A DNA stretch of 64,000 nucleotides from an uncultured Anaerolineae bacterium (GTDB taxonomy: Bacteria > Chloroflexota > Anaerolineae > Promineifilales > Promineifilaceae): NCBI GenBank assembly GCA_937943625.1, contig CALEAD010000020.1, positions 1 through 64,000 of the forward strand, read 5' to 3'. This document shows positions 1-64,000 of this stretch, in pieces. The notes under the pieces are model-generated. The model ran no database searches and was not told where the DNA came from. It saw nothing but the letters and a program-made list of their open reading frames with translations. Both the position numbers and the translations under genes were made by a program. Each line of letters begins with the position of its first letter. Positions within the stretch are counted from its first letter, which is position 1.

Positions 1-512
1 TCACTGAGCAGAGTTGTTACGCAGGCCGCTCCCTGCGTTTTGGCAATGGGGTGATTCAATTGCCCCTACCGTTTTTCAAAGGCATTTGTTTTTCGTATTT
101 TTGAGCCATTTCGGCTCTGATTGCACAATAGTTACGCTAACTAACTTGCGTTTGATTTTCATTCATCGTGGTGTGCCCCGCTCATGGGGAATTCCTTCGA
201 AAATGACCGCAGACCGCAGACTCCCTGCAGAAACAACAACTAGCTTCTACTTTAGGGTATGTGCGCCTTTGTGCCCAGGGGCATTGTTAAAATTCATGAT
301 CCCCTGCTAGACATCACCGGGGGAAATTCCCCCAACTACGAAGCGGCGCCCGGTGAACCGGTCTGTGCAGGTGCGGCGACAAGCCCCGTTGACGGGGCAC
401 CGTTATTTAGACGGGCAATTGATCGCTCGCCCTCCGCCCTCCGCCAATTGATCGCTGGTCCGCCGCGACGGTAAATCGAACTTTCAGTTCGATACGCGGT
501 TTGAAAACCGCG
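1..512. other. Gene-free region with intergenic repeats
   Basis: I find no convincing gene here; the open frames lack ribosome sites and family resemblance. The stretch holds a family-2 repeat (about 130-195), a partial family-1 repeat (about 201-230) and two perfect 8-bp inverted repeats (475-493 and 495-512) that abut the stop codon of the minus-strand gene starting at 1004. Confidence 0.6.
475..512 (-). terminator. Two tandem hairpins directly after a stop codon
   Basis: ATCGAACT (475-482) pairs with AGTTCGAT (486-493), and CGCGGTTT (495-502) pairs with AAACCGCG (505-512). The second hairpin touches the TAG stop at 513-515. There is no clear U-tract, so this may be a dispersed palindromic repeat that acts as a transcript end rather than a classical terminator. 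Confidence 0.4.
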
Positions 513-1004
513 CTACTGGTGGTCGGCGGCGGCAGCCGGTGAAGCCTCTTCCTTCGCTACTCTTTGCTTGCCCTGTGCGCTCATAGCGCGCGTTGCATCG
601 CGGGTGAAGCGTTTGATGAATGCCACGCGGCGGAAGCGCAAAGCAGACCAATCCGCATCAATGGCCACCTGACGCACGCCTTCAAAGCCTAACTCGCCCA
701 AAATGGCCCAGCCGGTATCCCGGTTAAATTCGCACCGGTATTTTTTGGAACTGGCTTTAGGGTAGGCAAACCAGATGGTGGCATCTCCTTTGGCCCTGGC
801 GGCAATGGCCCGCGCCAGGCTGTCTACTTCTTCTTGCCTGGTTACAAAGGCCAGGGAGAAATGAACGTCTGCTACTTCGGCTAGATCATGCCGGATGGTA
901 ACGTGCTCTAGCTTGTCCAGTTCTGCTGCAAAGCTTGCCGGGGCATGCAGTACGAGAATTTCTGGTTCGTCCTTCAGGTTGAGCTTTTTGAACAACGGGG
1001 TCAT
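513..1004 (-). CDS. Conserved hypothetical protein (DUF3052-like)
   Basis: This is a 163-residue soluble protein with no signal peptide or membrane segment. The start MTPLFKKLNLKDEPEILVLHAP and the later IWFAYPKASSKKY and DWSALRFRRVAFIKR blocks resemble a small uncharacterised family found in Bacteroidota and Chloroflexota, sometimes annotated DUF3052. I am recalling this family and have not searched it. No catalytic motif is visible. A GAGGT about 8 nt before the ATG supports the start. The last residues (HQ-stop) run straight into a palindromic repeat, so the C-terminus may have been altered by insertion of that repeat. It is codirectional with the flavin reductase upstream, 40 bp away, and could be cotranscribed. 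Confidence 0.7.
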   Translation of the reverse strand: MTPLFKKLNLKDEPEILVLHAPASFAAELDKLEHVTIRHDLAEVADVHFSLAFVTRQEEVDSLARAIAARAKGDATIWFAYPKASSKKYRCEFNRDTGWAILGELGFEGVRQVAIDADWSALRFRRVAFIKRFTRDATRAMSAQGKQRVAKEEASPAAAADHQ

Positions 1005-1044
1005 GTTATTACCTCGCTGAAATGATAGGATGGCGCAACGGCCG

Positions 1045-1539
1045 TTACCCCAAATCTAACTGACGATAATCCCGATTCCAATAAATGAGTGGCGCTTCAT
1101 TGGGGCGCGGCACGTGGCTGGCCTGCACCTCGCCCACGTAAATGGTGTGGGTGCCGGCAGGGTAGTGGGCATGCACGGTGCAATCCAGCCAGGCCAGGGC
1201 ATTGGTGAGAACAGGGGCGCCGGTAACGGCCGTTACCCACTCTCCTTTGGCAAATCGGTCCTCATCTTTTATCCAGGCAAAGCGATTCGACAATTCTGCT
1301 TGATCTGCTCCCAGGATATTCACGGCAAAGGTAGCGCCTGGTTGTTGCAGCAGTTCATGGCCGAGGGCTTTGTGGTCAATGCACACCAAAATCAGCGGCG
1401 GCTCCGGTGACACCGAGGCAAAGGCAGAAACCGTTAACCCATGGGGTTGAGATTCTGCCGGTGTTTGAATGGTAACAATGGTTACGCCTGCCGGAAAATG
1501 GCGCAGCGCATCCCGAAATTCAGTAGACGAAACAGACAT
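1045..1539 (-). CDS. Flavin reductase family protein (FMN-binding split barrel)
   Basis: The 164-residue product matches the flavin reductase-like domain: FRDALRHFPAGVTIVT near the N-terminus, the GLTVSAFASVSPEPPLILVCID block that contacts FMN, and FAVNILG in the middle. Such proteins reduce FMN or FAD with NAD(P)H for a partner monooxygenase (HpaC type) or bind flavin tightly. No monooxygenase gene lies next to it, so the partner is unknown. An upstream in-frame ATG would add 13 residues, but a GGAGG sits 6 nt before the ATG at 1539, so I prefer the shorter form. It probably shares a transcript with the small hypothetical gene downstream. Confidence 0.85.
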   Translation of the reverse strand: MSVSSTEFRDALRHFPAGVTIVTIQTPAESQPHGLTVSAFASVSPEPPLILVCIDHKALGHELLQQPGATFAVNILGADQAELSNRFAWIKDEDRFAKGEWVTAVTGAPVLTNALAWLDCTVHAHYPAGTHTIYVGEVQASHVPRPNEAPLIYWNRDYRQLDLG

Positions 1540-1612
1540 AGAAACCTCCGATAAGTTGTTGTTTGGGGCGTCGTTCACGCTTTCTGGAAACAGCGCTTGA
1601 CAATTTTCTGAA

Positions 1613-1680
1613 CGCCGACGACCGATCGCAAACCGCCAGACTGGAGACAGATTACAATTGGCTTTCCGCAGTCGGCGGTC
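1613..1680. repeat. Family-1 dispersed inverted repeat
   Basis: Outer arms of the CGCCGACGACC / GTCGGCGGTC type frame a divergent centre. The copy lies between the flavin reductase gene and the metalloenzyme gene. Other copies are near 201, 5247, 8109, 16732, 27772, 44364, 47875, 48142 and 62460. Confidence 0.6.
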
Positions 1681-1709
1681 AGGTTTGTGCCGATCATCTG
1701 AACCATGCC

Positions 1710-2648
1710 TTATTTTGGTAAATTGAGTGCCTGGCGCACTACAGGAGCGATGTCGGCCAGCGTGTGAATTTGTGCGGCATAGGCGGCATGATTTTGGCCC
1801 ACCAAAATCGTGGGGACGGGGTTATCGGTATGCTGGCGGTGGATTTTCTCTTCAATGTTACCGTGATCACTGGTGATAATCAGCAGCCCGTCATCATCAT
1901 CCCAGGCATCAAGCAGCCCGCCGAGAGCCATATCCAGCAGCTCCAGGTGAGCGCGCGCCTGGGCCAGCGTGCCGCGATGACCGCTGCGGTCACTGGGCCA
2001 GTGCTCAAAGAAGCTAAAAGCGTACAGGCTGGCCAGTTGGGCGATGCGCTGTCCTGCTGCCTGGGGGGTAAGCAGTGGTATGTCCTGGTAGCCGAGTACG
2101 TCGTGCCAGCCCTGGGCGGTAAAGTCTGGGCTGATGGCACGGCCGTTACGCAAATCCATGGCCGTTAGCAGCGGAAAGCTGGCGCTGGTGACGGCCAAAG
2201 GCACGGCCGAATAGAGGCGCCGTCCGCTTTCTACCGCAGTAAAGTATTGCTCCGGGTAAGGGGTGAGCAGGGCCGCATCTAGCCCGGCGGCCGCCACTTC
2301 GTGAAAGAGCGTGCCTTGTTCGATCACGGCCGTTACCGCTGCGTTGGGTTTAGGCCCATAATGCTCACCTACCAACGCCGGGACGTTACGCCCGGTGAGG
2401 ATGGTAGCCTGACCGGTAGCGCTTTGCGGCCTGCCCGGTACACCCAGGGCGGCATCGGTGGGAATCAGGCTGGCGCGGGGCGTGCTAATGCGTCCATTAT
2501 CGCGCAAAAACCAGCCCTTGCCCAACAACCCATTAAGGTTGGGCATGTGGGCGGTGACAAAAGGGTTGCTTGCCGCATCGGCGCTGCCCAACCCCACGCC
2601 ATCCATGAAGAAGATGAGCACGTGAGGGGAAGGTGAGTTTGCTTTCAT
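1710..2648 (-). CDS. Alkaline-phosphatase-superfamily metalloenzyme (phosphoglycerate-mutase-like)
   Basis: The 312-residue protein carries the metal-binding signatures of the superfamily that includes cofactor-independent phosphoglycerate mutase. FFMDGVGLG at about residues 13-21 supplies the first metal Asp, SATGQATILTGRN at about 76-88 holds the Ser/Thr nucleophile region, and LLIITSDHGNIEE with HTDNPVPTILVG near the C-terminus supplies the second Asp-His and His sites. It is much shorter than true iPGM (about 510 residues) and lacks the inserted phosphotransferase domain, so mutase activity is doubtful; a phosphatase or phosphopentomutase-like role is possible. It is soluble, with no signal peptide. 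It is transcribed divergently from the ArfB gene across an 84-bp gap. Confidence 0.75.
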   Translation of the reverse strand: MKANSPSPHVLIFFMDGVGLGSADAASNPFVTAHMPNLNGLLGKGWFLRDNGRISTPRASLIPTDAALGVPGRPQSATGQATILTGRNVPALVGEHYGPKPNAAVTAVIEQGTLFHEVAAAGLDAALLTPYPEQYFTAVESGRRLYSAVPLAVTSASFPLLTAMDLRNGRAISPDFTAQGWHDVLGYQDIPLLTPQAAGQRIAQLASLYAFSFFEHWPSDRSGHRGTLAQARAHLELLDMALGGLLDAWDDDDGLLIITSDHGNIEEKIHRQHTDNPVPTILVGQNHAAYAAQIHTLADIAPVVRQALNLPK

Positions 2649-2732
2649 GGTTATTTGTTGGCGCCGACGCTGGAAGAAAGTTGTTCCTCTCGCTCTTGCT
2701 CTCGCCCTTGCTTATGGTGTACAGTCAGGGGC

Positions 2733-3161
2733 ATGTTGGATGAAAATGTGCTTGTCGTCAATGAGCAGGTGCGCATTCCCCTGGCCGAACTGGAGTTTCG
2801 CTTCTCCACCAGCAGCGGCCCCGGCGGTCAGCACGCCAACCGCTCCGCCACGCGCGCCATTTTGCGCTTCGACGTAGCCAATTCGCCCAGCCTTCCAGAG
2901 GAAGTGCGCCAACGGCTGCTGCAAAAGCTGGCGTCGCGCCTGAGCAAAGAAGGGATGCTGCAAATTGAGGCGCAAGAGTCGCGCAGCCAGGTGCAAAATC
3001 GGGAAACGGCCGTGTTGCGCCTGCAAACGATTCTGGCCAATGCCCTGCAACTACCCAAAAAGCGTCGCCGCACCCGGCCAAGCCGTGAATCAATCGAAAA
3101 ACGGCTGGCGGCAAAAAAGCGACACAGCCAGAAAAAACAAGAACGCCGTCAGGAATGGTAA
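2733..3161 (+). CDS. arfB: Peptidyl-tRNA hydrolase ArfB (ribosome rescue factor)
   Basis: The 142-residue protein has the release-factor catalytic motif GGQ at residues 31-33 within SSGPGGQHANRSATRA. Its C-terminus is a long basic tail (KKRRRTRPSR and AAKKRHSQKKQERR). This is the layout of ArfB/YaeJ, where the basic tail enters the empty mRNA channel of a stalled ribosome and GGQ hydrolyses the peptidyl-tRNA. The family usually has about 140 residues. The frame is open upstream, but the ATG at 2733 (MLDENVLVVN) fits the family start. The gene converges on the transporter gene, with 25 bp between the stops. Confidence 0.92.
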   Translation: MLDENVLVVNEQVRIPLAELEFRFSTSSGPGGQHANRSATRAILRFDVANSPSLPEEVRQRLLQKLASRLSKEGMLQIEAQESRSQVQNRETAVLRLQTILANALQLPKKRRRTRPSRESIEKRLAAKKRHSQKKQERRQEW

Positions 3162-3186
3162 CCCGGTTGGGGACGCGGGGCTTGTT

Positions 3187-5232
3187 TTATTGGTTCCCGT
3201 TTGCCAGCAGCTCCGCCTCCTTCTCTTGCGCCACCCGCTTTCCTTCTGCTACATCTACTCGCGTCAGCAAGTAGCCACCCAGGATAAACAGCGCTACCAC
3301 GCTGAGAATGCCGGGGCGACTGCTGTCAAAAATGGCAATGGCCACAATGAAGAAGATCGGGCTGACGAACCCGGCGAATTTGGACATGATGCTGAACAGC
3401 CCAAAGAATTCCCCGCTCATGGAGGGCGGCGAGAGGCTGGCGTAGAGGCTGCGGCTGAGCGCCTGACTGCCCCCTTGCACCACAGCCACCATCCAGGCCA
3501 GGTACCAATACTCGATCACCGAATTGAGGAAAAAGCCCCAGGTGGCGATAATGGCATAGGTGCCCACAGCCAGCAAAATGCTGCGCTGTGTATCCACGCG
3601 CTGCGCCATGCCGGTAAACAGGCGCGGTCCGAAGAGATAAGCAAACAGCGCGCCCACGGCTTGCAACCCGATGAGCATACCCAAAATGGCGCCCAGGTTG
3701 CTGGTGCGCAGCGGTGGCAGCACCTCAATTTTAGAAACAGAGATCACAAAGCCCGTGCTGTTTGGATTTTTCTCGCCGCTGTTGATTAACGTCAGCATGT
3801 GCGTACCTTCAGTGGGAGCGCGGAAGGTTATAGTGTCGTCGTAGCGCTCGGTAGGGTTATAGGCGTCAATCAGGAAGGGGGAGCCATCCTCATTCAGTAG
3901 CGGCTGGCCATCAATCTCTACGACCCAAATGCCGTGGTCGGGCCCGGAGCTATGGGTCAGCTTCAGCGATTGGCCGTTGAAGGGTAGATTCAGGCGCGCG
4001 CTCGGCTCACGGCTGATAGCATACGGCACGTTAAACTCATCTGGGTTGCACCAGAAGGCATACCAGGCACAGCTCTCGCCACGCACTTCGCCCGTGACCA
4101 CGCCTCCTTGCCAGTTACCGCTGAAGGTAAATTTGGGGTTGTCTATGTAGTGCGCACCTTGGCCAACGGCCGTTGCTGTCTCCACAAAATTGGGTGAGGG
4201 ATTACCGGTCAGGCTTTTCGGCAGCACAAAACGGCCGCCAATGCCCACCACCGGCAGCATAATCACGTTAAAGATCACAAATGCCAGGAACATGGGCTGT
4301 CGCCAGTCTCCCTGGCTGGGCAGGTTGCCAAAGATCAGGCTGAAGGGAATGCCCACAAACTGCACCAGCAGCAGCGCCAGAATCAGCTCCAGCGTGCCAA
4401 AGCCCAGCTCGGCGCCGTAGATAGCGGCAACGCCAATAATGGTACCGATGCCGTCATTGTAAATCAGGTAAGCCACCAGATATTTGAACAGCTCTTTGTA
4501 TTCACGAATTTCGCTGAGGGTTTTGCGCAAACGGCCGAAACTCACGCCTATCAGGCTCTCTCCCGGTTCCAGTTTCTTGGTTGCCGACCTGGGTTCCGGC
4601 ACGTCGCGGAACAGGGGAATCGAGAACACCGCCCACCAGATGGCGACGCTGAGGAAGGAAAGGCGCGCGCCCCACGTCCCCTCCATAAATTGAATCATCG
4701 CCACGTTAATTGCCAGCAGCAAGCCGCCACCGAGGTAACCCAGGGCGTACCCCTGCGTGGAAACCCGGTCCTGATCTTCTTCTTTGGCGACGTGCGGTAA
4801 CAGCGCATCGTAAAATACATTAGCTGCGCCGTTGCCAATACGCCCCAGGACAAAGAAAATCGAGGCCATCATCCAGTCGCCGGTGCCGACCAGCACCAGC
4901 AGCCCGGTACCAATGACGCCTAAGCCTACAAAGAGGGCAAGAAACAGCTTCTTGCCGCGTTTAATATCCGAGATAGTGCCTAAAATGGGAGAAAGAATGG
5001 CAATAATAAAAATGGAAACACTTAGGCCAATAGTCCAGTATTGGGTGGCCTTTGCTTCACTGGGGAGTGTGGCTCCCGCGACGCTGCTGTAATAAACAGG
5101 GAGCACTGCCGCCATAATCGTGGTCGAGAAGGCGGAGTTGGCCCAGTCATACAGCGTCCAGGCGCGGATGCGCTTCTTGTACTCTTTTTCGCTCAGGGTT
5201 GCCAGGCTATCATGAACCGATTCTGCACTCAT
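3187..5232 (-). CDS. MFS transporter, UMF1/Atg22-like, with soluble insertion
   Basis: The N-terminus RIRAWTLYDWANSAFSTTIMAAVLPVYY is the hallmark of the UMF1 (Atg22-like) branch of the major facilitator superfamily. Hydrophobic segments continue to about residue 340 and resume at about residue 505, ending in GGYLLTRVDVAEGKR. Between them lies a hydrophilic block of roughly 165 residues (GNPSPNFVETATAVGQ to SVSKIEVLPP) rich in Trp, Gly and Asn, with no hydrophobic stretch. The total of 681 residues compares with about 430-450 for ordinary family members. The insertion probably sits on the outer face as a beta-rich domain. The substrate is unknown. A GGGAGG a few bases before the ATG supports the start. 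Confidence 0.85.
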   Translation of the reverse strand: MSAESVHDSLATLSEKEYKKRIRAWTLYDWANSAFSTTIMAAVLPVYYSSVAGATLPSEAKATQYWTIGLSVSIFIIAILSPILGTISDIKRGKKLFLALFVGLGVIGTGLLVLVGTGDWMMASIFFVLGRIGNGAANVFYDALLPHVAKEEDQDRVSTQGYALGYLGGGLLLAINVAMIQFMEGTWGARLSFLSVAIWWAVFSIPLFRDVPEPRSATKKLEPGESLIGVSFGRLRKTLSEIREYKELFKYLVAYLIYNDGIGTIIGVAAIYGAELGFGTLELILALLLVQFVGIPFSLIFGNLPSQGDWRQPMFLAFVIFNVIMLPVVGIGGRFVLPKSLTGNPSPNFVETATAVGQGAHYIDNPKFTFSGNWQGGVVTGEVRGESCAWYAFWCNPDEFNVPYAISREPSARLNLPFNGQSLKLTHSSGPDHGIWVVEIDGQPLLNEDGSPFLIDAYNPTERYDDTITFRAPTEGTHMLTLINSGEKNPNSTGFVISVSKIEVLPPLRTSNLGAILGMLIGLQAVGALFAYLFGPRLFTGMAQRVDTQRSILLAVGTYAIIATWGFFLNSVIEYWYLAWMVAVVQGGSQALSRSLYASLSPPSMSGEFFGLFSIMSKFAGFVSPIFFIVAIAIFDSSRPGILSVVALFILGGYLLTRVDVAEGKRVAQEKEAELLANGNQ

Positions 5233-5246
5233 TTTTCCTCCCTTGA

Positions 5247-5317
5247 AAATGACCGCCGACTGCTGACCGCTAACTTGTTGCAGGGTTATTCCTGGCCGTC
5301 TGCGGTATGCCGTCTAC
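5247..5317. repeat. Family-1 dispersed inverted repeat
   Basis: GACCGCCGACTGCTGACCGC begins the copy, and a degenerate CCGTCTGCGGT arm closes it. Read on the minus strand it ends GGCGGTCATTTTC directly before the ribosome site of the transporter gene. Confidence 0.65.
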
Positions 5318-5327
5318 CTTGTAAATG

Positions 5328-5368
5328 GAACCTGCGTTACGTTTTCATTCGTGATGGTTTGCCACCCT
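5328..5368. repeat. Family-2 dispersed repeat
   Basis: It contains AACCTGCGTTACGTTTTCATT followed by CGTGATGGTTTGCC. It resembles copies near 130, 21236, 44427, 49160 and 62402 and sits beside a family-1 copy. Confidence 0.6.
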
Positions 5369-5471
5369 CTAGGAAGCCTTCTAAAGATTGGGGGCAAGTT
5401 AAGCCGGGCGAATTATGCCTGTGCTATGGCAATTTGGCAAAAGTTGGTGCAGAAGGGAGCAGGGGCGTTGG

Positions 5472-7037
5472 CTAGGGTTGGAAAAAGAGTTCCCCAGCAA
5501 TGCATGAATCGTAGTCATTGCCGAGAATGACGCGATAGTTTGCGCCAATCCGCTCGTCATTGTTGACGCTGATTTCTTCCGGCGGCACGTTGAGGACAAA
5601 GGCGAGCAGGTCTGAAAATGCGCCTTTGAGGTTGGGGCCGTAGTAGGTAACGGCCGTTTGGGTCACTGTGCCTGGCTGCGGTTGTGCGTCGCTGAGGATG
5701 GGCATGAAGCCATACCAGGCCAGATTATCGGCGGCCAGCCGGGCCATGTCTGGGTTGCCGGTGGCGTTGACGACTTCGACAGTCAGCGGTGGGCGGTTGA
5801 TGCGGTTGAGGGCCGGGGGGCGATAGAGGTGGGCAAAGGTCTCTTGCATCATGCCTGGCCCTTCCCAGATAGGCAGCAGGGCGCTGGCTTCCAGCCCATT
5901 GCCAGTGGGGTAGCTCCACGCCTCTGTCTTACCGGTCAGGTACAGGGTGAGAATGCCGTTGTTGCGAATGGTGGGGGCCAAGGTGGCTAGTTGCAGCATA
6001 CGGCCGATATCCATGTCGGTCTCCACACTGTGACGATAAAGATTCCACAGAGCAGGCACCTGCGAAAGAAGGCCATGCTCAATCCCCTGATTGAGCATGG
6101 CGCGTAGCACTTGTTGTTGCCGCCGGCCGCGGTCAAAGTCGCCAAGCAGGGAGAGCTTGCGTGAACGCACATACCAGAGCGCCGTTTCGCCATCCATGTG
6201 GTACATGCCTGGCTTCAGGGTGACTACGTGCCAGTTATCGGCCTCTTCTGGGTCCAGGTCAGGAGAAATGAGCTGCCAGCCGCGAAACTCGCAACTGACG
6301 GCGATCTCGACGCCGCCCAAGGCATTGATCAGCGTTTCAAAGCCGGCAAAGTCTACGCGCGCGTAGTAGTGGACGGGAATGCCAAAGTTATAGAGGATGG
6401 TCTGTTTGAGAGTTTCGATGCCATAGAGTGAGGCGGTGTTTATTTTACCCATGCTTTGCCCAGGGATGTACACATACAGGTCACGCGGGATAGAAAGCAT
6501 GACGGCGGTAGGTAGGCGACGGTTCACGGTGACGAGGATGATGGTGTCGGACTTTTCTCCGGCGCCCAGTGGCTCGTCACTGCCCAAGAGCAGGATGTTG
6601 GTGTAGTCACCAGGGCGCTCGATGACAAAGGTGGGTACGGCGGTGGGAACGGCCGTTGCCGGGGTGGCGACACCTTCTTGCAATATGGGTTCTGTGACGA
6701 TCAGGATTGGTTCGGCTTGGGGAACGCTGGTTGGCGTGGCGCTGGGAATGGGGGTTGGCGATGGCGTAGGCATGGTTGTGGGCGTGGCACTGGCGAGTGT
6801 TCCTGGCTGTGCGGGTTGCGTTGGTGTGGCAACGGCCGTTGGCGGAATGACGGCGATGGTGGGAACGGTCGTTGGCGTTACCGTTTGCGTAGGCAGTAGC
6901 GCCAGCGGTATCAGCGTGGGGACAGGTTGTTCTGCTGGTACGGCGCGGCAGGCAACCAGGAGGAGCAACATTGTCAGGCCCAGGCGCACCGCAGCACTTT
7001 GTAGCCGCGACAAGGGGCAGCCCCGCACCTGCCGCAT
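5472..7037 (-). CDS. LytR-CpsA-Psr (LCP) family cell-wall polymer ligase, lipoprotein
   Basis: From the ATG at 7037 the protein has 521 residues. A hydrophobic leader ends in the lipobox LVAC (Cys30), followed by about 85 residues rich in Pro and Thr. The LCP domain follows: TNILLLGSDEPLGAGEKSDT, VMLSIPRDLYV, KINTASLYG, and later YVRSRKLSLLGDFDRGRRQQ, which supplies the Arg and Asp residues that bind the polyprenyl-pyrophosphate substrate. A LytR C-terminal domain (LTVEVVNATG onward) closes the protein. LCP enzymes attach glycans to peptidoglycan outside the membrane. The start overlaps the permease stop (TGATG), so translation is coupled. This makes it the likely anchoring step of the polysaccharide locus. 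An upstream in-frame extension inside the permease gene is rejected. Confidence 0.9.
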   Translation of the reverse strand: MRQVRGCPLSRLQSAAVRLGLTMLLLLVACRAVPAEQPVPTLIPLALLPTQTVTPTTVPTIAVIPPTAVATPTQPAQPGTLASATPTTMPTPSPTPIPSATPTSVPQAEPILIVTEPILQEGVATPATAVPTAVPTFVIERPGDYTNILLLGSDEPLGAGEKSDTIILVTVNRRLPTAVMLSIPRDLYVYIPGQSMGKINTASLYGIETLKQTILYNFGIPVHYYARVDFAGFETLINALGGVEIAVSCEFRGWQLISPDLDPEEADNWHVVTLKPGMYHMDGETALWYVRSRKLSLLGDFDRGRRQQQVLRAMLNQGIEHGLLSQVPALWNLYRHSVETDMDIGRMLQLATLAPTIRNNGILTLYLTGKTEAWSYPTGNGLEASALLPIWEGPGMMQETFAHLYRPPALNRINRPPLTVEVVNATGNPDMARLAADNLAWYGFMPILSDAQPQPGTVTQTAVTYYGPNLKGAFSDLLAFVLNVPPEEISVNNDERIGANYRVILGNDYDSCIAGELFFQP

Positions 7038-7924
7038 CACAACTTCTCTCCAAACAGGTGCTCGGTACGTACGAAGATAGCATAACCAACGAACAGGATG
7101 ATCAGCGATTGAATTAGGGTGCGCAGCAGAAAAGAGGGGTCCATACTGGTTGGCCCCAGGCTGCCCTGCGTGCCCCACAGCACCGTGCGATAGCTATCTA
7201 TGATTGCCGCCATCGGGTTTACCCAGCGCATCACTCGCGTAGGGTCAAACGTGATGCCAAACAGCGTAGCGGTTGGGCCAAAAAAGGTCTCAAAGGAGTA
7301 GAAGACCGGCGTCAAAAAGAACCAGGCTTGCAGCACCACATCCAGAATCATCTGCACGTCGCGGTAGAAGACGGCCACGCTGCTCAAAACAAACACCAGC
7401 CCCAGGGTAAAGATCATCTGCGTGAGCAGAATCACAGGCACCCAGAAAACGTACCTGGTCAGCCCCAGGCCAAATGCATAGAGAAAAGCCACGAGCACGA
7501 TAAAGCCAAAGAAAAAGTTGACTAGATGCGACAGTAGCACCGAGACCGGCAGCAGCTCACGCGGAAAATATACCTTTTTAATCAAGGAACTGTTGTTAAT
7601 GATGGCCTCGCTGCCGCTGGCCAGGGCACCAGCAAACAGCCGCCAGGGGATCAGCGCCACGAGCAAGAAAACGGGGAATTGGCGGATGTTGTCGGGGCGT
7701 AGCACGGAAAAAACCACTGTGAAGACGAGCATCAGCCCCAGCGGGTTGAGCAGGCTCCACAAAATACCCAGCAGTGAGTTTTTGTAGCGCGCTTTCAGGT
7801 CACGCATCACCAGGTTATACAACAGGTAACGGTACAGCCACAGTTCGCGCAGGCGCGTGCGCCAATGCCAGCGGGTGTTGGCATCATAGGTGTAGGTTTC
7901 TACGATTGGAAGCGGACCGCTCAT
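7037..7924 (-). CDS. Polysaccharide ABC exporter, membrane subunit (Wzm/TagG-type)
   Basis: The 295-residue protein shows the ABC-2 permease pattern: an amphipathic N-terminus (LRELWLYRYLLYNLVMRDLKARYKNS), then six hydrophobic segments, with LLGILWSLLNPLGLMLVFTVVF and the WVNPMAAIIDSYR loop typical of O-antigen and teichoic-acid exporters. The ATPase partner is encoded at 11168-12448 in the same direction, four genes upstream in the transcript, which is an unusual separation. It would export an undecaprenyl-linked glycan. No good ribosome site precedes the ATG, and a promoter-like pair of hexamers ends only about 10 bp upstream. Its stop shares a base with the start of the LCP gene. Confidence 0.9.
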   Translation of the reverse strand: MSGPLPIVETYTYDANTRWHWRTRLRELWLYRYLLYNLVMRDLKARYKNSLLGILWSLLNPLGLMLVFTVVFSVLRPDNIRQFPVFLLVALIPWRLFAGALASGSEAIINNSSLIKKVYFPRELLPVSVLLSHLVNFFFGFIVLVAFLYAFGLGLTRYVFWVPVILLTQMIFTLGLVFVLSSVAVFYRDVQMILDVVLQAWFFLTPVFYSFETFFGPTATLFGITFDPTRVMRWVNPMAAIIDSYRTVLWGTQGSLGPTSMDPSFLLRTLIQSLIILFVGYAIFVRTEHLFGEKL

Positions 7925-7934
7925 ATCTGATAAT

Positions 7935-7962
7935 GTTATATCCTTTACACCATTGCTTACAA
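7935..7962 (-). promoter_or_regulatory. Sigma-70-like promoter just before the permease gene
   Basis: On the minus strand TTGTAA (7957-7962) is followed after 16 bp by TATAAC (7935-7940). The ATG lies about 10 nt downstream of the -10 hexamer, so a transcript from here would be nearly leaderless. No Shine-Dalgarno is visible. Confidence 0.4.
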
Positions 7963-8061
7963 GTTGAGGGGTTTTGCCTTTTGTCAGGCCCTATTTTGAG
8001 CAGATCCATTGGCCACTTACGTAGCCACCATCATCAGTCAACAGGTGAACCCCCACCCCTG

Positions 8062-8092
8062 CCCCTCCCCCGCCTGCGGGGAGGGGTTTTTT
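8062..8092 (+). terminator. Intrinsic terminator, plus-strand orientation
   Basis: CCCCTCCCC (8062-8070) and GGGGAGGGG (8078-8086) form a perfect 9-bp stem with a 7-nt loop, followed by six T. It is oriented for plus-strand transcripts, although both flanking genes are on the minus strand. Confidence 0.65.
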
Positions 8093-8176
8093 ACAAATTA
8101 CTGGCAAAACTGCGGTCGGCGGTTGGCGGCCAAATGCCTGAAGAAGATGTAACCCATGCCAGGATTGGAGCCTGAT

Positions 8177-9829
8177 TTAGCGCCTGATAACGGGCAGGTA
8201 GGCGTTTAGCGGGTTGACAATGACCACGCCTGTGCCCACGCTGTTGCCAACAGCCACCCAATAGCGATGGGCGCCGGGGGGGAGATTGGGCCAGGTGACG
8301 GACACGGTCGTTTCCTGCATAGCGCATCCTCGCAGCGGCGGAGTCACCATTCCCATACCAATCACCTGCGTGCGCGCCTCGTCGGCATAGAAGGTGACCG
8401 GGAAGGGGTCAACGGCCGTTGTGTTGCCATTATTGCGCACAGTAGCCTGGAGTGTGACGCTGACCGTCGTAGAGTTGGTGGGAATAACGGCCGTGGGGTT
8501 GCTGGCGCCCGTAATAATTGCATTGGTGTAGGGTGCATTGGCCAGCACACGCTCCCGATACGTGGTGCCATTCAGTGACAGGCCCGTGTACTCTCCATTT
8601 TCGTTGACCGTTACCATGTTATTCACCGTACCCGGCGTATAAAAATCGTACATGGTGTACCAAAGCCACTGCTGTACCAGACGATGATTATCCAGCGGGT
8701 AACCCAAATTGGGGTCGACGGCATTTTCCAGGTAATCCAGAGAGTACTGCATAAACGTTACCACACGTTCCGGCGTAAAGCAGTTGCCAAACTCATCTTG
8801 CAAATAGCAGCCATCTCCTTCAGGAATGTATGGGTACAACAGCGAAAACTCAGATAAAATCAACGGCTTATTTTGCTGTCCCTTTTGCTTCATCCAGTGC
8901 CGCATCGCTTCTATCTGCTGTGCGAAGATGCCTATGTCGTCATGTTCCGCATAGCAATACACATCCTCGCGGCTGCACTCACTGCTCGTGCCGTTACTTT
9001 CCCAAATGGCCAATTCTGGGTCTGTGCCAATGGCAACGGCCGCTCTGGAGTCATAAAAGGGCAAACCGGGTGGGTCGCCCGGCTGATATTCGCGTCGCTC
9101 CGGCAAAATGTACAGGTGCATGTTCCACACATCCACCGGCATGGGAACGCCATATTTGTCCAGGTAAGCCTGCCACACAATGTCCAGGTATTGCAAGCGG
9201 CCGGGCGTCACCTGCACCAGCGCCGAGATGGCAATACGCGCCGAGGGGTCGCGCGCTTTGATGAAGTGATACACCTCATGGTAAGCCTCCGCGTATAGCG
9301 CCGGTTCCATGTCGTCTTGCCAATAAACGCGATCTACTTCGTTTCCAACAAGCCACAGTGTGCCAGGGTTAGCGACGACAATAGGACCCAACCCGCCTGG
9401 CTCATCGTTCAGTGGCTGGGTCAGAATGCGGTAACTGGGCAAGCGTGCGCCGGTTTGCGGGTCTTTATCCTGCACCATGCGCACAACAGGAGTGTACTCC
9501 ACGCCAGGCGGCAGTGTGCGGTGCATTCTCACGCCAAAATCAAGCACCCAGCCCACGCCCAATTGTTGCAGATACGGCAAATCGGCCGTGCTCCAGGAGG
9601 AGACGCCATAGCGACAGATCGGTGCGCTTACGGCAATAGACTCCGGTTCGACATCGGCCAACAACGCAGCTTCTAAAATAGGTGTTGACAGATTATTTTG
9701 CTGCGCCAGAGGTAGCCAAAGAACGGCTATGGCAAACAGTAGCGCAAGTTGCAGCAGCCTGGCTTTTGCCTGACGGCTGTTTCCGGCCACCTGATAGACA
9801 GTTATCTGCTGACAAATTCGCTTAAACAT
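8177..9829 (-). CDS. Secreted glycoside-hydrolase-like protein (clan GH-A fold)
   Basis: This 550-residue protein has an N-terminal hydrophobic segment (LLQLALLFAIAVLWLPLA) acting as signal or anchor. Two motifs fit a clan GH-A TIM barrel: LWLVGNEVDR, with an Asn-Glu pair at about 164-165 as acid/base, and PLILSEFSLLYP with Glu327 as nucleophile. DVWNMHLYILPE lies between them. This resembles the Asl1-like glycosyl hydrolase catalytic family. The last 110 residues look like a CARDB-type beta domain (VSVTLQATVRNNGNTT) and end in AYLPVIRR. It sits between the membrane protein gene and the exporter permease, so it may trim or edit the exported glycan. A GGAGGAG lies 9 nt before the ATG; a GTG one codon upstream is also possible. 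Confidence 0.7.
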   Translation of the reverse strand: MFKRICQQITVYQVAGNSRQAKARLLQLALLFAIAVLWLPLAQQNNLSTPILEAALLADVEPESIAVSAPICRYGVSSWSTADLPYLQQLGVGWVLDFGVRMHRTLPPGVEYTPVVRMVQDKDPQTGARLPSYRILTQPLNDEPGGLGPIVVANPGTLWLVGNEVDRVYWQDDMEPALYAEAYHEVYHFIKARDPSARIAISALVQVTPGRLQYLDIVWQAYLDKYGVPMPVDVWNMHLYILPERREYQPGDPPGLPFYDSRAAVAIGTDPELAIWESNGTSSECSREDVYCYAEHDDIGIFAQQIEAMRHWMKQKGQQNKPLILSEFSLLYPYIPEGDGCYLQDEFGNCFTPERVVTFMQYSLDYLENAVDPNLGYPLDNHRLVQQWLWYTMYDFYTPGTVNNMVTVNENGEYTGLSLNGTTYRERVLANAPYTNAIITGASNPTAVIPTNSTTVSVTLQATVRNNGNTTAVDPFPVTFYADEARTQVIGMGMVTPPLRGCAMQETTVSVTWPNLPPGAHRYWVAVGNSVGTGVVIVNPLNAYLPVIRR

Positions 9830-11171
9830 CACGATAAACTCCTCCTAAAACAACATCCATCAACCATAGATTATAAACAATTAAGCCAAGAGACAAGACA
9901 AATGGATAAATTTTTTGCCAGGCTGGGTGTTTGTGCGACATCACTTGTGCCCCTTTCGCCGCCAGCGCCGCCAGAATGGGCAGGCTGGCCCAGGCAAAGC
10001 GAAACTGTGGCTGGAACAGGGTCACGTTGATGCGCACAAAGGAAGCCAGCACGCCAGCCAGCCACAGCAGGGCAAACAGGGTGCGCCAGCGGCTGGCCTC
10101 AGAATCGGCCTGCCGCCACAGCGCCAGCAGCCCAGGCACAATCAGCGCCGCCAGCAGCGCCCACCAGACATAGGCGTGCCAGACCGGTGGGTAAATATCC
10201 ATCCAGCCAAATCTGGCCCAGCCAGAGCTAAGCGCCAGCAGGAACACGTCACGCCAGTAGCTCAGTTGCTGCGCGCGCTCTGGTATGATGAGCGCGGTAA
10301 GCTGGCTCTGGCGCAGATTTTCGCCAAGAATGGGGTGCTGGCCGATCAGCCAGAAAGCGCCCAGCCAGATGAGCAGGCAGAGCAGCAGCGCGCCCAGGTA
10401 GGCACGCCACTGCCTGCGGTACAGCAGCGCCTCTAGCAACCAGCCGCCCATCATGACGCCTATGACAAAGATGGTTGTGAGCTTACTCAGCAGCGCCAAC
10501 ACGGCCAGCAGCGCTGCCCAGATGTAGCGGTGGGGTTGTCCCACCCGGCACAGCATGAGTATGAGGATGAGCACAGCAACGGCCGTTGCCAGACTGTCAT
10601 TGTTAATGGCGCGGCTCATGTACAAAAACTGTGGCCATCCGGCAATGAGCAACACGGCCGTACCCGCCACCCGCGGCTCTCTTGGAAATAACAGCCGCGC
10701 ATTCTGATAGGCTGCCAGCAGCAGCATACTGCTGAGCAAAATTGAGAACAGACGCACCGCCAGTAGTGGTGTGGAATCTTGCAGGCGCCAGAACGCGCCT
10801 GCCTCGCCATGCAGAAACATGGGCCGCGTGCCAAGCGGATTGCTGGGCGGAAAGACGAACTTTTGTAAAGGCGCACCGGTAACGGCCGTTGTCCCCTTCT
10901 GCACCGCACCCGCCAGTAAATAGTAGAGCGGCATGTGGTAACACATGCGCCCAGAGATGATGAAGCTACGGCTCCACCACGCTCCTGTGGGCGGCGGCTC
11001 TATCCTGGGCAATTGGTTCAGCAGGGACACTTGCTCGATACATTGCACATGTCCCGGCTCGTCTGGCGATTCGCCGACGGGTACGGCAAACAGATACAGC
11101 CCAACCAGGCCAAGATACATCAGCAATGGCAATCCAAACTGCCACCCGTGCGCGCGCCAGCCTGCTTTCAT
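9822..11171 (-). CDS. Multi-pass membrane protein, DUF2142-like (possible glycan transferase)
   Basis: The protein has 449 residues with about ten hydrophobic segments. Near the N-terminus, after the first segment, is ESPDEPGHVQCIEQ. This acidic SPDEPxH motif is typical of DUF2142 and related GT-C glycosyltransferases, where Asp/Glu in the first outer loop is catalytic. Further hydrophobic helices follow, and the C-terminal half includes VRINVTLFQPQFRFAWASLP, also seen in this family. The start overlaps the ATPase stop (ATGA), so the two are translationally coupled. A role in transferring a lipid-linked sugar on the outer face is inferred from the fold class and the neighbours; the substrate is unknown. 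Confidence 0.75.
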   Translation of the reverse strand: MKAGWRAHGWQFGLPLLMYLGLVGLYLFAVPVGESPDEPGHVQCIEQVSLLNQLPRIEPPPTGAWWSRSFIISGRMCYHMPLYYLLAGAVQKGTTAVTGAPLQKFVFPPSNPLGTRPMFLHGEAGAFWRLQDSTPLLAVRLFSILLSSMLLLAAYQNARLLFPREPRVAGTAVLLIAGWPQFLYMSRAINNDSLATAVAVLILILMLCRVGQPHRYIWAALLAVLALLSKLTTIFVIGVMMGGWLLEALLYRRQWRAYLGALLLCLLIWLGAFWLIGQHPILGENLRQSQLTALIIPERAQQLSYWRDVFLLALSSGWARFGWMDIYPPVWHAYVWWALLAALIVPGLLALWRQADSEASRWRTLFALLWLAGVLASFVRINVTLFQPQFRFAWASLPILAALAAKGAQVMSHKHPAWQKIYPFVLSLGLIVYNLWLMDVVLGGVYRDV

Positions 11172-12448
11172 GCCTCACTTTGGGTAGAGTGTGCGGGTTG
11201 CCACTCCCAGTGCGCTGGCAACTCTATCAGCCCATGGGTTTCTTGGGTCCCGCCAGGGGCCACCTCAAAGGAATACGCTTCCTTGTGATAATCATGGGCC
11301 ATCAGGTAACGGCTGTCATGAATAGCAGCAGTCAGGCGGTAACGACCAGGCAGCAGTGGCAGTCGCTCAATATGATAACGCACGACGCCGCTGCCGGTTA
11401 CAATGCCCGTTTTTAACCTGCCCACACGGCTGTTAGGGCCCGTGATATGCGTGCCATTTTGGTGAAAAATGGCCAGGCCAAATTCCGGTTCGGTGATTGG
11501 CCTATGCGCCTGATAGGCCATTTCCACGATCATAAGCTCATTTGTCTTAAAGCTGGTGCGTTCCTGGCCTGTGCTGTCTATCAGGCGCACGCCGGTTATT
11601 TCCATATCTCCTGTGCCCCAGCGCTCAAAGCTGCTCGTTTGCTCTATCGCTTTGCGCGGCTCTTGATCATAAAGGAATTCCAGGTATTTTTGCAGCACCT
11701 CCTCGGTGGGGCCCGCAGCCATGAGACGGCCGCTTTCCATCCAAATCAGGTGCGAGCATAGCCGACGCAGCATATCTGCACTATGGCTGACCAGGACAAT
11801 CGTGACCCCACTTTGCTGCATGTCATAAATGCGCGAGATACATTTCTCCTGAAACTTCTGATCGCCGACGGCCAATATTTCATCAATGATTAAGATATTG
11901 GGCGAAACATGCACAGCGACACTAAACCCCAGGCGCATATACATGCCGGAAGAGTAATGCTTCACCGGCATATCTATAAAACTGTCCAACTCGGAGAATG
12001 AGACGACGGAATCAAAGTGTCGCTCAATATCTGCTTTTTGCAGCCCCAGTACCGAGGCATTGAGGTAGATGTTTTCCCGCCCGGTCAGATCAGGGTGAAA
12101 GCCGGCGCCCAGCTCTAGCAGGGCGCTTACTCGCCCGCGCACGGTAATGCGCCCCTCATTTGGGCGTAGGATGCGCGCGATCAGCTTCATCAGCGTGCTT
12201 TTGCCACTCCCGTTGCGGCCAATGATGCCAATGCTCTGACCGGGCCACACAGCAAAGCTTACGTCATGTACCGCCCACAAGCTGTGTTCGTGAGTGGTAT
12301 TTGTGGCCGCTTTCTGAGGTTTTGCCAAACGAGAAATAACCAATTCCATAAAAGAGTTGGGCTGTTCTTCGGAAAATGCAAAGCGCTTGCTGACGTTTTC
12401 CAGACGGATGATGGGAAGTGTGTCTTCCGGGGTAATTTTTGTAAGCAT
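11168..12448 (-). CDS. Polysaccharide ABC exporter ATPase with Wzt-type C-terminal domain
   Basis: From the ATG at 12448 the protein has 426 residues. Walker A is GRNGSGKST (about 77-85), the signature is YSSGM (about 165-169), Walker B is LIIDE (about 187-191) and the H-loop is VSHSAD. AVGDQKFQEKC after Walker B is typical of glycan exporters of the TagH/Wzt group. Residues about 280-420 form a Wzt_C-like beta domain that in known systems recognises the end of the glycan chain. An in-frame TTG at 12574 with AAGGTGG before it would add 42 residues of AT-rich, unfamiliar sequence; I favour the later ATG but cannot exclude the longer form. The permease partner is at 7037-7924. Confidence 0.85.
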   Translation of the reverse strand: MLTKITPEDTLPIIRLENVSKRFAFSEEQPNSFMELVISRLAKPQKAATNTTHEHSLWAVHDVSFAVWPGQSIGIIGRNGSGKSTLMKLIARILRPNEGRITVRGRVSALLELGAGFHPDLTGRENIYLNASVLGLQKADIERHFDSVVSFSELDSFIDMPVKHYSSGMYMRLGFSVAVHVSPNILIIDEILAVGDQKFQEKCISRIYDMQQSGVTIVLVSHSADMLRRLCSHLIWMESGRLMAAGPTEEVLQKYLEFLYDQEPRKAIEQTSSFERWGTGDMEITGVRLIDSTGQERTSFKTNELMIVEMAYQAHRPITEPEFGLAIFHQNGTHITGPNSRVGRLKTGIVTGSGVVRYHIERLPLLPGRYRLTAAIHDSRYLMAHDYHKEAYSFEVAPGGTQETHGLIELPAHWEWQPAHSTQSEA

Positions 12449-12601
12449 ATGGTTTGAGCATGGAGTGGTAACTACTAGCCGCAAAGGTTCTTTTCTTGAT
12501 CTTGTGTCTTTCGCATCATTTGCAGTGAATGTGATGAAAGAAATGCCATATTTTGCTTGCCTGCTAAATAACAAAACTCATCCCACCTTAGCAGTCTGTG
12601 C

Positions 12602-12630
12602 ATTTTAGCGTAAAAGCAGAGAGTAACCAA
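12602..12630 (-). promoter_or_regulatory. Sigma-70-like promoter upstream of the exporter ATPase
   Basis: On the minus strand TTGGTT (12625-12630) and TAAAAT (12602-12607) are separated by 17 bp, in an AT-rich gap of about 195 bp between the glycosyltransferase gene and the ATPase gene. A start site near 12595 would serve either candidate start codon. Confidence 0.45.
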
Positions 12631-12643
12631 TCACGGTTTTTAA

Positions 12644-13918
12644 TTATGTCAACTCTTTGCCTGTAACTTGATGGTAAACGACCGTTATCTCATTGGCATG
12701 GGTGCGCATCGTCAACGGGGGACGGACCCCCTGGCGCAGTTTTTGCCGCAGTGCGGGCTCTTGGCAAAACCGTTGCATGGCGGCACGCAGAGCAACAGCA
12801 TCATCAGGGACAACCAATAACCCATCAACCTCGTGGCGTACTCGTTCGGCCATGACGCCAAGCCTGGTGGTCAATACGGGCACGCCAGCAGCAAATGCTT
12901 CTGAGATGACAAAGGTGAAGGTTTCGTACCAGATGCTAGGGACGACCAACAGGTCTATCTGCTGCAGCATTTGCCAGATTGTCTGCCGGTCCAGGCGCCC
13001 CAGGAAATTGACGCGGGAGTCGGCCAGGTTGCGTAGCTGCTCGCTGTAAACTGGGTCAACGTTCATATCCCCGGCAATGTGCAGCTCTATTTGGGGCCAG
13101 GTGCCGGGCAAGTCGCGGAAGGCTTGCAGCAGGATGTGTACCCCTTTTTGCGGCGCAATGCCACCAATGTATCCAAAGCGCAACGGCCGTTTCTCGTTTT
13201 CTGCAACCAATGCTTGCCGCCGGTGACGCAGCTCTGGCGGATAAGGCAAGCCAGGGGGCACAACGATCATATTGTCGGCTGGTAAACCGTGGGCGGCATA
13301 CCAGTTACGCACAAACTCAGCTGGCGCTATCACACGAGTCGCTGCCGACAGCACCTGGCGCAGGCTGCGGGCACGCGCTGCCAACGGCAGCGCCAGCAAA
13401 GGGAAAGCAGGGGCAAACTGGGGTTGGCCTGCGCGCGCCAGGGCACAGCGGACGCAGTTCAGGTAGGCGCGCGGCCCAGCACACAGTTTGCCGCTGTCAT
13501 TGGTTACCAATTGCGCATTGGCGCACACCCACCAAAAATCCCAAAGCGTGACCACAAAGGGCAGGCGGTGTGCCTGTAGTTCAGAAATCAGGGCCAAGGG
13601 CAAGCCCATCAGATGTTGGATGTGCACAATGTCGGGCCGCGCCGAATCCAATACCTGACGAAACTGGCTTCGTAGCGCTGGCGCATAGAATGTCTGCATA
13701 AAGCGGCGGGTCGGTGTAAACTCTCCCTGCCAAGCAGCCCAGATGTTCACGCCCTCTTGCTGGTCATGTTGCAGGCCGGTGCCGGCGGCGCTGCGCCGGT
13801 GAAAAAGGGTGACAGCATGGCCTTGCTGTACCTGCGCGCTGGCCAACCAATGGGTGTATAGTTCCACACCCCCGACGTGCTGCGGCATAAACTGGTGGAG
13901 CAGGTGCAAGATACGCAT
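12644..13918 (-). CDS. Glycosyltransferase family 4
   Basis: This 424-residue protein starts MRILHLLHQFMPQHVGGVELYTHWLA, the glycine-rich acceptor-side loop of GT4 enzymes. The donor-binding half has FGYIGGIAPQKGVHILLQAF and the E-x7-E motif in WYETFTFVISEAFAAGVPVLTT. It is predicted to be a cytoplasmic retaining transferase that adds a sugar from a nucleotide-sugar donor. Its ATG shares a base with the stop of the preceding gene (TGATG), and a GGGAGGG lies 9 nt upstream, so it is translated with the neighbouring GT4. The donor and acceptor cannot be told from sequence alone. Confidence 0.9.
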   Translation of the reverse strand: MRILHLLHQFMPQHVGGVELYTHWLASAQVQQGHAVTLFHRRSAAGTGLQHDQQEGVNIWAAWQGEFTPTRRFMQTFYAPALRSQFRQVLDSARPDIVHIQHLMGLPLALISELQAHRLPFVVTLWDFWWVCANAQLVTNDSGKLCAGPRAYLNCVRCALARAGQPQFAPAFPLLALPLAARARSLRQVLSAATRVIAPAEFVRNWYAAHGLPADNMIVVPPGLPYPPELRHRRQALVAENEKRPLRFGYIGGIAPQKGVHILLQAFRDLPGTWPQIELHIAGDMNVDPVYSEQLRNLADSRVNFLGRLDRQTIWQMLQQIDLLVVPSIWYETFTFVISEAFAAGVPVLTTRLGVMAERVRHEVDGLLVVPDDAVALRAAMQRFCQEPALRQKLRQGVRPPLTMRTHANEITVVYHQVTGKELT

Positions 13919-15177
13919 CAGGTGCGGCCCTCCCATAATGTCTGGTATCTGTGCAAAGTTTGCTTGGTGACTTGCTCCCAGGTGAAAACGCGCTGAACTT
14001 TTGCGCGGCCGTTTGCCCCCAGATCGAAGGCCATTTTGCGATCCCGGTAAAGGCGGTGTATGGCGGCGCTGAGGGCGGGCACATCTGCAAATGGCACCAG
14101 TAGTCCGTTTTGCTCATGGTCAATGACGGCGGGAATGCCCCCGGCTAGCGCGCCAATGACCGGCACCCCGTGTGCCCACGCTTCCAGCAGCACGATGCCG
14201 AAGGAGTCGGTGCGTGAGGGCAGCAGCAAAACGACGGCACCGGCCAGCAAGGTATGTTTTTCTTCATCGCGGAGGATACCCAACGGCCGTATCCACTGTT
14301 GCTCTATGGGGGACAAACGGCCGTAAAAACGCACAAACTCTGGCGCTGGCTGACCAATCAGCCCCAGGCTCATGTTCACATCTTGCTGCCTGAGAGACAG
14401 GATTGCCTGGGCAGCGTGAATGGCACCTTTTTCATAACTGGCGCGGCCAATGAAGAGGGCATAGGGGGCGCCGAGCTGGTGCTGTTGTTGCACCTGTTCT
14501 GTGTTCCCTATGGGTGGTGGTGTACCCACCCCGCCGCCAACGACGGTTATGCGTGCAGCAGCCACGCCCATCCGCACTAAACCAGCCTTTTCCCTGTCAG
14601 TGAGCGCCAACACGCCATCGGCCGCAACTAACAGGCGACGCTGATGATCCATGGTTGTGTTACGCGCCACGCGGTCCTTGCCGGTACCAAAGTGCATAAA
14701 CGGTGTCGCCACAAAAGGTAGCCTATGCTGCTGCGCCCACTGCCAGCCAGCCCACAGCGGCCATTCCCAGGAGATGTTGAACCCGTGTACCAGGTCGAAT
14801 TCAGGGGGCAACTCCGCAAGCGCGTTTTGCAGGCCGTGTATGGGGGGAATGCGCCGCGCCATGCGCGCCAGCAGGCGGCTCTGTGCACCGGGCCAGGCGC
14901 TAATCAGCACCATTAGCTTGCGGTAAGCCAACAATCCTTGCCAGCCGGCGGGAAACGGCCGTATGGGCAGGCGCAAAACCGGTATCTGGCCATGCTGCTC
15001 CCACGCGGATGGACGGCTGACGCCGCGCCAAAAATCTTGCTCACGAGAGGCGTGGCTGGTGATTACGGTAACGGCCGTACCCGCCTGCGCCAGATGTGTT
15101 GCTAGCGTGCTTGCGTAGTGCTCACCGCCACCGGTAAAAGGCGGGTAAGCTGGGGTTAGAAACAAAACCCGTCTCAT
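13918..15177 (-). CDS. Glycosyltransferase family 4
   Basis: This 419-residue protein begins MRRVLFLTPAYPPFTGGGEHYASTLATHLA, a GT4 acceptor loop. ALFIGRASYEKGAIHAAQAIL and the acidic-x7-E motif in RTDSFGIVLLEAWAHGVPVIGALAGG mark the donor domain. The first acidic residue is Asp rather than the usual Glu. A longer in-frame version overlaps the sulfotransferase gene; the ATG at 15177, one base after that gene's TAG stop, is the better start. It lies in the tightly packed run of glycan genes between the sulfotransferase and the other GT4. Confidence 0.9.
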   Translation of the reverse strand: MRRVLFLTPAYPPFTGGGEHYASTLATHLAQAGTAVTVITSHASREQDFWRGVSRPSAWEQHGQIPVLRLPIRPFPAGWQGLLAYRKLMVLISAWPGAQSRLLARMARRIPPIHGLQNALAELPPEFDLVHGFNISWEWPLWAGWQWAQQHRLPFVATPFMHFGTGKDRVARNTTMDHQRRLLVAADGVLALTDREKAGLVRMGVAAARITVVGGGVGTPPPIGNTEQVQQQHQLGAPYALFIGRASYEKGAIHAAQAILSLRQQDVNMSLGLIGQPAPEFVRFYGRLSPIEQQWIRPLGILRDEEKHTLLAGAVVLLLPSRTDSFGIVLLEAWAHGVPVIGALAGGIPAVIDHEQNGLLVPFADVPALSAAIHRLYRDRKMAFDLGANGRAKVQRVFTWEQVTKQTLHRYQTLWEGRT

Positions 15178-15178
15178 T

Positions 15179-16021
15179 CTATCGCTCACTTGGCCCTTGC
15201 AGGCGCAGGCGCAGTTCGTCGCCATAATGCGCCAGGGGCCCCAACCAGGGATTTAACCGATGAAAGCGTGCTAACTGTTGGCTAAATGCGGGTTCCAACC
15301 GGGCTACCTGCTGCGCCAGCCTATCGGCCGCAAACGCATACAGCGCTGCATCTAACTGGTTGACCTGATGAATGAGCGCTAACGTCTCCGCCGAAAGCGG
15401 ATCTTTTTGCGTGTGTGCGGTGACGTTGCGCCGGGTGTAATACAAATTGCGCCAGCCAAAAAAATGGCGCATGAGAAGCAGCGCCTGATCGAATTTTTCT
15501 GTCAGACCGGCAAAGGCAAAGCGGGCCCGCAGGTTCTGTCTGGCTTGTTCTAGCACAGTGGCGTCTAGTTGACCAAAGGGGATAGCATACAAGACGCCGG
15601 CTAACATGCGCGTTTGTCCATTGTCCATCATCACATCGGCGCCACTTTGGATGAAAGTACTGAGGGTCATTTGCTCGTGGTGCACAAGGTGGTGGCAGTA
15701 ATGATCGGGATCGCGGCGCACGTGGGCAAAATAGGAGACGGCGCGGGCAACGGGGTGGCGCAGCATGGTAAAGTAGGTGGAAGGCCGCGGTAAATAGGCG
15801 TCTATGCCCATCTCAAAGTGGCCCATTAGCAGGCGAATACGGCTGCGTCTGGCCAGCGGCAAGGCACGAAAGGTAGGTTCGCTGTCGGCGTGGCTGCCTA
15901 TGTGATAGATGGCTGAGGCCGGATATTGTCGCCGGATAATTTGGTGGAGAGTGCTGCCAGCAGTTTTGGGGATGTGCAGAAAAATGACGGCCGTTTCTTT
16001 CCCCGGCTGATGTCCTATCAT
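15179..16021 (-). CDS. Sulfotransferase family protein
   Basis: The 280-residue protein shows the two PAPS-binding elements of carbohydrate sulfotransferases. AVIFLHIPKTAGSTLHQIIRRQ near residue 12 is the 5'-phosphosulfate loop, and YFTMLRHPVARAVSYFAHV near residue 92 is the 3'-phosphate site (Arg and Ser). HIPKTAGST is characteristic of the Sulfotransfer_2 type. It has no signal peptide, so sulfation would occur in the cytoplasm, probably on the nascent glycan. The ATG overlaps the stop of the coiled-coil gene (ATGA). This implies that the exported polymer, or another product of the locus, is sulfated. No PAPS synthesis genes are in the window. Confidence 0.85.
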   Translation of the reverse strand: MIGHQPGKETAVIFLHIPKTAGSTLHQIIRRQYPASAIYHIGSHADSEPTFRALPLARRSRIRLLMGHFEMGIDAYLPRPSTYFTMLRHPVARAVSYFAHVRRDPDHYCHHLVHHEQMTLSTFIQSGADVMMDNGQTRMLAGVLYAIPFGQLDATVLEQARQNLRARFAFAGLTEKFDQALLLMRHFFGWRNLYYTRRNVTAHTQKDPLSAETLALIHQVNQLDAALYAFAADRLAQQVARLEPAFSQQLARFHRLNPWLGPLAHYGDELRLRLQGPSER

Positions 16022-16671
16022 CTTTGTTCAGAGTTGCTCTTTTGCTGGTTTAACTGCGCTTGCAGCTCAGCAAGCTGCGCCTGGAGCTGATGAATTTCTC
16101 TTTGCTGTTGCTGGTGCAAGGTATGGAAGTATAAGGCCCATTGACCATAAATTTGATTAATGGCCGCTTGTTTATCACCCAGCTTACGCAGATAGAAAAG
16201 GACCAGGCTGTGAACTTCGTGCTTTAAGCGCTGAATCCAGGTTCCGATCAGTGGCAAACGACCAGGCCGGATTTCCATTTTTATTGTCAGCGGCTCGTTC
16301 AAGGCGGCTTGTAGCTCTGCTTCGTCGCGCCAGTTGTCTTCGTTGGGGAAGGGTATGGCGGCCGTTAGCGGATGGGCACTGGCGGGTTGCCATTGAGCCA
16401 GTCGCTTTTGCCTGAGCTGCGTTTCTTGCATGGCAGCGGCCGTTTCCTGGAGTAACGTAATGAGCATGTCATTTAGTTGAAACTGGCGTGCGATGAGCTC
16501 GCGCAGCGGCGGCATTTCTCGTCCCGATTGAAAGACTTTATGACGTAGCCTGTTTTGGTACAGCCTGACAGCCTGAATGCCCTGTCCCAGGTCATCGCGG
16601 GTCAGCGCCCCTTGCACCAGTTCGAACTCAATGTCACGCAATATATCGGCGGCAGATAGGGATTGTGTCAT
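16018..16671 (-). CDS. Hypothetical coiled-coil protein in polysaccharide locus
   Basis: I do not recognise a family for this 217-residue protein. It has no signal peptide or transmembrane segment. The N-terminal half is helical and charged (LRDIEFELVQGALTRDDLG, YQNRLRHKVFQSGREMPPLRE). A middle segment around residues 130-180 (RPGRLPLIGTWIQRLKHEVHSLVLFYLRKLGDKQ) looks amphipathic, and the last 35 residues are a Gln-rich coiled coil (HQQQQREIHQLQAQLAELQAQ in part). Similar helical tails are found on glycosyltransferases in this locus. Its stop overlaps the sulfotransferase start, so the two are coupled; it may scaffold the transferase complex. That role is inference from position only. Confidence 0.6.
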   Translation of the reverse strand: MTQSLSAADILRDIEFELVQGALTRDDLGQGIQAVRLYQNRLRHKVFQSGREMPPLRELIARQFQLNDMLITLLQETAAAMQETQLRQKRLAQWQPASAHPLTAAIPFPNEDNWRDEAELQAALNEPLTIKMEIRPGRLPLIGTWIQRLKHEVHSLVLFYLRKLGDKQAAINQIYGQWALYFHTLHQQQQREIHQLQAQLAELQAQLNQQKSNSEQR

Positions 16672-16731
16672 TGTTTAATCCTTGTGGTTTTACCAGAATG
16701 TCAGAGATGTGGGTGTGGCCCGGCAGTTGAG

Positions 16732-16806
16732 TGACCGCAGACCGCTGACGGCAGACCGCCGTGTCTCTCCAGGAGTGCGGTCAGTGGTCGGTCGTCAGCG
16801 GTCAAA
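16732..16806. repeat. Family-1 dispersed inverted repeat, nearly complete
   Basis: Left arm GACCGCAGACCGCTGACGGC and right arm GTCGGTCGTCAGCGGTCAAAA can fold on each other. It fills most of the 161-bp gap between the coiled-coil gene and the fused glycosyltransferase gene. Confidence 0.7.
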
Positions 16807-16832
16807 ATATTGCCAGGCATCTTACCAGGGTG

Positions 16833-19184
16833 CTATAAACCATGTTGCGCCTCGCTCTCTCTTTCCCACGCGGCTATCATCCGCCGATAGACGGCGGCGA
16901 AGTTGCGCGCCATTTGTACGTGGCTGAAGCGGTGGATGATCTGTTCGCGTCCGGCCAGTCCCATTTCATATAATTTTACGGGCGACTGCAGCAAAGTGAG
17001 AATAGACTCGGCCAGCGACGCGGGTGTCCCCGGCTCGGCCAGCAAGCCAGTTACCCCTTCATCAATGACTTCAGGAATGCCGCCCGCCCGGCAGCCAATG
17101 ACGGGTTTGGCATAGTTCATGGCCTCCAGATAGATAAGCCCAAAGGATTCGTATAGTGAGGGTGCTACAAAGAGGTCGCAGGATTGGTAATAGGCTTGTA
17201 GCTCTTCTTCGCTAACAGCGCCGGTAAATTGCACGTAAGGTGTTAGCTGCGGATACTTTTGCTGAAAGTATTGGGGATATCTGACCCCTTTTTGCCGCAA
17301 AAAGCCGTCTTGTTCGCTGTTGTCGGCTCCCACGATAATGAAGCGGGCGTGGGGTACTTTTTGGAGAACGCGAGGAATGGCGGCAAAAAGGTCGAGGATA
17401 CCTTTGCGCTTTTCCAGGCGACCGACGTAGAGAACGGTGAAGGTTTGTGGTGGGTTGTGCCTGGCAAAGGGCCGTATTGCCTCTTCTGGTACAGGCACAA
17501 TGCCGTAAGGGATGAGGGTGAAACGGCCGTCGGGCAGCTCAACTTGATAGGCCTGGCGCACATTTTCGAGGGTGGCGCGGGTATTGGGAGCGATGTGGTG
17601 GGCGCGCTCGATCAGGGTTCGCTCCATTTCGCCCAATAGACGCGCATCTGTGTCTTGTTCTACCTGGAGATCGGCAATTTGTTTGGCTGCGGTGACCAGA
17701 CGGACAAGCGTGGGGATCGTATTGGAAACGGCCGTTACCAGCCCGTCCATTTGCCACAGCGGCGTATCCGCTACCTGAATGCCATCATTGAGGATCAGCT
17801 GTTTCACCCGTTCATAAACAGCATGGCTATAATTGAGCACGCTGTGGAGGCGCGGATAAGGGCGATACGCGATATAGCGTTCCTGCCGTACCGGAACCTG
17901 ATGCACAAACGCGCCATCATAAAAAGAAACGCCTTCCTGTTTACTACGGGTAATCACATGGACAGTATGCCCAAGCTCAAACAACCCTTTGGCCATCAAG
18001 TTTGTCAGCCGTCCGACCCCTTCATATTGGTGTGGGGGATAGGCCATGCTCATCAGGCAAATGCGTAGCGGCGGCTCTGGCAAGGTGACCAGGGGGGAAC
18101 GGCCGTTTAGGGGGTCAACCGCCGGCCTCATAGCCGAATCTGCCTGCTGGAATGGCTGGATAGGTTCGTTAGAATTATTCATCAGTTGTTCCGGTGTTAC
18201 AATCAGGGGGTGCCCATTGTCATAGGTGACTAAAGGTTGCTTTTGTTGGGATTTATAGCGCAAACCCTGGATCAAACCGCTCCACACCCCGCCTATCTCT
18301 TGCAGGCTCATCTTGCTGTACTGCCAGATGCCAATTTTTTTATTGCGTCGTAAATGGCCGTACCAAAGCAGATGCCCATGCCACAAATGCAGGCAACGCA
18401 GGGCGACATCTCGCCAGGAATTCCCCCCCAAGGGGCCATTTTTGATGCTAAAGTAGACAGCCGCTTTGGTCTGAATCCACCAATTGCCGACTGCGGTGTT
18501 TACCTGGCGATTGCGACTAGAAGCCGGAGCATGGTAAACGACCGCCTCTCTGACCGGATGAAGCAGTTTTCCCGCATTAGCCAGGCGTAAGGCGATGTCC
18601 GAATCATCATAGACCCATTGGTAAAACTCGTCAAAGCCCCCTACTTCGAGCAAATCGCGGCGACGGTAAGCCATATTTGTGCCCATCATGCGTGCCACCC
18701 ATTGATAGCTCAGCCCATTTGGGACGATCCCATCAAGCCAACTGGCACGTGCGTCTAACTGTTCCGCCAGGCCCGAAGCAATGCCCAAATGATGTTGAAT
18801 GAGCGGAGTTTCCGCATTGATGCGATACACCTTACCGCCGGTGCCAGCCAGATGTGGATTAGCAAAAAGCTGGTTAAGCTGTGCCAGCCAGTGGTAGCAG
18901 GGAATGGCATCATCATCTATGTAGGCCACAATCTCACCCCGTGCGGCGCGAAGGCCAATGTTGCGCGATTGGCTGAGGTTGGCGCTGGGGCAGTGTAGCA
19001 CACGCACGCGAGGCCCAAATTCAGCCAGCATCTCCAGAGTGTCGTCATGGGTCGGCCCCACAACAACGATAACTTCAAAGTGGGGGTAAGATTGCTGCTC
19101 CAGGGCATTGAGGAGGGTGCGTAGGGATGCTGCCCGATCTATGGTATTAATGATCAGAGAGAAGGTGTGTTCAACGATACTCAT
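16833..19184 (-). CDS. Bifunctional glycosyltransferase: GT2 domain fused to GT4 domain
   Basis: This 783-residue protein joins two transferases. Residues 1 to about 300 are GT2: FSLIINTIDRAASLRTLLNAL, the nucleotide-binding start, then IVAYIDDDAIP with the metal-binding Asp run, and DEFYQWVYDDSDIALRL as the ED-type catalytic region. A linker to about 370 follows. Residues about 375-783 are GT4: RICLMSMAYPPHQYEGVGRL, VLYVGRLEKRKGILDLFAAI and the E-x7-E motif in YESFGLIYLEAMNYAKPVIG. The start overlaps the preceding GT2 gene by 14 bp. Such a fusion suggests two successive sugar additions on one acceptor. No frameshift is seen at the junction; the frame is continuous. Confidence 0.88.
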   Translation of the reverse strand: MSIVEHTFSLIINTIDRAASLRTLLNALEQQSYPHFEVIVVVGPTHDDTLEMLAEFGPRVRVLHCPSANLSQSRNIGLRAARGEIVAYIDDDAIPCYHWLAQLNQLFANPHLAGTGGKVYRINAETPLIQHHLGIASGLAEQLDARASWLDGIVPNGLSYQWVARMMGTNMAYRRRDLLEVGGFDEFYQWVYDDSDIALRLANAGKLLHPVREAVVYHAPASSRNRQVNTAVGNWWIQTKAAVYFSIKNGPLGGNSWRDVALRCLHLWHGHLLWYGHLRRNKKIGIWQYSKMSLQEIGGVWSGLIQGLRYKSQQKQPLVTYDNGHPLIVTPEQLMNNSNEPIQPFQQADSAMRPAVDPLNGRSPLVTLPEPPLRICLMSMAYPPHQYEGVGRLTNLMAKGLFELGHTVHVITRSKQEGVSFYDGAFVHQVPVRQERYIAYRPYPRLHSVLNYSHAVYERVKQLILNDGIQVADTPLWQMDGLVTAVSNTIPTLVRLVTAAKQIADLQVEQDTDARLLGEMERTLIERAHHIAPNTRATLENVRQAYQVELPDGRFTLIPYGIVPVPEEAIRPFARHNPPQTFTVLYVGRLEKRKGILDLFAAIPRVLQKVPHARFIIVGADNSEQDGFLRQKGVRYPQYFQQKYPQLTPYVQFTGAVSEEELQAYYQSCDLFVAPSLYESFGLIYLEAMNYAKPVIGCRAGGIPEVIDEGVTGLLAEPGTPASLAESILTLLQSPVKLYEMGLAGREQIIHRFSHVQMARNFAAVYRRMIAAWERESEAQHGL

Positions 19185-20541
19185 AGTCAGTCAATGTTTC
19201 CAGCAGGCCCAGGCGCTGTTCTAGCAGGCCCAGGCGCTGTTCCAGCAGGCCCAGGCGGTGTTGGAACTGTGCTTCGAGCAGGTTTTGCCTGGTAGTCAGT
19301 TGGTCCAGGCGCGCGACGTGCAGGGTGTTGAGCTGGCTCAACAACAGGTAGTCTCGTAAGGTGAGGAAACTGAGGGGGCGTAGCACCAGCAAACGCCACA
19401 CCCGTCGCACCCATGACTCTGGCTTTGTTTCCTGAGGATGCCTGAAATAAATCTGGTGCAGCAAGGCATACTCTTGTGCTTGAAGCCGCTGCAGATGGTT
19501 TTGCGCAGTTCGCAAGGTAGTGTGGGATTCGGCTGTGGAAACGGCGGTTTCCCCCGTTGTTTCTTGAACGGCCGCTGTTTGCACTGTTTCTTGGGTGTAA
19601 GCCCAGGCGCGGCGCAGCAAGTGTGTAAACCCTACTTGCAGCATGCGCTTAACTGTTGTCGGAGGGATTGGGGCTTGCGTGTGTTGGCGACCGGCTGCAA
19701 CATCAGGCAACTCGCGCAGCGTGTCGCGCAGCGCCAGCAGGCGACCGATTGTCTGGTGTGGGTGGACGTCTGGCTGGCAAAGCGCCTGTTCTTCGGCAAC
19801 GATAAAGTTATTAAATTCCTCAACAGTAAAGTGTTTGGCAATGAAGCGATAGCGGGAGCGGTGTTGATTGGCGTTGTGTTTGATAGGGTCTTTTTGCCAT
19901 TCGATGCTGCTGTGCAGGTGGGTAGCCTGGACGTTGGGGGCGCAGGCGATCTCGTATCCTTGAGCGCGGGCGCGGTAGCAGTAGTCACTTTCTTCAAAGT
20001 AGCCGGGGTAGAAGTTTTCGTCTAGTGGGCCAATGGCTTGCCAGACGGCGCGGCGAATGGCAAAGAGGGCGCCGGTGACGTAGTCCACAGGGTACGGAGC
20101 GGTGGGGTTGGCAACGGCCGTTTCGTGCACGCCATATCCTTCTGGGCGGCTGATGTACGCCCCGGCGTGGTCTATTGTGCCATCCTGGTTATATAAAATT
20201 CCGCCGAGAATACCAAGTTTCGGGTTGTGTCTAAAGGGATTGGTAATTGCCGTGAGCCACCCCTCATGCACCAGGCAATCCTGATTCAGCAGCACAAACA
20301 AATCCCCGCGCGCTGCGGCCATTCCCACGTTCACACCGCCGGCAAAGCCCAGATTGACCGGCTGGCGCAGCAGGCGTGCCTGGGGGAATTGGATCACAAC
20401 CTGTGTCGAATCGTCTACCGAGGCATTGTCTACACAAATAACTTCTAGCAATGGGGGGTGGGCATAAGTAAACAGCGCTTCCAGGCAACGCCCAATTACG
20501 GTGGCGCCGTTCCAAACAGGAATAATGACGGAGGTTTTCAT
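19171..20541 (-). CDS. Glycosyltransferase family 2 with C-terminal coiled coil
   Basis: The 456-residue protein starts MKTSVIIPVWNGATVIGRCLEALF, with ICVDNASVDDSTQVV and LFVLLNQDCLVHEGWL (the metal-binding NQD variant of DXD). YPGYFEESDYCYRARAQGYEI provides the catalytic acidic residues of rhamnosyltransferase-like GT2 enzymes. The core ends near residue 250. The remaining 200 residues are helical and finish with heptad-like units LGLLEQR repeated in tandem, encoded by nearly identical 21-bp DNA repeats near 19198-19260. The tail probably multimerises or docks to partner enzymes. An AGGA lies 5 nt before the ATG. Confidence 0.88.
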   Translation of the reverse strand: MKTSVIIPVWNGATVIGRCLEALFTYAHPPLLEVICVDNASVDDSTQVVIQFPQARLLRQPVNLGFAGGVNVGMAAARGDLFVLLNQDCLVHEGWLTAITNPFRHNPKLGILGGILYNQDGTIDHAGAYISRPEGYGVHETAVANPTAPYPVDYVTGALFAIRRAVWQAIGPLDENFYPGYFEESDYCYRARAQGYEIACAPNVQATHLHSSIEWQKDPIKHNANQHRSRYRFIAKHFTVEEFNNFIVAEEQALCQPDVHPHQTIGRLLALRDTLRELPDVAAGRQHTQAPIPPTTVKRMLQVGFTHLLRRAWAYTQETVQTAAVQETTGETAVSTAESHTTLRTAQNHLQRLQAQEYALLHQIYFRHPQETKPESWVRRVWRLLVLRPLSFLTLRDYLLLSQLNTLHVARLDQLTTRQNLLEAQFQHRLGLLEQRLGLLEQRLGLLETLTDYEYR

Positions 20542-20634
20542 ATTCCTAATCTTACCCGTGATGGCAGATGGTGCCCAGCAATTGATGCATTCCTGGATAG
20601 CTTAATGCCACACCTGTAGCAAACGCAGGCCGCC

Positions 20635-21174
20635 TCAGGCTACAGATTCTTCCCCGGGTACATGCTCAATGGTGATTTCACGCGTGAGCGGGCCAAAATC
20701 CAGCAGTTGGCTGGCATGTTTACGCACAAAGCCGTCTATCGCCCATGCTACCGGTGTATTGAAACAGTCGTGGAAAATCAGGTAGGCGCCATTACCCACT
20801 AACGGCAGCAGCGCTTTTGCATCTCGCAAACAGCCGTGGTAACTGTGGTCGCCGTCAACCAGGGCAAAATCGAAAGGGGCGCCAGCCATAGTGCGTGCCC
20901 GGGATAAAGCTGCAAGTGAGAAGCCCTGGATCAAGGTTGTTCGCGCGGCCAACTGCTGCCAATGTTCAGGGCCAATTTGGGGCGCCGGATCTATGCAAAA
21001 GATACGGCCGTTGCTACGCCGGTTTTCCAGCGCTGCGGCAACAATTAAGGCGGAGCCCCCATACAATGTGCCGATTTCCAGATAATTATTGGGTTGCAAA
21101 GAAAAGATCAGCGCATATAACAGCAGACACTCGGCTTGTAACATCGAAACGGGCGCGGCCGTGACCACTTGCAA
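20635..21174 (-). CDS. Class I SAM-dependent methyltransferase (Methyltransf_24-like)
   Basis: NYLEIGTLYGGSALIVAAAL is the SAM-binding motif I, FCIDPAPQIG the acidic motif II, and FDFALVDGDHSYHGCLRDAKALLPLVGNGAYLIFHD the DGDHSY block typical of Methyltransf_24 enzymes from glycan and cephalosporin-hydroxylase-like families. It likely methylates a sugar of the surface polymer. The protein has 179 residues from a TTG at 21174; there is no upstream ATG before an in-frame stop, and an internal ATG at 21144 is an alternative. The N-terminus is short for the family, so a lost 5' segment is possible. Confidence 0.75.
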   Translation of the reverse strand: MQVVTAAPVSMLQAECLLLYALIFSLQPNNYLEIGTLYGGSALIVAAALENRRSNGRIFCIDPAPQIGPEHWQQLAARTTLIQGFSLAALSRARTMAGAPFDFALVDGDHSYHGCLRDAKALLPLVGNGAYLIFHDCFNTPVAWAIDGFVRKHASQLLDFGPLTREITIEHVPGEESVA

Positions 21175-21235
21175 GAATGATAAATCAACTGCATGATCGA
21201 AAGGGCGTGACGCTATGCAGCATGGATATTTTGCC

Positions 21236-21275
21236 CGGACACATAGCCACCCCTATGCGGGACACCTTTTTCTGC
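21236..21275. repeat. Family-2 repeat, degenerate
   Basis: Read on the minus strand, GGTGTCCCGCATAGGGGTGG resembles the GGTGTGCCCCGCTCATGGGG core of other family-2 copies. It lies in the gap between the beta-helix gene and the methyltransferase gene. Confidence 0.35.
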
Positions 21276-21340
21276 CAGGCCTTAAGCATTTCTAGCCACT
21301 TTTTCATAAATCGCTCTGCCCATTCATTTTGTAGAGCCCC

Positions 21341-23467
21341 TTATTTGCGGATAACGGGGAGGAAAACGAATATATCTGTAGGCACAACGGTTGTCTGTTC
21401 CGCATCTAACAGGTTGTTACCGGTGTCGTATGCTTCAACCTTGACACTGTATTGCTTGAAATTGGTCAGGCCTGTTAGCTGATAACTCGTTACTGTGCCA
21501 ACGTTCTTTGGTGTGCCGCAACTCATGCCGTTGGGGGCGCTGCCGCCGGTTGGACAATACACCGTAAGCGTATAATAGGCCAAAACAGCGTTCATATTGA
21601 GAGTCTGCCAGCTAACTAACACCTTATTGCTGCCGTTGGGGATGGCAAATAGGGCAAAAATTTCTGGAATCAGAGGCACATACTCATCAGCGCCAATATC
21701 CCGGTGTACGTCACGTTCCTCAGCATCTACATCTAAAACGGCCGTGCTGTTTGTAGCCGCATCAACTGCCGCTGAATCGCTGCGAATGTGAAAGTCGAGG
21801 TTGTCCGGGTCAACAAAGCGAGCCGACCCAGCGATCATGGTCTCCAGCCCGTTTACCGAACCAGCCACATCTGTCGTATTTCCATCAAACAAACCCCTCA
21901 GCAAAGTCAGCGAGTTGCCAGGCTGTGTATGGAGGGCCGCCGCGCCTGCATACTGAGTGTGATTAGCAACAATCGAGTACCTGATTTGCACGGTTGCTGG
22001 CGTAGCCGCGCCATAACTAAAAATCAGCGCGCCAATTCCCTGCATGGGCGAATTCCCCAGGACATTATTGGCAACAGTTGTGTGCTCAACGGTAGCTACT
22101 GCGCCATTGAAATACAAACCACCGCCACCGCCGCTGGCGGATTTGTCAGGTCCATCACCCATAACTGCCACATTCTTCGCCACAATGGTGTTATTAATGG
22201 TCGTGAGAGTCACGCCACTCAACCTTTGTATGGCCACGCCACCGCCTCCAGCGGAGCCAGCTAGAAAGGTGCTGTTTCCGCCGCGTGCTGCATTCCCCAG
22301 CACCTGGCAACGTTCGACAACCATATTCGACGCATCCGCAGCAATGCCGCCACCCATGCTGAATGGGGCGCTACTATTATTCCTGCCTGCCCCCCCCTGG
22401 GCTAGATTGCTTTGGATGAGCGAATCGTATAAGGCGATATTAGCCTGTTCGCCAAAAATCCCGCCCCCAAAAGCGCCACCAGAACTACCATTTGGTGCAT
22501 TGCCGCCAATGGCCCGGTTGTTTGTCACAATGAGGTGGTGAAATTCGCTGTTACTCCCCACCTGTAAAGCCAATCCACCCCCTTGCGCATCCGCTTTTTC
22601 GCCGGCGCTGATGCCACTGCCACTAGAACTGCCGCCGATTGCCAGGTTATTGGTGAATGTCAGGTAATTACCCCGGATGGTGGACCCATAGGTGTACATT
22701 CCTCCACCAATACCCATTCCGCCGCGCTCGGGGCCTACACCACCGCGTGCCTCATTGTTATGAAAAACCACATGCTCCAGCACAGACAGATTGGTTGAGC
22801 TGTGTATGGCTAACCCACCACCGACGCCAGACCCGCCGTAAGCTGTGGTGGTGTTTTCGCCAACGGCTTTGTTGCTGTCGAACGTCACATGGCGCAAAGT
22901 CAGCATTGCGCGATCGACAAACATGCCACCACCAAACGCAAAAATTGCGTCCAGCCCACCCCGTGCAGGAATTGCCCTGGCTAAACCGTTGCGAATGGTA
23001 AATCCCTCCATCACCAAAGCGGTCGGCGCCACACTTGTTTGCAATACAAAGATCCCGCGATGACTGTTTTGGCCATCTATGATGGTCTGATTCAGCGAAG
23101 GGTTGGGGGTATGCCAATTGCTGACTGAATAGCCGCCAAGGATTGTGAGCTGTTTGCGATCGATGCACAGGACGCCTGTGGTTCCATACCAGCTCTGGCA
23201 GCGATTGCTGGCGCTGGTGTAGGTATAAGTACCCGCAGCAACTTTGATAGTGTCGCCTGAACTGGCTTGTTCTATCGCAAACTGGATGTTGCGACAGGGG
23301 TTGCTGCTGGAGCCGCAACTGGCGTTATCCGTTCCTGTAACAGCAACGTGCCAGGTAACCGCGTCTGCTTCAGCCTCCAAGGAAGCTGGTGTTGAGAGGA
23401 AGAGGGAATACGTGCACAGTAGGAGAGTTGCCGCAATAAACAAAATACTCCTTTTACGCAAAATCAT
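21341..23467 (-). CDS. Secreted right-handed beta-helix protein with Fn3-like C-terminus
   Basis: The 708-residue protein has a signal sequence (ILFIAATLLLCTYSLFLSTPASL). WHVAVTGTDNASCGSSSNPCRNIQFAIEQASSGDTIKVAAGTY is the start of a pectate-lyase-like beta-helix of the choice-of-anchor Q type. Gly- and Asn-rich coils such as GGGMFVD and NNEARGG repeat to about residue 560, and DAATNSTAVLDVDAEERDVHRDIGADEY closes the helix. A fibronectin-III-like domain follows (KVLVSWQTLNMNAVLAYYTL and later TNFKQYSVKVEAYD). The protein ends in FVFLPVIRK, matching the tail of the hydrolase at 8177-9829. It probably acts at the cell surface as a glycan-binding or modifying protein. No catalytic residues can be assigned. 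Confidence 0.8.
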   Translation of the reverse strand: MILRKRSILFIAATLLLCTYSLFLSTPASLEAEADAVTWHVAVTGTDNASCGSSSNPCRNIQFAIEQASSGDTIKVAAGTYTYTSASNRCQSWYGTTGVLCIDRKQLTILGGYSVSNWHTPNPSLNQTIIDGQNSHRGIFVLQTSVAPTALVMEGFTIRNGLARAIPARGGLDAIFAFGGGMFVDRAMLTLRHVTFDSNKAVGENTTTAYGGSGVGGGLAIHSSTNLSVLEHVVFHNNEARGGVGPERGGMGIGGGMYTYGSTIRGNYLTFTNNLAIGGSSSGSGISAGEKADAQGGGLALQVGSNSEFHHLIVTNNRAIGGNAPNGSSGGAFGGGIFGEQANIALYDSLIQSNLAQGGAGRNNSSAPFSMGGGIAADASNMVVERCQVLGNAARGGNSTFLAGSAGGGGVAIQRLSGVTLTTINNTIVAKNVAVMGDGPDKSASGGGGGLYFNGAVATVEHTTVANNVLGNSPMQGIGALIFSYGAATPATVQIRYSIVANHTQYAGAAALHTQPGNSLTLLRGLFDGNTTDVAGSVNGLETMIAGSARFVDPDNLDFHIRSDSAAVDAATNSTAVLDVDAEERDVHRDIGADEYVPLIPEIFALFAIPNGSNKVLVSWQTLNMNAVLAYYTLTVYCPTGGSAPNGMSCGTPKNVGTVTSYQLTGLTNFKQYSVKVEAYDTGNNLLDAEQTTVVPTDIFVFLPVIRK

Positions 23468-23560
23468 CTGTTACTTCTGCTCCACAAGACCAAAGAAAAT
23501 TTTAAGCTTATGTATTCATTATAGGCAGCAGCTCTTTGCTTGCAACAGGACTTATGTATT

Positions 23561-26119
23561 TTATGGATTGATTTGTACCCAGTCTAACAGGAAGCCTAAA
23601 TCGCGGTCATCACCGCTGAGTTGTAGCGTTTTGGGGTTAAAGGAGGTGCTTTGAAATTGCAGGTGGGAAAGTCCATTTTGCGGGCGTGGCACACCAGTAA
23701 AAGTAAACGTTTGCCAGTTGGCTTGCGGCGTGAATTGACCGATGACCTGATTGTCGAATATCACCGTTACCGGGTTAGCGGGCACGCCTTCTGGACGATA
23801 AATCATGGCGTTCAGGCTGATTTGTACGGTTGGGATGTCTGGCATGGGGATAGCGAGTATGGCGTTGGCGCTGGTCCAACGCATTGTCACGGGACCGGGA
23901 AGAGGCTCTTTGTAGTAGAAACCTGTTTGAATGTACGGAGTGTCCAGGGTGCCAATGTCAACGGTAATGGGTAGGGTGGGGGCAGTCGTCTCTGGGGTGA
24001 CGCGATATACTTCTACGCCAAAGTAAATGGGTTGGCGGATGGAGGGGAATTCGCTGAAGCTGTTCATGAGCATCTGTGTGGAAATGGGGATCATGGCCAC
24101 CGGCTGAAGGGTTAACGTCTGGCGAATAATGGGATCAATGGAGTTGATGGCTAACAGGTACAACGGCCGTTTCTCTGTTTCGGTGTAGGCGAGCAGCTCA
24201 TCTAGAAACGGCCGTATCCCTTCTCCCTGCCCGCGAATGGTGGCAATGTCATGTCCGTACAAAAATCGCAGGGGCACGCCCAACTGATCGGCACCATTTA
24301 ATTCTGCTGGCTCATTGAAAATAAGCAGCGATTGCGGTTCCAGAACATCATTTAAGGCACTTAGCTGGCTGGCCGCGCCTTCATAATCTCGCTGGGCCAG
24401 GACAAACCGACCCTGGTAAACCAGCCCTGCCGCCATTATGGCGGCAAGCACCCCGCCGGCAAGACGCATATATCGGGTTGGGTGTTGCCGTGCCAGCATG
24501 ACCAACGCCGCAGCGGCAAAAACTATCAGGGTAGGGATGACAACCGGCACGTAACGCCGCATGGCGTAAATGTGATATGCCGTATTGAAAATCCGATACA
24601 CGTATTGTGCCGTAGTCAACAAGCCAATGGCCAGGAACGGCCCATAGCGGAACCAGGAGTAGCGCCAGATGACCCATGCGGCGCCACAGGTGGATAACAA
24701 GATGCCCAATGGGGTCAGGTACCAACCCATGCGCAGCCAGTTTTGTCCATCTGTCAGGGGCACCAGTTCGCCGCTGGGCCAATTGGTATAAAAACGAACT
24801 GGATCAACAATAGGCCTGACAAAATAGGTGAACGCACTGAGCAAGATAATAAAAACGGCCGTTGCTGCCCGCAAGTAGGGCAAGCGCAACCACTGACACT
24901 GACCTGTGGTGGCGTGGTTTATCCAGCCGTTGCGCCAGGAAATCATCGTCAGCAACAAGAGCAACAAACCAGAAATGGTTGCTACCCTCACGGTGGCAGA
25001 AGCCATGAGAATCCGAAAGACACTGCCGTAACTGTTCCAGGTGTATGGCCAACTGATCAGCAACGCCGAAGCCGTAGCATGGACAATGAAAGCCGCAAGC
25101 GTGAGCGTGTACGCTGTGTAAGCAGCTGACCATCGTCCCTGCTGGCGGCGCAGCACCAGGGCTGCCAGGATGAGCATGAGCAACACCGGCAAGTCAATGC
25201 GCGTGAGCAGCGCCGCGCCTAGCGTGGCGCCTGCAAAAATTCCCCAAATCGGATTGACCTGCTCATCGTCCCAGAGCTGCTGGAAGGCGTACAGGCTGGA
25301 AAAGATTAGCAGCAAGGTCAGCGGCTCGGTTGTGGGGTAGCGGGCAAAATAGATGTGCGTGGGGGTTAGGCCAAGCAGCAGGGAGGCAAGCAGAGCGGTT
25401 GTGCGGCCAAATAAGGTGCGCGTAAACAGGTAAACGGCCGTCAGGCCCAACACCCCCCACAGTGGCGTTACCAACCAGCTGCCCGTAAGTCCACCTATGC
25501 TCTTGCCGATCGCCATCCAAACCGGATGGAACGGGAAAAATTGGGGAATGATTCGCGTAGGGTCCTGGTCGTCAATGTACCAACCTACAAATTGCAAGTA
25601 ACGAGTTTGCCAGTGGGGCGGCTGCTGGCGCAACGTCACATCAGCATAACGCCGCAGCGTGCCCATCCACTCATCATGCAAGACAAAATCGCCTGTCTGC
25701 ACCAGGGTGGCGCTGATGTTTGTGTAAGTGCCAGCATCTGTGCCCCCCAGGATATACTCGTGTGGCCGGGCGTATAAGAGGGCGAAGCCCCCCAGCAGGA
25801 GAAGCAACAACCGCTCATAGTGGGTGAGAGGCGAAAAGCGTGGCAGGGAAAACGGCCGTTGCCACCACCACACCCCTGCGATGACGACTGATCCAGCCAG
25901 GGCAACACCCGTTAACGAAAATTCTCCAAAGGAGGCCAGAAGCACCCCAGCCCAACCAAACAACACGACCAGCGACACCAGCGAAACAAAAACAGCCTCC
26001 AGCCAATTCAGTTTGCGAGCCTCCTGCCGTTTTTGCCAGACAAGCAGAAAGGTGCAAAATCCTGCAATAGTTGCCGAGCAGAACAAGATTACCGAAGTTG
26101 TATTGGCACTGAAACTCAT
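23561..26119 (-). CDS. Membrane glycosyltransferase, GT39/RgtABCD-like, with C-terminal soluble domain
   Basis: This 852-residue protein has about a dozen hydrophobic segments in the first 580 residues. The outer loop after an early segment reads EYILGGTDAGTYTNISATLVQTGDF, with the acidic residue expected for GT-C catalysis. LLLGLTPTHIYFARYPTTEPLTLLLIF is typical of dolichyl- or undecaprenyl-phosphate sugar transferases. The last 200 residues are soluble and beta-rich (VTVIFDNQVIGQFTPQANWQTFTFTGVP), probably outside the cell. It would use a polyprenyl-phosphate sugar donor to decorate glycan or protein. No good ribosome site is seen before the ATG. It lies between the beta-helix gene and the GHL10 gene, all on the minus strand. 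Confidence 0.8.
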   Translation of the reverse strand: MSFSANTTSVILFCSATIAGFCTFLLVWQKRQEARKLNWLEAVFVSLVSLVVLFGWAGVLLASFGEFSLTGVALAGSVVIAGVWWWQRPFSLPRFSPLTHYERLLLLLLGGFALLYARPHEYILGGTDAGTYTNISATLVQTGDFVLHDEWMGTLRRYADVTLRQQPPHWQTRYLQFVGWYIDDQDPTRIIPQFFPFHPVWMAIGKSIGGLTGSWLVTPLWGVLGLTAVYLFTRTLFGRTTALLASLLLGLTPTHIYFARYPTTEPLTLLLIFSSLYAFQQLWDDEQVNPIWGIFAGATLGAALLTRIDLPVLLMLILAALVLRRQQGRWSAAYTAYTLTLAAFIVHATASALLISWPYTWNSYGSVFRILMASATVRVATISGLLLLLLTMISWRNGWINHATTGQCQWLRLPYLRAATAVFIILLSAFTYFVRPIVDPVRFYTNWPSGELVPLTDGQNWLRMGWYLTPLGILLSTCGAAWVIWRYSWFRYGPFLAIGLLTTAQYVYRIFNTAYHIYAMRRYVPVVIPTLIVFAAAALVMLARQHPTRYMRLAGGVLAAIMAAGLVYQGRFVLAQRDYEGAASQLSALNDVLEPQSLLIFNEPAELNGADQLGVPLRFLYGHDIATIRGQGEGIRPFLDELLAYTETEKRPLYLLAINSIDPIIRQTLTLQPVAMIPISTQMLMNSFSEFPSIRQPIYFGVEVYRVTPETTAPTLPITVDIGTLDTPYIQTGFYYKEPLPGPVTMRWTSANAILAIPMPDIPTVQISLNAMIYRPEGVPANPVTVIFDNQVIGQFTPQANWQTFTFTGVPRPQNGLSHLQFQSTSFNPKTLQLSGDDRDLGFLLDWVQINP

Positions 26120-26192
26120 GGATTGTTTTTGCTGGGCAAAGAGGTTTGCTTGAGGCCGATTTGGGCATCATCTTTGCCGCCAGGCCGCTTTT

Positions 26193-27575
26193 CTATCGCC
26201 GGCCAATGGTTGGCGGCACTGCTGGCGTGGCATAGGGTCCATTGCGTAAATCGTCAAAGTAGCCATTTGCCAACAGGCCACTATAGGAGAAAATGGCGTG
26301 CCCGGCCGTGCCCAACTGCCGCGCCATGTTGATGCGCGCCGCTATCTCGTCAAAAGTACAGTACCCTGCGCCAATTCCCGGCACAATGTAACGGCCGTTT
26401 CTGCTGTTTTGGTAATCTAACACGGTGTTATACCACACCGTTTGTGTCCAGCCACTGTTATCCGGGCAGTTGTAAGTGGCCGGGTAAATCATCGGCGATA
26501 CCGCATCAATATAGCCACTGCCACCGTAATAGCCCAACCACGCTTTTGGGTCCTGGTAATAGCTGTGATACCCCGTGCTGTAGCTGGGCCAGACGGCCGC
26601 TGTCAGCCAGAAGTTGGGCTTGTTGGCCACACCACCTGCGCCAAACAGGCGCTGATAAAACTTCCACACCGTGCCGTTCACCTGCGCCCGCTGCCAATCG
26701 CCGTAAGAGGCGTAACCAGGGGGGGGCGTGCTAAAGCAAGGCCTCCCAGAGGCAGCCGCGCTCACCGGATCGCAGGAGGTGTCTTGCCAGTGGTAGCGAA
26801 TGTGATCCAGGTGGATGCCGTCCAGGTCGTACTTGGCCAACAAATCGGCCGTGATATTCATCAGATGATCGTCCACAAAAACCGAGGCCGGCGTGCTGCG
26901 CTGGTAGCCAGCGCAAACGACGGCGCCGCTGGTGTTCCACTGCAGGCCGTTGAGCTTGCCAGCCGTCATGCCATGATAATCGCGGATGAGATAATAGAGG
27001 TGACGCGGCGTGGTGCCGTCGGGCGGCGCGCTGCACCCTTCCCACACGGGGTAAACGTTGAGATAAGCGTGTACCTGTAAGCCGCGCACGCGCGCCTGCT
27101 GAATCATCGTCGCCAGCGGGTCCCAGCCAGGGTTTTGCCCCAGCGTGCCCGTCAGTCGTCGCGACCAGGGTTCGTAGGCGGAGTTGTAGTAGGCGTCTGC
27201 CTCGCCGCGCACCTGGAAGAAGATGGCATTGAAGCCGGCGTCGGCAACGTGATTCACCATCTCCGCGATTTTGGCCGCGTTGTATGCGCCCAGCCAGTCG
27301 AAGCGGCTGATCCAGATAGCACGCATTTCTACCATTGTGATGGGGGTTGGGCTGGGCGTGGGGGTTGCGGTGGGTGTGGGCGTGGCCGTTGGCGTGGGGC
27401 TGGGGGTAAAGGTAGGCGTGGGTAGCGGGCGCATGACCACAGGCAGGTAGGTTTGTGACTCTGTTTGCGCCACAGCCCACAAGCCAGTAGCGAGGATGAG
27501 CAGAACAGCGGCCGTTGCCAGCCCAATCCCGATCATCAATCGCTGTTTCGTTACCATTTTTGCTTCACCATCCAT
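26193..27575 (-). CDS. Glycoside hydrolase-like 10 (GHL10/DUF187) protein, membrane-anchored
   Basis: Residues about 12-33 are a single hydrophobic segment, followed by TYLPVVMRP and a Pro/Thr repeat linker (PTPTFTPSPTPTATPTPT in part) to about residue 80. The rest is the GHL10 domain: EMRAIWISRFDWLGAYNAAKI, NAIFFQVRGEADAYYNS, YDLDGIHLDHIRY (with the likely catalytic Asp) and later YIDAVSPMIYPATY. Members of this family cleave alpha-linked galactosaminogalactan-type exopolysaccharides or act on peptidoglycan-linked glycans. Here it heads the polysaccharide locus in the direction of transcription and may process the surface polymer. A second ATG six codons downstream is an equally possible start. 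Confidence 0.85.
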   Translation of the reverse strand: MDGEAKMVTKQRLMIGIGLATAAVLLILATGLWAVAQTESQTYLPVVMRPLPTPTFTPSPTPTATPTPTATPTPSPTPITMVEMRAIWISRFDWLGAYNAAKIAEMVNHVADAGFNAIFFQVRGEADAYYNSAYEPWSRRLTGTLGQNPGWDPLATMIQQARVRGLQVHAYLNVYPVWEGCSAPPDGTTPRHLYYLIRDYHGMTAGKLNGLQWNTSGAVVCAGYQRSTPASVFVDDHLMNITADLLAKYDLDGIHLDHIRYHWQDTSCDPVSAAASGRPCFSTPPPGYASYGDWQRAQVNGTVWKFYQRLFGAGGVANKPNFWLTAAVWPSYSTGYHSYYQDPKAWLGYYGGSGYIDAVSPMIYPATYNCPDNSGWTQTVWYNTVLDYQNSRNGRYIVPGIGAGYCTFDEIAARINMARQLGTAGHAIFSYSGLLANGYFDDLRNGPYATPAVPPTIGRR

Positions 27576-27667
27576 ACCAAAAGTTTACCACACTTATCAT
27601 TTGTGGCAGGTTCCCTGTTCCTTGCCTTTTTCCTTGCTTTTTGAGAAAGATAAAATGAGAAGCAACT

Positions 27668-27682
27668 GCTTGATCATCAAGC
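27668..27682. promoter_or_regulatory. 15-bp perfect palindrome, possible operator
   Basis: GCTTGAT-C-ATCAAGC is a perfect inverted repeat of 7 bp with a single central base. It lies between the divergent GHL10 and kynureninase genes and is close to promoter-like hexamers. No regulator gene is adjacent. Confidence 0.35.
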
Positions 27683-27771
27683 TGTGTTAAACTGTTGTCT
27701 CTGGTTGACTGAAAAATCTGATTTAACCGCACAGAGCGCGAAGCACGCAAAGAATATACCTTACCAGACAC

Positions 27772-27848
27772 TTTTGACCGCCAACGGCGGACAGCCACTG
27801 CATTTGTCTCCAGTCTGGCGATCTGCCGTCATCCGTCGGCGGTCAAAA
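27772..27848. repeat. Family-1 dispersed inverted repeat, complete
   Basis: TTTTGACCGCCAACGGCGG opens it and CCGTCGGCGGTCAAAA closes it, giving near-perfect outer arms. It ends about 70 bp before the kynureninase start. Confidence 0.7.
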
Positions 27849-27920
27849 ATTGTAAACCATCTTTTCACAGCGGCATGAACCATATCGCCTGATTCTACTA
27901 ACCACCAACTACTGACACGG

Positions 27921-29195
27921 ATGCCCATGTTTGCGACCCCCACGGCTGAAGCAGCACAAGAATTAGATGCCAGAGACAATCTGGCCGCCTTTCGCCAACG
28001 CTTTGTGATCGCCGAGCCAGACCTGATTTACCTGGATGGCAACTCCCTGGGACGCTTACCCCAGGCAACGGCCGTTCTCCTGGACGACCTGGTGCGGCGG
28101 CAATGGGGTCAGCGGCTCATTCGCGGCTGGAACGAAGGCTGGATTGACCTGAGCGCGCGCATTGGCGGCAAAATCGCGCACCTGATTGGCGCTCAGCCGG
28201 ATGAGGTGATCGTGGCCGACTCTACCTCGGTGAATTTGTTCAAGCTGGTGGTGGCCGCCCTGCGCGCCAACCCAAAGCGGCACAAGCTCATCACCGATGA
28301 TTTGAACTTCCCTTCTGACCTGTACATTTTGCAAGGGGCCACCAAGCTGGCGGAACGGCCGTTGCGCCTGCACATTGTCTCGTCCCCAGATGGCGTTCAT
28401 GCTCCCATGGAGGAGCTGCTGGCGGCCATTGATGACGATACGGCGCTTGTCACCCTCTCGCACACCACCTTTAAGAGCGGCTATCTCTATGATATGACGG
28501 CCGTTACGCAGCAGGCACACCGCGCCGGCGCACTCGTTCTCTGGGACCTCAGCCATTCCGTAGGGGCTGTGCCGGTCGAGTTGGGCAAAGCCAATGTAGA
28601 CCTGGCCGTTGGCTGCACCTACAAGCACCTGCACGGTGGCCCTGGCGCGCCCGCTTTCCTCTACGTGCGCCGCGATTTACAAGAAAAGCTGGCTAACCCC
28701 ATCTCCGGCTGGATGGGGCAGCAGCGAATGTTCGATTTTGGTCTGGAATATGACCCCGCGCCTGGGTTACGCCACTTTCTCACCGGCACGCCCCCGATTC
28801 TTTCCCTGGCAGCCATTGAGCCGGGCGTAGACCTGGTGCTGGAGGCAGGCATGTCTGCTGTGCGCGCCAAATCTGTGCAGCAAACAGAGTTCCTCATCAC
28901 CCTCTGGCAAGAGCTGCTGGCTCCGCTTGGCTTTCACCTGAATTCGCCGCCCAACCCAGAGCGGCGCGGCGCGCACATCTCCCTGGGCCACGCCGAGGGC
29001 TGGCGCATCAATCAGGCGCTCATTCAGGAGATGAACGTCATCCCCGACTTTCGCTACCCAGACAACCTGCGCTTGGGGCTGGCGCCGCTTTACACCAGTT
29101 TCGCCGAAATATGGACGGCCGTTGCGCGTCTGCACGCTGTCATTGCCGAAAAACGATACGAAGCCTACAGCGTTGCCCGTCAGGCCGTAACCTGA
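27921..29195 (+). CDS. kynU: Kynureninase
   Basis: The 424-residue protein matches kynureninase along its length: LIYLDGNSLGRLPQATAVLL at the N-terminus, VADSTSVNLFKLVVAAL for phosphate binding, LWDLSHSVGAVPVEL with the PLP ring Asp, and the Schiff-base lysine in CTYKHLHGGPGAPAF. GWMGQQRMFDFGLEYDPAPGLRHFLTGTPP is a further family block. It is a cytoplasmic PLP enzyme that splits kynurenine or 3-hydroxykynurenine into (hydroxy)anthranilate and alanine. No other kynurenine pathway gene is nearby, so it is an orphan here. A second Met two codons in is a possible start; the ribosome site is weak. Confidence 0.93.
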   Translation: MPMFATPTAEAAQELDARDNLAAFRQRFVIAEPDLIYLDGNSLGRLPQATAVLLDDLVRRQWGQRLIRGWNEGWIDLSARIGGKIAHLIGAQPDEVIVADSTSVNLFKLVVAALRANPKRHKLITDDLNFPSDLYILQGATKLAERPLRLHIVSSPDGVHAPMEELLAAIDDDTALVTLSHTTFKSGYLYDMTAVTQQAHRAGALVLWDLSHSVGAVPVELGKANVDLAVGCTYKHLHGGPGAPAFLYVRRDLQEKLANPISGWMGQQRMFDFGLEYDPAPGLRHFLTGTPPILSLAAIEPGVDLVLEAGMSAVRAKSVQQTEFLITLWQELLAPLGFHLNSPPNPERRGAHISLGHAEGWRINQALIQEMNVIPDFRYPDNLRLGLAPLYTSFAEIWTAVARLHAVIAEKRYEAYSVARQAVT

Positions 29196-29222
29196 GAGCG
29201 ATTAGAGACCAGAGACGACAAC

Positions 29223-30359
29223 TTGTCTACGCATACCCTTCCCTTCCCCTTTCCCCCTTCTCCCTTCACCATTTCCCATTCCCTACTTGCCTGGTGGGAT
29301 GCACACCGCGCCGACCTGCCCTGGCGGCAAACACGCGACCCATACGCCATTTGGGTGGCGGAAACGATGCTGCAACAGACGCAAATTGCTACCGTCATTC
29401 CCTACTATGAGCGCTGGATGGCGCGCTTTCCCACGGTGGCCGATCTGGCCGCTGTACCGCTGGAGGAGGTACTGAAGCTGTGGCAGGGATTGGGCTACTA
29501 TAGCCGCGCGCGCAATCTGCACGCCGCGGCGCAAACGGTTATGCAGAGATGGGGGGGGCAAATGCCGCGCCGCGCCGCTGACCTGCAAACGCTGAAGGGA
29601 ATCGGCCGTTACACCGCTGGCGCCATTGCTTCCATTGCCTTTGGCGAAGCTACCCCTGTGCTCGATGGCAACGCCATGCGCGTGCTCACCCGCCTGACCG
29701 ATTACGCCGGCGATGTAACGCGCAGCGCCAGCAAAAATGAGCTGTGGCAACTGGCGGCTACGCTCGTTCCAGACAGCCGCCCCGGTGACTACAATCAGGC
29801 GCTGATGGAGTTGGGGCAGCAGATTTGCACCCCGGCCAAACCCGCCTGCCTGCTGTGCCCGCTGGCAGCCCATTGCCTGGCGTGGCAGCGCGGCACGCAG
29901 CCAGAACGGCCGGTACAGTCGCCGCGCCCGCGCACGCCCCATTACGACGTGGTGGCAGGCGTCATCTGGCAAAATGGGCAAATAGAGGCCAATGAGCGCT
30001 TTTTGATTGCGCAACGGCCGTTGCACGGTCTGCTTGGCGGGTTGTGGGAATTTCCCGGCGGCAAGCAAGAACCGGGGGAAACACTACCCGAAGCTCTGCG
30101 CCGCGAAATTCAAGAAGAGCTGGCCATAGAGATTGCCGTGGGTGAACATCTCACCAGCATCAAGCACGCCTATACCCACTTCCGCATCACGCTGCACGCT
30201 TTCCAGGCCACACACCTCAGCGGCGTGCCCCAGCACCTCGGCGTTGCCAATCACGCCTGGGTCACCCTGGCTGAACTAGACGACTATGCATTTGCCGTTA
30301 CCAACCAGAAAATCATTGCCACTTTGCGCCAGGTTGTGCCCGATGGGGTGAATAGGTGA
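29223..30359 (+). CDS. mutY: A/G-specific adenine glycosylase
   Basis: The protein removes adenine mispaired with 8-oxoguanine. It shows WVAETMLQQTQIATVIPYYERW (catalytic Glu), the helix-hairpin-helix LKGIGRYTAGAIASIAFG, the catalytic Asp in PGDYNQALMELG and a Cys-x6-Cys-x2-Cys-x5-Cys iron-sulfur loop (CTPAKPACLLCPLAAHC). The C-terminal NUDIX-like domain, which reads 8-oxoG, has LLGGLWEFPGGKQEPGET. It has 378 residues from a TTG at 29223. The first 18 codons are a pyrimidine-rich simple sequence unlike the rest of the gene, so the true start is uncertain. It lies 27 bp after kynU and may be cotranscribed. Confidence 0.93.
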   Translation: MSTHTLPFPFPPSPFTISHSLLAWWDAHRADLPWRQTRDPYAIWVAETMLQQTQIATVIPYYERWMARFPTVADLAAVPLEEVLKLWQGLGYYSRARNLHAAAQTVMQRWGGQMPRRAADLQTLKGIGRYTAGAIASIAFGEATPVLDGNAMRVLTRLTDYAGDVTRSASKNELWQLAATLVPDSRPGDYNQALMELGQQICTPAKPACLLCPLAAHCLAWQRGTQPERPVQSPRPRTPHYDVVAGVIWQNGQIEANERFLIAQRPLHGLLGGLWEFPGGKQEPGETLPEALRREIQEELAIEIAVGEHLTSIKHAYTHFRITLHAFQATHLSGVPQHLGVANHAWVTLAELDDYAFAVTNQKIIATLRQVVPDGVNR

Positions 30360-30399
30360 CCGGGTGACGAGATGACTGAGTGATTGCTCTGGATACACC

Positions 30400-30999
30400 T
30401 TACCCAAGCAAGAGAAGCAGCAGGAATGGAACCAACACCGTCAGCACCAGGCCACTGAACACAGCAATAGTGGCATACTCGCTGCCGGTAAAGCGGCTGA
30501 TAATGGGCAGCGTCGTGTCCATAGCCGTAGCCCCCGCGGCGGCAATGGGAGCCAGCTTGCCCAAATAGCGCGCCAGCAGGGGCGTCAGCAGCAACGTTAG
30601 CATCTCGCGCATGATGTTTGCCAACAGCGCCACCACGCCAAGCCTGTCGCTGTGCATCTGGCTGATGAGAATGCTAGAAAGGCTGTAATAGCCAAAGCCA
30701 GCCCCTACTGCCATGCCTTCTTGCCAGGAGATGCCAGGCAAAAAGTGCGCTGCCAGCCCCGCCCCCAACAGCGTGCCCAGCACCACAATAGCAGGCACAA
30801 GCACAATTTTCCAGTTGATGCGGCGCAATATGGTCCAGGTTTGGCCGTTACTGCCTACGCCCACACCTACCAGGAAGAGCAGGGCATAAAGCGTGTACAG
30901 ACTGGCGCGGTCATCGGTCAGCCAGCCAGGCAAACGAGTTTGCCTGGTCAGCAGCAGCCCGGCAAAGAAACAGGTGAGAATGAGTAAGCTGTTGCGCAT
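30400..30999 (-). CDS. LysO-family lysine exporter, C-terminal part
   Basis: This 199-residue membrane protein corresponds to the larger C-terminal part of LysO (DUF340, YbjE in Escherichia coli). FAGLLLTRQTRLPGWLTDDRASLYTLYALLFLVGVGVG and MAVGAGFGYYSLSSILISQM, followed by LANIMREMLTLLLTPLLARYLG and APIAAAGATAMDTTLPII, are the conserved core thought to form the transport site. The start MRNSLLILTCF (30999) is preferred because the upstream extension consists of simple intergenic sequence. The N-terminal part is encoded by the separate gene upstream. Together they match the length of one-piece LysO. Lysine export is known for the family; the substrate here is inferred. Confidence 0.82.
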   Translation of the reverse strand: MRNSLLILTCFFAGLLLTRQTRLPGWLTDDRASLYTLYALLFLVGVGVGSNGQTWTILRRINWKIVLVPAIVVLGTLLGAGLAAHFLPGISWQEGMAVGAGFGYYSLSSILISQMHSDRLGVVALLANIMREMLTLLLTPLLARYLGKLAPIAAAGATAMDTTLPIISRFTGSEYATIAVFSGLVLTVLVPFLLLLLLG

Positions 31000-31055
31000 G
31001 GATAGTGGATGCTGGATAGTGATTTGAGATTGGCCAATTGCTAATCCCTTCATTG

Positions 31056-31331
31056 CTAATCGCGCTCGCAGAAGAGCCAGCGGTAGAGCAGCAGCGCCAG
31101 CAGCACACTGCCCGCAACGCCGCTGAGGCTGAGCAGCAGTGCCTGCGTACCCAGGCTGCCCAGCGCGCTCATAGCGGCCTGATTGCCCCCTACGGAGATG
31201 CCAAGCAAGAAGAGAAGCAGGTAAACGGCCGTTGTGGCTCCTCTATTTGCCCAACTGAGCAATCGCTGCTGGCGGCGCAGTGCCACACCCGCCAAGGTGC
31301 CCAAGGCCAGAAACAGCAAAATAATCCACAT
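31056..31331 (-). CDS. LysO-family lysine exporter, N-terminal part
   Basis: The 91-residue protein has three hydrophobic segments (MWIILLFLALGTLAGVAL, VYLLLFLLGISVGGN and ALLLSLSGVAGSVLLALLLYRWLF). The pattern LFLLGISVGGN matches the N-terminal region of LysO. It precedes the gene for the C-terminal part by 56 bp of short repeated sequence. Either the exporter is a natural two-subunit version or a single gene was split; both halves begin and end cleanly. Confidence 0.75.
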   Translation of the reverse strand: MWIILLFLALGTLAGVALRRQQRLLSWANRGATTAVYLLLFLLGISVGGNQAAMSALGSLGTQALLLSLSGVAGSVLLALLLYRWLFCERD

Positions 31332-31469
31332 GAGGCAGAACTGTAGCGTAGCCTTGCCACTTTGCCAAACAGGATTGACACCCGCCCCAGTTGATTTACA
31401 CTAGCCTTTATAGGCGCAAGAAGTCCCCACCTGACAGGTCTGCAAGACCCGTCAGCCTGATACCTGACG

Positions 31470-32741
31470 ATGACGGAGCAAACCCTTTTCTACCGCTTTG
31501 GCGTAGCTCTGTTTATTGGCATTCTAGTCGGTTTGCAGCGTGAACATGCCTACGACGTAGCCAGGAAATCAGAGCACAAAACGGCCGCTGGCGTGCGTAC
31601 CTTTGCCTTGATCGCGCTCCTGGGCTGTCTGGCCGCTCTCATTGCCGATATTTTGCAGCTCCCGTGGGCTTACGTTGGCCTGATCCTGGCCCCGGTGGTG
31701 CTGATTGCAGTGGGCTATGCTGCCGCCGCCTGGCGCGGCGAAATGGGCATGACCACCGAAGTAGCAGCCGTGGTCACCCTGCTCACTGGCTCATTGTGCT
31801 ATTGGGGCGAAATGGCGTTAGCAGCCGCGTTGGCCGTGATCACCACGCTTTTGCTCTCGCTCAAAATCGAGCTGCATCGCCTGGCAGAAAATCTGACCCG
31901 CGCCGACATCGTGGCTGCGCTCAAGTTTGCCATCATTACCGCCATTGTGCTGCCGGTGCTGCCCAAACAATCCTTTGGCCCGCCCCCCGTTGACGTGCTG
32001 AACCCATACAAAATCTGGTTGATGGTAGTGCTCATTTCTGGCATTAGCTTTTCTGGCTATGTGCTGATGAAAATTGCCGGGTCGCAGCGCGGCATCTGGC
32101 TGACCGGGTTGCTGGGTGGGCTGGCTTCTAGCACGGCGGCCACGCTCAGCTTTGCCCAGCGCAGCCGCACGGAGGATAGGCGGCTGGCCAAATCATTTGC
32201 CCTGGCCATTACCCTGGCCTGGACGGTGATGTTTGTGCGAATTTTGGTGGCGGTGGGGGTGGTCCATGCACCTTTGCTGCGCGTTTTGTGGTTGCCCATT
32301 GTGCTGGCTGCTGGCGCAGGGTTGGCTTATGCCATCTACCTGCACTTGATGCCGCACGATGAGGATGAGGGCAGTGAGGTGAAGGTGTCTAACCCGTTTG
32401 AGCTGCGCCCCGCCATTACCTTTGGCCTGCTGTATGGGGTTATTCTGCTGCTGGCGCGCACGGCCAATTTGTATTTTGGCGATGTGGGGTTGTATCTCTC
32501 CAGCCTGTTTTCCGGGCTGGCAGATGTAGATGCGATTACGCTTTCTGTGACGGAGTTGAGCCGGAGCGGCGGGTTGGACCGGGTTACGGCGGCGCGGGCT
32601 ATTTTGCTGGCAGCCATGGCGAACACGGCCGTTAAAGGGGGGATTGTTCTTTCTGGTGGCACAGCCGAATTGCGCCGCGCCTTCTGGCCCGGCTTTTTGC
32701 TCATTCTGGCGGTGGGCAGCGGCACAGCGCTGCTGCTATAA
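31470..32741 (+). CDS. MgtC/SapB family membrane protein with DUF4010 domain
   Basis: The 423-residue protein starts with the MgtC-like pattern FGVALFIGILVGLQREHAYD, then AAGVRTFALIALLGCLAALIA and MTTEVAAVVTLLTGSLCYWG. From about residue 180 the DUF4010 region follows (YKIWLMVVLISGISFSGYVLMKIAG, GLLGGLASSTAATLSFAQRSR and VDAITLSVTELSRSGGLDRVTAARAILLAAMANTAVKG). There are about twelve hydrophobic segments in total. The function of the two-domain family is unknown; MgtC itself modulates phosphate and ATP homeostasis. No Shine-Dalgarno precedes the ATG. The upstream 60 bp hold the repeat ACCTGACAGGTCTGCAAGAC, a common intergenic palindrome. Confidence 0.85.
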   Translation: MTEQTLFYRFGVALFIGILVGLQREHAYDVARKSEHKTAAGVRTFALIALLGCLAALIADILQLPWAYVGLILAPVVLIAVGYAAAAWRGEMGMTTEVAAVVTLLTGSLCYWGEMALAAALAVITTLLLSLKIELHRLAENLTRADIVAALKFAIITAIVLPVLPKQSFGPPPVDVLNPYKIWLMVVLISGISFSGYVLMKIAGSQRGIWLTGLLGGLASSTAATLSFAQRSRTEDRRLAKSFALAITLAWTVMFVRILVAVGVVHAPLLRVLWLPIVLAAGAGLAYAIYLHLMPHDEDEGSEVKVSNPFELRPAITFGLLYGVILLLARTANLYFGDVGLYLSSLFSGLADVDAITLSVTELSRSGGLDRVTAARAILLAAMANTAVKGGIVLSGGTAELRRAFWPGFLLILAVGSGTALLL

Positions 32742-32743
32742 GC

Positions 32744-32795
32744 GCGTGAAACGTGAAGGCATTTTGGCTTTTGCCTGGCGCTTCACATTTCACGC
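32744..32795. terminator. Large inverted repeat between convergent genes
   Basis: GCGTGAAACGTGAAG and CTTCACATTTCACGC pair in 14 of 15 positions around a 22-nt loop that itself holds GGC/GCC pairs. It separates the MgtC/DUF4010 gene from the VWA gene on the opposite strand and could end transcription from both sides. T-runs are short. Confidence 0.5.
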
Positions 32796-32797
32796 TT

Positions 32798-34453
32798 TTA
32801 CCGCCCTACCCCCACGTTGCCGCCAAACGCGGCCGACATTTCCTCATAGATGGCAGCAATGCTTGCCTCATCGCCACGATAGAAGTTGCCGTTGGCGCGG
32901 GTGACGAGGGTAGAGAGGGTGCGCTCGTCGGCGTCGCTGCCATAGGCAATGCCAAACACGGTGTCGCTGTTGGTCGTTACCAGGCGAATCAGCTCCTCGG
33001 TGAAGGCGTAGCGATAACTGCGTGTGTCCATGCCGTCAGAGAGAATGACCAGCGCGTTTGTGCTGTCTGGAGAGGCGGTGCGCGCCAGCAGAGAGGCGCC
33101 ATCGCCAATTGCATCGAAGAGAGTGGTGTCGCCAGAGGCCACCAGGTCTCGAATGACGCGGATGATCTTGTTGCGATTTGGCCCTACCTGCACGTGGTTG
33201 ACTACAAGTTGTGGCTCGGTGGCAAAGGCGATGATGGAGAGGTAATCCTCATCCCCCATTTGCTGCACGAATTGGATGGCAGCATCGCGCATATTTTCCA
33301 TTTTTGCGCCACGCATACTGCCAGAGGTATCGAGCAGCATGACCAGGTTGACGTCTTTGCGCGCCGAGACCCAGAGCGCCTGCGCGCCATAAATGGTGGG
33401 GACGCTGGGGCTGGCAAAGATTACTTCTGGCTGGCTGGGGTCTATGGCAAAACGGCCGTCTAGTTCCACACCCGCGCTTACTGGCCGCAGCCCCACGCTA
33501 ACGGCCGTTGCCTGCCCTTGCTGGCTGAGCAAAAAGTCGCGGAAAGCGGCTGCCCCTTCTTGGGCGGCGCTGCTGGCGTTACGGTTGATGCAGGCGGGGT
33601 GCGTGGCCATGAAGGTGCCCTCCAGCGGGTAGATGGGCGTAATTTCTCCTTTGCCGTAGTAAACGGCCGTGTTCTCATACATGATGCCGGCCGTCAGGTA
33701 GTCAATGCCGCGCTCGTACATTGTTGCCGCCAGTGCGTCTGTGCTACTGCTAAACCAGGCCACCCCTCCTTCAAACGCCCGCACCGAGGCCTGTACCAGC
33801 GGCATTTCAATCTCGTCTACCGTTACCGCTTCCCGCTTGTTGCGTGCCGAATGCACCACTGCCAGCAGCGTGCTAACCCCAGACGCGGAAAGGCCAGGGT
33901 GCGTGTGCCCCAGGCGGAAAGCATCTCCCAGCTCGCCGCCGCTGTAATAACTCCAGATCGCCGGGTCGGCGGCCAGACTGCTGATGTCTAGCCAGCCCAG
34001 GGAAAGGCCCGGCCAGCCCAGCGCCGCCGCTGCTGGCTGCCACATGCCAATCACCAGTGGGCTTTGCGCCACGCTGAGGCAATCCCCCTGGAAGGCGTCG
34101 TTGCCCTGGTTGGCCAGCACATCTACCCACACGGGCTCCTCTGGCAGCCAGAGAGCGGCAGTGGCGCCTTCGGCCATTTGCGTCACGGCCAGGCCAGATT
34201 CAATGTACTGTGCCATCACATAGATGGGGTCTCCAGCGCTGTTTTTGTTGCGGGTGTTGTTGAAGGCGGCAACGGCCGTTTCCAGCCAGGGCTTCAGGCT
34301 AGAATTTGCCACCACCCCCACCACCACGGCATTGCGGGGGATGCTTTCCGCGCCATTGTCAAACAGGCCACAAGAAAGGCTAATCAGCAAGAAAACCATT
34401 ATCAGCGCCCAAATGGCGCCGAACTTGTTTACTCTTACACGCAAATTTACCAT
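32798..34453 (-). CDS. Solute-binding-protein-like domain fused to VWA domain, probable lipoprotein
   Basis: The 551-residue protein has an N-terminal hydrophobic segment ending ISLSCGLF, a plausible lipobox. Residues about 40-350 resemble an extracellular solute-binding protein (VVVGVVANSSLKPWLETAVAAFN, SPLVIGMWQPAAAALG, ALGWPGLSLGWLDI, GTFMATHPACINRN and DFLLSQQGQ). Residues about 370-545 are a von Willebrand A domain with a complete MIDAS start (MLLDTSGSMRGAKMENMRDA), the Thr in GDTTLFDAIGDG and the Asp in VILSDGMDTRS. It should act outside the membrane in a metal-dependent protein contact. It lies 12 bp after the SBP/OmpA gene, so they form an operon and probably a complex. The function is unknown. 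Confidence 0.8.
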   Translation of the reverse strand: MVNLRVRVNKFGAIWALIMVFLLISLSCGLFDNGAESIPRNAVVVGVVANSSLKPWLETAVAAFNNTRNKNSAGDPIYVMAQYIESGLAVTQMAEGATAALWLPEEPVWVDVLANQGNDAFQGDCLSVAQSPLVIGMWQPAAAALGWPGLSLGWLDISSLAADPAIWSYYSGGELGDAFRLGHTHPGLSASGVSTLLAVVHSARNKREAVTVDEIEMPLVQASVRAFEGGVAWFSSSTDALAATMYERGIDYLTAGIMYENTAVYYGKGEITPIYPLEGTFMATHPACINRNASSAAQEGAAAFRDFLLSQQGQATAVSVGLRPVSAGVELDGRFAIDPSQPEVIFASPSVPTIYGAQALWVSARKDVNLVMLLDTSGSMRGAKMENMRDAAIQFVQQMGDEDYLSIIAFATEPQLVVNHVQVGPNRNKIIRVIRDLVASGDTTLFDAIGDGASLLARTASPDSTNALVILSDGMDTRSYRYAFTEELIRLVTTNSDTVFGIAYGSDADERTLSTLVTRANGNFYRGDEASIAAIYEEMSAAFGGNVGVGR

Positions 34454-34465
34454 GACAAATCCTGT

Positions 34466-36028
34466 TTACCGCCCAGATGTGACCAGCGTCAGCTCTACAT
34501 ACCGGTCACTGGCCTGCACATTCGGGTCAGTTGTGTTGCGGTGCGACTCCGGGGGCAACACGGCTTCTACGATGAAGCGCGCGCGGTCAATACCCTGCGA
34601 AACCAGATAATCTACCACCGACTGCGCGCGCCCCTGCGCCACTTCCAAAATTTCTGCTTCGGTATAGGGCGGGTTATTGGCCGGCCAGGCAGAAGAGCCT
34701 TTGATGCGCAGCAGCAGGCCCACGCTCTGCGAGAGGGTAGGAACCACGCAAGAATCTAAAATGCGCCGTGATTCTAGCGTTAGCTCGGTAGATTCTGGCA
34801 GGAAAGAGAAAGTGCGACAGGGCAACACTGCCAGGGTTGTTGCGGCATCTGGCTCTCCTGTGGCTACGCCGGTCAGATCGAGCTGTGGTGAAATGGAGAA
34901 GGTGTCGTTGACGGGATTGCCGAAGGGTTGCAGGCTGGCCTGCTCGCTGGCGCGCAGCACAAAACGCGGTTCCACCAGGCTGGTGATGTCATCGTTGGGC
35001 ACGGGCAGGTCAGAAGCGGCCCAGACACGCCGCGCAATTTGCAGACGGTTGATAATGGGGCGCGTATCGCGCATGACAAAGGCGTTGTCGCCCAGATCTG
35101 CCTGAGCAATGTTCTCTAGCCATCCACGCAGGTCGGCAACGGCCGTTTCCCGGTAGACGGCGCTCCAATCATTATTACCCCAGGCAGCAATTTGCGCCGC
35201 CGCCGTGTTAAAGTCTTCCACCTGCGCCTTCAGCGTGGCAAACCAGGCATTGTGGAAGTTCTGCACCAGCACCGGATTCTCGCTCAGGGACTGGCGCGAG
35301 GTTACAATCACATCTATGACAATGCGTAACTGTGCTGAACTGAGTAAGGGGGTGCCGCCGCTTTGCGCTGCCTCATAAATATCTGGGTCCCAGGCAGAGA
35401 CTGCATCTGCCTGCCCGCGATTAAACGCGGCCACGGCGTCAGCCACGCTATCCTGCGGAACCAGCGTCACGTCAGAGCGCGGACTGAGTTGGGCAATCGA
35501 GAGGGTATAGTAGACAAAGTATTCGCCCACGCTGCCCCGCGAGAAAGCAATGCGTTTGCCCTTCAGATCATTGATGGTGGCAATGTTGCGCCCCCATAGC
35601 TGGTCGGCCCCGGCGCTCTCATCCACAATGGCCGTAATCACGCCGGGGCTGGTCAGCGCCACCGAATCTAGCGTGGTTAGCAGGCAGTTCCATTGGCCAG
35701 AGTTGAGCAGCGCGGCGCGTTGCTCTTCGGCAATGGTGTACTTTTCATTCAGGTCAAAGGGGATGATGCCGAGATGGAAGCCATTTTCAATGTCTTTGCC
35801 GCTCATCTGCATTTGTTGCAGGGTAAAGTAACTACCAAAGGCATCGGCGGCACAAATGTAAGTGGGCTTGCCATCCTGGCGGTTATAGTTTGGTCCCCAG
35901 ACAGGTTCAGGCGAATCTAAACGGCTGCTGGGCGTGGTGTTGCTATCCGCGTTGTAGGCAAGGACGCCACAAACGGCGAGCATGGCAATGCCAATGATAG
36001 CAATGAAGATGATGCGTGTTCTGTCCAT
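34466..36028 (-). CDS. ABC-type solute-binding domain fused to OmpA-like C-terminal domain
   Basis: The 520-residue protein starts with a membrane anchor (IIFIAIIGIAMLAVCGVLAYN). Residues about 55-330 follow the NitT/TauT-type binding fold (WGRNIATINDLKGKRIAFSRGSVGEYFVYYTL, AVAAFNRGQADAVSAWDPDIYEAAQ). Residues about 400-515 are OmpA-like: FSFLPESTELTLESRRILD, LLLRIKGSSAWP, RAQSVVDYLVSQGIDRARFIVEAVLPPESHRNTTDPNVQASDRYVEL. OmpA domains normally bind peptidoglycan, so the protein would be anchored to the wall. No ABC permease or ATPase lies beside it, so a sensing or structural role is more likely than uptake. An AGGAG sits 7 nt before the ATG. It is the second gene of a three-gene operon. Confidence 0.82.
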   Translation of the reverse strand: MDRTRIIFIAIIGIAMLAVCGVLAYNADSNTTPSSRLDSPEPVWGPNYNRQDGKPTYICAADAFGSYFTLQQMQMSGKDIENGFHLGIIPFDLNEKYTIAEEQRAALLNSGQWNCLLTTLDSVALTSPGVITAIVDESAGADQLWGRNIATINDLKGKRIAFSRGSVGEYFVYYTLSIAQLSPRSDVTLVPQDSVADAVAAFNRGQADAVSAWDPDIYEAAQSGGTPLLSSAQLRIVIDVIVTSRQSLSENPVLVQNFHNAWFATLKAQVEDFNTAAAQIAAWGNNDWSAVYRETAVADLRGWLENIAQADLGDNAFVMRDTRPIINRLQIARRVWAASDLPVPNDDITSLVEPRFVLRASEQASLQPFGNPVNDTFSISPQLDLTGVATGEPDAATTLAVLPCRTFSFLPESTELTLESRRILDSCVVPTLSQSVGLLLRIKGSSAWPANNPPYTEAEILEVAQGRAQSVVDYLVSQGIDRARFIVEAVLPPESHRNTTDPNVQASDRYVELTLVTSGR

Positions 36029-36038
36029 GGTATGCTCC

Positions 36039-37478
36039 TTATACGTGATAGCCCAGGTTACGTAGCACGTCCCCAGGGGCCTGGCCGGGGAGAAGTTGAA
36101 ATTGGTAACGGCCGTTGTTCGTCCGGTCTACAATTAATTCATTCGCCTCTGGCAGCACGCAGTGCTTGCTGCCGCGCACTCCGCCCAACATCTCCTGGTA
36201 GGCGCCAATGCTAAAAAAGCCAATGTAGAGATCATCTGTTTCCACCGGCAGGTAAAGCGGCGTTTCGCTGCCTTTGGGCGGGTAGACGTCATCACTGTCA
36301 CAGGTAATGCCGCCAAGCTGCACCTGCTGAAACGGCTTATCCAGGTGGTTGAGCGGCAAGACGATAAAATGTTCACCCAAAGCCCAGCTATCGGGAAAAG
36401 AACTCATAATTGAGCCATCTATAATGTACCAGGGTTTGGCCGAGTGATTGTCTTTGGTCAGCACAATCTTGAACAGGTGCGCGCCATGTTCCGAGGTGGT
36501 ATACCGGCCGAATTCCCCCATGATGTCTGGCTCTGGCACGCCGTAGCGGGCGCATGTCTGCTGAAAAGCGGTCAGCAGCAGGCGCACAAAATGGTGATAG
36601 TCAAACTCGAAGTTCAGCGTCATCGGCGCAGGCATACCCCCACCAAAATTAAAGATGCTCAGCGTAGGATGGCGCTGGCGCAGGCGCGCATACAGCTCAA
36701 TGCCAGGGCGTAAATAAGAAAGAAAGGTCGCTTCGTCAACAAGCTGGCTGCCTACCATGTAATGATACATCTTCAGGCTCAGGTTAGGCGCAGCAGCGAC
36801 GTAGTCGGCTGCCTTCCACATTGCTTGCAAGTCCAGGCCAAAGCGGGAATTGGCTGCTTCCATTTCCGCTTCGGTGGTGTTGGGGCCATAGCTCTTTTGC
36901 CGCAGCCCCACGCTGAAGTGGTAACCCGATTGCAGCAGGGGCGGAATTTCGCTCAGGTCTTCAATGACGGGTATCACCTGCTCATGGTCGCGGCGCAGAC
37001 GAATGATGTTTTGGGCATAATGAGAGCCGGCAGGCTTGAAGCCGTTGCAGATGACCATGCGGTCTGGCGTAAGCAGACCAAGCTGGATCATGTGGCGGGC
37101 AATGTCCACGTCAATGGTGGAAGACATCTCGTGATGTGCACCCGCGCCCAGGGTGGTGCGGATGACCTCTTCGGCGGCATTGGCTTTGGAGGCGTAAGTG
37201 TAATGGAAACGGCCGTTGTAGCCAATTTCGGCGATCACTTCAGCAAAGACGCGCTGCATTTGCGCAATGCGGTAACGGATGATGGGCAGGTAGACAATTT
37301 CTAACGGACTGCGCAGCGCCTGCCCCAGCCCCTCCTCGCCCCCGCCATCAAGGAAAATTTGCGCCAGGTCCAGGTCTTCAAAGTGCAAACGGCCGTTGCG
37401 CACATTCAAGTAATCATTAAAGTAATAGCGATTGGGCACAGGGTCTTCACTCTCCCAGCCGATGATTGCTCGCGTCAT
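36039..37478 (-). CDS. Arginine/ornithine-type decarboxylase, alanine racemase fold
   Basis: The 479-residue protein is a fold-type III PLP decarboxylase. FHYTYASKANAAEEVIR carries the Schiff-base lysine, MVICNGFKPAGSHYAQN and FNFGGGMPAPMTLNFEFDYHHF bind phosphate, GEFGRYTTSEHGAH is the Glu-Gly-like loop and LGGITCDSDDVYP has the catalytic Cys. These fit biosynthetic arginine decarboxylase (SpeA), but that enzyme usually has 630-660 residues, so this is a short version, and ornithine or another basic amino acid may be the substrate. It is cytoplasmic. It leads the operon with the SBP/OmpA and SBP/VWA genes, 10 bp upstream of the former. GGAGG lies 7 nt before the ATG. Confidence 0.85.
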   Translation of the reverse strand: MTRAIIGWESEDPVPNRYYFNDYLNVRNGRLHFEDLDLAQIFLDGGGEEGLGQALRSPLEIVYLPIIRYRIAQMQRVFAEVIAEIGYNGRFHYTYASKANAAEEVIRTTLGAGAHHEMSSTIDVDIARHMIQLGLLTPDRMVICNGFKPAGSHYAQNIIRLRRDHEQVIPVIEDLSEIPPLLQSGYHFSVGLRQKSYGPNTTEAEMEAANSRFGLDLQAMWKAADYVAAAPNLSLKMYHYMVGSQLVDEATFLSYLRPGIELYARLRQRHPTLSIFNFGGGMPAPMTLNFEFDYHHFVRLLLTAFQQTCARYGVPEPDIMGEFGRYTTSEHGAHLFKIVLTKDNHSAKPWYIIDGSIMSSFPDSWALGEHFIVLPLNHLDKPFQQVQLGGITCDSDDVYPPKGSETPLYLPVETDDLYIGFFSIGAYQEMLGGVRGSKHCVLPEANELIVDRTNNGRYQFQLLPGQAPGDVLRNLGYHV

Positions 37479-37507
37479 GCTTTTGCCTCCACAAAGGTTT
37501 CACCAGC

Positions 37508-37513
37508 ATTATA
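37508..37513 (-). promoter_or_regulatory. -10 box of the decarboxylase operon
   Basis: TATAAT on the minus strand lies 29 bp before the ATG at 37478, a spacing that leaves room for a short leader with the GGAGG site. The -35 region is weak. The LexA box at 37561-37572 is about 50 bp upstream and could influence it. Confidence 0.45.
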
Positions 37514-37552
37514 CACAACTTACCTGGCAGAGAAACGCCAGCGGAAAAATTC

Positions 37553-37581
37553 TTGACATGGAACACCCGTTCTTGTATACT
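37553..37581 (+). promoter_or_regulatory. Consensus sigma-70 promoter of lexA
   Basis: TTGACA (37553-37558) and TATACT (37576-37581) are separated by exactly 17 bp. It is one of the best promoter matches in the window. The SOS box sits between the two hexamers. Confidence 0.85.
37561..37572 (+). promoter_or_regulatory. LexA operator (SOS box) in the lexA promoter
   Basis: GAACACCCGTTC is an exact GAAC-N4-GTTC match, the box type of Gram-positive bacteria and Chloroflexota. Its place between -35 and -10 means LexA bound here would block RNA polymerase, giving self-repression. Confidence 0.85.
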
Positions 37582-37655
37582 TTGCACAGAACAAATGAGC
37601 GATTTTGTCAGGTGCTGGCCATTTTTCTGTTGGGCACGCCTGACGGAGCAATCCT

Positions 37656-38387
37656 ATGAAAAAAGAAAAGCCGCTGTCACAACGGCAGCAAAGTATCCTG
37701 AACTACATCCTTGACTACTTGCAAGAACATCGGCGCCCACCCACCATCCGCGAAATTGGCCAGGCTGCCGGCATTACCTCCACCTCGGTGGTAAACTACA
37801 ACCTGGAGCGGCTGACAGAGCGGGGCTTACTTGAGCGGGAGGCAGAAGTTTCACGTGGTTTGCGCCTGACAGATAAGGCGTTACTGGAGCTGCGCCACGT
37901 TGGCCAGGTGATTACCGACCTGACCGAAACGGCCGCTACAGCTATGAATGTGGCCACAGAATCATTTGGGCGTATGGTGCGCATTCCGCTGCTGGGCAAC
38001 ATTGCCGCTGGTAAGCCGATTGAGGTGGGCAGCGAAAGTTTTGCCACGTATGACGAAGACGACGCCCTGGAGCTGAGCGTTTCTATGTTGCCTACCTCGC
38101 GCACAGATGATCTCTTCGCCCTGCGCGTCAGCGGGGACTCGATGATTGACGCGATGGTAAATGATGGCGACATTGTCATTATGCGCCAGCAAGAAGTAGC
38201 CAGAAATGGGGATATGGTAGCCGTATGGCTGAATTCCAGCAGCACCACCACGCTGAAATACTTCAACCATGAAGGTTCGCAAATCCGCTTGCAGCCAGCC
38301 AACCCAACCATGGAACCCATTTACGTGGACCCGGAAGATGTGCGCGTGCAAGGCAAGGTAATGATGGTGCTGCGGCAAACGGCGTAG
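37656..38387 (+). CDS. lexA: LexA repressor
   Basis: The 243-residue protein has the winged-helix N-terminus LSQRQQSILNYILDYLQEHRRPPTIREIGQAAGITSTSVVNYNLERLTERGLLERE. A linker leads to the S24 peptidase domain: self-cleavage at the Ala-Gly in IAAGKPIEV, catalytic Ser in RVSGDSMIDA and catalytic Lys in TTTLKYF. On DNA damage RecA filaments trigger cleavage and the SOS genes are released. The linker region (residues about 75-110) is longer than usual, giving 243 residues against about 205. The promoter carries a box GAACACCCGTTC, and another box lies 60 bp after the stop codon. Confidence 0.95.
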   Translation: MKKEKPLSQRQQSILNYILDYLQEHRRPPTIREIGQAAGITSTSVVNYNLERLTERGLLEREAEVSRGLRLTDKALLELRHVGQVITDLTETAATAMNVATESFGRMVRIPLLGNIAAGKPIEVGSESFATYDEDDALELSVSMLPTSRTDDLFALRVSGDSMIDAMVNDGDIVIMRQQEVARNGDMVAVWLNSSSTTTLKYFNHEGSQIRLQPANPTMEPIYVDPEDVRVQGKVMMVLRQTA

Positions 38388-38447
38388 GGCGGCGAAATGT
38401 GAATGAGAAGTGGTCGGCAACGGCCGTTTCTTTTTCTTTACTTTAAA

Positions 38448-38459
38448 GAACAAATGTTC
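38448..38459. promoter_or_regulatory. Second LexA-type SOS box
   Basis: GAACAAATGTTC is an exact GAAC-N4-GTTC match inside the longer palindrome AGAACA-AA-TGTTCT. It lies 61 bp after the lexA stop and about 250 bp before the FtsK-like gene. Confidence 0.6.
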
Positions 38460-38650
38460 TCTTTTTTTCGACCGAGCTTTCCTTTACAAATTCTTTCACG
38501 GAGGAACCCGGAGGATTTACAGAGCTTTACTGAGGAAGAAGCCTGCTTTTCCGCCAGGCCCTCTGTGACTTTTCCGTACCCTCCGTGTTCATTCTGGAAA
38601 ATTTTTGTAAAGGTCCGTGCGTTTTGATTAAACCATGTTCAGATTAAAAA

Positions 38651-38678
38651 CTGGAGATTGAAAATTGACAATCTCCAG
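38651..38678. repeat. Perfect 10-bp inverted repeat before the FtsK-like gene
   Basis: CTGGAGATTG and CAATCTCCAG flank an 8-nt loop. Similar words (GGAGATTAGAGATTGG) occur at 58440 and 31030. It ends 27 bp before the start codon. Confidence 0.5.
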
Positions 38679-38705
38679 TCTCCACTTTCTTTGCGAGGTG
38701 AACCC

Positions 38706-39935
38706 ATGCCCCAATATGGCCCAGAATTGCGGCAAAAACGGCTGCAACACCAGCTAGAACTGCAAGCGCGGCAAATTGAGCGCGTGCTGAGCCAGCATGA
38801 CGCTTCGGCGCGGGTGGTGGGGGGAACCGTGCGCCCGCGCGCAGTGCAGTTTGACGTGCAGGCGGGGCTGGTGCAGGGCATAGAGCGTCTGAAGGAGCTG
38901 AAAGAGGAACTGGTGCGCGCGCTGGGTGGGGCGATGGTGTATTTTGCCCCGGATAACGGCCGTGATAACGGCTGTCTTAACCTGGAAGTAGCACAATCGG
39001 AAGCTGTGCCCATCCCTCTGCTTGAGTTGCTGCCCTTGCTGCAAGAAGTGCCGCCGCTAACGGCCGTACTGGGTCTGGCCGAGGACGGCCGTCCGGTACT
39101 GCTAAACTTTGGCGAGGTGGAAATGACGCACATCCTCATTGCCGGGGATGAAGCAGCCGGCAAAACCAGCCTGCTGCGTACCCTGGCACTATCCCTGGCC
39201 ATGCACAATCGCCAATCTCAATTACAGTTGCTAGTATGCCAGCACGCCCCTGGCACGGCCACCGATTTGCAGCCGCTGAGCTATTTGCCCCACATGCTGG
39301 CTGGCGTTAGCACCACAGTTGGCGAAAGTGTCCAGCTCTTTGCCTTTTTGTGTAGCGAAATGGATTATCGGCGCGAACAGAAGGTACGCGCTCCGGCCAT
39401 CGTCGTATTGGTTGACGAGATCGTGGCGCTGCTAGAAAAAGCGGAAACAGAAACGGCGGGCAACGACCTGATCAGCAACATTACACGCCTGCTGCAGCGC
39501 GGCGCTGAGGCAGGCATTCACCTGGTTTTGGCAACGGCGCGCCCGACGGCGCGGGCGCTTAGCGGCTGGCTAAAAGCAGAGCTGCCGGTGCGCCTGGTAG
39601 GTAAAGTGGCAGACGCTGCCAGTTCCCAGGCCGCAACTGGTGTACCAGACGCCCAGGCAGAATATCTGCTTGGCAGTGGGGATTTTGTTGCGGCCAGCCC
39701 AGCCGGTGTGCTGCGCTTCCAGGCAGCCTACCTCAGTGACTACGACTTGCACCTGATATTGGAAGAACTGCATCGCCAGCGCCCGCGGGTGCTTCTGGCA
39801 CAGATAACCAGTACGCGCACCAGTCTGCCGGCATCAGAAACGGCCGTTGCCGACCAACCGTTCGCCTTTGATGGGGATGAAATCTCGCTAGGTGGTGCGC
39901 CGGAAAGAGAAATTTTTGTGAGGTTAGAGAAATGA
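38706..39935 (+). CDS. FtsK/SpoIIIE-like ATPase domain protein
   Basis: The 409-residue protein lacks the membrane anchor of true FtsK. An N-terminal helical region (LRQKRLQHQLELQARQIERVL) precedes a beta region, then the ATPase: Walker A GDEAAGKTS after EMTHILIAG, and Walker B in IVVLVDEIVALLEK. The pattern RGAEAGIHLVLATARPTARALSGWLKAELPVRLVGKVADAASSQAATG matches the FtsK arginine-finger and sensor region. No gamma DNA-recognition domain is seen. It may pump or remodel DNA or peptide substrates; the exact role is unknown. A GAGGTG lies 6 nt before the ATG at 38706, which rules out the longer reading. The last codons overlap the next small gene (ATGA). An SOS box is upstream. Confidence 0.82.
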   Translation: MPQYGPELRQKRLQHQLELQARQIERVLSQHDASARVVGGTVRPRAVQFDVQAGLVQGIERLKELKEELVRALGGAMVYFAPDNGRDNGCLNLEVAQSEAVPIPLLELLPLLQEVPPLTAVLGLAEDGRPVLLNFGEVEMTHILIAGDEAAGKTSLLRTLALSLAMHNRQSQLQLLVCQHAPGTATDLQPLSYLPHMLAGVSTTVGESVQLFAFLCSEMDYRREQKVRAPAIVVLVDEIVALLEKAETETAGNDLISNITRLLQRGAEAGIHLVLATARPTARALSGWLKAELPVRLVGKVADAASSQAATGVPDAQAEYLLGSGDFVAASPAGVLRFQAAYLSDYDLHLILEELHRQRPRVLLAQITSTRTSLPASETAVADQPFAFDGDEISLGGAPEREIFVRLEK

Positions 39936-40156
39936 AAAGTGGTATGTTATGGCTGGACGCGGATGCCAGGCGGCCGTTTGCAGAAAAGGTAAAACGCGCG
40001 GCAGACTATTATCGGGATAAGTACGGCCGTTTTCCCACCCATTGCCTGGTTAATGCGGCAACCCTGGGTGATGAACGCACGGTAGACCAAATTGTTGTGC
40101 AATCAGTCCCTACGGTGTTGCCCAACTACTTCTGGCTTGGCGTCGAAGCCAATTGA
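39932..40156 (+). CDS. Small hypothetical protein, partner of the FtsK-like ATPase
   Basis: This 74-residue soluble protein begins at an ATG overlapping the stop of the ATPase gene, so it is translationally coupled. Its sequence (MKSGMLWLDADARRPFAEKVKRAADYYRD and later KYGRFPTHCLVN) is charged, with an amphipathic helix in the first half and a conserved-looking tail ending NYFWLGVEAN. I recognise no family. Because of the coupling it probably works with the ATPase, perhaps as a subunit or adaptor. That is inference from position. Confidence 0.65.
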   Translation: MKSGMLWLDADARRPFAEKVKRAADYYRDKYGRFPTHCLVNAATLGDERTVDQIVVQSVPTVLPNYFWLGVEAN

Positions 40157-40226
40157 ACCTGAAACAGGATAGAGCGACTGATTGACCCTGGCACAACCTG
40201 CCATCTTCGCTTGCTTACTTGCCCCC

Positions 40227-41465
40227 CTAATTAATCTGCTTCATCCAGATTGAGCGGAATCCCCCACCAATGGCAGTGACGGTTGCGCGGTACATATGCC
40301 CATCCTCCCCCGGAACATCGGCGCTTATCTCCCGCCCCTCTTCACCCACCTCTTGGTTAATCAAATACAAAAACTCTTTTCCCTTCACCAGTTGCGTCAC
40401 CGCCTGGCCAACGACCAGGTGTGCCTCAGGTAAATTAAGCGCGGCGCGTGCTGCCTTGTTACTCAACATCACCTTATTGCGCATGTCCAGTACCAAAACC
40501 GCATCTTCCGTACGCTCAACCACGCTGCTTAGAATGGTGCGCTCAGACTGAATCTGGCTGAAGATATTGGCATTATTAATGGCAATGGTGGTATAGCCTG
40601 CCAGGGCGGAAAGTGCGCGGGTGTCGTTGCTGTCGAACGACGTTTCTTTAACGCGGTTGGTCACGCCCAGCACGCCAATTGGCTTGTCTTGCAAGATGAG
40701 GGGGACGTAAATGAGAGACTTGACCAACAGCGCCGTGTGCGTGCGCTTCCACTGAGAGTCTCCGCCAACGGCAATAGCGCGCTTGGTTTGTAGCACCTTG
40801 CCGGCCAGACTGTCGTTCACACGCTTGCGCATAGATTGTGCTTTGGAATCCAGGTTCTTTGACGCGCGGATATAAAGTTCCCCCTGTTCCTCATCCAGCA
40901 GCATCAGCATTCCTTCTTCCGCCCCTACCACGTAAACGGCCGCTTCTACCACACGGTGCAGCACTTCTTCCAAATTGAGCGAAGAGGAAACCGATTTCCC
41001 CACACCGTACAACACGTTTAGCTCTTGGGCGCGCCGCTGGAGCTGCGAATTGCTTTCCATGAGCTGCTGCACAAGCTGGTCACGCTCACGCTGCAAGCGG
41101 CTTTCGCGCAAAGCCCGGTCTACCGAGGCGCTTATCTCGTCTACGTCAATGGGTTTGATAATATAATCACGAATACCCAGGCGGAACCCGGCAACGGCCG
41201 TATCTTCGGAGCCATGTGCCGTTACCAAGATTGCGGGAATGTTGATGTTTCGCTCCCGCAGCTTTTGTAACACTTCCAGCCCGGTCAGGCGCGGCATTTG
41301 CTGGTCAATGATGATCAGGTCTGGCTCCTTGGCGATTGCCATTTCCAGCCCCATCAGCCCATTAGTCGCCGTCAACACCTCAAAACCCTTGGGTTGCAAG
41401 ATGTATTCACTAATGAACTCGCGAATTTCCTGAGAATCGTCAATGACTAATACGCGCTCGTACAT
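40227..41465 (-). CDS. Response regulator with GAF and PAS domains
   Basis: The 412-residue protein has a receiver domain at residues 1-125 (VLVIDDSQEIREF, phosphoacceptor Asp in LIIIDQQMPRLTG, IKPID with the conserved Lys). A coiled segment (RALRESRLQRERDQLVQQL) leads to a GAF domain at about 150-310 (LNVLYGVGKSVSSSLNLEEVLHRVVEAA, IYVPLILQDKPIGVLGVTNR). A PAS domain follows at about 315-410 (VVERTEDAVLVLDMRNKVMLSNKAARAAL) and ends on its last strand. There is no kinase or output domain, so it probably acts by protein contact. It is similar in plan to the cyclase-bearing regulator at 44475-46457. No histidine kinase lies next to it. Confidence 0.88.
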   Translation of the reverse strand: MYERVLVIDDSQEIREFISEYILQPKGFEVLTATNGLMGLEMAIAKEPDLIIIDQQMPRLTGLEVLQKLRERNINIPAILVTAHGSEDTAVAGFRLGIRDYIIKPIDVDEISASVDRALRESRLQRERDQLVQQLMESNSQLQRRAQELNVLYGVGKSVSSSLNLEEVLHRVVEAAVYVVGAEEGMLMLLDEEQGELYIRASKNLDSKAQSMRKRVNDSLAGKVLQTKRAIAVGGDSQWKRTHTALLVKSLIYVPLILQDKPIGVLGVTNRVKETSFDSNDTRALSALAGYTTIAINNANIFSQIQSERTILSSVVERTEDAVLVLDMRNKVMLSNKAARAALNLPEAHLVVGQAVTQLVKGKEFLYLINQEVGEEGREISADVPGEDGHMYRATVTAIGGGFRSIWMKQIN

Positions 41466-41781
41466 GAATAATTGTCCTAAGGTAGTAACCTTGCCGAATT
41501 ATAGTTTACTACTCGTTACCTTACATCGCAACTGACACGCAACGAACTCAGCAATTCTCAACTTAAGCCTGCTTCACAAAGCTGTGTATACCCGTTCGTA
41601 GTGCCAACTTTAGTCGGTTGCCCGCTAAGGCGGTCACTACAAACTTTTCCGCGCTGTCCCGTCCACCCGCATGGTTTCAAATTCAGAATTATTGCAACGA
41701 AATGCGCGCAGATGAACAGATTTGTCCAGGTGGAACTGTTGCGGTAACATGAACCGCCGTATAGCGAATAGAGTATAACAT
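41466..41781. other. Divergent intergenic region with hairpin repeat
   Basis: No gene is visible in these 316 bp. GTAGTGCC (41598-41605) and a CACTAC arm (41635-41640) flank a Gly-rich palindromic centre (TTTAGTCGG and CTAAGGCGG words), forming a repeat-like hairpin. TATAAC at 41774-41779 overlaps the spacing to the next start codon and is probably not used. Confidence 0.45.
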
Positions 41782-43635
41782 ATGACTGACTATTTTTCTT
41801 TCAAAGTCCGCCCTATCTATCTCCTGTTTGCGTCATTTTTCACGCTGGCTTTGCCCGGCCTGGCAACAGCCTGCCGCCAGGCTGAAGTAACGCCGTTGCC
41901 CATTGTAGTGACGGAAGTGGTAATCATCGAAGAACAAGAAGTGGTGGTCACACGCCTGGTCAGGCAGGTGGTGGCCGTAACAGTGACGCCTGTGCCAGAG
42001 ACAGCACAGCAAGAACCGGTGACGCTAGACCTGGGATATGTGGGTAGTTTTCCGAACGTAGACCCCCAGAAGGTGGCTGGAGACCTGGGCGGAGACTTGC
42101 TCGATAACCTTTTTGTGGGGCTGACGCGCTTTAACCACGAAACCAATCAGGTGGAGCCGGAGCTGGCGCAAAGCTGGGCCGTGAACGGCCGTGTCTGGAC
42201 ATTTACCTTACGGGATGACATCTTCTGGGTGCGCCCTGTTGTTGGTCGCTCGCTGGCAAACTGGCGCGTGGAACCTGTGCGCCCCGTAACGGCTGCCGAC
42301 GCCGTAGCGGCTATTCAGCGCATTTGCCAGCGCAGCACCGAAACTCCAGATGCCTTCATCTTCTTTATCATCGAAGGGTGTGAAGCCGTCTATCGCCAGG
42401 ACGCCCCCGACCCTGCTGCTCTGGAGCAAATAGCAGCGCGGGCGCTTGACGAGACGACGCTGGAAATAACCCTGACCCAACCCGCCAGCTACTTCCTCAC
42501 CATGACTACCATGTGGGCTTTAACCCCTATTCCGGGTGCAGAGATAGCCGCCTGGGCCGCAGAACGGCCGGTAAAAAACTGGCTAGACATCGAGCAGCTC
42601 ATGCTCAGCGGTCCCTTTGTGCCCGTGCCGGCCACCTGGGGCAGCAATCGCTTAACGCTGCAGGTGAACCCATACTGGACACTGCCGCGCCGCGGCAATG
42701 TAGAAATAGTTAACATAAACTATCTGGATTCTCAAGAGAATGCGTTCAAACTGTGGGAAGCACGCAGTTTAGATGTCAGCCCACTGCCGGCGGGCCGACG
42801 CAATGCGTTTCTCAGCCAGTTACCCACCAAGGCGCGCCTGGTGACGGAGCAGACCGTTTTTTACCTGGGCCTAAACTTTAATAGTGCCGTGTTTCGCGAG
42901 CCGGCGCTGCGGCGTGCTTTTAGCGCCGCCCTGAACCGAGAAGAGCTGGCGCGAGGGGTGTACGGCGCGCGCGCCTTGCCCATGCGTCATCTCTCACCGC
43001 CGGGGGTGCTGGGTGCGCCCCCTCTGGAGCAGACGGGCATTGGCTACAGCCCAGATTTTGCCCTGGCTCAGCTCTCCCAAAGTGGGTTTCGCTCTTGTCG
43101 CCTGCTGCCGCCTATTCGCTTTATGGTGAGTACGCTTGATTTGTCGTTGCTGCAGGCAGAGTTGGTGCGCGATATGTGGGTCAGGGAATTGGGCTGTGAC
43201 CCAGGTCAAATTGTGATTGAACAGGTTGAGTTTGGCACGCTGCTGGCAAGCACGCGCCCCGATGCCGTGAACCGGCCTGACGTGTGGGAACTGGGTTGGG
43301 CTTCTTATTACCCGGATGCGCATAACTGGTTGCACGATTTGCTGCATTGCACGGAGAGTGAAAACCGCCAGAATCGCCCCTGTTCGGAGGCAGATGAGCT
43401 GCTAACGCAGGCAACGGCCGTATTGGAACCAGAACAGCGCGCAGCCATCTATCGGCGTGTCGAGAATCTCTTTTTTGGCGAAAATGGCGAAGTACCGCTC
43501 ATTCCGCTCTACGTGCGCGGCAATTATGTGCTGGTACAAAACTGGCTGACCTACACGCCGGCGATTTTTGGCGGCGAGCAGTTTGATACGTATCTGATTG
43601 ATGTGGACCTGAAGCGTTTGCAACGGAGTCGTTAA
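41782..43635 (+). CDS. ABC transporter substrate-binding lipoprotein, peptide/nickel family
   Basis: The 617-residue protein is an SBP_bac_5 type binding protein. The leader ends LATAC (Cys31), making it a lipoprotein. After a Val/Thr-rich linker come DLGYVGSFPNVDPQKVAGDLGGDLLDNLFVGLTRFNHETNQVEPELAQSWAVNGRVWTFTLRD, and ELGWASYYPDAHNWLHDLLHC near the end, all family patterns. VEPELAQSW is the family signature. It would bind oligopeptides or other small solutes outside the cell. No permease or ATPase gene is adjacent, so its transporter is elsewhere. The next gene, rsmG, starts 7 bp downstream of the stop. Confidence 0.88.
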   Translation: MTDYFSFKVRPIYLLFASFFTLALPGLATACRQAEVTPLPIVVTEVVIIEEQEVVVTRLVRQVVAVTVTPVPETAQQEPVTLDLGYVGSFPNVDPQKVAGDLGGDLLDNLFVGLTRFNHETNQVEPELAQSWAVNGRVWTFTLRDDIFWVRPVVGRSLANWRVEPVRPVTAADAVAAIQRICQRSTETPDAFIFFIIEGCEAVYRQDAPDPAALEQIAARALDETTLEITLTQPASYFLTMTTMWALTPIPGAEIAAWAAERPVKNWLDIEQLMLSGPFVPVPATWGSNRLTLQVNPYWTLPRRGNVEIVNINYLDSQENAFKLWEARSLDVSPLPAGRRNAFLSQLPTKARLVTEQTVFYLGLNFNSAVFREPALRRAFSAALNREELARGVYGARALPMRHLSPPGVLGAPPLEQTGIGYSPDFALAQLSQSGFRSCRLLPPIRFMVSTLDLSLLQAELVRDMWVRELGCDPGQIVIEQVEFGTLLASTRPDAVNRPDVWELGWASYYPDAHNWLHDLLHCTESENRQNRPCSEADELLTQATAVLEPEQRAAIYRRVENLFFGENGEVPLIPLYVRGNYVLVQNWLTYTPAIFGGEQFDTYLIDVDLKRLQRSR

Positions 43636-43642
43636 CGGCCGT

Positions 43643-44362
43643 ATGTCTGAACTCTCCCCTCTTTTCTTAAACACCCTGGCGCAGTGGGGACTGTCTCTGC
43701 AAAGGGCACAGCAGGAAAAGCTGCGCCATTACCTGGCGCTGCTGCTGACCTGGAATGAGCGGCTGAACCTGACCGCCATTCGTGACCCACAGCAGATGCA
43801 AATTCGCCACTTTCTGGACGCACTGAGCTGTGTACAGGTGACAGGAGACCTGAACGGCCGTTCGCTAATAGACGTGGGTGCTGGCGCGGGCTTCCCGGGG
43901 TTGCCCCTGAAAATTGCTTTTCCTGATTTGCACCTGACGCTGGTGGAAAGCGTGAGCAAAAAAGCCAATTTCCTCACAATGGTGGCCACTGAACTAGGGC
44001 TGCGCGGTGTGGCAGTTCTGGCGGAACGCGCCGAAGTGGTGGGGCAGCAGCCGCTACACCGCGAACAGTATGATTGGGCGGCGGCGCGTGCGGTGGCCGA
44101 CTTGCGCGTGTTACTAGAGTATCTGCTGCCGCTGTGCCACGTGGGAGGCAGCGCCCTGGCGCAAAAAGGACCGGCAGCAGCACAGGAAGTAGAGGTGGCG
44201 CGCGCGGCGTTAGCTGCCCTGGGTGGGGGCGCGCCTGTGCTGCACCCTGTGCAGCTACCACAGCAAGAGCATCTGCATTACCTGGTAACGATTCCGAAGG
44301 TGAAAGAAACCCCGGCGATCTATCCGCGTCGCACGGGCGTACCGGGGAAACGGCCGTTGTAG
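43643..44362 (+). CDS. rsmG: 16S rRNA (guanine527-N7)-methyltransferase
   Basis: The 239-residue protein matches RsmG/GidB. YLALLLTWNERLNLTAIRDPQQMQIRHFLDAL is the N-terminal signature, and LIDVGAGAGFPGLPLKIAFPDLHLTLVESVSKKANFL is the SAM-binding region. WAAARAVADLRVLLEYLLPLCHVGG and the YPRRTGVPGKRPL tail are typical. It methylates N7 of G527 near the decoding site; loss gives low-level streptomycin resistance. It follows the binding-protein gene by 7 bp and may be cotranscribed. An AACGGCCGTT copy in its 5' half is flanked by G and C, so it also matches the LexA box consensus (43852-43863). Confidence 0.95.
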   Translation: MSELSPLFLNTLAQWGLSLQRAQQEKLRHYLALLLTWNERLNLTAIRDPQQMQIRHFLDALSCVQVTGDLNGRSLIDVGAGAGFPGLPLKIAFPDLHLTLVESVSKKANFLTMVATELGLRGVAVLAERAEVVGQQPLHREQYDWAAARAVADLRVLLEYLLPLCHVGGSALAQKGPAAAQEVEVARAALAALGGGAPVLHPVQLPQQEHLHYLVTIPKVKETPAIYPRRTGVPGKRPL

Positions 44363-44363
44363 A

Positions 44364-44388
44364 TAATGACCGCCGACCGCCGCCTGTA
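44364..44388. repeat. Family-1 repeat, half copy
   Basis: TAATGACCGCCGACCGCCGC lies directly after the rsmG stop and is followed by a family-2 copy at 44427-44492, the same pairing as at 5247/5328 and 62402/62460. Confidence 0.5.
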
Positions 44389-44426
44389 AGTGTAGCCCGG
44401 GTTGCCAAACCTGGTTGGTGTGCGCA

Positions 44427-44492
44427 GGTTTGGCAACCTGCGTTACGGCTTCATTTGTGGTGGTGTGCCGCCGTTCATGAAAGCTCCTTTCG
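44427..44492. repeat. Family-2 dispersed repeat
   Basis: CAACCTGCGTTACGGCTTCA then TTTGTGGTGGTGTGCC and CGTTCATGAAAG. It runs into the end of the cyclase gene, whose stop is at 44475-44477, so the last codons of that gene come from repeat DNA. Confidence 0.6.
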
Positions 44493-46457
44493 TAAAGGAG
44501 GGCGCACAATTTGCGCACGATAAACAGTTTGCGGCGTGCTAATCCCTTTCAGCATCACCTTTTCCACGCGCTCAAAGGGAATGTATTCCAGGAGGCCTGT
44601 GGAGCGCTTTTGCAGCACCTGGTAAATAGATTCGGAGATAATAATTTGCCCATCTTCCGCTTTCTCTACCAGGCGGTGTGCTTTGTTCATCGCCTCGCCC
44701 ACCATGCGGAAGCTCATGCGCGACTCTGCGCCCACGTTCCCCACCACCACTTCACCCATATCTATGCCAATGCCCAGGCCTAATTCGCTACCGGCGCGCT
44801 CATACCAGGTCTGGCGTAGTTGGTTAAAACGGTGCTGCATGGTCAGCGCTGTCTTCACTGAGAGATAGTGGGCGTTGGGTTGGTCAAAGGGAGCATTAAA
44901 GCCAACCAGCAGTTCGTCGGCCGTTAGCTCAAACACCGTTCCTTCATTTTCCAGCGCTATCTCCATCATGTTGGTGAAGAATTCGTTGAGCTGGGCAATG
45001 GCTTCGTCTGGCTCAACTTTCATGATCATGCCGCCTGTCCAGTTACGCAGGTCGGCAAACATCACGACGGCATGTCGTCGTTCGCGCCGCGAAAGCAGGC
45101 CAGGTTCATGGGAGAGAACGTGTTCAACCAGTTTTGGCCCCATGTAGCGGGAGAACGTTTCCTTCACGCGCTGCTTTTCTTTGCGCTCTTGTTCCAGGCG
45201 CATCGCCTCAATGCGCTTAAACTCGGTAACATCTTGCATAACGGCAGCGTAACCTACACCCTGGATGGGAGAAATGCTGGCGTAGAGCACACGGCCGTTT
45301 CTCAGGCTGATTTCTTGTGGCTCTTTCTGCACCGATGCTTGCTGGAACAGCGGCATTAACACGCGCAACTCCGGCACTTGGCGGATAGAGCGTCCTTTGA
45401 CCTCGGCGGCGCGCAATTGAAAGAGGCGTTCTGCCGATTGATTAAATAAAGAGATGTGCCAACTTTCGTCTGTGGTGAGAATGGCTTCTGAGGATTGCGC
45501 CAGCACCGCTTCTAGTTTGCGCCGCTCTTCGTTCACCTGGGTGAAGAGATAGGCGTTTTCGATGGCGGCCGTGGCCTGGGCGCCTATTGTTTCCAGCAGC
45601 GCCAGGTGTTCTGGCGTAAAGTAGCCCTCTTCAGGATGATTGAGAATGAGCACGCCAACCGGCCGTTCAGCGGTGAAGAGAGGCACGCCAATGGCAGAGC
45701 CTGTTTCGTTTGGGCTATCGGGCAGGATAATCCAGCGCGGATCGTTATTGATGTCTACGATGATGTCGCCGCGTCGGTTCTCAATCAGCCAGCCGCCCAG
45801 CCCGCGTGTCATCACGTCGAGGCTGACGCGACTGGAAATAGTCAGCTCAGACCCGGCGCGAATAAGGTACTTTGTGGTTACATCGCGAGATTCATCCAAA
45901 AGCATGATGTTGCCCTTGGTGGCGCCAACGGCCATTTGCGTTTGAATGATAATCTCCGACATGGTGGCGTCCAGGTCTAGCTTGTTGCTGATGCCACGAC
46001 TGATGTGGTAGAGCAGCTGTAGGCGGTTGCGTTCTTCTTGCAGCCGCTGGCGCGCATGTTTGAGCTGAATCAGCGTGCGCACGCGCACCAGCAACTCCTC
46101 GCGCACGTGCGGTCGCGAGAGAAACTCGTCCGCACCAGCCGAGATGCCCTCGATGCGGTACTGCGTTTCGCGTAGCGCAGTGACCATGATGACAGGAATG
46201 AGGTGGGTGCGTGGCTCCTTTTTCAAGGCCTGGCACACCTCAAAGCCGTTGATGTCTGGCATCATCACGTCGAGGAGGATAATGTCTGGGTCATGCTGCT
46301 GTGCCATTTCGATCCCTTCAAATCCGCCACGGGCTTGCAGGATTTTGTATCCCTCCATGCTGAGTTGGGAAGTCAAAAGCAACCGGTTTTCGGCGTTATC
46401 ATCCACAATGAGCACAGTTGACTTTTCGGGTTTGGGGTGATCTTTGTTGTTTGTCAT
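44475..46457 (-). CDS. Response regulator with GAF, PAS and class III nucleotidyl cyclase domains
   Basis: The 660-residue protein has a receiver domain (VLIVDDNAENRLL, Asp in IILLDVMMPDINGFE), a GAF domain at about 150-300 and a PAS domain at about 310-425. The C-terminal cyclase at about 460-625 shows the metal Asp in VVMFADLRNWTGG, a second Asp in FELTADELLVGF, and the Asn and Arg transition-state residues in AMNKAHRL. Two substrate-specifying positions differ from adenylate cyclase: the usual Lys is Glu, as in guanylate cyclases, and the usual Asp is Ser. It may make cGMP, cAMP poorly, or neither. It lies 54 bp downstream of recF on the same strand. Confidence 0.88.
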   Translation of the reverse strand: MTNNKDHPKPEKSTVLIVDDNAENRLLLTSQLSMEGYKILQARGGFEGIEMAQQHDPDIILLDVMMPDINGFEVCQALKKEPRTHLIPVIMVTALRETQYRIEGISAGADEFLSRPHVREELLVRVRTLIQLKHARQRLQEERNRLQLLYHISRGISNKLDLDATMSEIIIQTQMAVGATKGNIMLLDESRDVTTKYLIRAGSELTISSRVSLDVMTRGLGGWLIENRRGDIIVDINNDPRWIILPDSPNETGSAIGVPLFTAERPVGVLILNHPEEGYFTPEHLALLETIGAQATAAIENAYLFTQVNEERRKLEAVLAQSSEAILTTDESWHISLFNQSAERLFQLRAAEVKGRSIRQVPELRVLMPLFQQASVQKEPQEISLRNGRVLYASISPIQGVGYAAVMQDVTEFKRIEAMRLEQERKEKQRVKETFSRYMGPKLVEHVLSHEPGLLSRRERRHAVVMFADLRNWTGGMIMKVEPDEAIAQLNEFFTNMMEIALENEGTVFELTADELLVGFNAPFDQPNAHYLSVKTALTMQHRFNQLRQTWYERAGSELGLGIGIDMGEVVVGNVGAESRMSFRMVGEAMNKAHRLVEKAEDGQIIISESIYQVLQKRSTGLLEYIPFERVEKVMLKGISTPQTVYRAQIVRPPLRKELS

Positions 46458-46511
46458 GCGCTTTTCTGAAAGTTACAAAATGCAGCCGGTGATGGGTGGA
46501 ATAGGAATGGT

Positions 46512-47744
46512 TTAACTGATGGGATCAGATGATGTCAGTACACGGCCGTTCTGCACTGCCAAAGAGGTGGCCTGGCGCAGAAAATCGGCCGTAAACATGC
46601 CGGGGTCGGTTGCCGTCAGCAGCGCCTGTGCGGCTTGCTTGACATAATAAAGCAACAGGGAGCGCCGCTGCGCATCCAATTCGGCGACGACCTCGTCAAG
46701 CAGCAAAACGGGTGTTTCTTGAGTGACCTGCGTCATCCACTGAATTTCTGCCATTTTTAAGGAAAGGATGGCACTGCGCTGCTGTCCGCGTGAACCGTAG
46801 TGGCCGAGATGACGGCCGTTCACCTCCAGCAGCCAATCATCCCGATGGGGGCCAACACTGCTGACGCCGCGAGCAATGTCCTGGGGGACGGCCGTTTGCA
46901 GTTCCCTGGTAAAACGGGTGCGAATCGCTTCCTGGTCTATCCCCCCCATTTGCAGCCAGCTTCCCAGCTCTGCCAGAGGCTCTGCCACGCCATTGCGCCG
47001 TTGCCCATTTCCCAGCAAACGCGGCAAATAATGCAGCCTGATGGATTCCACCCCATCTGTAAGCGACTCGTAGTGGATGCGCTGCGCTTCGCGTCCCATT
47101 TCCTGGCAAAATAGCGCCCGGCGGGCAAAAATCAGACTGCCCCAATGCACCAGCTTTTCATCATAAATGGGCAGCAGCTCTTTGCTGCTTTGTCCTTCGG
47201 CCAGTTGACGCAACAACGCATTGCGTTGCTCCAACAGCTTATTGTACTGAGAGAGCGCCTGGCAGTAAATAGCATCCACCTGACAGAGTGTGATATCCAG
47301 ATAGCGCCTTCGCTGGCTAGGCGTGCCGGTGACAAGCTGGATGTCTTCGGGCAAAAACAGCACCACGCGCAGATTGCCCAGAAAGTCCATCAGGCGCACC
47401 TTTCGCCGGTTGATTAACGCTTCGCGACGAAAGCTGGACTGCCCCAATTTTTGCTCTTTAATCAGGCGTATTTCTAGCTGCCGCTCTTCTCCCTGGGCGA
47501 CCACACTGGCTGTCAGACGGCCGACCACAATTGGTTGTGTTGGGTCATCCGCATCCCAATTGAGCAGTTGTTGCTCTTGCTCGGCGTGAGGGGAGCGGGT
47601 GGTCGCTAAATAGTAAATGGCTTCCAGGAGGTTGGTTTTGCCCTGGGCATTGCTGCCATACAGCAACGTAGAGCCGGGGGAGAGATCAAGCTCTAAACGG
47701 CCGTAATTCCGATAATTAGTCAACGACAGATGGCGAACATACAT
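46512..47744 (-). CDS. recF: DNA replication/repair protein RecF
   Basis: The 410-residue protein begins MYVRHLSLTNYRNYGRLELDL. Walker A is YGSNAQGKTNLLEAIYYL, the RecF/SMC signature region is GHYGSRGQQRSAILSLKMAE and Walker B is PVLLLDEVVAELD. It loads RecA on gapped DNA. RecF genes usually sit with dnaA and dnaN; neither is present here, so the classic origin cluster is broken up. The downstream neighbour is the cyclase regulator. AGGA lies 12 nt before the ATG. Confidence 0.95.
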   Translation of the reverse strand: MYVRHLSLTNYRNYGRLELDLSPGSTLLYGSNAQGKTNLLEAIYYLATTRSPHAEQEQQLLNWDADDPTQPIVVGRLTASVVAQGEERQLEIRLIKEQKLGQSSFRREALINRRKVRLMDFLGNLRVVLFLPEDIQLVTGTPSQRRRYLDITLCQVDAIYCQALSQYNKLLEQRNALLRQLAEGQSSKELLPIYDEKLVHWGSLIFARRALFCQEMGREAQRIHYESLTDGVESIRLHYLPRLLGNGQRRNGVAEPLAELGSWLQMGGIDQEAIRTRFTRELQTAVPQDIARGVSSVGPHRDDWLLEVNGRHLGHYGSRGQQRSAILSLKMAEIQWMTQVTQETPVLLLDEVVAELDAQRRSLLLYYVKQAAQALLTATDPGMFTADFLRQATSLAVQNGRVLTSSDPIS

Positions 47745-47874
47745 GAAAATTCAATTTCCTGCTTGCATCACGCAGCCACATTTTAGCAAAATCTTGACCA
47801 CCCGGCAGGTTCTCTGGCGCCTGCGGGTATCTTGCATGTAGCAATTCTCGGCATAGTGCAAGCGATCTTTACAA

Positions 47875-47952
47875 TTTGACCGCCGACTACCAACCGCTGA
47901 CCGCGATTTTGCCAGTCATGGGCGGTCTGGTGTCGGTCGTCTGCGGTCAAGT
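47875..47952. repeat. Family-1 dispersed inverted repeat, complete
   Basis: TTTGACCGCCGACTACCAAC opens it and GTCGGTCGTCTGCGGTCAA closes it. The central part holds GCTGACCGCGA and GGGCGGTCTGG, so inner arms also pair. Confidence 0.7.
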
Positions 47953-48141
47953 CAATGCCCTGGATTGAGCGTTGCTGAACTGCGGAAGAAACTGGTTGCG
48001 ATGCCCTCTACTCCATGCTATGCTATGCGCTATGCCTGCATTTCCTAAGCGCGCCTAAATTTTGCCAATAGCGTGTGGGTTTTTGGCCCGACAGCGCAAG
48101 CAAGGCCGTATTTGCAGATATTTCAGTTGTGTTCATCTCGT

Positions 48142-48172
48142 TGGTCGGTTGTCGGCCGTTCGCGGTCATTTT
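48142..48172. repeat. Family-1 repeat, half copy abutting a ribosome site
   Basis: GGTCGGTTGTCGGCCGTTCG then CGGTCATTTTC is followed at once by ACAGGAGTTCTTCC and the ATG of the peptidase gene, so the repeat end supplies the mRNA leader. Confidence 0.6.
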
Positions 48173-48187
48173 CACAGGAGTTCTTCC

Positions 48188-49060
48188 ATGCCAGAAACCG
48201 GTATCCCTACTCGTTCGCCGCTCACCCTGATTTTGATTGCCCTCTTAGTGATTGTGCTTCCCCTGGGAATAGGCCTTTTTGCTGCTCCCCGGCTAGTCGC
48301 ACAACCCAAAATTGGCATCATTCGTCTGAACTACGATATTTTTAGCAGCACGGCCTATGAAGTTACAGAGCAGCTAAAATACGCGCAGGAGAACGACATC
48401 AAATCGGTAGTGTTGATCATCAATAGCCCTGGCGGATCGGCGGCCTTTAGCGAGGAGCTGTACCTGGCGGTACTAAACGCGCGGCAGCACATGCCCATCG
48501 TCGCCAGCATTGATTTGCTGGCAGCCAGTGGCGCTTATTACATGGCCGCTGCCGCAAACGAAATTTACGCCAAACCTACCTCCGGTGTTGGCAGCGTGGG
48601 TGTTATTGCTTTTTTGCCTACCGGAGTTTTCATTGAAGAAGATTTACTGACGACTGGCCCCTACAAGGCGTTTGGCGGCACGCGCGATGGTTCGGTGCGG
48701 CAGATTGAGCGCGCCAAATTCGCTTTTCTGGAGGCAGTGGCGATTGGGCGCGGTGACCGCCTGAAAATCAGCTTGGCTGATCTATCGCGTGCAGAAATTT
48801 ATACAGGTGTGCAGGCGTGGGAGTACGGCCTGGTAGATGACCTGATCTCCACAGAAGAGGCGATTCGCCGCGCCGCCGAGATGGCCGGGGTGCGGAATTA
48901 CGAGGTGGTTGAGCTTTATCCGCTGACGTTTGGCCAGGGAACCAATTACTTTTTTGGTGCGTATCAGCCGCAGCCGATTGATATGCATAGGCTGTGGCAG
49001 CCACCCACTGATTGGCCGGCGGGTTTGTACTATCGGCACGTTGTGCCGGCGGGACAGTAG
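48188..49060 (+). CDS. Signal peptide peptidase SppA-like S49 serine protease
   Basis: The 290-residue protein has one N-terminal membrane segment (LTLILIALLVIVLPLGIGLFA). SVVLIINSPGGSAAFSEELY and IDLLAASGAYYMAAAANEIYAKPTSGVGSVGV carry the catalytic Ser (in ASGAYY), and TTGPYKAFGGTRDG supplies the Lys of the Ser-Lys dyad. This fits the short, single-domain SppA of Gram-positive type, with the active site outside the membrane cutting remnant signal peptides. An AGGAG sits 9 nt before this ATG, which makes it a better start than the upstream in-frame ATG at 48062. The C-terminus is longer than usual (YPLTFGQGTNYFFGAY onward). Confidence 0.88.
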   Translation: MPETGIPTRSPLTLILIALLVIVLPLGIGLFAAPRLVAQPKIGIIRLNYDIFSSTAYEVTEQLKYAQENDIKSVVLIINSPGGSAAFSEELYLAVLNARQHMPIVASIDLLAASGAYYMAAAANEIYAKPTSGVGSVGVIAFLPTGVFIEEDLLTTGPYKAFGGTRDGSVRQIERAKFAFLEAVAIGRGDRLKISLADLSRAEIYTGVQAWEYGLVDDLISTEEAIRRAAEMAGVRNYEVVELYPLTFGQGTNYFFGAYQPQPIDMHRLWQPPTDWPAGLYYRHVVPAGQ

Positions 49061-49159
49061 GCATCAGGATGAAGGATGAAGGATGAGAAAGGCGTCTTTG
49101 CCGTCTAGAGCTAGAGTAAAGGGTTTGTTAGGTGAATGTTTTTCTGGCTCTGGCTCTAC

Positions 49160-49206
49160 TTTTTTAATGGTGGTGTCCCCATTCATGAAGTCCCCCTTAC
49201 TTAAAG
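49160..49206. repeat. Family-2 dispersed repeat, 3' half
   Basis: AATGGTGGTGTCCCCATTCA then TGAAGTCCCCCTTACTTAAAGG matches the GGTGTGCC...TTCATGAA part of other copies. It lies just upstream of the ribosome site of the 877-residue protein. Confidence 0.5.
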
Positions 49207-49221
49207 GCAAGGTGATCAGAC

Positions 49222-51855
49222 ATGCGTAGAATACCTCTCTTTTTAGCCATTTTTATGTTGCTGCTGGTTTTGCCAACAGGGGTGCGCTTTTTTCACTTTT
49301 ACCGCCTAGGTGGCGGGCAGGCCGCACCTCCGCCGCGCTATGACCCGGCACAGGTGGCGCAGGTTTCGGCCGTGCCGACGCCTGCGGCCGGGGCGTTTGT
49401 GGATGAGCCAACGGTAGGGCAGGGGTATGTGCTGCTGGATATGGCGCATCGCAATCAGTTTACGCTGGATGAGATTGGTTATCTAGACGGCCGTTTGGCG
49501 GCGCGTGGATATGAGTTATTGCCTTTTCGTGGTGGGGATTTGTCTCGTGCTTTGCGTGCGGCGACTTCGTTCGTGGTGCTGACGCCGCTGAATACCTTTA
49601 GCGAAGATGAGGTGCGCGCCGTGACCGATTTTGTGCAGCGGGGTGGCCGCCTGTTGCTGATCGGCGACCCTACGCGCTTTGGCGTTGGCTTTGAAGAGAC
49701 GACGTTCTCTTTTGAGGTATTTCTTGAATCGAACAAGCTGCCACTAAACAGTCTGGCCAATGCGTTTAACATCGCTTTTAACGGCGACTACCTGTACAAC
49801 ACAGTAGAAAACGAAGGTAACTTCCGCAACATTTTACTGCAAGGAGGGGCCTTTGCTGAAGATGCGCTGACTGATGGACTGGAAAAGCTCGCTTTTTACA
49901 GTGCGCTCTCGCTGCAAGTGGGGCGTGAGGCGAAGGTGCTGCTGCGGGCAGATGACAACACCTGGTCTTCAGCGACAGATAGACCGGGGGGGCTGATTTT
50001 GGCAGCCAGCAGTCAGCAGGGGCGGGTATTGGCGCTGGGGGACATTCACTTTTTGCTGGAGCCGTACCACACGGTGTTTGACAACGGCCGTTTCATTGCC
50101 AACATTACCGACTTTCTTGCTGGTGACGGACGCCGCGATTTTGTGCTGACAGACTTTCCCTACTTCTATCAGCGGCCGATTGACCTGGTGTACACCGGCT
50201 CACCGCAGCTTGGCCCCGGCGTCTTTGACGAGATCATTGCCCTGCAAGAGGCATTCCGCCGCACCGGACAGGAGCTTCAGCTTGCCGCTACGCCAAAGAG
50301 TAACCATGATGTGCTTTACCTGGGGCTGTATAACCAGGCAGAGGAGGTGCTGGCGCTATTGGCAACGCAGGGCATTACGCTGACTATCCGGCCTCCCATC
50401 CTCACCCAGGAGCAGTTGCGCGCCCAGGAAGCCGCTGCTGGTAATAATGGGGAAGAGTCAGAAGGAGCGAAAAAGAAAGGGACTCCGCCTGAAGCAGAGG
50501 AAGCGGCTACGCCGGAAGCGCAGCCAGCCTTGCGCCTCATTGAGTCGGAGTTAGGCAAGGTGCAGATGTCGGGAACGGCCGTAATCCTGTTGCACCAATC
50601 CCCCAGCCAGCGCAGCGTAGTGGTGCTGGCGGCCAGCACCGATGGGCTGGCCACGATTGTCAATCGCCTGCTGGACATGATCCCACTCAACGCCAGCTAC
50701 GCTCTGGCAGATTGCCTGGTGCGTGATCACCTGGCGCTGTGCCCCACCGGCATTGCCAATGAGGAAGTCGAAGCGGAACTGCGTTCTGACGTCGCGCCCG
50801 AAGAACCGCAAGAAGAGAAAGGAGAGACGTCAGAGCCGGTTGAAGAAGAAGGAGGCGGCTTCCCGCCAGGCGAGGAGCCCACTATGCAAGGCAGCATTGG
50901 CTTGGATGAGACGGTTACGGGATTTTTGCAGCTAGATGAGCGGCACGGCTGGACATTTAGTGATGGCCCGGCAAAGATAGATATCATTGTCACCAGCGCT
51001 GAACTAGACCTGATCTTGGAGCTCTACGACCCGCAGCTACGCCTGATGGAACGGATAGATGATAACTTCTCTTTCGGGGATGAGGTGCTGCTGAACGTGG
51101 CAATTCCCGACGATGGGAAGTATACGATTGTGATCTATGAGTATTTTGGCGACCCCGGCGAGTATGAGCTGACGGTAACGGCCGTTTCTGCTGACAGTGG
51201 TGCGCTTCCCGCTGTGGCCAGCCTGGAAAACATCTTCATCTTTGTAGATAACGACGGCGAAGCCCTGGACGGGGGCGTGCTGAGCGGCACAGCCTTGCGC
51301 AACCTGCTAGGCAACCAATACAACGTCACCCTTTGGACAACCGGCATAGATGGCCCACTACAGCCCACCACTCTGGAAGGCGCCAACCTGATCATCTGGG
51401 ATACCGGCGACTACTATGACCCGGACGGTTTTTTTGATCCCGACACCCAGGCGATTATTGACTACATAGATAACAGCACCGCTTCCCTGATGCTCACCGG
51501 CTCTGTGCCGATTCTTTTCAGCTTCTTCGAGACCCGTTTGTTGGCCGATCTGGAAGTGGTTGGTACAGACCCCGTCCTACTCAACGGCTTCAACCTGGGT
51601 GACATCATCACCCTGGGACAGACCTATCAGACAGTAGCCAGCGAAGCATTGGTGGACGACCTGGGTGAAGGTGCCATCCCTCTCTTCAGTCGTGGGCCAC
51701 AAAGCGAGTTGCCCGGCACGGCCGCCGGCGTGGCCCTGGCCGACTCCATCAGCGAAAACCAGCGCCTGCTCGTCTTGCTCTTTCCCTTTGTCGCTTTGCC
51801 GCAGGCAACGCAGGCAACGCTCCTGGCCAATATCCTGACCTGGTTTGCGCAGTAG
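49222..51855 (+). CDS. Large secreted protein with DUF4350-like and PPC-like domains
   Basis: The 877-residue protein has an N-terminal hydrophobic anchor (LFLAIFMLLLVLPTGVRFF). Residues about 65-310 resemble DUF4350 (VLLDMAHRNQFTLDEIGYL, ADEVRAVTDFVQRGGRLLLIGDP-like block, GRVLALGDIHFLLEPY). Two acidic Glu/Pro-rich linkers lie at about 405-440 and 525-555. About residues 560-650 look like a bacterial pre-peptidase C-terminal domain (HGWTFSDGPAKIDIIVTSAELDLILELYDPQ). The last 220 residues repeat a DUF4350-like glutamine-amidotransferase-type fold (ENIFIFVDNDGEALDGG, GANLIIWDTGDYYDPDG). It probably binds or senses something on the outer surface; no catalytic site is evident. AAGGTGATC precedes the ATG. 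Confidence 0.7.
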   Translation: MRRIPLFLAIFMLLLVLPTGVRFFHFYRLGGGQAAPPPRYDPAQVAQVSAVPTPAAGAFVDEPTVGQGYVLLDMAHRNQFTLDEIGYLDGRLAARGYELLPFRGGDLSRALRAATSFVVLTPLNTFSEDEVRAVTDFVQRGGRLLLIGDPTRFGVGFEETTFSFEVFLESNKLPLNSLANAFNIAFNGDYLYNTVENEGNFRNILLQGGAFAEDALTDGLEKLAFYSALSLQVGREAKVLLRADDNTWSSATDRPGGLILAASSQQGRVLALGDIHFLLEPYHTVFDNGRFIANITDFLAGDGRRDFVLTDFPYFYQRPIDLVYTGSPQLGPGVFDEIIALQEAFRRTGQELQLAATPKSNHDVLYLGLYNQAEEVLALLATQGITLTIRPPILTQEQLRAQEAAAGNNGEESEGAKKKGTPPEAEEAATPEAQPALRLIESELGKVQMSGTAVILLHQSPSQRSVVVLAASTDGLATIVNRLLDMIPLNASYALADCLVRDHLALCPTGIANEEVEAELRSDVAPEEPQEEKGETSEPVEEEGGGFPPGEEPTMQGSIGLDETVTGFLQLDERHGWTFSDGPAKIDIIVTSAELDLILELYDPQLRLMERIDDNFSFGDEVLLNVAIPDDGKYTIVIYEYFGDPGEYELTVTAVSADSGALPAVASLENIFIFVDNDGEALDGGVLSGTALRNLLGNQYNVTLWTTGIDGPLQPTTLEGANLIIWDTGDYYDPDGFFDPDTQAIIDYIDNSTASLMLTGSVPILFSFFETRLLADLEVVGTDPVLLNGFNLGDIITLGQTYQTVASEALVDDLGEGAIPLFSRGPQSELPGTAAGVALADSISENQRLLVLLFPFVALPQATQATLLANILTWFAQ

Positions 51856-51891
51856 CCTGGCGATGGGGTGACGGGGTGACTGGTCAATCTT

Positions 51892-52581
51892 ATGAACGCT
51901 AAAATCTTGCTGGTAGATGACGACGTGCCCCTTAGCAAAGCCATCAGCGGCACGCTGTCAGCGGCGGGCTACTATCCCCTTACGGCATACACCGCCGAAG
52001 ATGCCTTACAGGTTGCCTTTACGCAGCAGCCTGATTTGATTTTGCTAGACATCATGGTTCCAACCAGCGGCGGGTGGGAAGTATGCCGCCGCATTCGCGA
52101 GCTGCACGACACGGTGCCGATTATCTTTCTCACAGCCCTGGGCAACACGGAGAATGTGGTCTATGGCTTTGAGGTGGGCGCAGATGATTACATTGTCAAG
52201 CCGTTTGAGGAGGCGGAATTGCTGGCGCGTGTGAAAGCTCACCTGCGTCGTGCGCAAAACAGCGCCGCCCCGCAGCGCCTGGTGTTTGGCCAGGATGAGA
52301 TTGTGATTGATTTGCGTAATCGGCTGGTGCTGGTGCGCAGTACGGCCGTTGACCTGACCCCCCGCGAGTACGAACTTTTGGTTGCCATGGCCACGCAGGC
52401 CGGGCGCGTCATTCCTGCGGCAGAGCTTGCCGGCCGCGCCTGGGGCATGACCGACAACACCGCCGTAGATAACCTGAAACCGTATATTCATTACTTGCGC
52501 AAAAAGCTAGAGCTTGACCCGGCGGCGCCACGCTGGATTATGACCATTCGTGGCGTAGGCTATCGCTTTACCGAAGGTTAA
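51892..52581 (+). CDS. OmpR/PhoB-family response regulator
   Basis: The 229-residue protein has a receiver domain (KILLVDDDVPLSKAI, phosphoacceptor Asp in LILLDIMVPTSGGWE, ADDYIVKPFEEAELLARVKAHLRR) and a winged-helix DNA-binding domain (VDLTPREYELLVAMATQAGRVI, NTAVDNLKPYIHYLRKKLEL and IRGVGYRF). It is a phosphorylation-controlled transcription factor. No histidine kinase is adjacent. It follows the 877-residue surface-protein gene by 36 bp of simple GGGGTGAC repeats and may be cotranscribed. No clear ribosome site precedes the ATG. Confidence 0.92.
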   Translation: MNAKILLVDDDVPLSKAISGTLSAAGYYPLTAYTAEDALQVAFTQQPDLILLDIMVPTSGGWEVCRRIRELHDTVPIIFLTALGNTENVVYGFEVGADDYIVKPFEEAELLARVKAHLRRAQNSAAPQRLVFGQDEIVIDLRNRLVLVRSTAVDLTPREYELLVAMATQAGRVIPAAELAGRAWGMTDNTAVDNLKPYIHYLRKKLELDPAAPRWIMTIRGVGYRFTEG

Positions 52582-52608
52582 GAAATGGGAAGATAACCAG
52601 GCAGGTGG

Positions 52609-52614
52609 TATAAT
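52609..52614 (+). promoter_or_regulatory. Extended -10 promoter upstream of the sulfatase-fold gene
   Basis: TGGTATAAT is an exact extended -10 (TGnTATAAT) match, 70 bp before the ATG at 52685. The -35 region is weak, as often seen with extended -10 promoters. It may drive the sulfatase-fold, lgt, guaB and purB run. Confidence 0.6.
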
Positions 52615-52684
52615 ATGGCCCTGTGGAACAAGGACTTATGCTGGAGACTTCCAACCTTGTTCTTCATAGGCAGCCATTATTTTC

Positions 52685-54265
52685 ATGAACCAACCCGACA
52701 TACTCTTCATCGTTTTAGACACGCAGCGTGCAGACCGCCTGGGCTTGTATGGCTGTGAACGCAATACCTCTCCCCACATAGACCGTTTTGCCGCGGAGGG
52801 GGTAATCTTTGATCAGGCGATTTCCCCCGCACAGTGGACTATTCCCAGCCACGCCTCTCTCTTTACCGGTCGTTACCCTACGGCGCATCAGGTCACGCAA
52901 TCCTCGCATAGCCTCAGCCCAGACCTGCCGCATCTGGCAGAAGTGATGCGCGCCGCCGGCTATGAGACAATTGGTTTTTGCAATAATCCCCTGGTTGGCA
53001 TTCTCAACAACGGCTTCAAGCGTGGCTTTGACACCTTTTATAACTATGGGGGAGCAATTCCCAGTGTGCCGGAAAGCTCGACGACTCTGCCCTGGCCGCT
53101 CAATCATCTATTGGAAAGCTATACGCAGTTTTTGCGCCGTATCTCTTACCCCATTCAGAATTTCTTTGGCCAGTCTGACCTGGCTTTCCGCGTGTCGTTG
53201 AATGCGTGGCTGACGCCGCTTTGGTCCCGTTTTGCGAACTTCAAGGGGCAAAATGCGCGCTCGGTGCGTGATGTGGTGCACTTTTTGCAAAAACGAGAGG
53301 CACAAGGAGGAGAACGGCCGTTGTTCCTCTTCCTCAACCTTATGGAAACGCACCTGCCCTTTTGGCCGCCAGCAGAATTTATTGACAAGATGGCTCCCTA
53401 TTTCCGCCGCAGCAAAGAAGCGCGCGCCATTCTGCGCCAGTGGAACCGGGAGGCGTATCGCTGGGCTGCGCCACTGGAAAAACCGCTGGGCGAGTTGGAA
53501 AGCCGCGTGCTGCACGATCTGTACGATGCGGAAGTGGCCTACCAGGATGATTACCTGGGTGCATTGTTTGCTGTGCTGCGGCAGCGCCGTTGTCAGCGCG
53601 AGACGCTGACGCTCATTGTGGCCGATCATGGTGATGGGCTGGGTGAGCACAGCTATTTTGGCCATGCGTTTGTGGCTTACCAGGAGCTGGTGCACGTACC
53701 GCTGGTTCTGCACTGGCCGGAGCGCTGGCAGAGCCAGCGGATTGCTGTGCCGGTGAGCACGCGCCGCGTCTTTCACACCCTGCTCGATGCCGTCGGGGCG
53801 CTACCCGACGTGCCGGGGTTGAATCCAACCGAGGTGCGAAATTTATCGCTGGCGCAATCCATCAACGGCCGTTTCCCGGAACAGCAGGCTGCCTACAGCG
53901 AAGTGTATCCCCCGCTCAACTTTGTCAAAGCCATCGAGCGGCGCCAGCCGCACCTGCTGGAACAGTTTCGCTGCCTGGCCATGCGCCGCGCCGTCGTCAA
54001 AACGACCGAAGAGGGCGATACCCTCAAACTCATTCAGGTAGACGACGCAGCAGATGAGCTGTTTGACCTGCGACAAGACCCCATAGAAGCGCAAGATGTG
54101 CTGGCAGAACGGCCGTTGGCGGCAGCCGCCCTCAATCAGGAAATTGAGCGCCTGACCCTGAACCTGCAGCGCCAGCGCGACAGCCTGACCGCCGGTGCCG
54201 GCGTCAGCATGGAGCTAGACGACAGCCTGATGCAGCGCCTGCGTGGCCTGGGCTATTTGGATTGA
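52685..54265 (+). CDS. Sulfatase-fold hydrolase or transferase
   Basis: The 526-residue protein has the alkaline phosphatase superfamily layout: DILFIVLDTQRADRLGLYGCERNTSPHIDRFAAEGVIF at the N-terminus (metal-binding Asp), PAQWTIPSHASLFTGRYP as the nucleophile motif, LFLNLMETHLPFWPP, and IVADHGDGLGEHSYFGHAFVAY with the second metal site. In true sulfatases the nucleophile position is Cys or Ser turned to formylglycine; here it is Thr. Thr nucleophiles occur in phosphoethanolamine and lipoteichoic acid transferases of the same fold. It is cytosolic by sequence (no signal peptide). The last residues end DDSLMQRLRGLGYLD, common in this subgroup. The natural substrate is unknown. Confidence 0.82.
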   Translation: MNQPDILFIVLDTQRADRLGLYGCERNTSPHIDRFAAEGVIFDQAISPAQWTIPSHASLFTGRYPTAHQVTQSSHSLSPDLPHLAEVMRAAGYETIGFCNNPLVGILNNGFKRGFDTFYNYGGAIPSVPESSTTLPWPLNHLLESYTQFLRRISYPIQNFFGQSDLAFRVSLNAWLTPLWSRFANFKGQNARSVRDVVHFLQKREAQGGERPLFLFLNLMETHLPFWPPAEFIDKMAPYFRRSKEARAILRQWNREAYRWAAPLEKPLGELESRVLHDLYDAEVAYQDDYLGALFAVLRQRRCQRETLTLIVADHGDGLGEHSYFGHAFVAYQELVHVPLVLHWPERWQSQRIAVPVSTRRVFHTLLDAVGALPDVPGLNPTEVRNLSLAQSINGRFPEQQAAYSEVYPPLNFVKAIERRQPHLLEQFRCLAMRRAVVKTTEEGDTLKLIQVDDAADELFDLRQDPIEAQDVLAERPLAAAALNQEIERLTLNLQRQRDSLTAGAGVSMELDDSLMQRLRGLGYLD

Positions 54266-54344
54266 TTAATGGTTGGTTAGGTTGATTAGCTGGCTGGCCA
54301 ACCCAACCAACCCAACTAACCTGACTAACCTCACTAACGCTACC

Positions 54345-55232
54345 ATGTTCGATTCCCTACAAATAGACCCCATTGCATTTACCATCCCCATTGGCGATGG
54401 TTTCCCCGTTTACTGGTACGGCATCATTGTCACCCTGGGCATTGCCATTGGCGCCTGGTGGGCCGGGCGCGAAATTGACCGCCGCAAGCAAAACGTGGAC
54501 GAGCTGTACAATGGCCTCATCCTGGTGGTGTTTGCCGGTTATCTCTTTGCCCGCCTGACTTACGTGCTGCTCGATGTTCTTGGCGGCGGCGGCGCGCGCT
54601 ACACCTCCTTGCTTGACGTGTTTAACCTGCGCCTGGGAGGAGTGAATATCCTGGGTGGCTTTATTGGTGCGGCGCTGGTGGGCATTGCCTATGCGCGCTG
54701 GCGTAAGCTGAAGGTCTGGCACTATGCCGACGTGGCCGGCCCGGCGATTCTGATTGCCCAGGGCATTGGTCGCTGGGGAAATTTTATCAACCAGGAGCTT
54801 TATGGCCCGCCCACAAATTCATCCTGGGGGATTCTTATTGACCCGCGCAACCGTCTGCCGCAGTATGCCGATTTTGTCGCCTATCCCCCTGACACGCGCT
54901 TTCACCCCACCTTTTTCTATGAGTCCCTCTGGTTGTTGGTTGGGTTCGCCCTGCTGGTATGGCTCAACGGCCGTTACCGCGACAAATGGCGGCCCGGCAC
55001 CCTGATGGGACTGTTTCTCATCTGGTGGGGCGGCGGGCGCGCCTGGATTGAATTTTTCCGCCCTGACCAGCCCACGATTGGCGCCGGGCCGATTACGTAT
55101 TCAATGGTAACGGCTGTTTTCCTGGCCCTGGTGGGTGTTTTTCTGCTTTTACTGCGTTACGAGAAGATCACCCTGTCCATGCGCAAGCCCAGGCGCCGCC
55201 GCAAAGTAAAACCCCGCGCCCATCGTGGCTAA
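54345..55232 (+). CDS. lgt: Prolipoprotein diacylglyceryl transferase
   Basis: The 295-residue integral membrane protein attaches a diacylglycerol to the lipobox Cys of prelipoproteins. The signature is IAQGIGRWGNFINQELYG, with FRLGGVNILGGFIGAALVGI-like block (NLRLGGVNILGGF) and RFHPTFFYESLW further on; all are Lgt motifs. There are about seven hydrophobic segments. The frame is open upstream, but that part encodes a repeated PTNPTNLTN simple sequence, so the ATG at 54345 is preferred. It matches the several lipoproteins in this window (LCP, SBP, beta-propeller). It stands between the sulfatase-fold gene and guaB, with short gaps. Confidence 0.95.
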   Translation: MFDSLQIDPIAFTIPIGDGFPVYWYGIIVTLGIAIGAWWAGREIDRRKQNVDELYNGLILVVFAGYLFARLTYVLLDVLGGGGARYTSLLDVFNLRLGGVNILGGFIGAALVGIAYARWRKLKVWHYADVAGPAILIAQGIGRWGNFINQELYGPPTNSSWGILIDPRNRLPQYADFVAYPPDTRFHPTFFYESLWLLVGFALLVWLNGRYRDKWRPGTLMGLFLIWWGGGRAWIEFFRPDQPTIGAGPITYSMVTAVFLALVGVFLLLLRYEKITLSMRKPRRRRKVKPRAHRG

Positions 55233-55256
55233 TTATTGCCCGATTGAGGTTTTCTT

Positions 55257-56744
55257 ATGGAGCCAACCAACAAATTTACCCAATTAGCCCTGACATTTGA
55301 TGACGTACTGCTCGTACCCGGCTACTCCGAAGTATTGCCGGCCGAAGTAGACCTGCGCACACGCCTGGCGGCCAACCTCCATCTTAATGTGCCCGTGCTT
55401 TCGGCGGCCATGGATACCGTCACGGAAGCGCAAATGGCCATCGCCCTGGCACGCCTGGGCGGCATTGGCGTGCTACACCGCAACCTTTCCCCTGAGGCGC
55501 AGGCAGAAGAGGTGGACAAAGTAAAACGCTCAGAGGCAGGGATGATTGTGGACCCTATCACCCTGCGCCCCGACCAGACGTTGGCAGACGCAGAGGCAAT
55601 TATGAGCCGGTACCACATCTCTGGCGTGCCTATTACAGATGAAAACGGCCGTCTTGTGGGCATTCTCACCAACCGCGACACCCGCTTTGTCGAGCCAGGG
55701 CCGCAGCTTATCCGTGACTTTATGACCAGCGAAGGATTGGTGACGGCACAGGTAGGTACCACGTTGGAAGAGGCCAAGGCTATCCTGCACCGGCACCGCA
55801 TCGAAAAGCTGCCACTGGTAGATGAAAACGGCCGTCTCAAAGGGCTGATCACCGTCAAAGACATCATGAAAAAGCTCGACTACCCCCTCGCTTCTACCGA
55901 CGAACGCGGCCGTTTGCTGTGCGCTGCCGCCATTGGCGTGGGCGAAAAAGGGTTGAGCCGCCTGGAGCGCCTGGTTCCTGCCGGTGTAGACGTGGTTGTG
56001 ATAGACACCGCACATGGCCACACAGCCACCGTGCTCAACACCGTGCGCGAAGCCAAAGCGCGCTACCCCAGGTTGCCCATCGTCGTGGGCAACGCCGCCA
56101 CTGCCGAAGGCGCCGCCGACATGATTGCCGCCGGCGCAGACGCCATCAAAATCGGCATTGGCGCGGGTTCTATTTGCACCACGCGCATCATTGCCGGGGC
56201 TGGCGTGCCGCAAATCACCGCCATCATGGAGGCTGCTACCGTCTGCCAGCGTCACGACATTCCCTGCATTGCCGATGGCGGCATTAAATACAGCGGCGAC
56301 ATTGTGAAGGCGCTCGCCGTTGGCGCTAACAGCGTCATGCTTGGCTCCATGCTAGCCGGATTAGAAGAAAGCCCCGGCGAAATCATCATCTACGAAGGGA
56401 GACGCTACAAAGTGTATCGCGGCATGGGCAGCCTGGGCGCCATGCAAGGGCACGGCGCTGATCGGTATGCCAGCGCCATTGCCGACAACACACGCAGCGA
56501 GCGCGACAAGCTCGTGCCCGAAGGGGTTGAGGGACAGGTTCCCTATCGCGGCAAGCTGGCAGATGTCATTTACCAGATGATGGGTGGATTGCGTTCCGGC
56601 ATGGGGTACGTGGGTGCGCGCAACCTGGCGGAACTGCGCCAGAAGGCAAAGTTTGTGCAAATTACCAACGCTGGCCTGCGCGAAAGCCACCCCCATGGCG
56701 TGTTGATCACGAAAGAAGCGCCGAATTACCAGGTGCGTAATTAG
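55257..56744 (+). CDS. guaB: IMP dehydrogenase
   Basis: The 495-residue protein oxidises IMP to XMP in GMP synthesis. It has [19 protein letters not shown] at the N-terminus, two CBS domains at about residues 100-215 ([15 protein letters not shown]-like start, then [27 protein letters not shown]), the NAD site [12 protein letters not shown] and the catalytic Cys in [28 protein letters not shown] and the flap with QVPYRGK are present. Two AACGGCCGTC-type palindromes encode ENGR in the CBS domains. GAGG lies 7 nt before the ATG. It is next to purB, so two purine genes are clustered. Confidence 0.97.
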
Positions 56745-56820
56745 GCGTGAGCCGTAAAACGTGAAACGTGAGGTGTAAACAGACTACGGACCACGAATTT
56801 TGCCACCAGGAGAAGCTAAG

Positions 56821-57024
56821 ATGGCAAAACGAAAAATCGAATTAACAGATGCGCAAAGCCGGCGCAATGCGGAGATATTGTCGCGATTGGAAAGCGAGCG
56901 CCAGCGGCTGCTCGAAGAAACTCGCGCTTTGCAGCAGCAGGAAAAGCGCCGTTCTAGTCGCAAGCGAAATGCAGATGACCAGGCGGCGGCCGGGGCGCAG
57001 CGCGAATTAACCAATGACTTTTGA
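56821..57024 (+). CDS. Small basic coiled-coil protein coupled to purB
   Basis: The 67-residue protein begins MAKRKIELTDAQSRRNAEILSRL and continues as a charged helix likely to be a coiled coil (ESERQRLLEETRALQQQEK) with a basic tail (RRSSRKRN). I know no family. AGGAG lies 8 nt before the ATG at 56821, which makes it a better start than an upstream TTG. Its stop overlaps the purB start by 11 bp, so it controls or supports purB translation. It may be a small accessory protein. Confidence 0.6.
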   Translation: MAKRKIELTDAQSRRNAEILSRLESERQRLLEETRALQQQEKRRSSRKRNADDQAAAGAQRELTNDF

Positions 57025-58435
57025 CCACAATACGTTTATCTCCCCCTTTACCTGGCGCTATGGTTCAGAGGAGATGCGCCAGATATGGTCAGAAGTGCGC
57101 AAAAGGCAGCTGATGCGCTGCGTGTGGGTGGCGCTGGCGACCGCGCAACACGAGGCGGGGCTGGTTACGGCCGATCAACTGGCCGACTTGCAAGCGCATC
57201 AAAACGACATAGACGTGCCGCGCGCCCTGCAAATCGAGCAGGAAACGCGGCATGACGTGATGGCCGAAATTCGCGCCTTTGCCGAACAGTGCGCCATAGG
57301 CGGCGGCATCATCCATTGGGGGGCTACCAGTGCCGATATTACCGATAATGTGGATGTGCTGCGCCTGCGCGAAGCGGCCGTCTTGCTGGCGCGGCGGCTG
57401 GCCGAACTGTTGTTGGCCCTGGCGCAAAAAATTGGGGAAACGGCCGTGTTGCCTACCATGGCGCACACCCACATCCAGCCCGCCGAACCCACTACCCTGG
57501 GCTACCGCTTTGCCGTCTACGCACAAGATTTGTTGCTAGACGGCCGTGATCTGCAACACCTTATCGCCACCCTGCGCGGCAAGGGATTGAAAGGAGCTGT
57601 CGGCACGCAGGCCAGTTACCAGGAGCTGCTGCACGGTACGGGCGTTTCGGCGCAGCAGCTAGAAGAGGTGACCATGCGCCACTTGCGCCTGCCTTACTTC
57701 CTCATTGCCACACAAACGTACACGCGCCAGCAAGATTTGCGCGTGCAGCACGTCCTGGCCGGCATTGCGGCTTCATTGCACAAATTTGCCCTGGATTTCC
57801 GCGTGTTACAATCCCCTCCTTTTGGCGAATGGGCGGAACCGTTTGCCAAAAAGCAGGTTGGCTCTTCGGCCATGCCGTTCAAGCGCAACCCTATCAACAC
57901 AGAAAACATCTGCTCCCTGGCGCGCTACGTGGCAGCGCTGCCTGCCGTTGCCTGGGAAAATGCCAGCCAGGCCATTTTGGAGCGCAGCCTGGATGATTCC
58001 GCCAATCGGCGCATCTTTCAGGCTGAAGCCTTCCTGGCCGTAGATGAGATGTTGCTGCGCGCCCTGCGCGTGGTGCGCGAAATGAGCATAGATGAAGGCG
58101 CTATCCGGCGCAATATGGCTACCTATGGCCCCTTTGCCGCGACAGAACGGGTGTTGATGGCGCTGGTTGGTGCCGGCGGCAGTCGTCAGGAGGGGCACGA
58201 ATGGATTCGCCATGCCAGCCTGCAAGCATGGGAAGCCTTGCGCCAGGGGCAAGCCAACCCCCTGGCAGAGCTGCTGTGTGCCGATGAACGCATTACGCGC
58301 TTTGTGCCGCCAGAACAGGTGCGGCTGCTGCTAGATGCGAGCGAACACACGGGTACGGCCGTTGCGCGCGCGCGCGCCTTTGCCCAACAGGTGACAGAAG
58401 AAGTGACGCAATGGTCGGTGGCAATTAGTGATTAG
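57014..58435 (+). CDS. purB: Adenylosuccinate lyase
   Basis: The 473-residue enzyme cleaves SAICAR and adenylosuccinate in purine synthesis. HDVMAEIRAFAEQC with IHWGATSADITDN and MAHTHIQPAEPTTLGYRF hold active-site residues, and the fumarase/aspartase signature is GSSAMPFKRNPINTE. DDSANRRIFQAEAFLAVDEML is typical of the PurB branch. It is a cytoplasmic homotetramer in known cases. It has no ribosome site of its own and starts inside the small coiled-coil gene, so it is coupled to it. Confidence 0.95.
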   Translation: MTFDHNTFISPFTWRYGSEEMRQIWSEVRKRQLMRCVWVALATAQHEAGLVTADQLADLQAHQNDIDVPRALQIEQETRHDVMAEIRAFAEQCAIGGGIIHWGATSADITDNVDVLRLREAAVLLARRLAELLLALAQKIGETAVLPTMAHTHIQPAEPTTLGYRFAVYAQDLLLDGRDLQHLIATLRGKGLKGAVGTQASYQELLHGTGVSAQQLEEVTMRHLRLPYFLIATQTYTRQQDLRVQHVLAGIAASLHKFALDFRVLQSPPFGEWAEPFAKKQVGSSAMPFKRNPINTENICSLARYVAALPAVAWENASQAILERSLDDSANRRIFQAEAFLAVDEMLLRALRVVREMSIDEGAIRRNMATYGPFAATERVLMALVGAGGSRQEGHEWIRHASLQAWEALRQGQANPLAELLCADERITRFVPPEQVRLLLDASEHTGTAVARARAFAQQVTEEVTQWSVAISD

Positions 58436-58551
58436 CAATTGGAGATTAGAGATTGGCGATGAAGGGTTGCATACGGCCGTTGTCTCCCTTTTAATAAGAG
58501 ACAAACCAACTTTCACCCTTTACCCTTGATGCTTACTTCAGGAGCAACGCC

Positions 58552-59199
58552 ATGTTCGACACCCTTTTTGGCCGCCGCGCGCGCGAAATCGAGATGAAAC
58601 AAGGCAACCGTTTGCCACCTGGCCAATCCCTGACAGACAAATTTCCCGTACTGCACTACGGTCCGGTTCCCAACGTAGACCTTGCCACGTGGACCCTGCG
58701 CATTTTTGGCGCCGTGGAAGAGGAAATCGTGTGGACCTGGGAGCAGTTCAACAAACTACCGCGCACACAAGTGACGCTAGACCTGCACTGCGTCACGCGC
58801 TGGTCAAAATTTGATACCCCCTGGGAAGGGGTCTCGCTCGGTCAACTGGTGCGCGAAGGTATTGTGCGACCCAGGCCAGAAGCCAGATTCGTCGTCCAGC
58901 ATTGTGAATACGGCTACACCACCAACACCCCCATAGAGCTGGTGCTGCAAGATAACTTTTTGCTGGCAACCCACTACGACGGCAAACCGCTAACACCTGA
59001 GCATGGTTATCCTCTGCGCGGGTTGGTGGGCACATTTACCGACCGCAGCGAGCCAAAATCTGCCTATTTGTGGAAAGGAGGCAAATGGCTGCGCGCGCTG
59101 GAATTCCGCGTCCATGACCAGCCCGGCTTTTGGGAGCGCAATGGTTACCACAATGAAGCTGATCCCTGGAAAGAACAGCGCTTTGCGCGCGGTTGGTAA
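58552..59199 (+). CDS. Molybdopterin-dependent oxidoreductase, sulfite-oxidase fold
   Basis: The 215-residue protein is the isolated molybdenum-cofactor domain. [26 protein letters not shown] has the Cys that ligates molybdenum (HCVTRWS), followed by [46 protein letters not shown], and [17 protein letters not shown]. There is no signal peptide, Tat or Sec, so it is cytoplasmic, unlike MsrP/YedY. The partner and substrate are unknown; related short proteins are often annotated as sulfite oxidase-like. A clear AGGAG stands 8 nt before the ATG. It is upstream of the rpmH operon but probably in its own transcript. Confidence 0.88.
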
Positions 59200-59218
59200 A
59201 CAAAACCGCGCATCTGAT

Positions 59219-59247
59219 TTGACCACCCCCATTGGCTCAGATATAAT
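59219..59247 (+). promoter_or_regulatory. Consensus sigma-70 promoter of the rpmH operon
   Basis: TTGACC (59219-59224) and TATAAT (59242-59247) are exactly 17 bp apart, 150 bp before the rpmH start. The long leader then carries a terminator-like hairpin. Confidence 0.85.
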
Positions 59248-59354
59248 CCCGTGTCGCTCATCGGTGCGTACGAGCGTTGGTTTATTGTGCCTCTGCCCTG
59301 CCCTTGCACTGCAAGCGGGGAGTGGCTTAGCTGGATAGATGTGTGACATGGACA

Positions 59355-59379
59355 CAGGGCTTTAAGCCCTGGTTTTTTT
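59355..59379 (+). terminator. Terminator-like hairpin in the rpmH leader
   Basis: CAGGGC (59355-59360) and GCCCTG (59366-59371) pair around a 5-nt loop and are followed by seven T. It lies between the strong promoter and the ribosome site of rpmH, so it may act as an attenuator or end a short RNA. Confidence 0.55.
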
Positions 59380-59398
59380 GCCTAAGGAGATTGAGATT

Positions 59399-59623
59399 AT
59401 GCCAAAGCGGACATATCAACCCAAAATACGTCGCCGCATGCGCGTTCATGGTTTTCGCCAGAGAATGGCAACGCGCGGCGGCCGTGATGTGCTGAAGAGC
59501 CGGCGGGCAAAGGGTCGCCGTGTGTTAACGGTTAGCATGAACAATAGCGTGAAGCGCGTGAACTGGAAGGGTACCTCGGCTACGGCGTACCGCTCTGTCA
59601 AGCGGTATGGTGGCGGCAAGTAG
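59399..59623 (+). CDS. rpmH: Ribosomal protein bL34, C-terminally extended
   Basis: The first 45 residues ([20 protein letters not shown] and on through [25 protein letters not shown]) match bL34 exactly in pattern. The protein then continues for another 29 residues ([19 protein letters not shown] and [10 protein letters not shown]), giving 74 where the family has about 44-50. The extension is basic and has no in-frame stop in between. AAGGAG lies 9 nt before the ATG at 59399, and an upstream in-frame start is rejected. It heads the operon with rnpA, yidD, a propeller lipoprotein, yidC and jag, the classic order near the replication origin. Confidence 0.95.
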
Positions 59624-59660
59624 GGCGTAGAGATTGGTTACCGACCCTTGCGGAGGCTGA

Positions 59661-60038
59661 ATGCTGCCCAAACGAAACCGTTTGCGGCATTCGCTGCAAG
59701 TGCAGCAAGTCAGACGCCAGGGGCAAAGCTGGCGTCACCCGTTGGTTATTTTGCTTGTGACAACTCATGAGGATGAAGTCAGCCGCTTTGCTTTCGTTGC
59801 CGGCCGCAGCGTAGGTAAAGCGGTTGTGCGTAATCGGGCAAAGCGGCTGTTGCGTGAAGCGGTGCGGTTGAACCTGCCTGGCATTTTGCCGGGCAGGAAT
59901 TGTTTGCTTATTGCGCGGCCGGCTATCGTAGGAGCCTCGTTTGCCGAAGTGGAAACGGCCGTGCTGTATCTGCTACAGCGTGCCCAGCTGCTGACTGCGC
60001 AAACGGCCGTATTCCCACAAAAGGTTCCGCCAACATGA
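59661..60038 (+). CDS. rnpA: Ribonuclease P protein component
   Basis: The 125-residue basic protein carries the RNR signature [17 protein letters not shown], which contacts the RNA of RNase P, and the start [20 protein letters not shown] typical of RnpA. It assists 5' processing of tRNA precursors. GGAGG lies 4 nt before the ATG. Its end overlaps the yidD start (ATGA). The C-terminal 20 residues extend beyond the usual core and include AACGGCCGT palindromes. Confidence 0.95.
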
Positions 60039-60244
60039 AACGGTTGCTTTTAGGATTGATCCGGTTTTACCAAAAGTTTATTTCGCCCGCTCTTCCCCCA
60101 AGCTGTCGCTTTCAACCAACTTGTTCTCATTATGGGTACGAAGCCATTCAAAAACACGGGGTACTGAAGGGTGGCTGGCTGGCAATCAAGCGGATTGCAC
60201 GCTGCCACCCGTTTAACCCTGGGGGGTACGATCCGGTACCGTGA
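60035..60244 (+). CDS. yidD: Membrane protein insertion efficiency factor YidD
   Basis: The 69-residue protein has the YidD core: [65 protein letters not shown], with the conserved [11 protein letters not shown] Cys pair and [10 protein letters not shown]. It sits between rnpA and the propeller gene, overlapping rnpA by 4 bp. It aids YidC-dependent membrane protein insertion in known systems. Confidence 0.95.
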
Positions 60245-60273
60245 CCCTGTGGCGCTTTCACGGAGGTAATGCG

Positions 60274-61431
60274 TTGTACGAAGCAAAACGGCCGTCTCAT
60301 CGGCTGACTGTTCTGATGCTCATTGTCGCTGCCTGGCTGCTGGCTGCCTGTGGCGACATCATAGCCAGTGCCAACTGGCCCGGCCTTTCCGCTGAAGGGG
60401 ATATTGTTTACGTGGCCTTTGGCGACGGCGTGCTGGCCTACAACGTGCCAGAGCAGCGCGAGGAGTGGGTTTTCTCGCCGGTGCCCGGCCGGCTGCAATT
60501 TTACGCCGCACCTGGGGTCGAAAACGGTCGTGTGGTGTTGGGTGATTTTGGCATGTCGCAAGGCTTTTTCAGCCCGCGCGTGGTGGTGCGTGCCTATGCC
60601 GTGCGCCAGAGCGGTACCAATGTGCCCGATGAACTGTGGACTGTGCCCAATATCGCCTCAGACCGCATTGTCGCGCCTCCGTTACTGGTAGACGGCCGTG
60701 CGTTCATCGGCACGGCAGACAATCAGGTGGTTGCCCTGGATGCGGACGACGGCACAGAACTCTGGCGTTTCCAGACCGGGCACAGCATTTGGGGGCGCCC
60801 CTCTTATAAAGAGGGCACGCTTTTTGTCGCTTCACTCGACCGTAAAGTGTACGCGCTGGATGCCGAAAGCGGCCGTCAGCTCTGGATGACAGAACTTGGC
60901 GGTGCAATTGCCAGCAGCGTGGTCATAGACACAGATCTGGTCTACGTCACCAGTTTTGACCAGAACATGCACGCGCTTGACCGTGCCACCGGCCGCATTG
61001 TCTGGAGCGTAAAAGCAACGGCCTGGGTTTGGGGTGCGCCGGTAATGGGTGAAGGCGTTATCTATTTTGTTGATGCAGCTGGCGTGGTCTATGCCGTAGA
61101 TGCTGAAAACGGCCGTGTGCTTTGGTCTATCAGCGTAGAAGGCAGCGTGCAAACAACGCCTGCTCTTGCCAATGGTGTGCTTTACGTGGTTTCAGACAAA
61201 GACCTGGAGTCCAAAGAACCCAAGGGCATCATTACAGCCATATCAACCGATGACAACGGTCGTGTGCTCTGGCAGCAAGAACCAGGTTTGCCCGTGTTCA
61301 CAACCCCCGTGGTCGTTGGCGATACCCTGGTCGTCGTTGTACCCCCATCAGCCGACACCCTGCTAATTGGCTACGACGCCATGAGCGGCGCACAGCGATG
61401 GAAGGTCGTGCCGCCAAATATGCGGCGCTAA
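60274..61431 (+). CDS. PQQ-type beta-propeller lipoprotein (BamB-like)
   Basis: From the TTG at 60274 the protein has 385 residues. A GGAGG sits 7 nt before this TTG, while the earlier GTG at 60241 lacks one. The leader LTVLMLIVAAWLLAACGD has the lipobox LAAC. The rest is a PQQ-like eight-bladed propeller with repeats of the type VVALDADDGTELWRFQTG, VYALDAESGRQLWMTELGG, MHALDRATGRIVWSVKA and VYAVDAENGRVLWSISVEG. BamB works in outer-membrane assembly, but this lineage probably has no outer membrane, so another folding or quality-control role near YidC is likely. It is inserted between yidD and yidC, an unusual position. Confidence 0.88.
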   Translation: MYEAKRPSHRLTVLMLIVAAWLLAACGDIIASANWPGLSAEGDIVYVAFGDGVLAYNVPEQREEWVFSPVPGRLQFYAAPGVENGRVVLGDFGMSQGFFSPRVVVRAYAVRQSGTNVPDELWTVPNIASDRIVAPPLLVDGRAFIGTADNQVVALDADDGTELWRFQTGHSIWGRPSYKEGTLFVASLDRKVYALDAESGRQLWMTELGGAIASSVVIDTDLVYVTSFDQNMHALDRATGRIVWSVKATAWVWGAPVMGEGVIYFVDAAGVVYAVDAENGRVLWSISVEGSVQTTPALANGVLYVVSDKDLESKEPKGIITAISTDDNGRVLWQQEPGLPVFTTPVVVGDTLVVVVPPSADTLLIGYDAMSGAQRWKVVPPNMRR

Positions 61432-61463
61432 TAGCGCTACGCTATTAGCACCACGCTATTAGC
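61427..61463 (+). repeat. Three copies of a 10-bp word forming alternative hairpins
   Basis: GCTAATAGCG (61427-61436) pairs perfectly with CGCTATTAGC at 61440-61449 or with the second copy at 61454-61463. It overlaps the propeller gene's stop codon and lies 31 bp before the yidC start. Confidence 0.6.
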
Positions 61464-61493
61464 ATCTCTTGGTTTACAGGACGGGTAACAACT

Positions 61494-62357
61494 ATGTGGG
61501 ACACTTTCATCCTCAATCCCATGATCAACGCACTGTTGATGCTTTACGAACTGTTGGGCAAAAACTTTGTGCTGGCCATTACCGTATTCACCATCCTCAT
61601 TCGCCTCATCACTTTGCCGCTAAATCTGCGCCAGCAGCGTTCCAGCATGAAAATGCAGGAAATCCAGCCCCAAATTCAGGCCATTCAGAAAAAGTACCGC
61701 GACAATCCGCAGAAGATGCAAGAAGAGTTTGCCAAGATTGGTTATAACCCGGCCGATACGCTAATGGGCTGCCTGCCGCTGCTGATTCAGATGCCCATTC
61801 TCATTGGTCTCTATCAGGCAATCATTAACGTGCTGGGTTCTACACCGCAGGCGTTATTTGGTCTAACGCAGCGCGTTTATCCCTTCATTGATCTGACAGC
61901 GCTGCTGCCGGTGGAAAACAAATTCTTCTGGCTGAATATGGCACAGCCAGACCCGCTGCTCATCCTGCCACTGCTCGTCTTTGGCACGATGTTCTTGCAA
62001 CAGAAGCTGCTGACGCCGCAAATGAAGCCGGGCGATAACAAAGACAATCCTATGGCGTCTATGACGCAATCCATGACCTATACCATGCCCATTATGTTTG
62101 GCTTCATTTCGCTCAGTTTTCCCGCCGGGCTATCTATTTATTTTGTGCTTTCCAACGTGATTGGTATTGCGCAGGGGTATTACATGCGTTACACCATGCC
62201 CAAACCAGAACCCAAAAAAGCCCTGCCGGTGGTAGAGGATGCACCTGTGGCGGCGGAGAAGGAGCCACTAAAGAGCGAGTACAGCCCAAGTACGCCCGCT
62301 TTGCCAGCGGCAAAACGGCCTGCCTCAAAACGAAAGCAGCGTTCAGCCAAACGTTAG
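61494..62357 (+). CDS. yidC: Membrane protein insertase YidC
   Basis: The 287-residue protein is a short YidC/Oxa1 of Gram-positive type, without the large periplasmic domain. LGKNFVLAITVFTILIRLITLPLNLRQQRSSMKMQEIQPQIQAIQKKY is the first segment with the conserved charged residues, followed by GCLPLLIQMPILIGLYQAI and the final segments FGFISLSFPAGLSIYFVLSNVIGIAQGYYM. The tail is basic (KRPASKRKQRSAKR), which contacts ribosomes. It is preceded by the propeller gene and followed by jag after a repeat-bearing gap of 180 bp. Confidence 0.95.
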   Translation: MWDTFILNPMINALLMLYELLGKNFVLAITVFTILIRLITLPLNLRQQRSSMKMQEIQPQIQAIQKKYRDNPQKMQEEFAKIGYNPADTLMGCLPLLIQMPILIGLYQAIINVLGSTPQALFGLTQRVYPFIDLTALLPVENKFFWLNMAQPDPLLILPLLVFGTMFLQQKLLTPQMKPGDNKDNPMASMTQSMTYTMPIMFGFISLSFPAGLSIYFVLSNVIGIAQGYYMRYTMPKPEPKKALPVVEDAPVAAEKEPLKSEYSPSTPALPAAKRPASKRKQRSAKR

Positions 62358-62401
62358 CGCGACTTTTGCGTAGCAAAAGCTGCCAGGTTCCGCCGACAGA
62401 T

Positions 62402-62462
62402 TCAGGGGGGTTCCCCATGAGCGGGGCACACCACGATAGATGAAAATGGAACGCAGGTTAGC
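62402..62462. repeat. Family-2 dispersed repeat, reverse orientation
   Basis: GTTCCCCATGAGCGGGGCAC, ACCACGATAGATGAAAATGG and AACGCAGGTTAGC are the reverse complement of the copy near 130. It is followed at once by a family-1 copy at 62460. Confidence 0.65.
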
Positions 62463-62520
62463 CGTCGGCGGTCAGCTGGCTGTGTTCGGCAGCCAGCGGT
62501 CTGCCGTCAGTGGTTATTTT
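62460..62520. repeat. Family-1 dispersed repeat abutting the jag ribosome site
   Basis: GCCGTCGGCGGTCAGCTGGC to CTGCCGTCAGTGGTTATTTTCC, then GAGGAGCGTGAGAG and the ATG of jag. Paired with a family-2 copy on its left. Confidence 0.65.
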
Positions 62521-62536
62521 CCGAGGAGCGTGAGAG

Positions 62537-63367
62537 ATGATGAACAAAAAGAAACGAGAGTATGAAGCGCAAGGGAAAACAGTAGAGGCGGCCATCGAAT
62601 CAGGTCTGGCGGCCATGCGCGCTACGCGAGATGAGGTGGAAATTCAGGTGTTGGATGAGGGCAGCCGGGGGTTACTGGGTATTGGCAGCCGCAATGCGGT
62701 TGTGAAATTAACCCTTAAACAAGGTTTGGTGCAAGAGGAGCCTGTAGCACCGGTGATAACTGCTGCTGCCCCCAAACCAGTTTCACCTACGGTAGTAGAA
62801 CCAATGACGACCCTCTCTGCGCCTGCGCCGGTTGAGATGCTGGCAGACGAAGAGGAGGATGAGGAAGAGCCAACGGCCGTTTCCTCTGCTCCTATTCTTG
62901 ATGAAGAAGCGGCCGTTGCCCAGGAAATCCTGACCAACCTGCTGCAAAAGATGGCCGTTTCCGCTACCATCGTTGCTGGCGTCACTGCGCCAGACGACTT
63001 GACTGGCGAGCGCGTGAACGTGCTGGATATTCGTGGTGAAGACTTGCGCATTTTGATTGGGCAGCGTGGCGACACCCTGAGCGCCTTGCAATACATTGCC
63101 CGGTTGATGGTAGGGCACAGGCTTCACCAGCGCGCCAACTTTGTCATTGACATTGAGGGTTATCGCCAACGTCGCGAGGTAGCGCTGGCCAAACTGGCGG
63201 AACGCATGGCGCAAAAAGCCATTCAACAAAGACGCCCCATCAGCCTGGAGCCCATGCCGCCCCACGAACGACGCATCATTCATATGACGCTGCGCGGCCA
63301 TCAGCGCGTATACACCCAAAGCACGGGCGAAGGTGACCGGCGCAAAGTGCGCATTTTGCTCAAATAG
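62537..63367 (+). CDS. jag: RNA-binding protein Jag (KhpB), SpoIIIJ-associated
   Basis: The 276-residue protein has the Jag_N domain (EYEAQGKTVEAAIESGLAAM to DEGSRGLLGIGSRNA), an acidic linker (VEMLADEEEDEEEPTAVS), a KH domain with the GxxG loop in EDLRILIGQRGDTLSALQYIARLM, and the R3H domain with RREVALAKLAERMAQ and ERRIIHMTLRGHQRV. It binds small RNAs and controls cell elongation in other bacteria. It follows yidC as usual for this operon. GAGGAG precedes the first of two adjacent ATG codons, so it starts at 62537 or 62540. Confidence 0.93.
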   Translation: MMNKKKREYEAQGKTVEAAIESGLAAMRATRDEVEIQVLDEGSRGLLGIGSRNAVVKLTLKQGLVQEEPVAPVITAAAPKPVSPTVVEPMTTLSAPAPVEMLADEEEDEEEPTAVSSAPILDEEAAVAQEILTNLLQKMAVSATIVAGVTAPDDLTGERVNVLDIRGEDLRILIGQRGDTLSALQYIARLMVGHRLHQRANFVIDIEGYRQRREVALAKLAERMAQKAIQQRRPISLEPMPPHERRIIHMTLRGHQRVYTQSTGEGDRRKVRILLK

Positions 63368-63442
63368 GGTATCTCGTCTGCAGTCAAGAAGTTTTGTAAA
63401 GCGCTGTTTCCAGAAAGCGTGAACCACGCCCCAAATAGTTAA

Positions 63443-63482
63443 GTCAGCCAGTCAGCTAAAGAACGAAAGCTGGCCGGCTGAC
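63443..63482. terminator. Hairpin between convergent genes
   Basis: GTCAGCCAGTCAGCT (63443-63457) and AGCTGGCCGGCTGAC (63468-63482) pair with one mismatch and one G-U. It separates jag from the CPBP gene and could act on both sides; no long T-run follows. Confidence 0.55.
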
Positions 63483-63485
63483 AGA

Positions 63486-64000
63486 CTACATCCCCCCATT
63501 GCTTACAAACTGCTCCAGGTAGAGGGCCAGCATAGAGAGCATTCCCAAGACAAAATTGTAGCCAAAGTGGACGAAGATTGCCACGCTGGTATTGCTGCGC
63601 TCGCGTATCCATCCCAAAGCCAGGCCAATGACAAACACTACCAGCGTCACCGGTGTAATCCCATATTGCACGTGGGCAATGGCAAAGAGTAGGGAAGTAG
63701 CCCAAAGGCCAAATACGGGCTGTAGGGCGCCACGGAAAAGGATCTCTTCCCCCATGCCCGCAGCCAGGGCCACCACAAACCAATCCCACACGGAGTTCAT
63801 GTTGGCAAATAGTTCCCCACTGATCTCTTGCACCATTTGCGATTCTTCTGGGGCAAAAAATGCCCATACTGCCCCAGCAGCCCATTGCAGTACAACCAGG
63901 ATACCAATCCAGCGCAGCCCCAGGCGAATTTGTTCCCAGCTCATCGGCAGCAGCCCCAACCGTTCCGAGATGGTGTGCCCCTTGCGCCGCACCCATAGTC
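63486..64000 (-). CDS. CPBP family intramembrane metalloprotease, partial at the window edge
   Basis: At least 171 residues are visible; the frame stays open to the end of the window, so the N-terminus is missing. The CPBP motifs are present: AAGMGEEILFRGALQPVFG (catalytic Glu-Glu and Arg), LLFAIAHVQYGITP (His) and FVHFGYNFVLGMLSM (His and Asn). About four hydrophobic segments remain. The family covers prenyl-protein-type peptidases and bacteriocin self-immunity proteins; the function here is unknown. A GTG at 63992 could be a start, but the upstream codons fit the family too. Confidence 0.85.
   Translation of the reverse strand, partial: LWVRRKGHTISERLGLLPMSWEQIRLGLRWIGILVVLQWAAGAVWAFFAPEESQMVQEISGELFANMNSVWDWFVVALAAGMGEEILFRGALQPVFGLWATSLLFAIAHVQYGITPVTLVVFVIGLALGWIRERSNTSVAIFVHFGYNFVLGMLSMLALYLEQFVSNGGM

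Follow-up and report, generated by a model that had tools for sequence, protein, structure and literature searches.

A short palindrome is iterated across the window

The window, i.e., the whole 64,000-nucleotide stretch analysed here, has its closest named relatives among the Anaerolineae. It encodes an IMP dehydrogenase, which was used as the anchor for fetching named relatives (L135-L146) and for ortholog comparison, and it is dotted with copies of a short palindrome. An exact search of positions 1..64000 found 140 copies of the core CGGCCG, 85 of the 8-mer ACGGCCGT, and 38 of the full 10-mer AACGGCCGTT:

55257..56744, + strand, IMP dehydrogenase gene

First bases of the 85 ACGGCCGT 8-mers (exact search, no strand assigned): 1038, 1226, 2139, 2326, 3006, 4166, 5650, 6649, 6832, 8412, 8487, 10579, 10654, 10882, 13183, 14283, 14317, 14955, 15071, 15987, 17523, 17728, 18099, 20114, 21004, 21738, 24163, 24208, 24855, 25434, 25852, 26391, 28068, 28355, 28497, 29115, 30014, 31225, 32625, 33452, 33501, 33663, 34272, 35139, 36108, 37209, 37389, 38420, 38956, 39060, 39085, 39840, 40023, 41194, 42185, 43414, 43635, 43854, 44350, 45291, 46542, 46812, 46888, 47697, 49487, 50084, 50575, 51178, 52342, 53314, 53865, 54109, 54967, 55645, 55828, 57440, 57540, 58355, 58473, 59955, 60003, 60288, 60692, 61109, 62873

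The 38 full 10-mers AACGGCCGTT (exact search, no strand assigned): 1037..1046, 1225..1234, 4165..4174, 5649..5658, 6648..6657, 6831..6840, 8411..8420, 10578..10587, 10881..10890, 13182..13191, 17727..17736, 18098..18107, 20113..20122, 24162..24171, 24854..24863, 25851..25860, 26390..26399, 28067..28076, 28354..28363, 30013..30022, 31224..31233, 33500..33509, 34271..34280, 35138..35147, 36107..36116, 37208..37217, 37388..37397, 38419..38428, 39839..39848, 43853..43862, 44349..44358, 50083..50092, 51177..51186, 53313..53322, 53864..53873, 54108..54117, 54966..54975, 62872..62881

These counts agree with the initial annotation of about 85 copies, roughly half of them in the full form, and the five examples quoted there (starting at 1037, 10578, 28354, 54966, and 62872) are all among the exact matches. 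Its expectation of one or two copies by chance was right as well, because a second-order Markov model with the palindrome sites masked expects 1.03 ACGGCCGT (and 0.07 AACGGCCGTT) in the window. The even spread that it described holds within the window (4-kb counts, variance/mean 0.34) but not elsewhere; the distribution is approximately Poisson in 400 kb from other parts of the genome, and regular spacing was dropped as a general trait.

One family carries the palindrome in several dialects

Confinement of the motif to the window and a Markov model that predicts its count had both been raised as grounds for abandoning it, and neither was found. The 4.09-Mb source genome has 6,316 copies of ACGGCCGT (1,542 per Mb) versus 255 of the reversed palindrome control TGCCGGCA, and no low-order model fits (703 copies observed in 464 kb versus 8.9 expected from the Markov model, ~80-fold). 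The palindrome spans one family of uncultured Anaerolineae (Chloroflexota), with ~2,000 copies of ACGGCCGT per Mb in genus g22 and a maximum of 15,176 copies per genome in the family; across 66 genomes from the sister family and elsewhere in the class it occurs only at background level. Density in the source genome is 1.60/kb in genes versus 0.86/kb in gaps, yet a coding preference was dropped because genes and gaps are equally dense in G008, G022, and G047.

The likeness to HIP1 proposed in the initial annotation is right in kind, as both are palindromes of 8 bp with a GC-rich core that occur genome-wide, here at 1.5-2 per kb. HIP-type palindromes are 8-mers found at about 500-2500 per Mb genome-wide, and cyanobacteria have HIP1 (GCGATCGC) as well as alternate HIPs (Elhai 2015, PMC4390886; for HIP1 in cyanobacteria, Robinson 1995 as cited there).

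The core CGGCCG is common to the clades of the Anaerolineae family, and the outer pair is clade-dependent (A..T, T..A, G..C, or none). The dialect forms are ACGGCCGT, TCGGCCGA, GCGGCCGC, bare CGGCCG, and TGCCGGCA, the last being the form used by one genus, and some genomes have none. The motif is perfectly palindromic, and its flank pairs are symmetric too. Placing the dialects on an rpoC tree gave seven state changes, with "none" and "weak core" counted as states. The preference for the 10-mer AACGGCCGTT is limited to the source genome and some relatives; genus g22 has the identical 8-mer, but its next outward base is not fixed. Variation at -1 is independent of that at +1, the outermost bases, so the sites do not resemble copies of a longer element, and a copy-and-paste element was rejected.

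Sites are kept between relatives and alter protein sequences

The sites are conserved in aligned relatives, a check that the initial annotation had proposed. Where the amino acids agree, ~95-100% of sites are letter-identical between genomes of the same dialect, compared with ~15% (14-18%) of control windows; under the same restriction, aligned sites are identical in 578 of 611 ordered pairs for rpoC (same dialect) and in all 42 ordered comparisons between genes of the window and L135-L137. Identity to genomes that use another dialect or are HIP-less is just 25-29%.

Protein selection had been judged unable to explain the palindrome, which is correct and understates the effect. A synonymous codon shuffle leaves 74 of 655 genic copies, and the protein sequence itself is altered, with a tripeptide excess that tracks the dialect: TAV is 6-fold in excess in the source genome, SAE 7.5-fold in the T dialect, and AAA 4-fold in the G dialect. 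Extrapolated from 464 kb to the whole genome, the TAV excess amounts to about 2,700 tripeptides. The amino acid sequence is bent to fit the palindrome, which is kept strictly against synonymous drift.

Half-sites with a change at the outer position (position 1) are enriched 3.5-fold in the source genome, which uses the A dialect, and core near-misses in this dialect are at control level. Such a concentration of deviations on the outer base was found in the A dialect and not in the T or G dialects. The combination of an outer half-site excess with unenriched core near-misses resembles the pattern expected of a graded binding site. HIP1 has a like half-site pattern, with more variation at the outer bases than in the core (Elhai 2015, PMC4390886).

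Some phages are as dense in the palindrome as the bacterial genomes

In contigs that encode phage terminase, portal, and tape-measure proteins, ACGGCCGT occurs at 2-4/kb, a density at or above that of the host, although the first of these loci were picked by motif pattern, biasing their density upward, and the phage-host link is drawn from the motif itself. L408, a terminase-related fragment of phage that was identified from its protein only, has 8 copies in 4.3 kb; most related terminases elsewhere have no palindrome nearby. Two scans for T-dialect phages returned no dense contigs, a null result that doubles as a negative control for the phages of the A dialect. The palindrome is not an avoided restriction target, because phage contigs carry it at this density.

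A candidate methyltransferase is present in part of the bearers

The initial annotation also proposed looking for a methyltransferase, and the palindrome is a plausible methylation target. Among the surveyed groups (PF00145, PF02086, PF01555, M1, M3, and a Dam-like enzyme; the bearer assemblies are incomplete), none was found in every bearer; a universal methyltransferase from among them was set aside, and M3 emerged as a candidate. The source genome has no m5C enzyme (PF00145), nor do near-complete bearers including G019 and G049, and M1 is absent from G019, G036, G040, and G044. No credible copy of the Dam-like enzyme was found in G049 and the one in G011 is weak, whereas the enzyme does occur in HIP-less relatives.

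The best candidate writer is M3, an orphan 658-aa enzyme (G000:C7:77245-79221; L002:124-2100) that is DUF1156-like and has split N6/N4 methyltransferase motifs (DPPY and DPMxGGGT) and Zn-ribbon-like cysteine pairs. It has orthologs in G032 (T dialect) and G015 (G dialect). M3 is missing in G003 and G013 (95% complete, 6,514 copies) and frame-broken in G008; conversely, the sister family and genus g4 have M3 but not the palindrome. Its association with the palindrome is partial and cannot reach significance on the tree in independent-pairs tests, which are underpowered. Full-length MutS1 is found in most bearers; it was not found in G036 and G040, and congeners of both have it.

Interpretation

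A palindrome with a fixed core and a clade-dependent symmetric outer pair occurs in thousands of copies per genome within one family and densely in some phages. The force on it behaves like selection with a scaled strength of ~3.5-4.5 (log observed/expected). We tentatively favour, as a possibility still short of probable, a HIP1-type highly iterated palindrome with dialects that has a symmetric reader and an orphan-methyltransferase mark guiding repair. Given that the palindrome is perfect, has no orientation, and varies in both arms at once, its reader would most likely be a protein with two-fold symmetry (dimeric or type-II-like) that recognises double-stranded DNA. The core contacts of this putative reader would be conserved, its contacts with the outer pair would drift between clades, and it would act on any DNA present in the cell, including that of phages. 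By analogy with proposals for HIP1, the mechanism that we consider the likeliest is that an orphan DNA methyltransferase would mark the palindrome, probably for repair; the mark would direct mismatch or recombination repair, in which case a site every 0.4-0.7 kb would be worth keeping. Counted against repair, that of the chromosome gives phages no obvious reward for carrying the motif.

Phage carriage also counts in favour of a self-tag, under which a defence, silencing, or degradation system would leave palindrome-dense DNA alone and both the chromosome and successful phages would stay dense. The phage loci with structural genes and the protein-identified L408, set beside its mostly palindrome-free relatives, agree with this, and clade-specific outer letters would tell self from neighbours. 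The sensor is putative, however, and the early phage loci were chosen and linked to hosts through the motif; we regard a self-tag as unlikely, with enough chance to be kept in view. We are just as reserved about a clade-specific DNA password, under which a cell would spare or service DNA only if it is rich in the local dialect, chromosomes and phages would both have rewritten thousands of codons to carry the palindrome, and the outer letters would change when lineages split.

Also doubtful is a mutational or conversion drive, in which repair would tend to convert near-sites to the palindrome, whatever DNA they lie on, without benefit to the bearer. In its favour, the force acts alike in genes, gaps, and phages, protein sequence is changed, and several genomes have equal coding and intergenic density. 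However, near-miss 8-mers show no specific depletion, being as frequent as in HIP-less controls (an apparent depletion, considered as proof of conversion drive, vanished once HIP-less control genomes were run), and near-perfect retention over ~75-85% protein identity would need a very strong drive.

We give distinctly less credence to nucleoid architecture, with the sites bound by a dimeric chromosome-packing protein. The motif is palindromic and spread genome-wide, and site pairs less than ~40 bp apart are under-represented in the source genome (G000), G008, and G015. This short-range depletion could be a coding constraint, is not seen in phages, and is replaced in genus g22 by an excess of 45-46 bp spacing that was traced to a local repeat array. 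The nucleoid site suggested in the initial annotation is weakened as a purely chromosomal role by the equal density of the palindrome in phages.

In its thousands of copies, conserved core, and outer letters that follow phylogeny, the motif resembles the DUS dialects of Neisseriaceae (Frye 2013, PMC3630211). A DNA-uptake sequence with dialects, as in Neisseriaceae or Pasteurellaceae, is nevertheless very improbable: known DUS and USS are asymmetric and DUS act in transformation, whereas both arms are symmetric here, and carriage by phages is not expected of uptake sequences. The palindrome is an over-represented oligomer like Chi, a class linked to recombination, and differs from it in having no orientation. 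The known Chi sites lack symmetry, have an orientation bias, and are several-fold less frequent. A restriction site (the core CGGCCG is the recognition sequence of known restriction enzymes) or another ordinary compositional effect can practically be dismissed, as the Markov and synonymous-shuffle controls contradict it and restriction sites tend to be avoided, whereas this 8-mer is strongly enriched and dense in phages.

The HIP1-type reading that we favour has further parallels with the cyanobacterial system. Both palindromes occur at ~1 per kb or more, both are replaced by another palindrome or by none in some lineages, and both have outer bases more variable than the core. They differ in phylum and sequence (GCGATCGC has 0 copies in the 64-kb window). 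Several one-core dialects follow phylogeny within one family here, whereas cyanobacterial alternates are described as sporadic; the absence of any tested methyltransferase family common to all bearers, the strong effect on protein sequence, and dense phage carriage likewise set the Anaerolineae family apart.

In the literature searched, HIP1 is described only from cyanobacteria, where it remains an unexplained oddity. A second, distant family with one-core dialects and palindrome-bearing phages makes the HIP question comparative: a reader protein must occur in the bearers, with differences at residues that vary in step with the outer letter. Phages and contigs can be assigned to hosts with the palindrome as a sequence signature, and, as a DNA-level signal that rewrites proteomes, it bears on how protein conservation is read in these Anaerolineae.

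Abundance and distribution of the palindrome

The palindrome array is real and strong. An exact search of the window counted 85 copies of the 8-mer ACGGCCGT, 38 of the 10-mer AACGGCCGTT that contains it, and 140 of the core CGGCCG, which bears out the approximately 85 copies, about half of them full-length, of the initial annotation; the one or two copies it expected from composition agree with a computed expectation of ~1 ACGGCCGT. Nor is the array confined to the window, which comes from contig 20 in an assembly of 4.09 Mb and 94.6% completeness: ACGGCCGT occurs 6,316 times across this assembly (letter-reversed control, 255) and 703 times in 464 kb of the genome, where 8.9 are expected.

Among 51 same-family relatives, most genera have 3,000–15,000 copies and the remainder background or intermediate numbers; four sister-family genomes and 62 other genomes of the class are at background. 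The named relatives reached via the window's IMP dehydrogenase gene are uncultured Anaerolineae (Chloroflexota): by this route, the palindrome is present in three at 78–85% identity and absent from Caldilineaceae and Litorilinea (~65% identity). A search of non-subscription literature yielded no previous description of such a palindrome in Chloroflexota.

Dialects of a shared core

When every palindrome was counted in up to ~100 kb of each genome, CGGCCG proved to be enriched almost family-wide, with a variable outer pair. The commonest dialect is ACGGCCGT (A..T); TCGGCCGA (T..A) is used by genomes G008 (137 in 100 kb, 2.1 expected) and G032, GCGGCCGC (G..C) by G015 (110 in 84 kb, 2.1 expected), and the bare core without a fixed flank by genus g6 and G018. 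The arms are concordant in every 8-bp dialect; in G008, CGGCCG is flanked by T/T in 137 of 177 cases and by A/A in none. The sole core change seen in the family is TGCCGGCA of G012 (46 in 52 kb, 1.5 expected), with 3,665 copies across that genome (L316–L318). On an rpoC tree, which omits G018 and has several weakly supported branches, the ACGGCCGT genomes fall into a single large cluster, within which genus g4 and G021 have lost the palindrome. The T, G, and bare-core genomes cluster together, and there are seven state changes in total when absence and a weak core are each scored as a state.

Closest in kind are HIP1, the highly iterated palindrome of cyanobacteria, and its alternates (PMC4390886). 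The likeness in density to HIP1 drawn in the initial annotation stands, and the alternate palindromes are a further shared feature; the outer-base feature is found in the A dialect and not in the others. DNA uptake sequences (PMC3630211) show a similar dialect pattern but differ in that the family's motif is palindromic.

A further iterated palindrome is possibly TTCCGGAA, over-represented in several gut Clostridia loci (Ruminococcus and relatives: L161, L178, L185, L212, and L214; 7–13 copies per ~16–21 kb, 0.2–0.3 expected).

Maintenance of sites and effect on proteins

Aligned rpoC genes of 21 ACGGCCGT genomes were compared two at a time at sites where the encoded residues agree. The 8-mer was conserved to the letter in 578 of 611 ordered comparisons, which count each pair twice and are not phylogenetically independent; control windows that likewise encode identical residues are conserved in 14–18%, and ACGGCCGT sites compared with other-dialect or HIP-less genomes (those without the palindrome) in only 25–29%. 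Likewise, sites in window genes are identical in 42 of 42 such ordered comparisons with named relatives L135–L137. A partner genome without the site is usually several letters off (distance 0, 52; distance 1, 7). Near-miss 8-mers altered in the core occur at the level of HIP-less controls; in the window's own genome, near-misses at the outer base show a 3.5-fold excess. This near-miss pattern fits an equilibrium under a selection-like force of scaled strength ~3.5–4.5, which selection or biased conversion could equally represent.

Site spacing is near random, with pairs closer than ~40 bp scarcer in three genomes. A 45–46 bp spacing excess in genus g22 is due to repeat arrays at L238:1-6400 (G047:C12:160001-166400), whose ~46/92-bp imperfect units mostly contain ACGGCCGT. 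These arrays are cassette-array-like and sit among small toxin–antitoxin-like genes (PIN-domain-like and antitoxin-like proteins).

The palindrome also shapes proteins. Genic copies number 655, against 74 after synonymous-codon shuffling. The tripeptide TAV occurs 372 times (62 expected; 338 encoded by ACGGCCGT) and NGR 143 times (22 expected; 123 encoded by AACGGCCGT). SAE is in excess in the T dialect (189, 25 expected), as are AAA (147, 35 expected) and RGR (48, 12 expected) in the G dialect. Counts of TAV, NGR, and SAE in HIP-less relatives showed no comparable excess; AAA is ~two-fold high there too. At one aligned rpoC position, most ACGGCCGT genomes have GAC GGC CGT (DGR) and G015 has AGC GGC CGC (SGR); at a second, several ACGGCCGT genomes have TAC GGC CGT (YGR) and G008 has TTC GGC CGA (FGR).

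Candidate writers and a possible repair role

We infer a symmetric reader that acts on double-stranded DNA, and the palindrome may function in marking or repair. A search of the window's own genome for an m5C enzyme found none; it encodes one N6/N4 enzyme (M1), one Dam-like enzyme, a DUF1156-like gene truncated by a contig end, and M3, an orphan 658-aa Zn-ribbon-like methyltransferase. None of these candidates is universal among bearers. M3 occurs in nearly all 8-bp-dialect genomes, and the residues of its catalytic motifs do not vary among 20 aligned orthologs. It is missing from every bare-core genome (g6, G018) and from G013 and G003; in the sister family and in g4 it occurs in genomes that lack the palindrome. 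On the tree, the association of M3 with the palindrome cannot reach significance. In T-dialect G008, a frame change breaks M3 in two (L315:7107-8988, G008:C1, minus strand), which may reflect genuine loss of the gene or an error in sequencing. A mismatch-repair role is possible because MutS1 is generally present in bearers.

Carriage by phages

Pattern scans of IMG/VR returned contigs with 2–4 ACGGCCGT per kb and the other dialects in low number. These contigs code for terminase, portal, tape-measure, and endolysin proteins; the density of most phage contigs is biased upward by the motif pattern that found them. A comparable scan with TCGGCCGA found no dense contig. A search with one terminase protein reached L408, with 8 ACGGCCGT in 4.3 kb; DNA surrounding most other related terminases has none. 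Phage contigs at ~1.5–4 ACGGCCGT per kb are L355, L356, L360–L364, L386, L390, L394, L397, L401, and L403. Judged by the motif alone, the hosts of palindrome-dense phages would belong to this family, and ACGGCCGT density could act as a host signature by which phages are assigned to it.

Follow-up and report, generated by a model that had tools for sequence, protein, structure and literature searches.

What might a decarboxylase and two solute-binding fusion proteins do together for a cell, when no transporter is encoded beside them? This question is raised by three adjacent minus-strand genes in a stretch of 64,000 nucleotides from an uncultured Anaerolineae bacterium (contig CALEAD010000020.1, positions 1 to 64,000; hereafter, the window). 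A preliminary description of this DNA had reported a PLP decarboxylase gene, followed at 10 and 12 bp by genes for two fusions of a solute-binding protein (SBP) domain—one with an OmpA domain, the other with a VWA domain—and the open reading frames were confirmed at the exact coordinates:

36039..37478, minus strand: SpeA-like PLP fold-III decarboxylase, 479 aa, assigned by Pfam/NCBIfam profiles and motifs
36029..36038, minus strand: decarboxylase/SBP-OmpA gap, 10 bp, containing a Shine–Dalgarno-like AGGAG just before the second gene
34466..36028, minus strand: SBP-OmpA fusion, 520 aa, with N-terminal membrane anchor, TauA/SsuA-type SBP and OmpA-like C-terminal domain
35942..36028, minus strand: signal-anchor MDRTRIIFIAIIGIAML..., common to the second-cassette SBP in the window genome and the stand-alone SBP of the PspA operon
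34994..35863, minus strand: TauA/SsuA/NMT1-type solute-binding domain, approximate boundaries
34469..34837, minus strand: OmpA-like domain, approximate boundaries, with GSSAWP in place of G-x-T-D and Arg467 kept
34454..34465, minus strand: SBP-OmpA/SBP-VWA gap, 12 bp
32798..34453, minus strand: SBP-VWA fusion, 551 aa, probable lipoprotein
33464..34327, minus strand: SBP_bac_11/sulfate- and ModA-like solute-binding domain, approximate boundaries
32825..33358, minus strand: VWA domain, approximate boundaries
33314..33331, minus strand: MIDAS motif DTSGSM (D375–M380)

Two features of the surrounding DNA are recorded here for context. A lexA gene is divergent from the operon with 177 bp between them (window 37479-37655); LexA is not a recurrent neighbour in relatives. 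The palindrome AACGGCCGTT has 38 sites in the window (for example at 33500-33509, 34271-34280, 35138-35147, and 36107-36116), against an expectation of 0.1, and no other 10-mer is as frequent there. Further contigs of the window genome and some genera of its family are likewise rich in it; in 218 kb from other families it is lacking. It resembles the cyanobacterial HIP1 palindrome; no paper on AACGGCCGTT itself was found.

The best explanation for the three genes is that they make up a single operon, belonging to an envelope-maintenance module of Chloroflexota that is of the PspA (phage-shock) type. We infer the function of the gene set from its genomic context, and consider it fairly probable, taking the reading as a whole, that the set is the Chloroflexota variant of an envelope-stress module of the PspA type with a link to polyamines; each single step of this reading is less certain.

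The first gene encodes a PLP decarboxylase, as originally described: profile matches and catalytic motifs agree. The protein matches Orn_Arg_deC_N with 57 bits, and its best NCBIfam match is SpeA (PRK05354) with 168 bits, under the cut-off of 369; against TIGR01273 it scores 153 bits, which does not reach the cut-off of 624. SpeA enzymes are also its nearest solved relatives (3nzq, 3n2o, 3nzp). All 46 aligned sequences retain the PLP lysine (YASKAN) and the GSQ, GGG, GE-x-GR, and CDSDD motifs, so that the PLP lysine and the C-terminal CDSD catalytic motif of fold-III PLP basic amino acid decarboxylases are present throughout. An identity as LysA (DAP decarboxylase) was rejected, with 78 bits vs the 168 and 153 of the SpeA profiles. 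Judged by its sequence, the enzyme is likely an arginine decarboxylase. It is the single PF02784 protein found in the window genome—hence, no separate LysA was found there—and two ureohydrolases are encoded in the same genome.

For the second gene, profiles and an AlphaFold model bear out the fusion of a solute-binding with an OmpA domain, the latter being divergent. Pfam assigns NMT1 with 37 bits and OmpA with 23.3 bits, below Pfam's cut-off of 27.2, which is exceeded by the relatives L121, L123, and L129. Both fusions were modelled with AlphaFold (pLDDT 91 and 92) and their folds compared by Foldseek, whereby the predicted SBP-OmpA fold matches TauA (6ssy, TM 0.77). The architecture of a type-II SBP with a C-terminal OmpA domain is thus found in the window protein by Pfam, AlphaFold, and Foldseek. 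In known OmpA-like domains, diaminopimelate is bound at an Asp–Arg pair. Here, Arg467 is invariant (54/54 sequences), while the Asp position (A447) is occupied by Ala in 50, Gly in 3, and Phe in 1 of the 54; the next residue is Trp in 52 of them (GSSAWP). The corresponding letters of E. coli OmpA and Pal, which we take to be G-Y-T-D and G-H-A-D, align against G-S-S-A of the window domain. The Arg of an mDAP-type peptidoglycan-binding domain is hence present and its Asp gone. As the canonical Asp is missing in all 54 relatives, ordinary DAP-peptidoglycan binding is not supported, and the label "peptidoglycan-binding" that this domain had first been given should not be taken for granted. Ornithine has been reported in the peptidoglycan of Chloroflexus aurantiacus (Jurgens 1987, as cited in PMC2615216), which makes a changed wall ligand possible. 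The window genome encodes one other OmpA-domain protein (G000:C23:50000-65000, L047), in a cluster with sheath-like proteins that, judged by eye, has the look of a contractile tail or injection system.

The third protein likewise agrees with its first description as an SBP-VWA fusion with an intact MIDAS. Pfam assigns SBP_bac_11 with 53 bits and VWA with 62 bits, the AlphaFold model matches the folds of sulfate-binding protein and VWA, and the MIDAS ligands D375, S377, S379, T443, and D473 (D-x-S-x-S, T, D) are identical in 59/59 sequences. Cys28 is shared by the same 59, and the protein is probably a lipoprotein on sequence grounds. One rival reading takes the pair as purely an envelope scaffold, holding surface assemblies via MIDAS docking and wall attachment with solute sites that have lost binding. 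An intact MIDAS throughout, an OmpA-type fold, and the anchoring of both proteins would fit this; the SBP folds, however, are fully retained, the OmpA ligand site is changed, and no pilin or sortase genes occur among the neighbours examined, so that we regard a purely structural role as unlikely.

How far the gene set holds together beyond the window was followed in 62 named loci, not every one of which is testable for each neighbour. All 62 carry labels of Chloroflexota MAGs or uncultured bacteria, among them Anaerolineae, Ardenticatenaceae, Aggregatilineales, Thermoflexus, Thermomicrobiales, and Chloroflexaceae. SBP-VWA lies downstream of SBP-OmpA in 50 of 53 testable loci from many genera, which is more than chance. 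The decarboxylase lies upstream of SBP-OmpA in 41/56 loci, and most other neighbours of the gene set vary between genera. Among 98 relatives, SBP-OmpA is nearly confined to the family of the window genome (f1), where the complete copies show 69-81% identity. Within f1, SBP-OmpA and the decarboxylase are both present in 33 genomes, SBP-OmpA only in 1, the decarboxylase only in 3, and neither in 15—counts that ignore kinship. The genome survey that had been proposed as a check thus did not find the fusions mainly with other genes. As for the decarboxylase link itself, the claim stands in part: the objection that it is chance fails (41/56 loci; 33/34 SBP-OmpA genomes of f1), and the link is not universal. 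In genus g22, the SBP pair stays together, with the decarboxylase next to a radical-SAM gene at another locus; no decarboxylase occurs at the locus in Thermoflexus, Aggregatilineales, and some others. These cases mark the two fusions as the core and the decarboxylase as a frequent but separable partner.

It might therefore be asked whether the decarboxylase is simply a housekeeping polyamine enzyme that shares a promoter with the SBP pair and has no functional connection to it. As the sole PF02784 enzyme found in the genome, it probably does have a housekeeping role; moreover, the pair persists in g22 with the enzyme relocated, and three genomes (G021, G040, G088) carry the enzyme without the pair. 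On the contrary, there is the adjacency in 41/56 loci, the co-occurrence of decarboxylase and SBP-OmpA within the family, and the reach of this linkage into distant loci: in G091 (L049), from another family, a decarboxylase relative lies divergent near an SBP-OmpA relative of ~30% identity, and in L123 and L127 a decarboxylase relative lies upstream of SBP-OmpA. A coincidental partnership is hence doubtful, although it retains some weight.

Several further neighbours are confined to certain lineages. In g22, the decarboxylase at its other locus and the SBP pair both have radical-SAM/SPASM genes as neighbours (L050, L051, L054; L052, L078, L079, L116, L130). Seven distinct loci (L077, L080, L084, L086, L096, L102/L063, L128/L061) have a McrC-like gene (PF10117) immediately before the decarboxylase gene, with a 4-bp gap or an overlap in some of them, and often a gene for a sigma-70 factor or hybrid histidine kinase ahead of it. 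The McrC-like gene was considered as a part of the system; being absent from the window genome, it is regarded as a lineage extra. In one genus, a gene for an MscS-type mechanosensitive channel overlaps the decarboxylase start by 8 bp (L062/L076, L083). The further upstream genes in relatives belong to signalling and stress—hybrid histidine kinases, sigma-70, and MscS.

The connection to PspA comes from the relatives: there, the genes are linked to PspA and C1, an observation as direct as those on domains, gene order, and conservation. C1 is a membrane coiled-coil protein of ~280 aa without a named family, whose N-terminus has hydrophobic segments (hydropathy gives one or two where they were found), followed by a long helical stretch. 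The operon of deeper Anaerolineae lineages is extended by PspA/IM30 and C1: PspA follows the SBP pair in six loci (L090, L093, L097, L107, L109, L118), and 15 loci have C1 within the operon or next to it, where it immediately precedes SBP-OmpA, separates SBP-OmpA from the decarboxylase, or comes after PspA. Outside f1, a class-wide operon has the order PspA–SBP–SBP-VWA–C1, its SBP-VWA being ~30% identical to that of the window; of the 28 non-f1 genomes in which SBP-VWA is strongly matched (E below 1e-38), 21 have its gene near those of PspA and C1 on a single contig, and in the non-f1 loci examined a stand-alone SBP is encoded between PspA and SBP-VWA. In a maximum-likelihood tree, the SBP-VWAs of the cassette form one supported group (100/99) and those of the PspA operon another (100/100). 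The stand-alone SBP has its membrane anchor in common with SBP-OmpA (probability 93%), and the ectodomains of the stand-alone SBP and SBP-VWA are related. A direct homology of SBP-OmpA to this stand-alone SBP was rejected, since the alignment covers the N-terminal anchor only. Likewise, C1 was dismissed as a PspA/Snf7 relative, as hhalign gives no similarity to PspA, and actinobacterial and Thiodictyon neighbour proteins were dismissed as C1, as similarity was not detectable.

Within f1, SBP-OmpA and C1 are both present in 31 genomes, SBP-OmpA only in 3, C1 only in 6, and neither in 12, kinship again ignored. Most f1 genomes keep PspA-C1 as a locus separate from the cassette. G006 and G007 carry SBP-OmpA without C1, and G006 is also without PspA. 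The window operon itself holds neither PspA nor C1, so that a shared operon with PspA/IM30 is a property of the six relative loci and the class-wide SBP-VWA operon. The only PspA of the window genome lies at C66:5924-6577, among polysaccharide-type genes, and C1 was not found anywhere in this genome (~95% complete, 89 contigs); at this completeness, loss and an assembly gap look the same. The MDRTRIIF-type anchor occurs twice in the window genome, in SBP-OmpA and in the first protein of a pair on contig C16. This second cassette (G000:C16:137024-139701; L048:7025-9702) encodes a 370-aa MDRTRIIF-anchor protein, for which no Pfam match was found, and a distant SBP-VWA.

Solute-binding proteins suggest import, and the pair could capture a solute (oxyanion, sulfonate, or polyamine) for a permease encoded elsewhere, with the OmpA and VWA domains as tethers only. 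Both SBP domains retain complete type-II folds in the predicted models, proteins of the TauA/SsuA and sulfate/ModA classes usually work with ABC importers, and transport has been proposed for SBP-OmpA proteins in operons with ABC ATPase and permease (PMC11237479). Yet, profile searches of the window ORFs found neither an ABC permease nor an ABC ATPase in the operon—its description as permease-free holds—and none is among the annotated neighbours in the loci of relatives. Furthermore, an N-terminal membrane anchor and a VWA domain are unusual for feeders, and the linkage is instead to PspA and C1. Import thus appears improbable.

We favour the PspA-type module because the gene order is kept, PspA and C1 are linked to it in relatives, the anchor is shared, the genes co-occur, and the pattern resembles that of published PspA operons (PMC11237479); against it stand the absence of PspA and C1 from the window operon and their separate locus in most f1 genomes. 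In such a module, the two extracytoplasmic fusions would form a surface sensor or scaffold, with the SBPs acting as receptors rather than as feeders of an ABC importer. SBP-OmpA, held on the outer face by its N-terminal anchor, might read a small ligand and a cell-wall feature, and the lipid-anchored SBP-VWA might dock a protein partner through its MIDAS in a metal- and ligand-dependent manner. C1 could pass this state across the membrane to PspA, which would remodel or protect the membrane. The decarboxylase would supply or tune a polyamine—agmatine, then putrescine via the ureohydrolases encoded elsewhere. The original suggestion of a wall sensing or assembly system tied to polyamines thereby gains from PspA and C1 in the operons of relatives and from the published PspA–polyamine pattern; it finds no support for peptidoglycan binding, nor for a universal link to the decarboxylase.

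A bolder extension, which we think very unlikely to be correct, draws on the lost diaminopimelate Asp and the near-invariant adjacent Trp (GSSAWP). In this view, what is read at the surface would be the amine product itself or an ornithine-type wall: peptidoglycan that is amine-decorated or of the ornithine type would be recognised by the OmpA-like domain, and the SBP pair would report the state of the wall via C1 to PspA. If true, this would amount to a signalling circuit from wall state to membrane repair with its own ligand-making enzyme.

PspA systems are widespread, and their sensing of the outside is poorly known beyond proteobacteria. For the sensing end in Chloroflexota, the set is a conserved candidate: its surface proteins are both built on an SBP, the one carrying a docking domain that depends on metal and the other a wall-binding domain that is altered, and gene order connects them to PspA through C1. 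The polyamine enzyme extends a pattern that other PspA operons had already suggested, and over 60 loci of the family are at hand for predictions of ligand, partner, and stress.

Which known systems does this set resemble? The enzyme shares the PLP lysine and CDSD motif with SpeA, its best family match; SpeA, however, has ~620-670 aa, whereas the window decarboxylase has 479 aa, a sub-cut-off score, and a CDSDDVYPP motif. The TelA/tellurite-resistance system, considered as a possible home of such fusions, was dropped, as no TelA gene was seen among the neighbours and no supporting paper was found. The SBP + VWA architecture is named in RefSeq/PGAP as "substrate-binding and VWA domain-containing protein" (e.g., WP_332880827.1 from Streptomyces, ~26% identity). 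There, the gene is followed by one for a hypothetical protein and has no SBP-OmpA or decarboxylase beside it; C1 is not detectable among the Streptomyces or Miltoncostaea SBP-VWA neighbours. Negativicutes bear polyaminated peptidoglycan with an OmpM/Mep45 SLH tether (PMC10628300), a wall amine read by an envelope protein and comparable by analogy only: that tether is an SLH domain with an outer-membrane porin rather than an OmpA domain or SBP.

The set also resembles the PspA operons surveyed by Ravi et al. 2024 (PMC11237479), some of which encode PBPB-OmpA proteins—likewise an SBP fused to OmpA—with an AAA+ ATPase, ABC ATPase, and permease (e.g., OGG56892.1). Others, in which polyamine genes and surface lipoproteins recur, carry spermidine-synthase-like and glutathionylspermidine-synthetase-like genes, with variants bearing AdoMet decarboxylase. 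The authors proposed a monitoring of polyamines by PspA systems and a role of surface lipoproteins in coupling stress outside the cell to membrane dynamics; the main text makes no mention of VWA. With SBP-OmpA beside PspA published and SBP-VWA named in RefSeq, the earlier statement that no such system has been described was too strong. The window operon lacks the ABC ATPase and permease of the PBPB-OmpA operons, and the Chloroflexota set has SBP-VWA, C1, and a SpeA-like decarboxylase in place of their AAA+/ABC ATPase/permease genes. What is new here is the combination of known themes with SBP-VWA, C1, and the SpeA-like enzyme.
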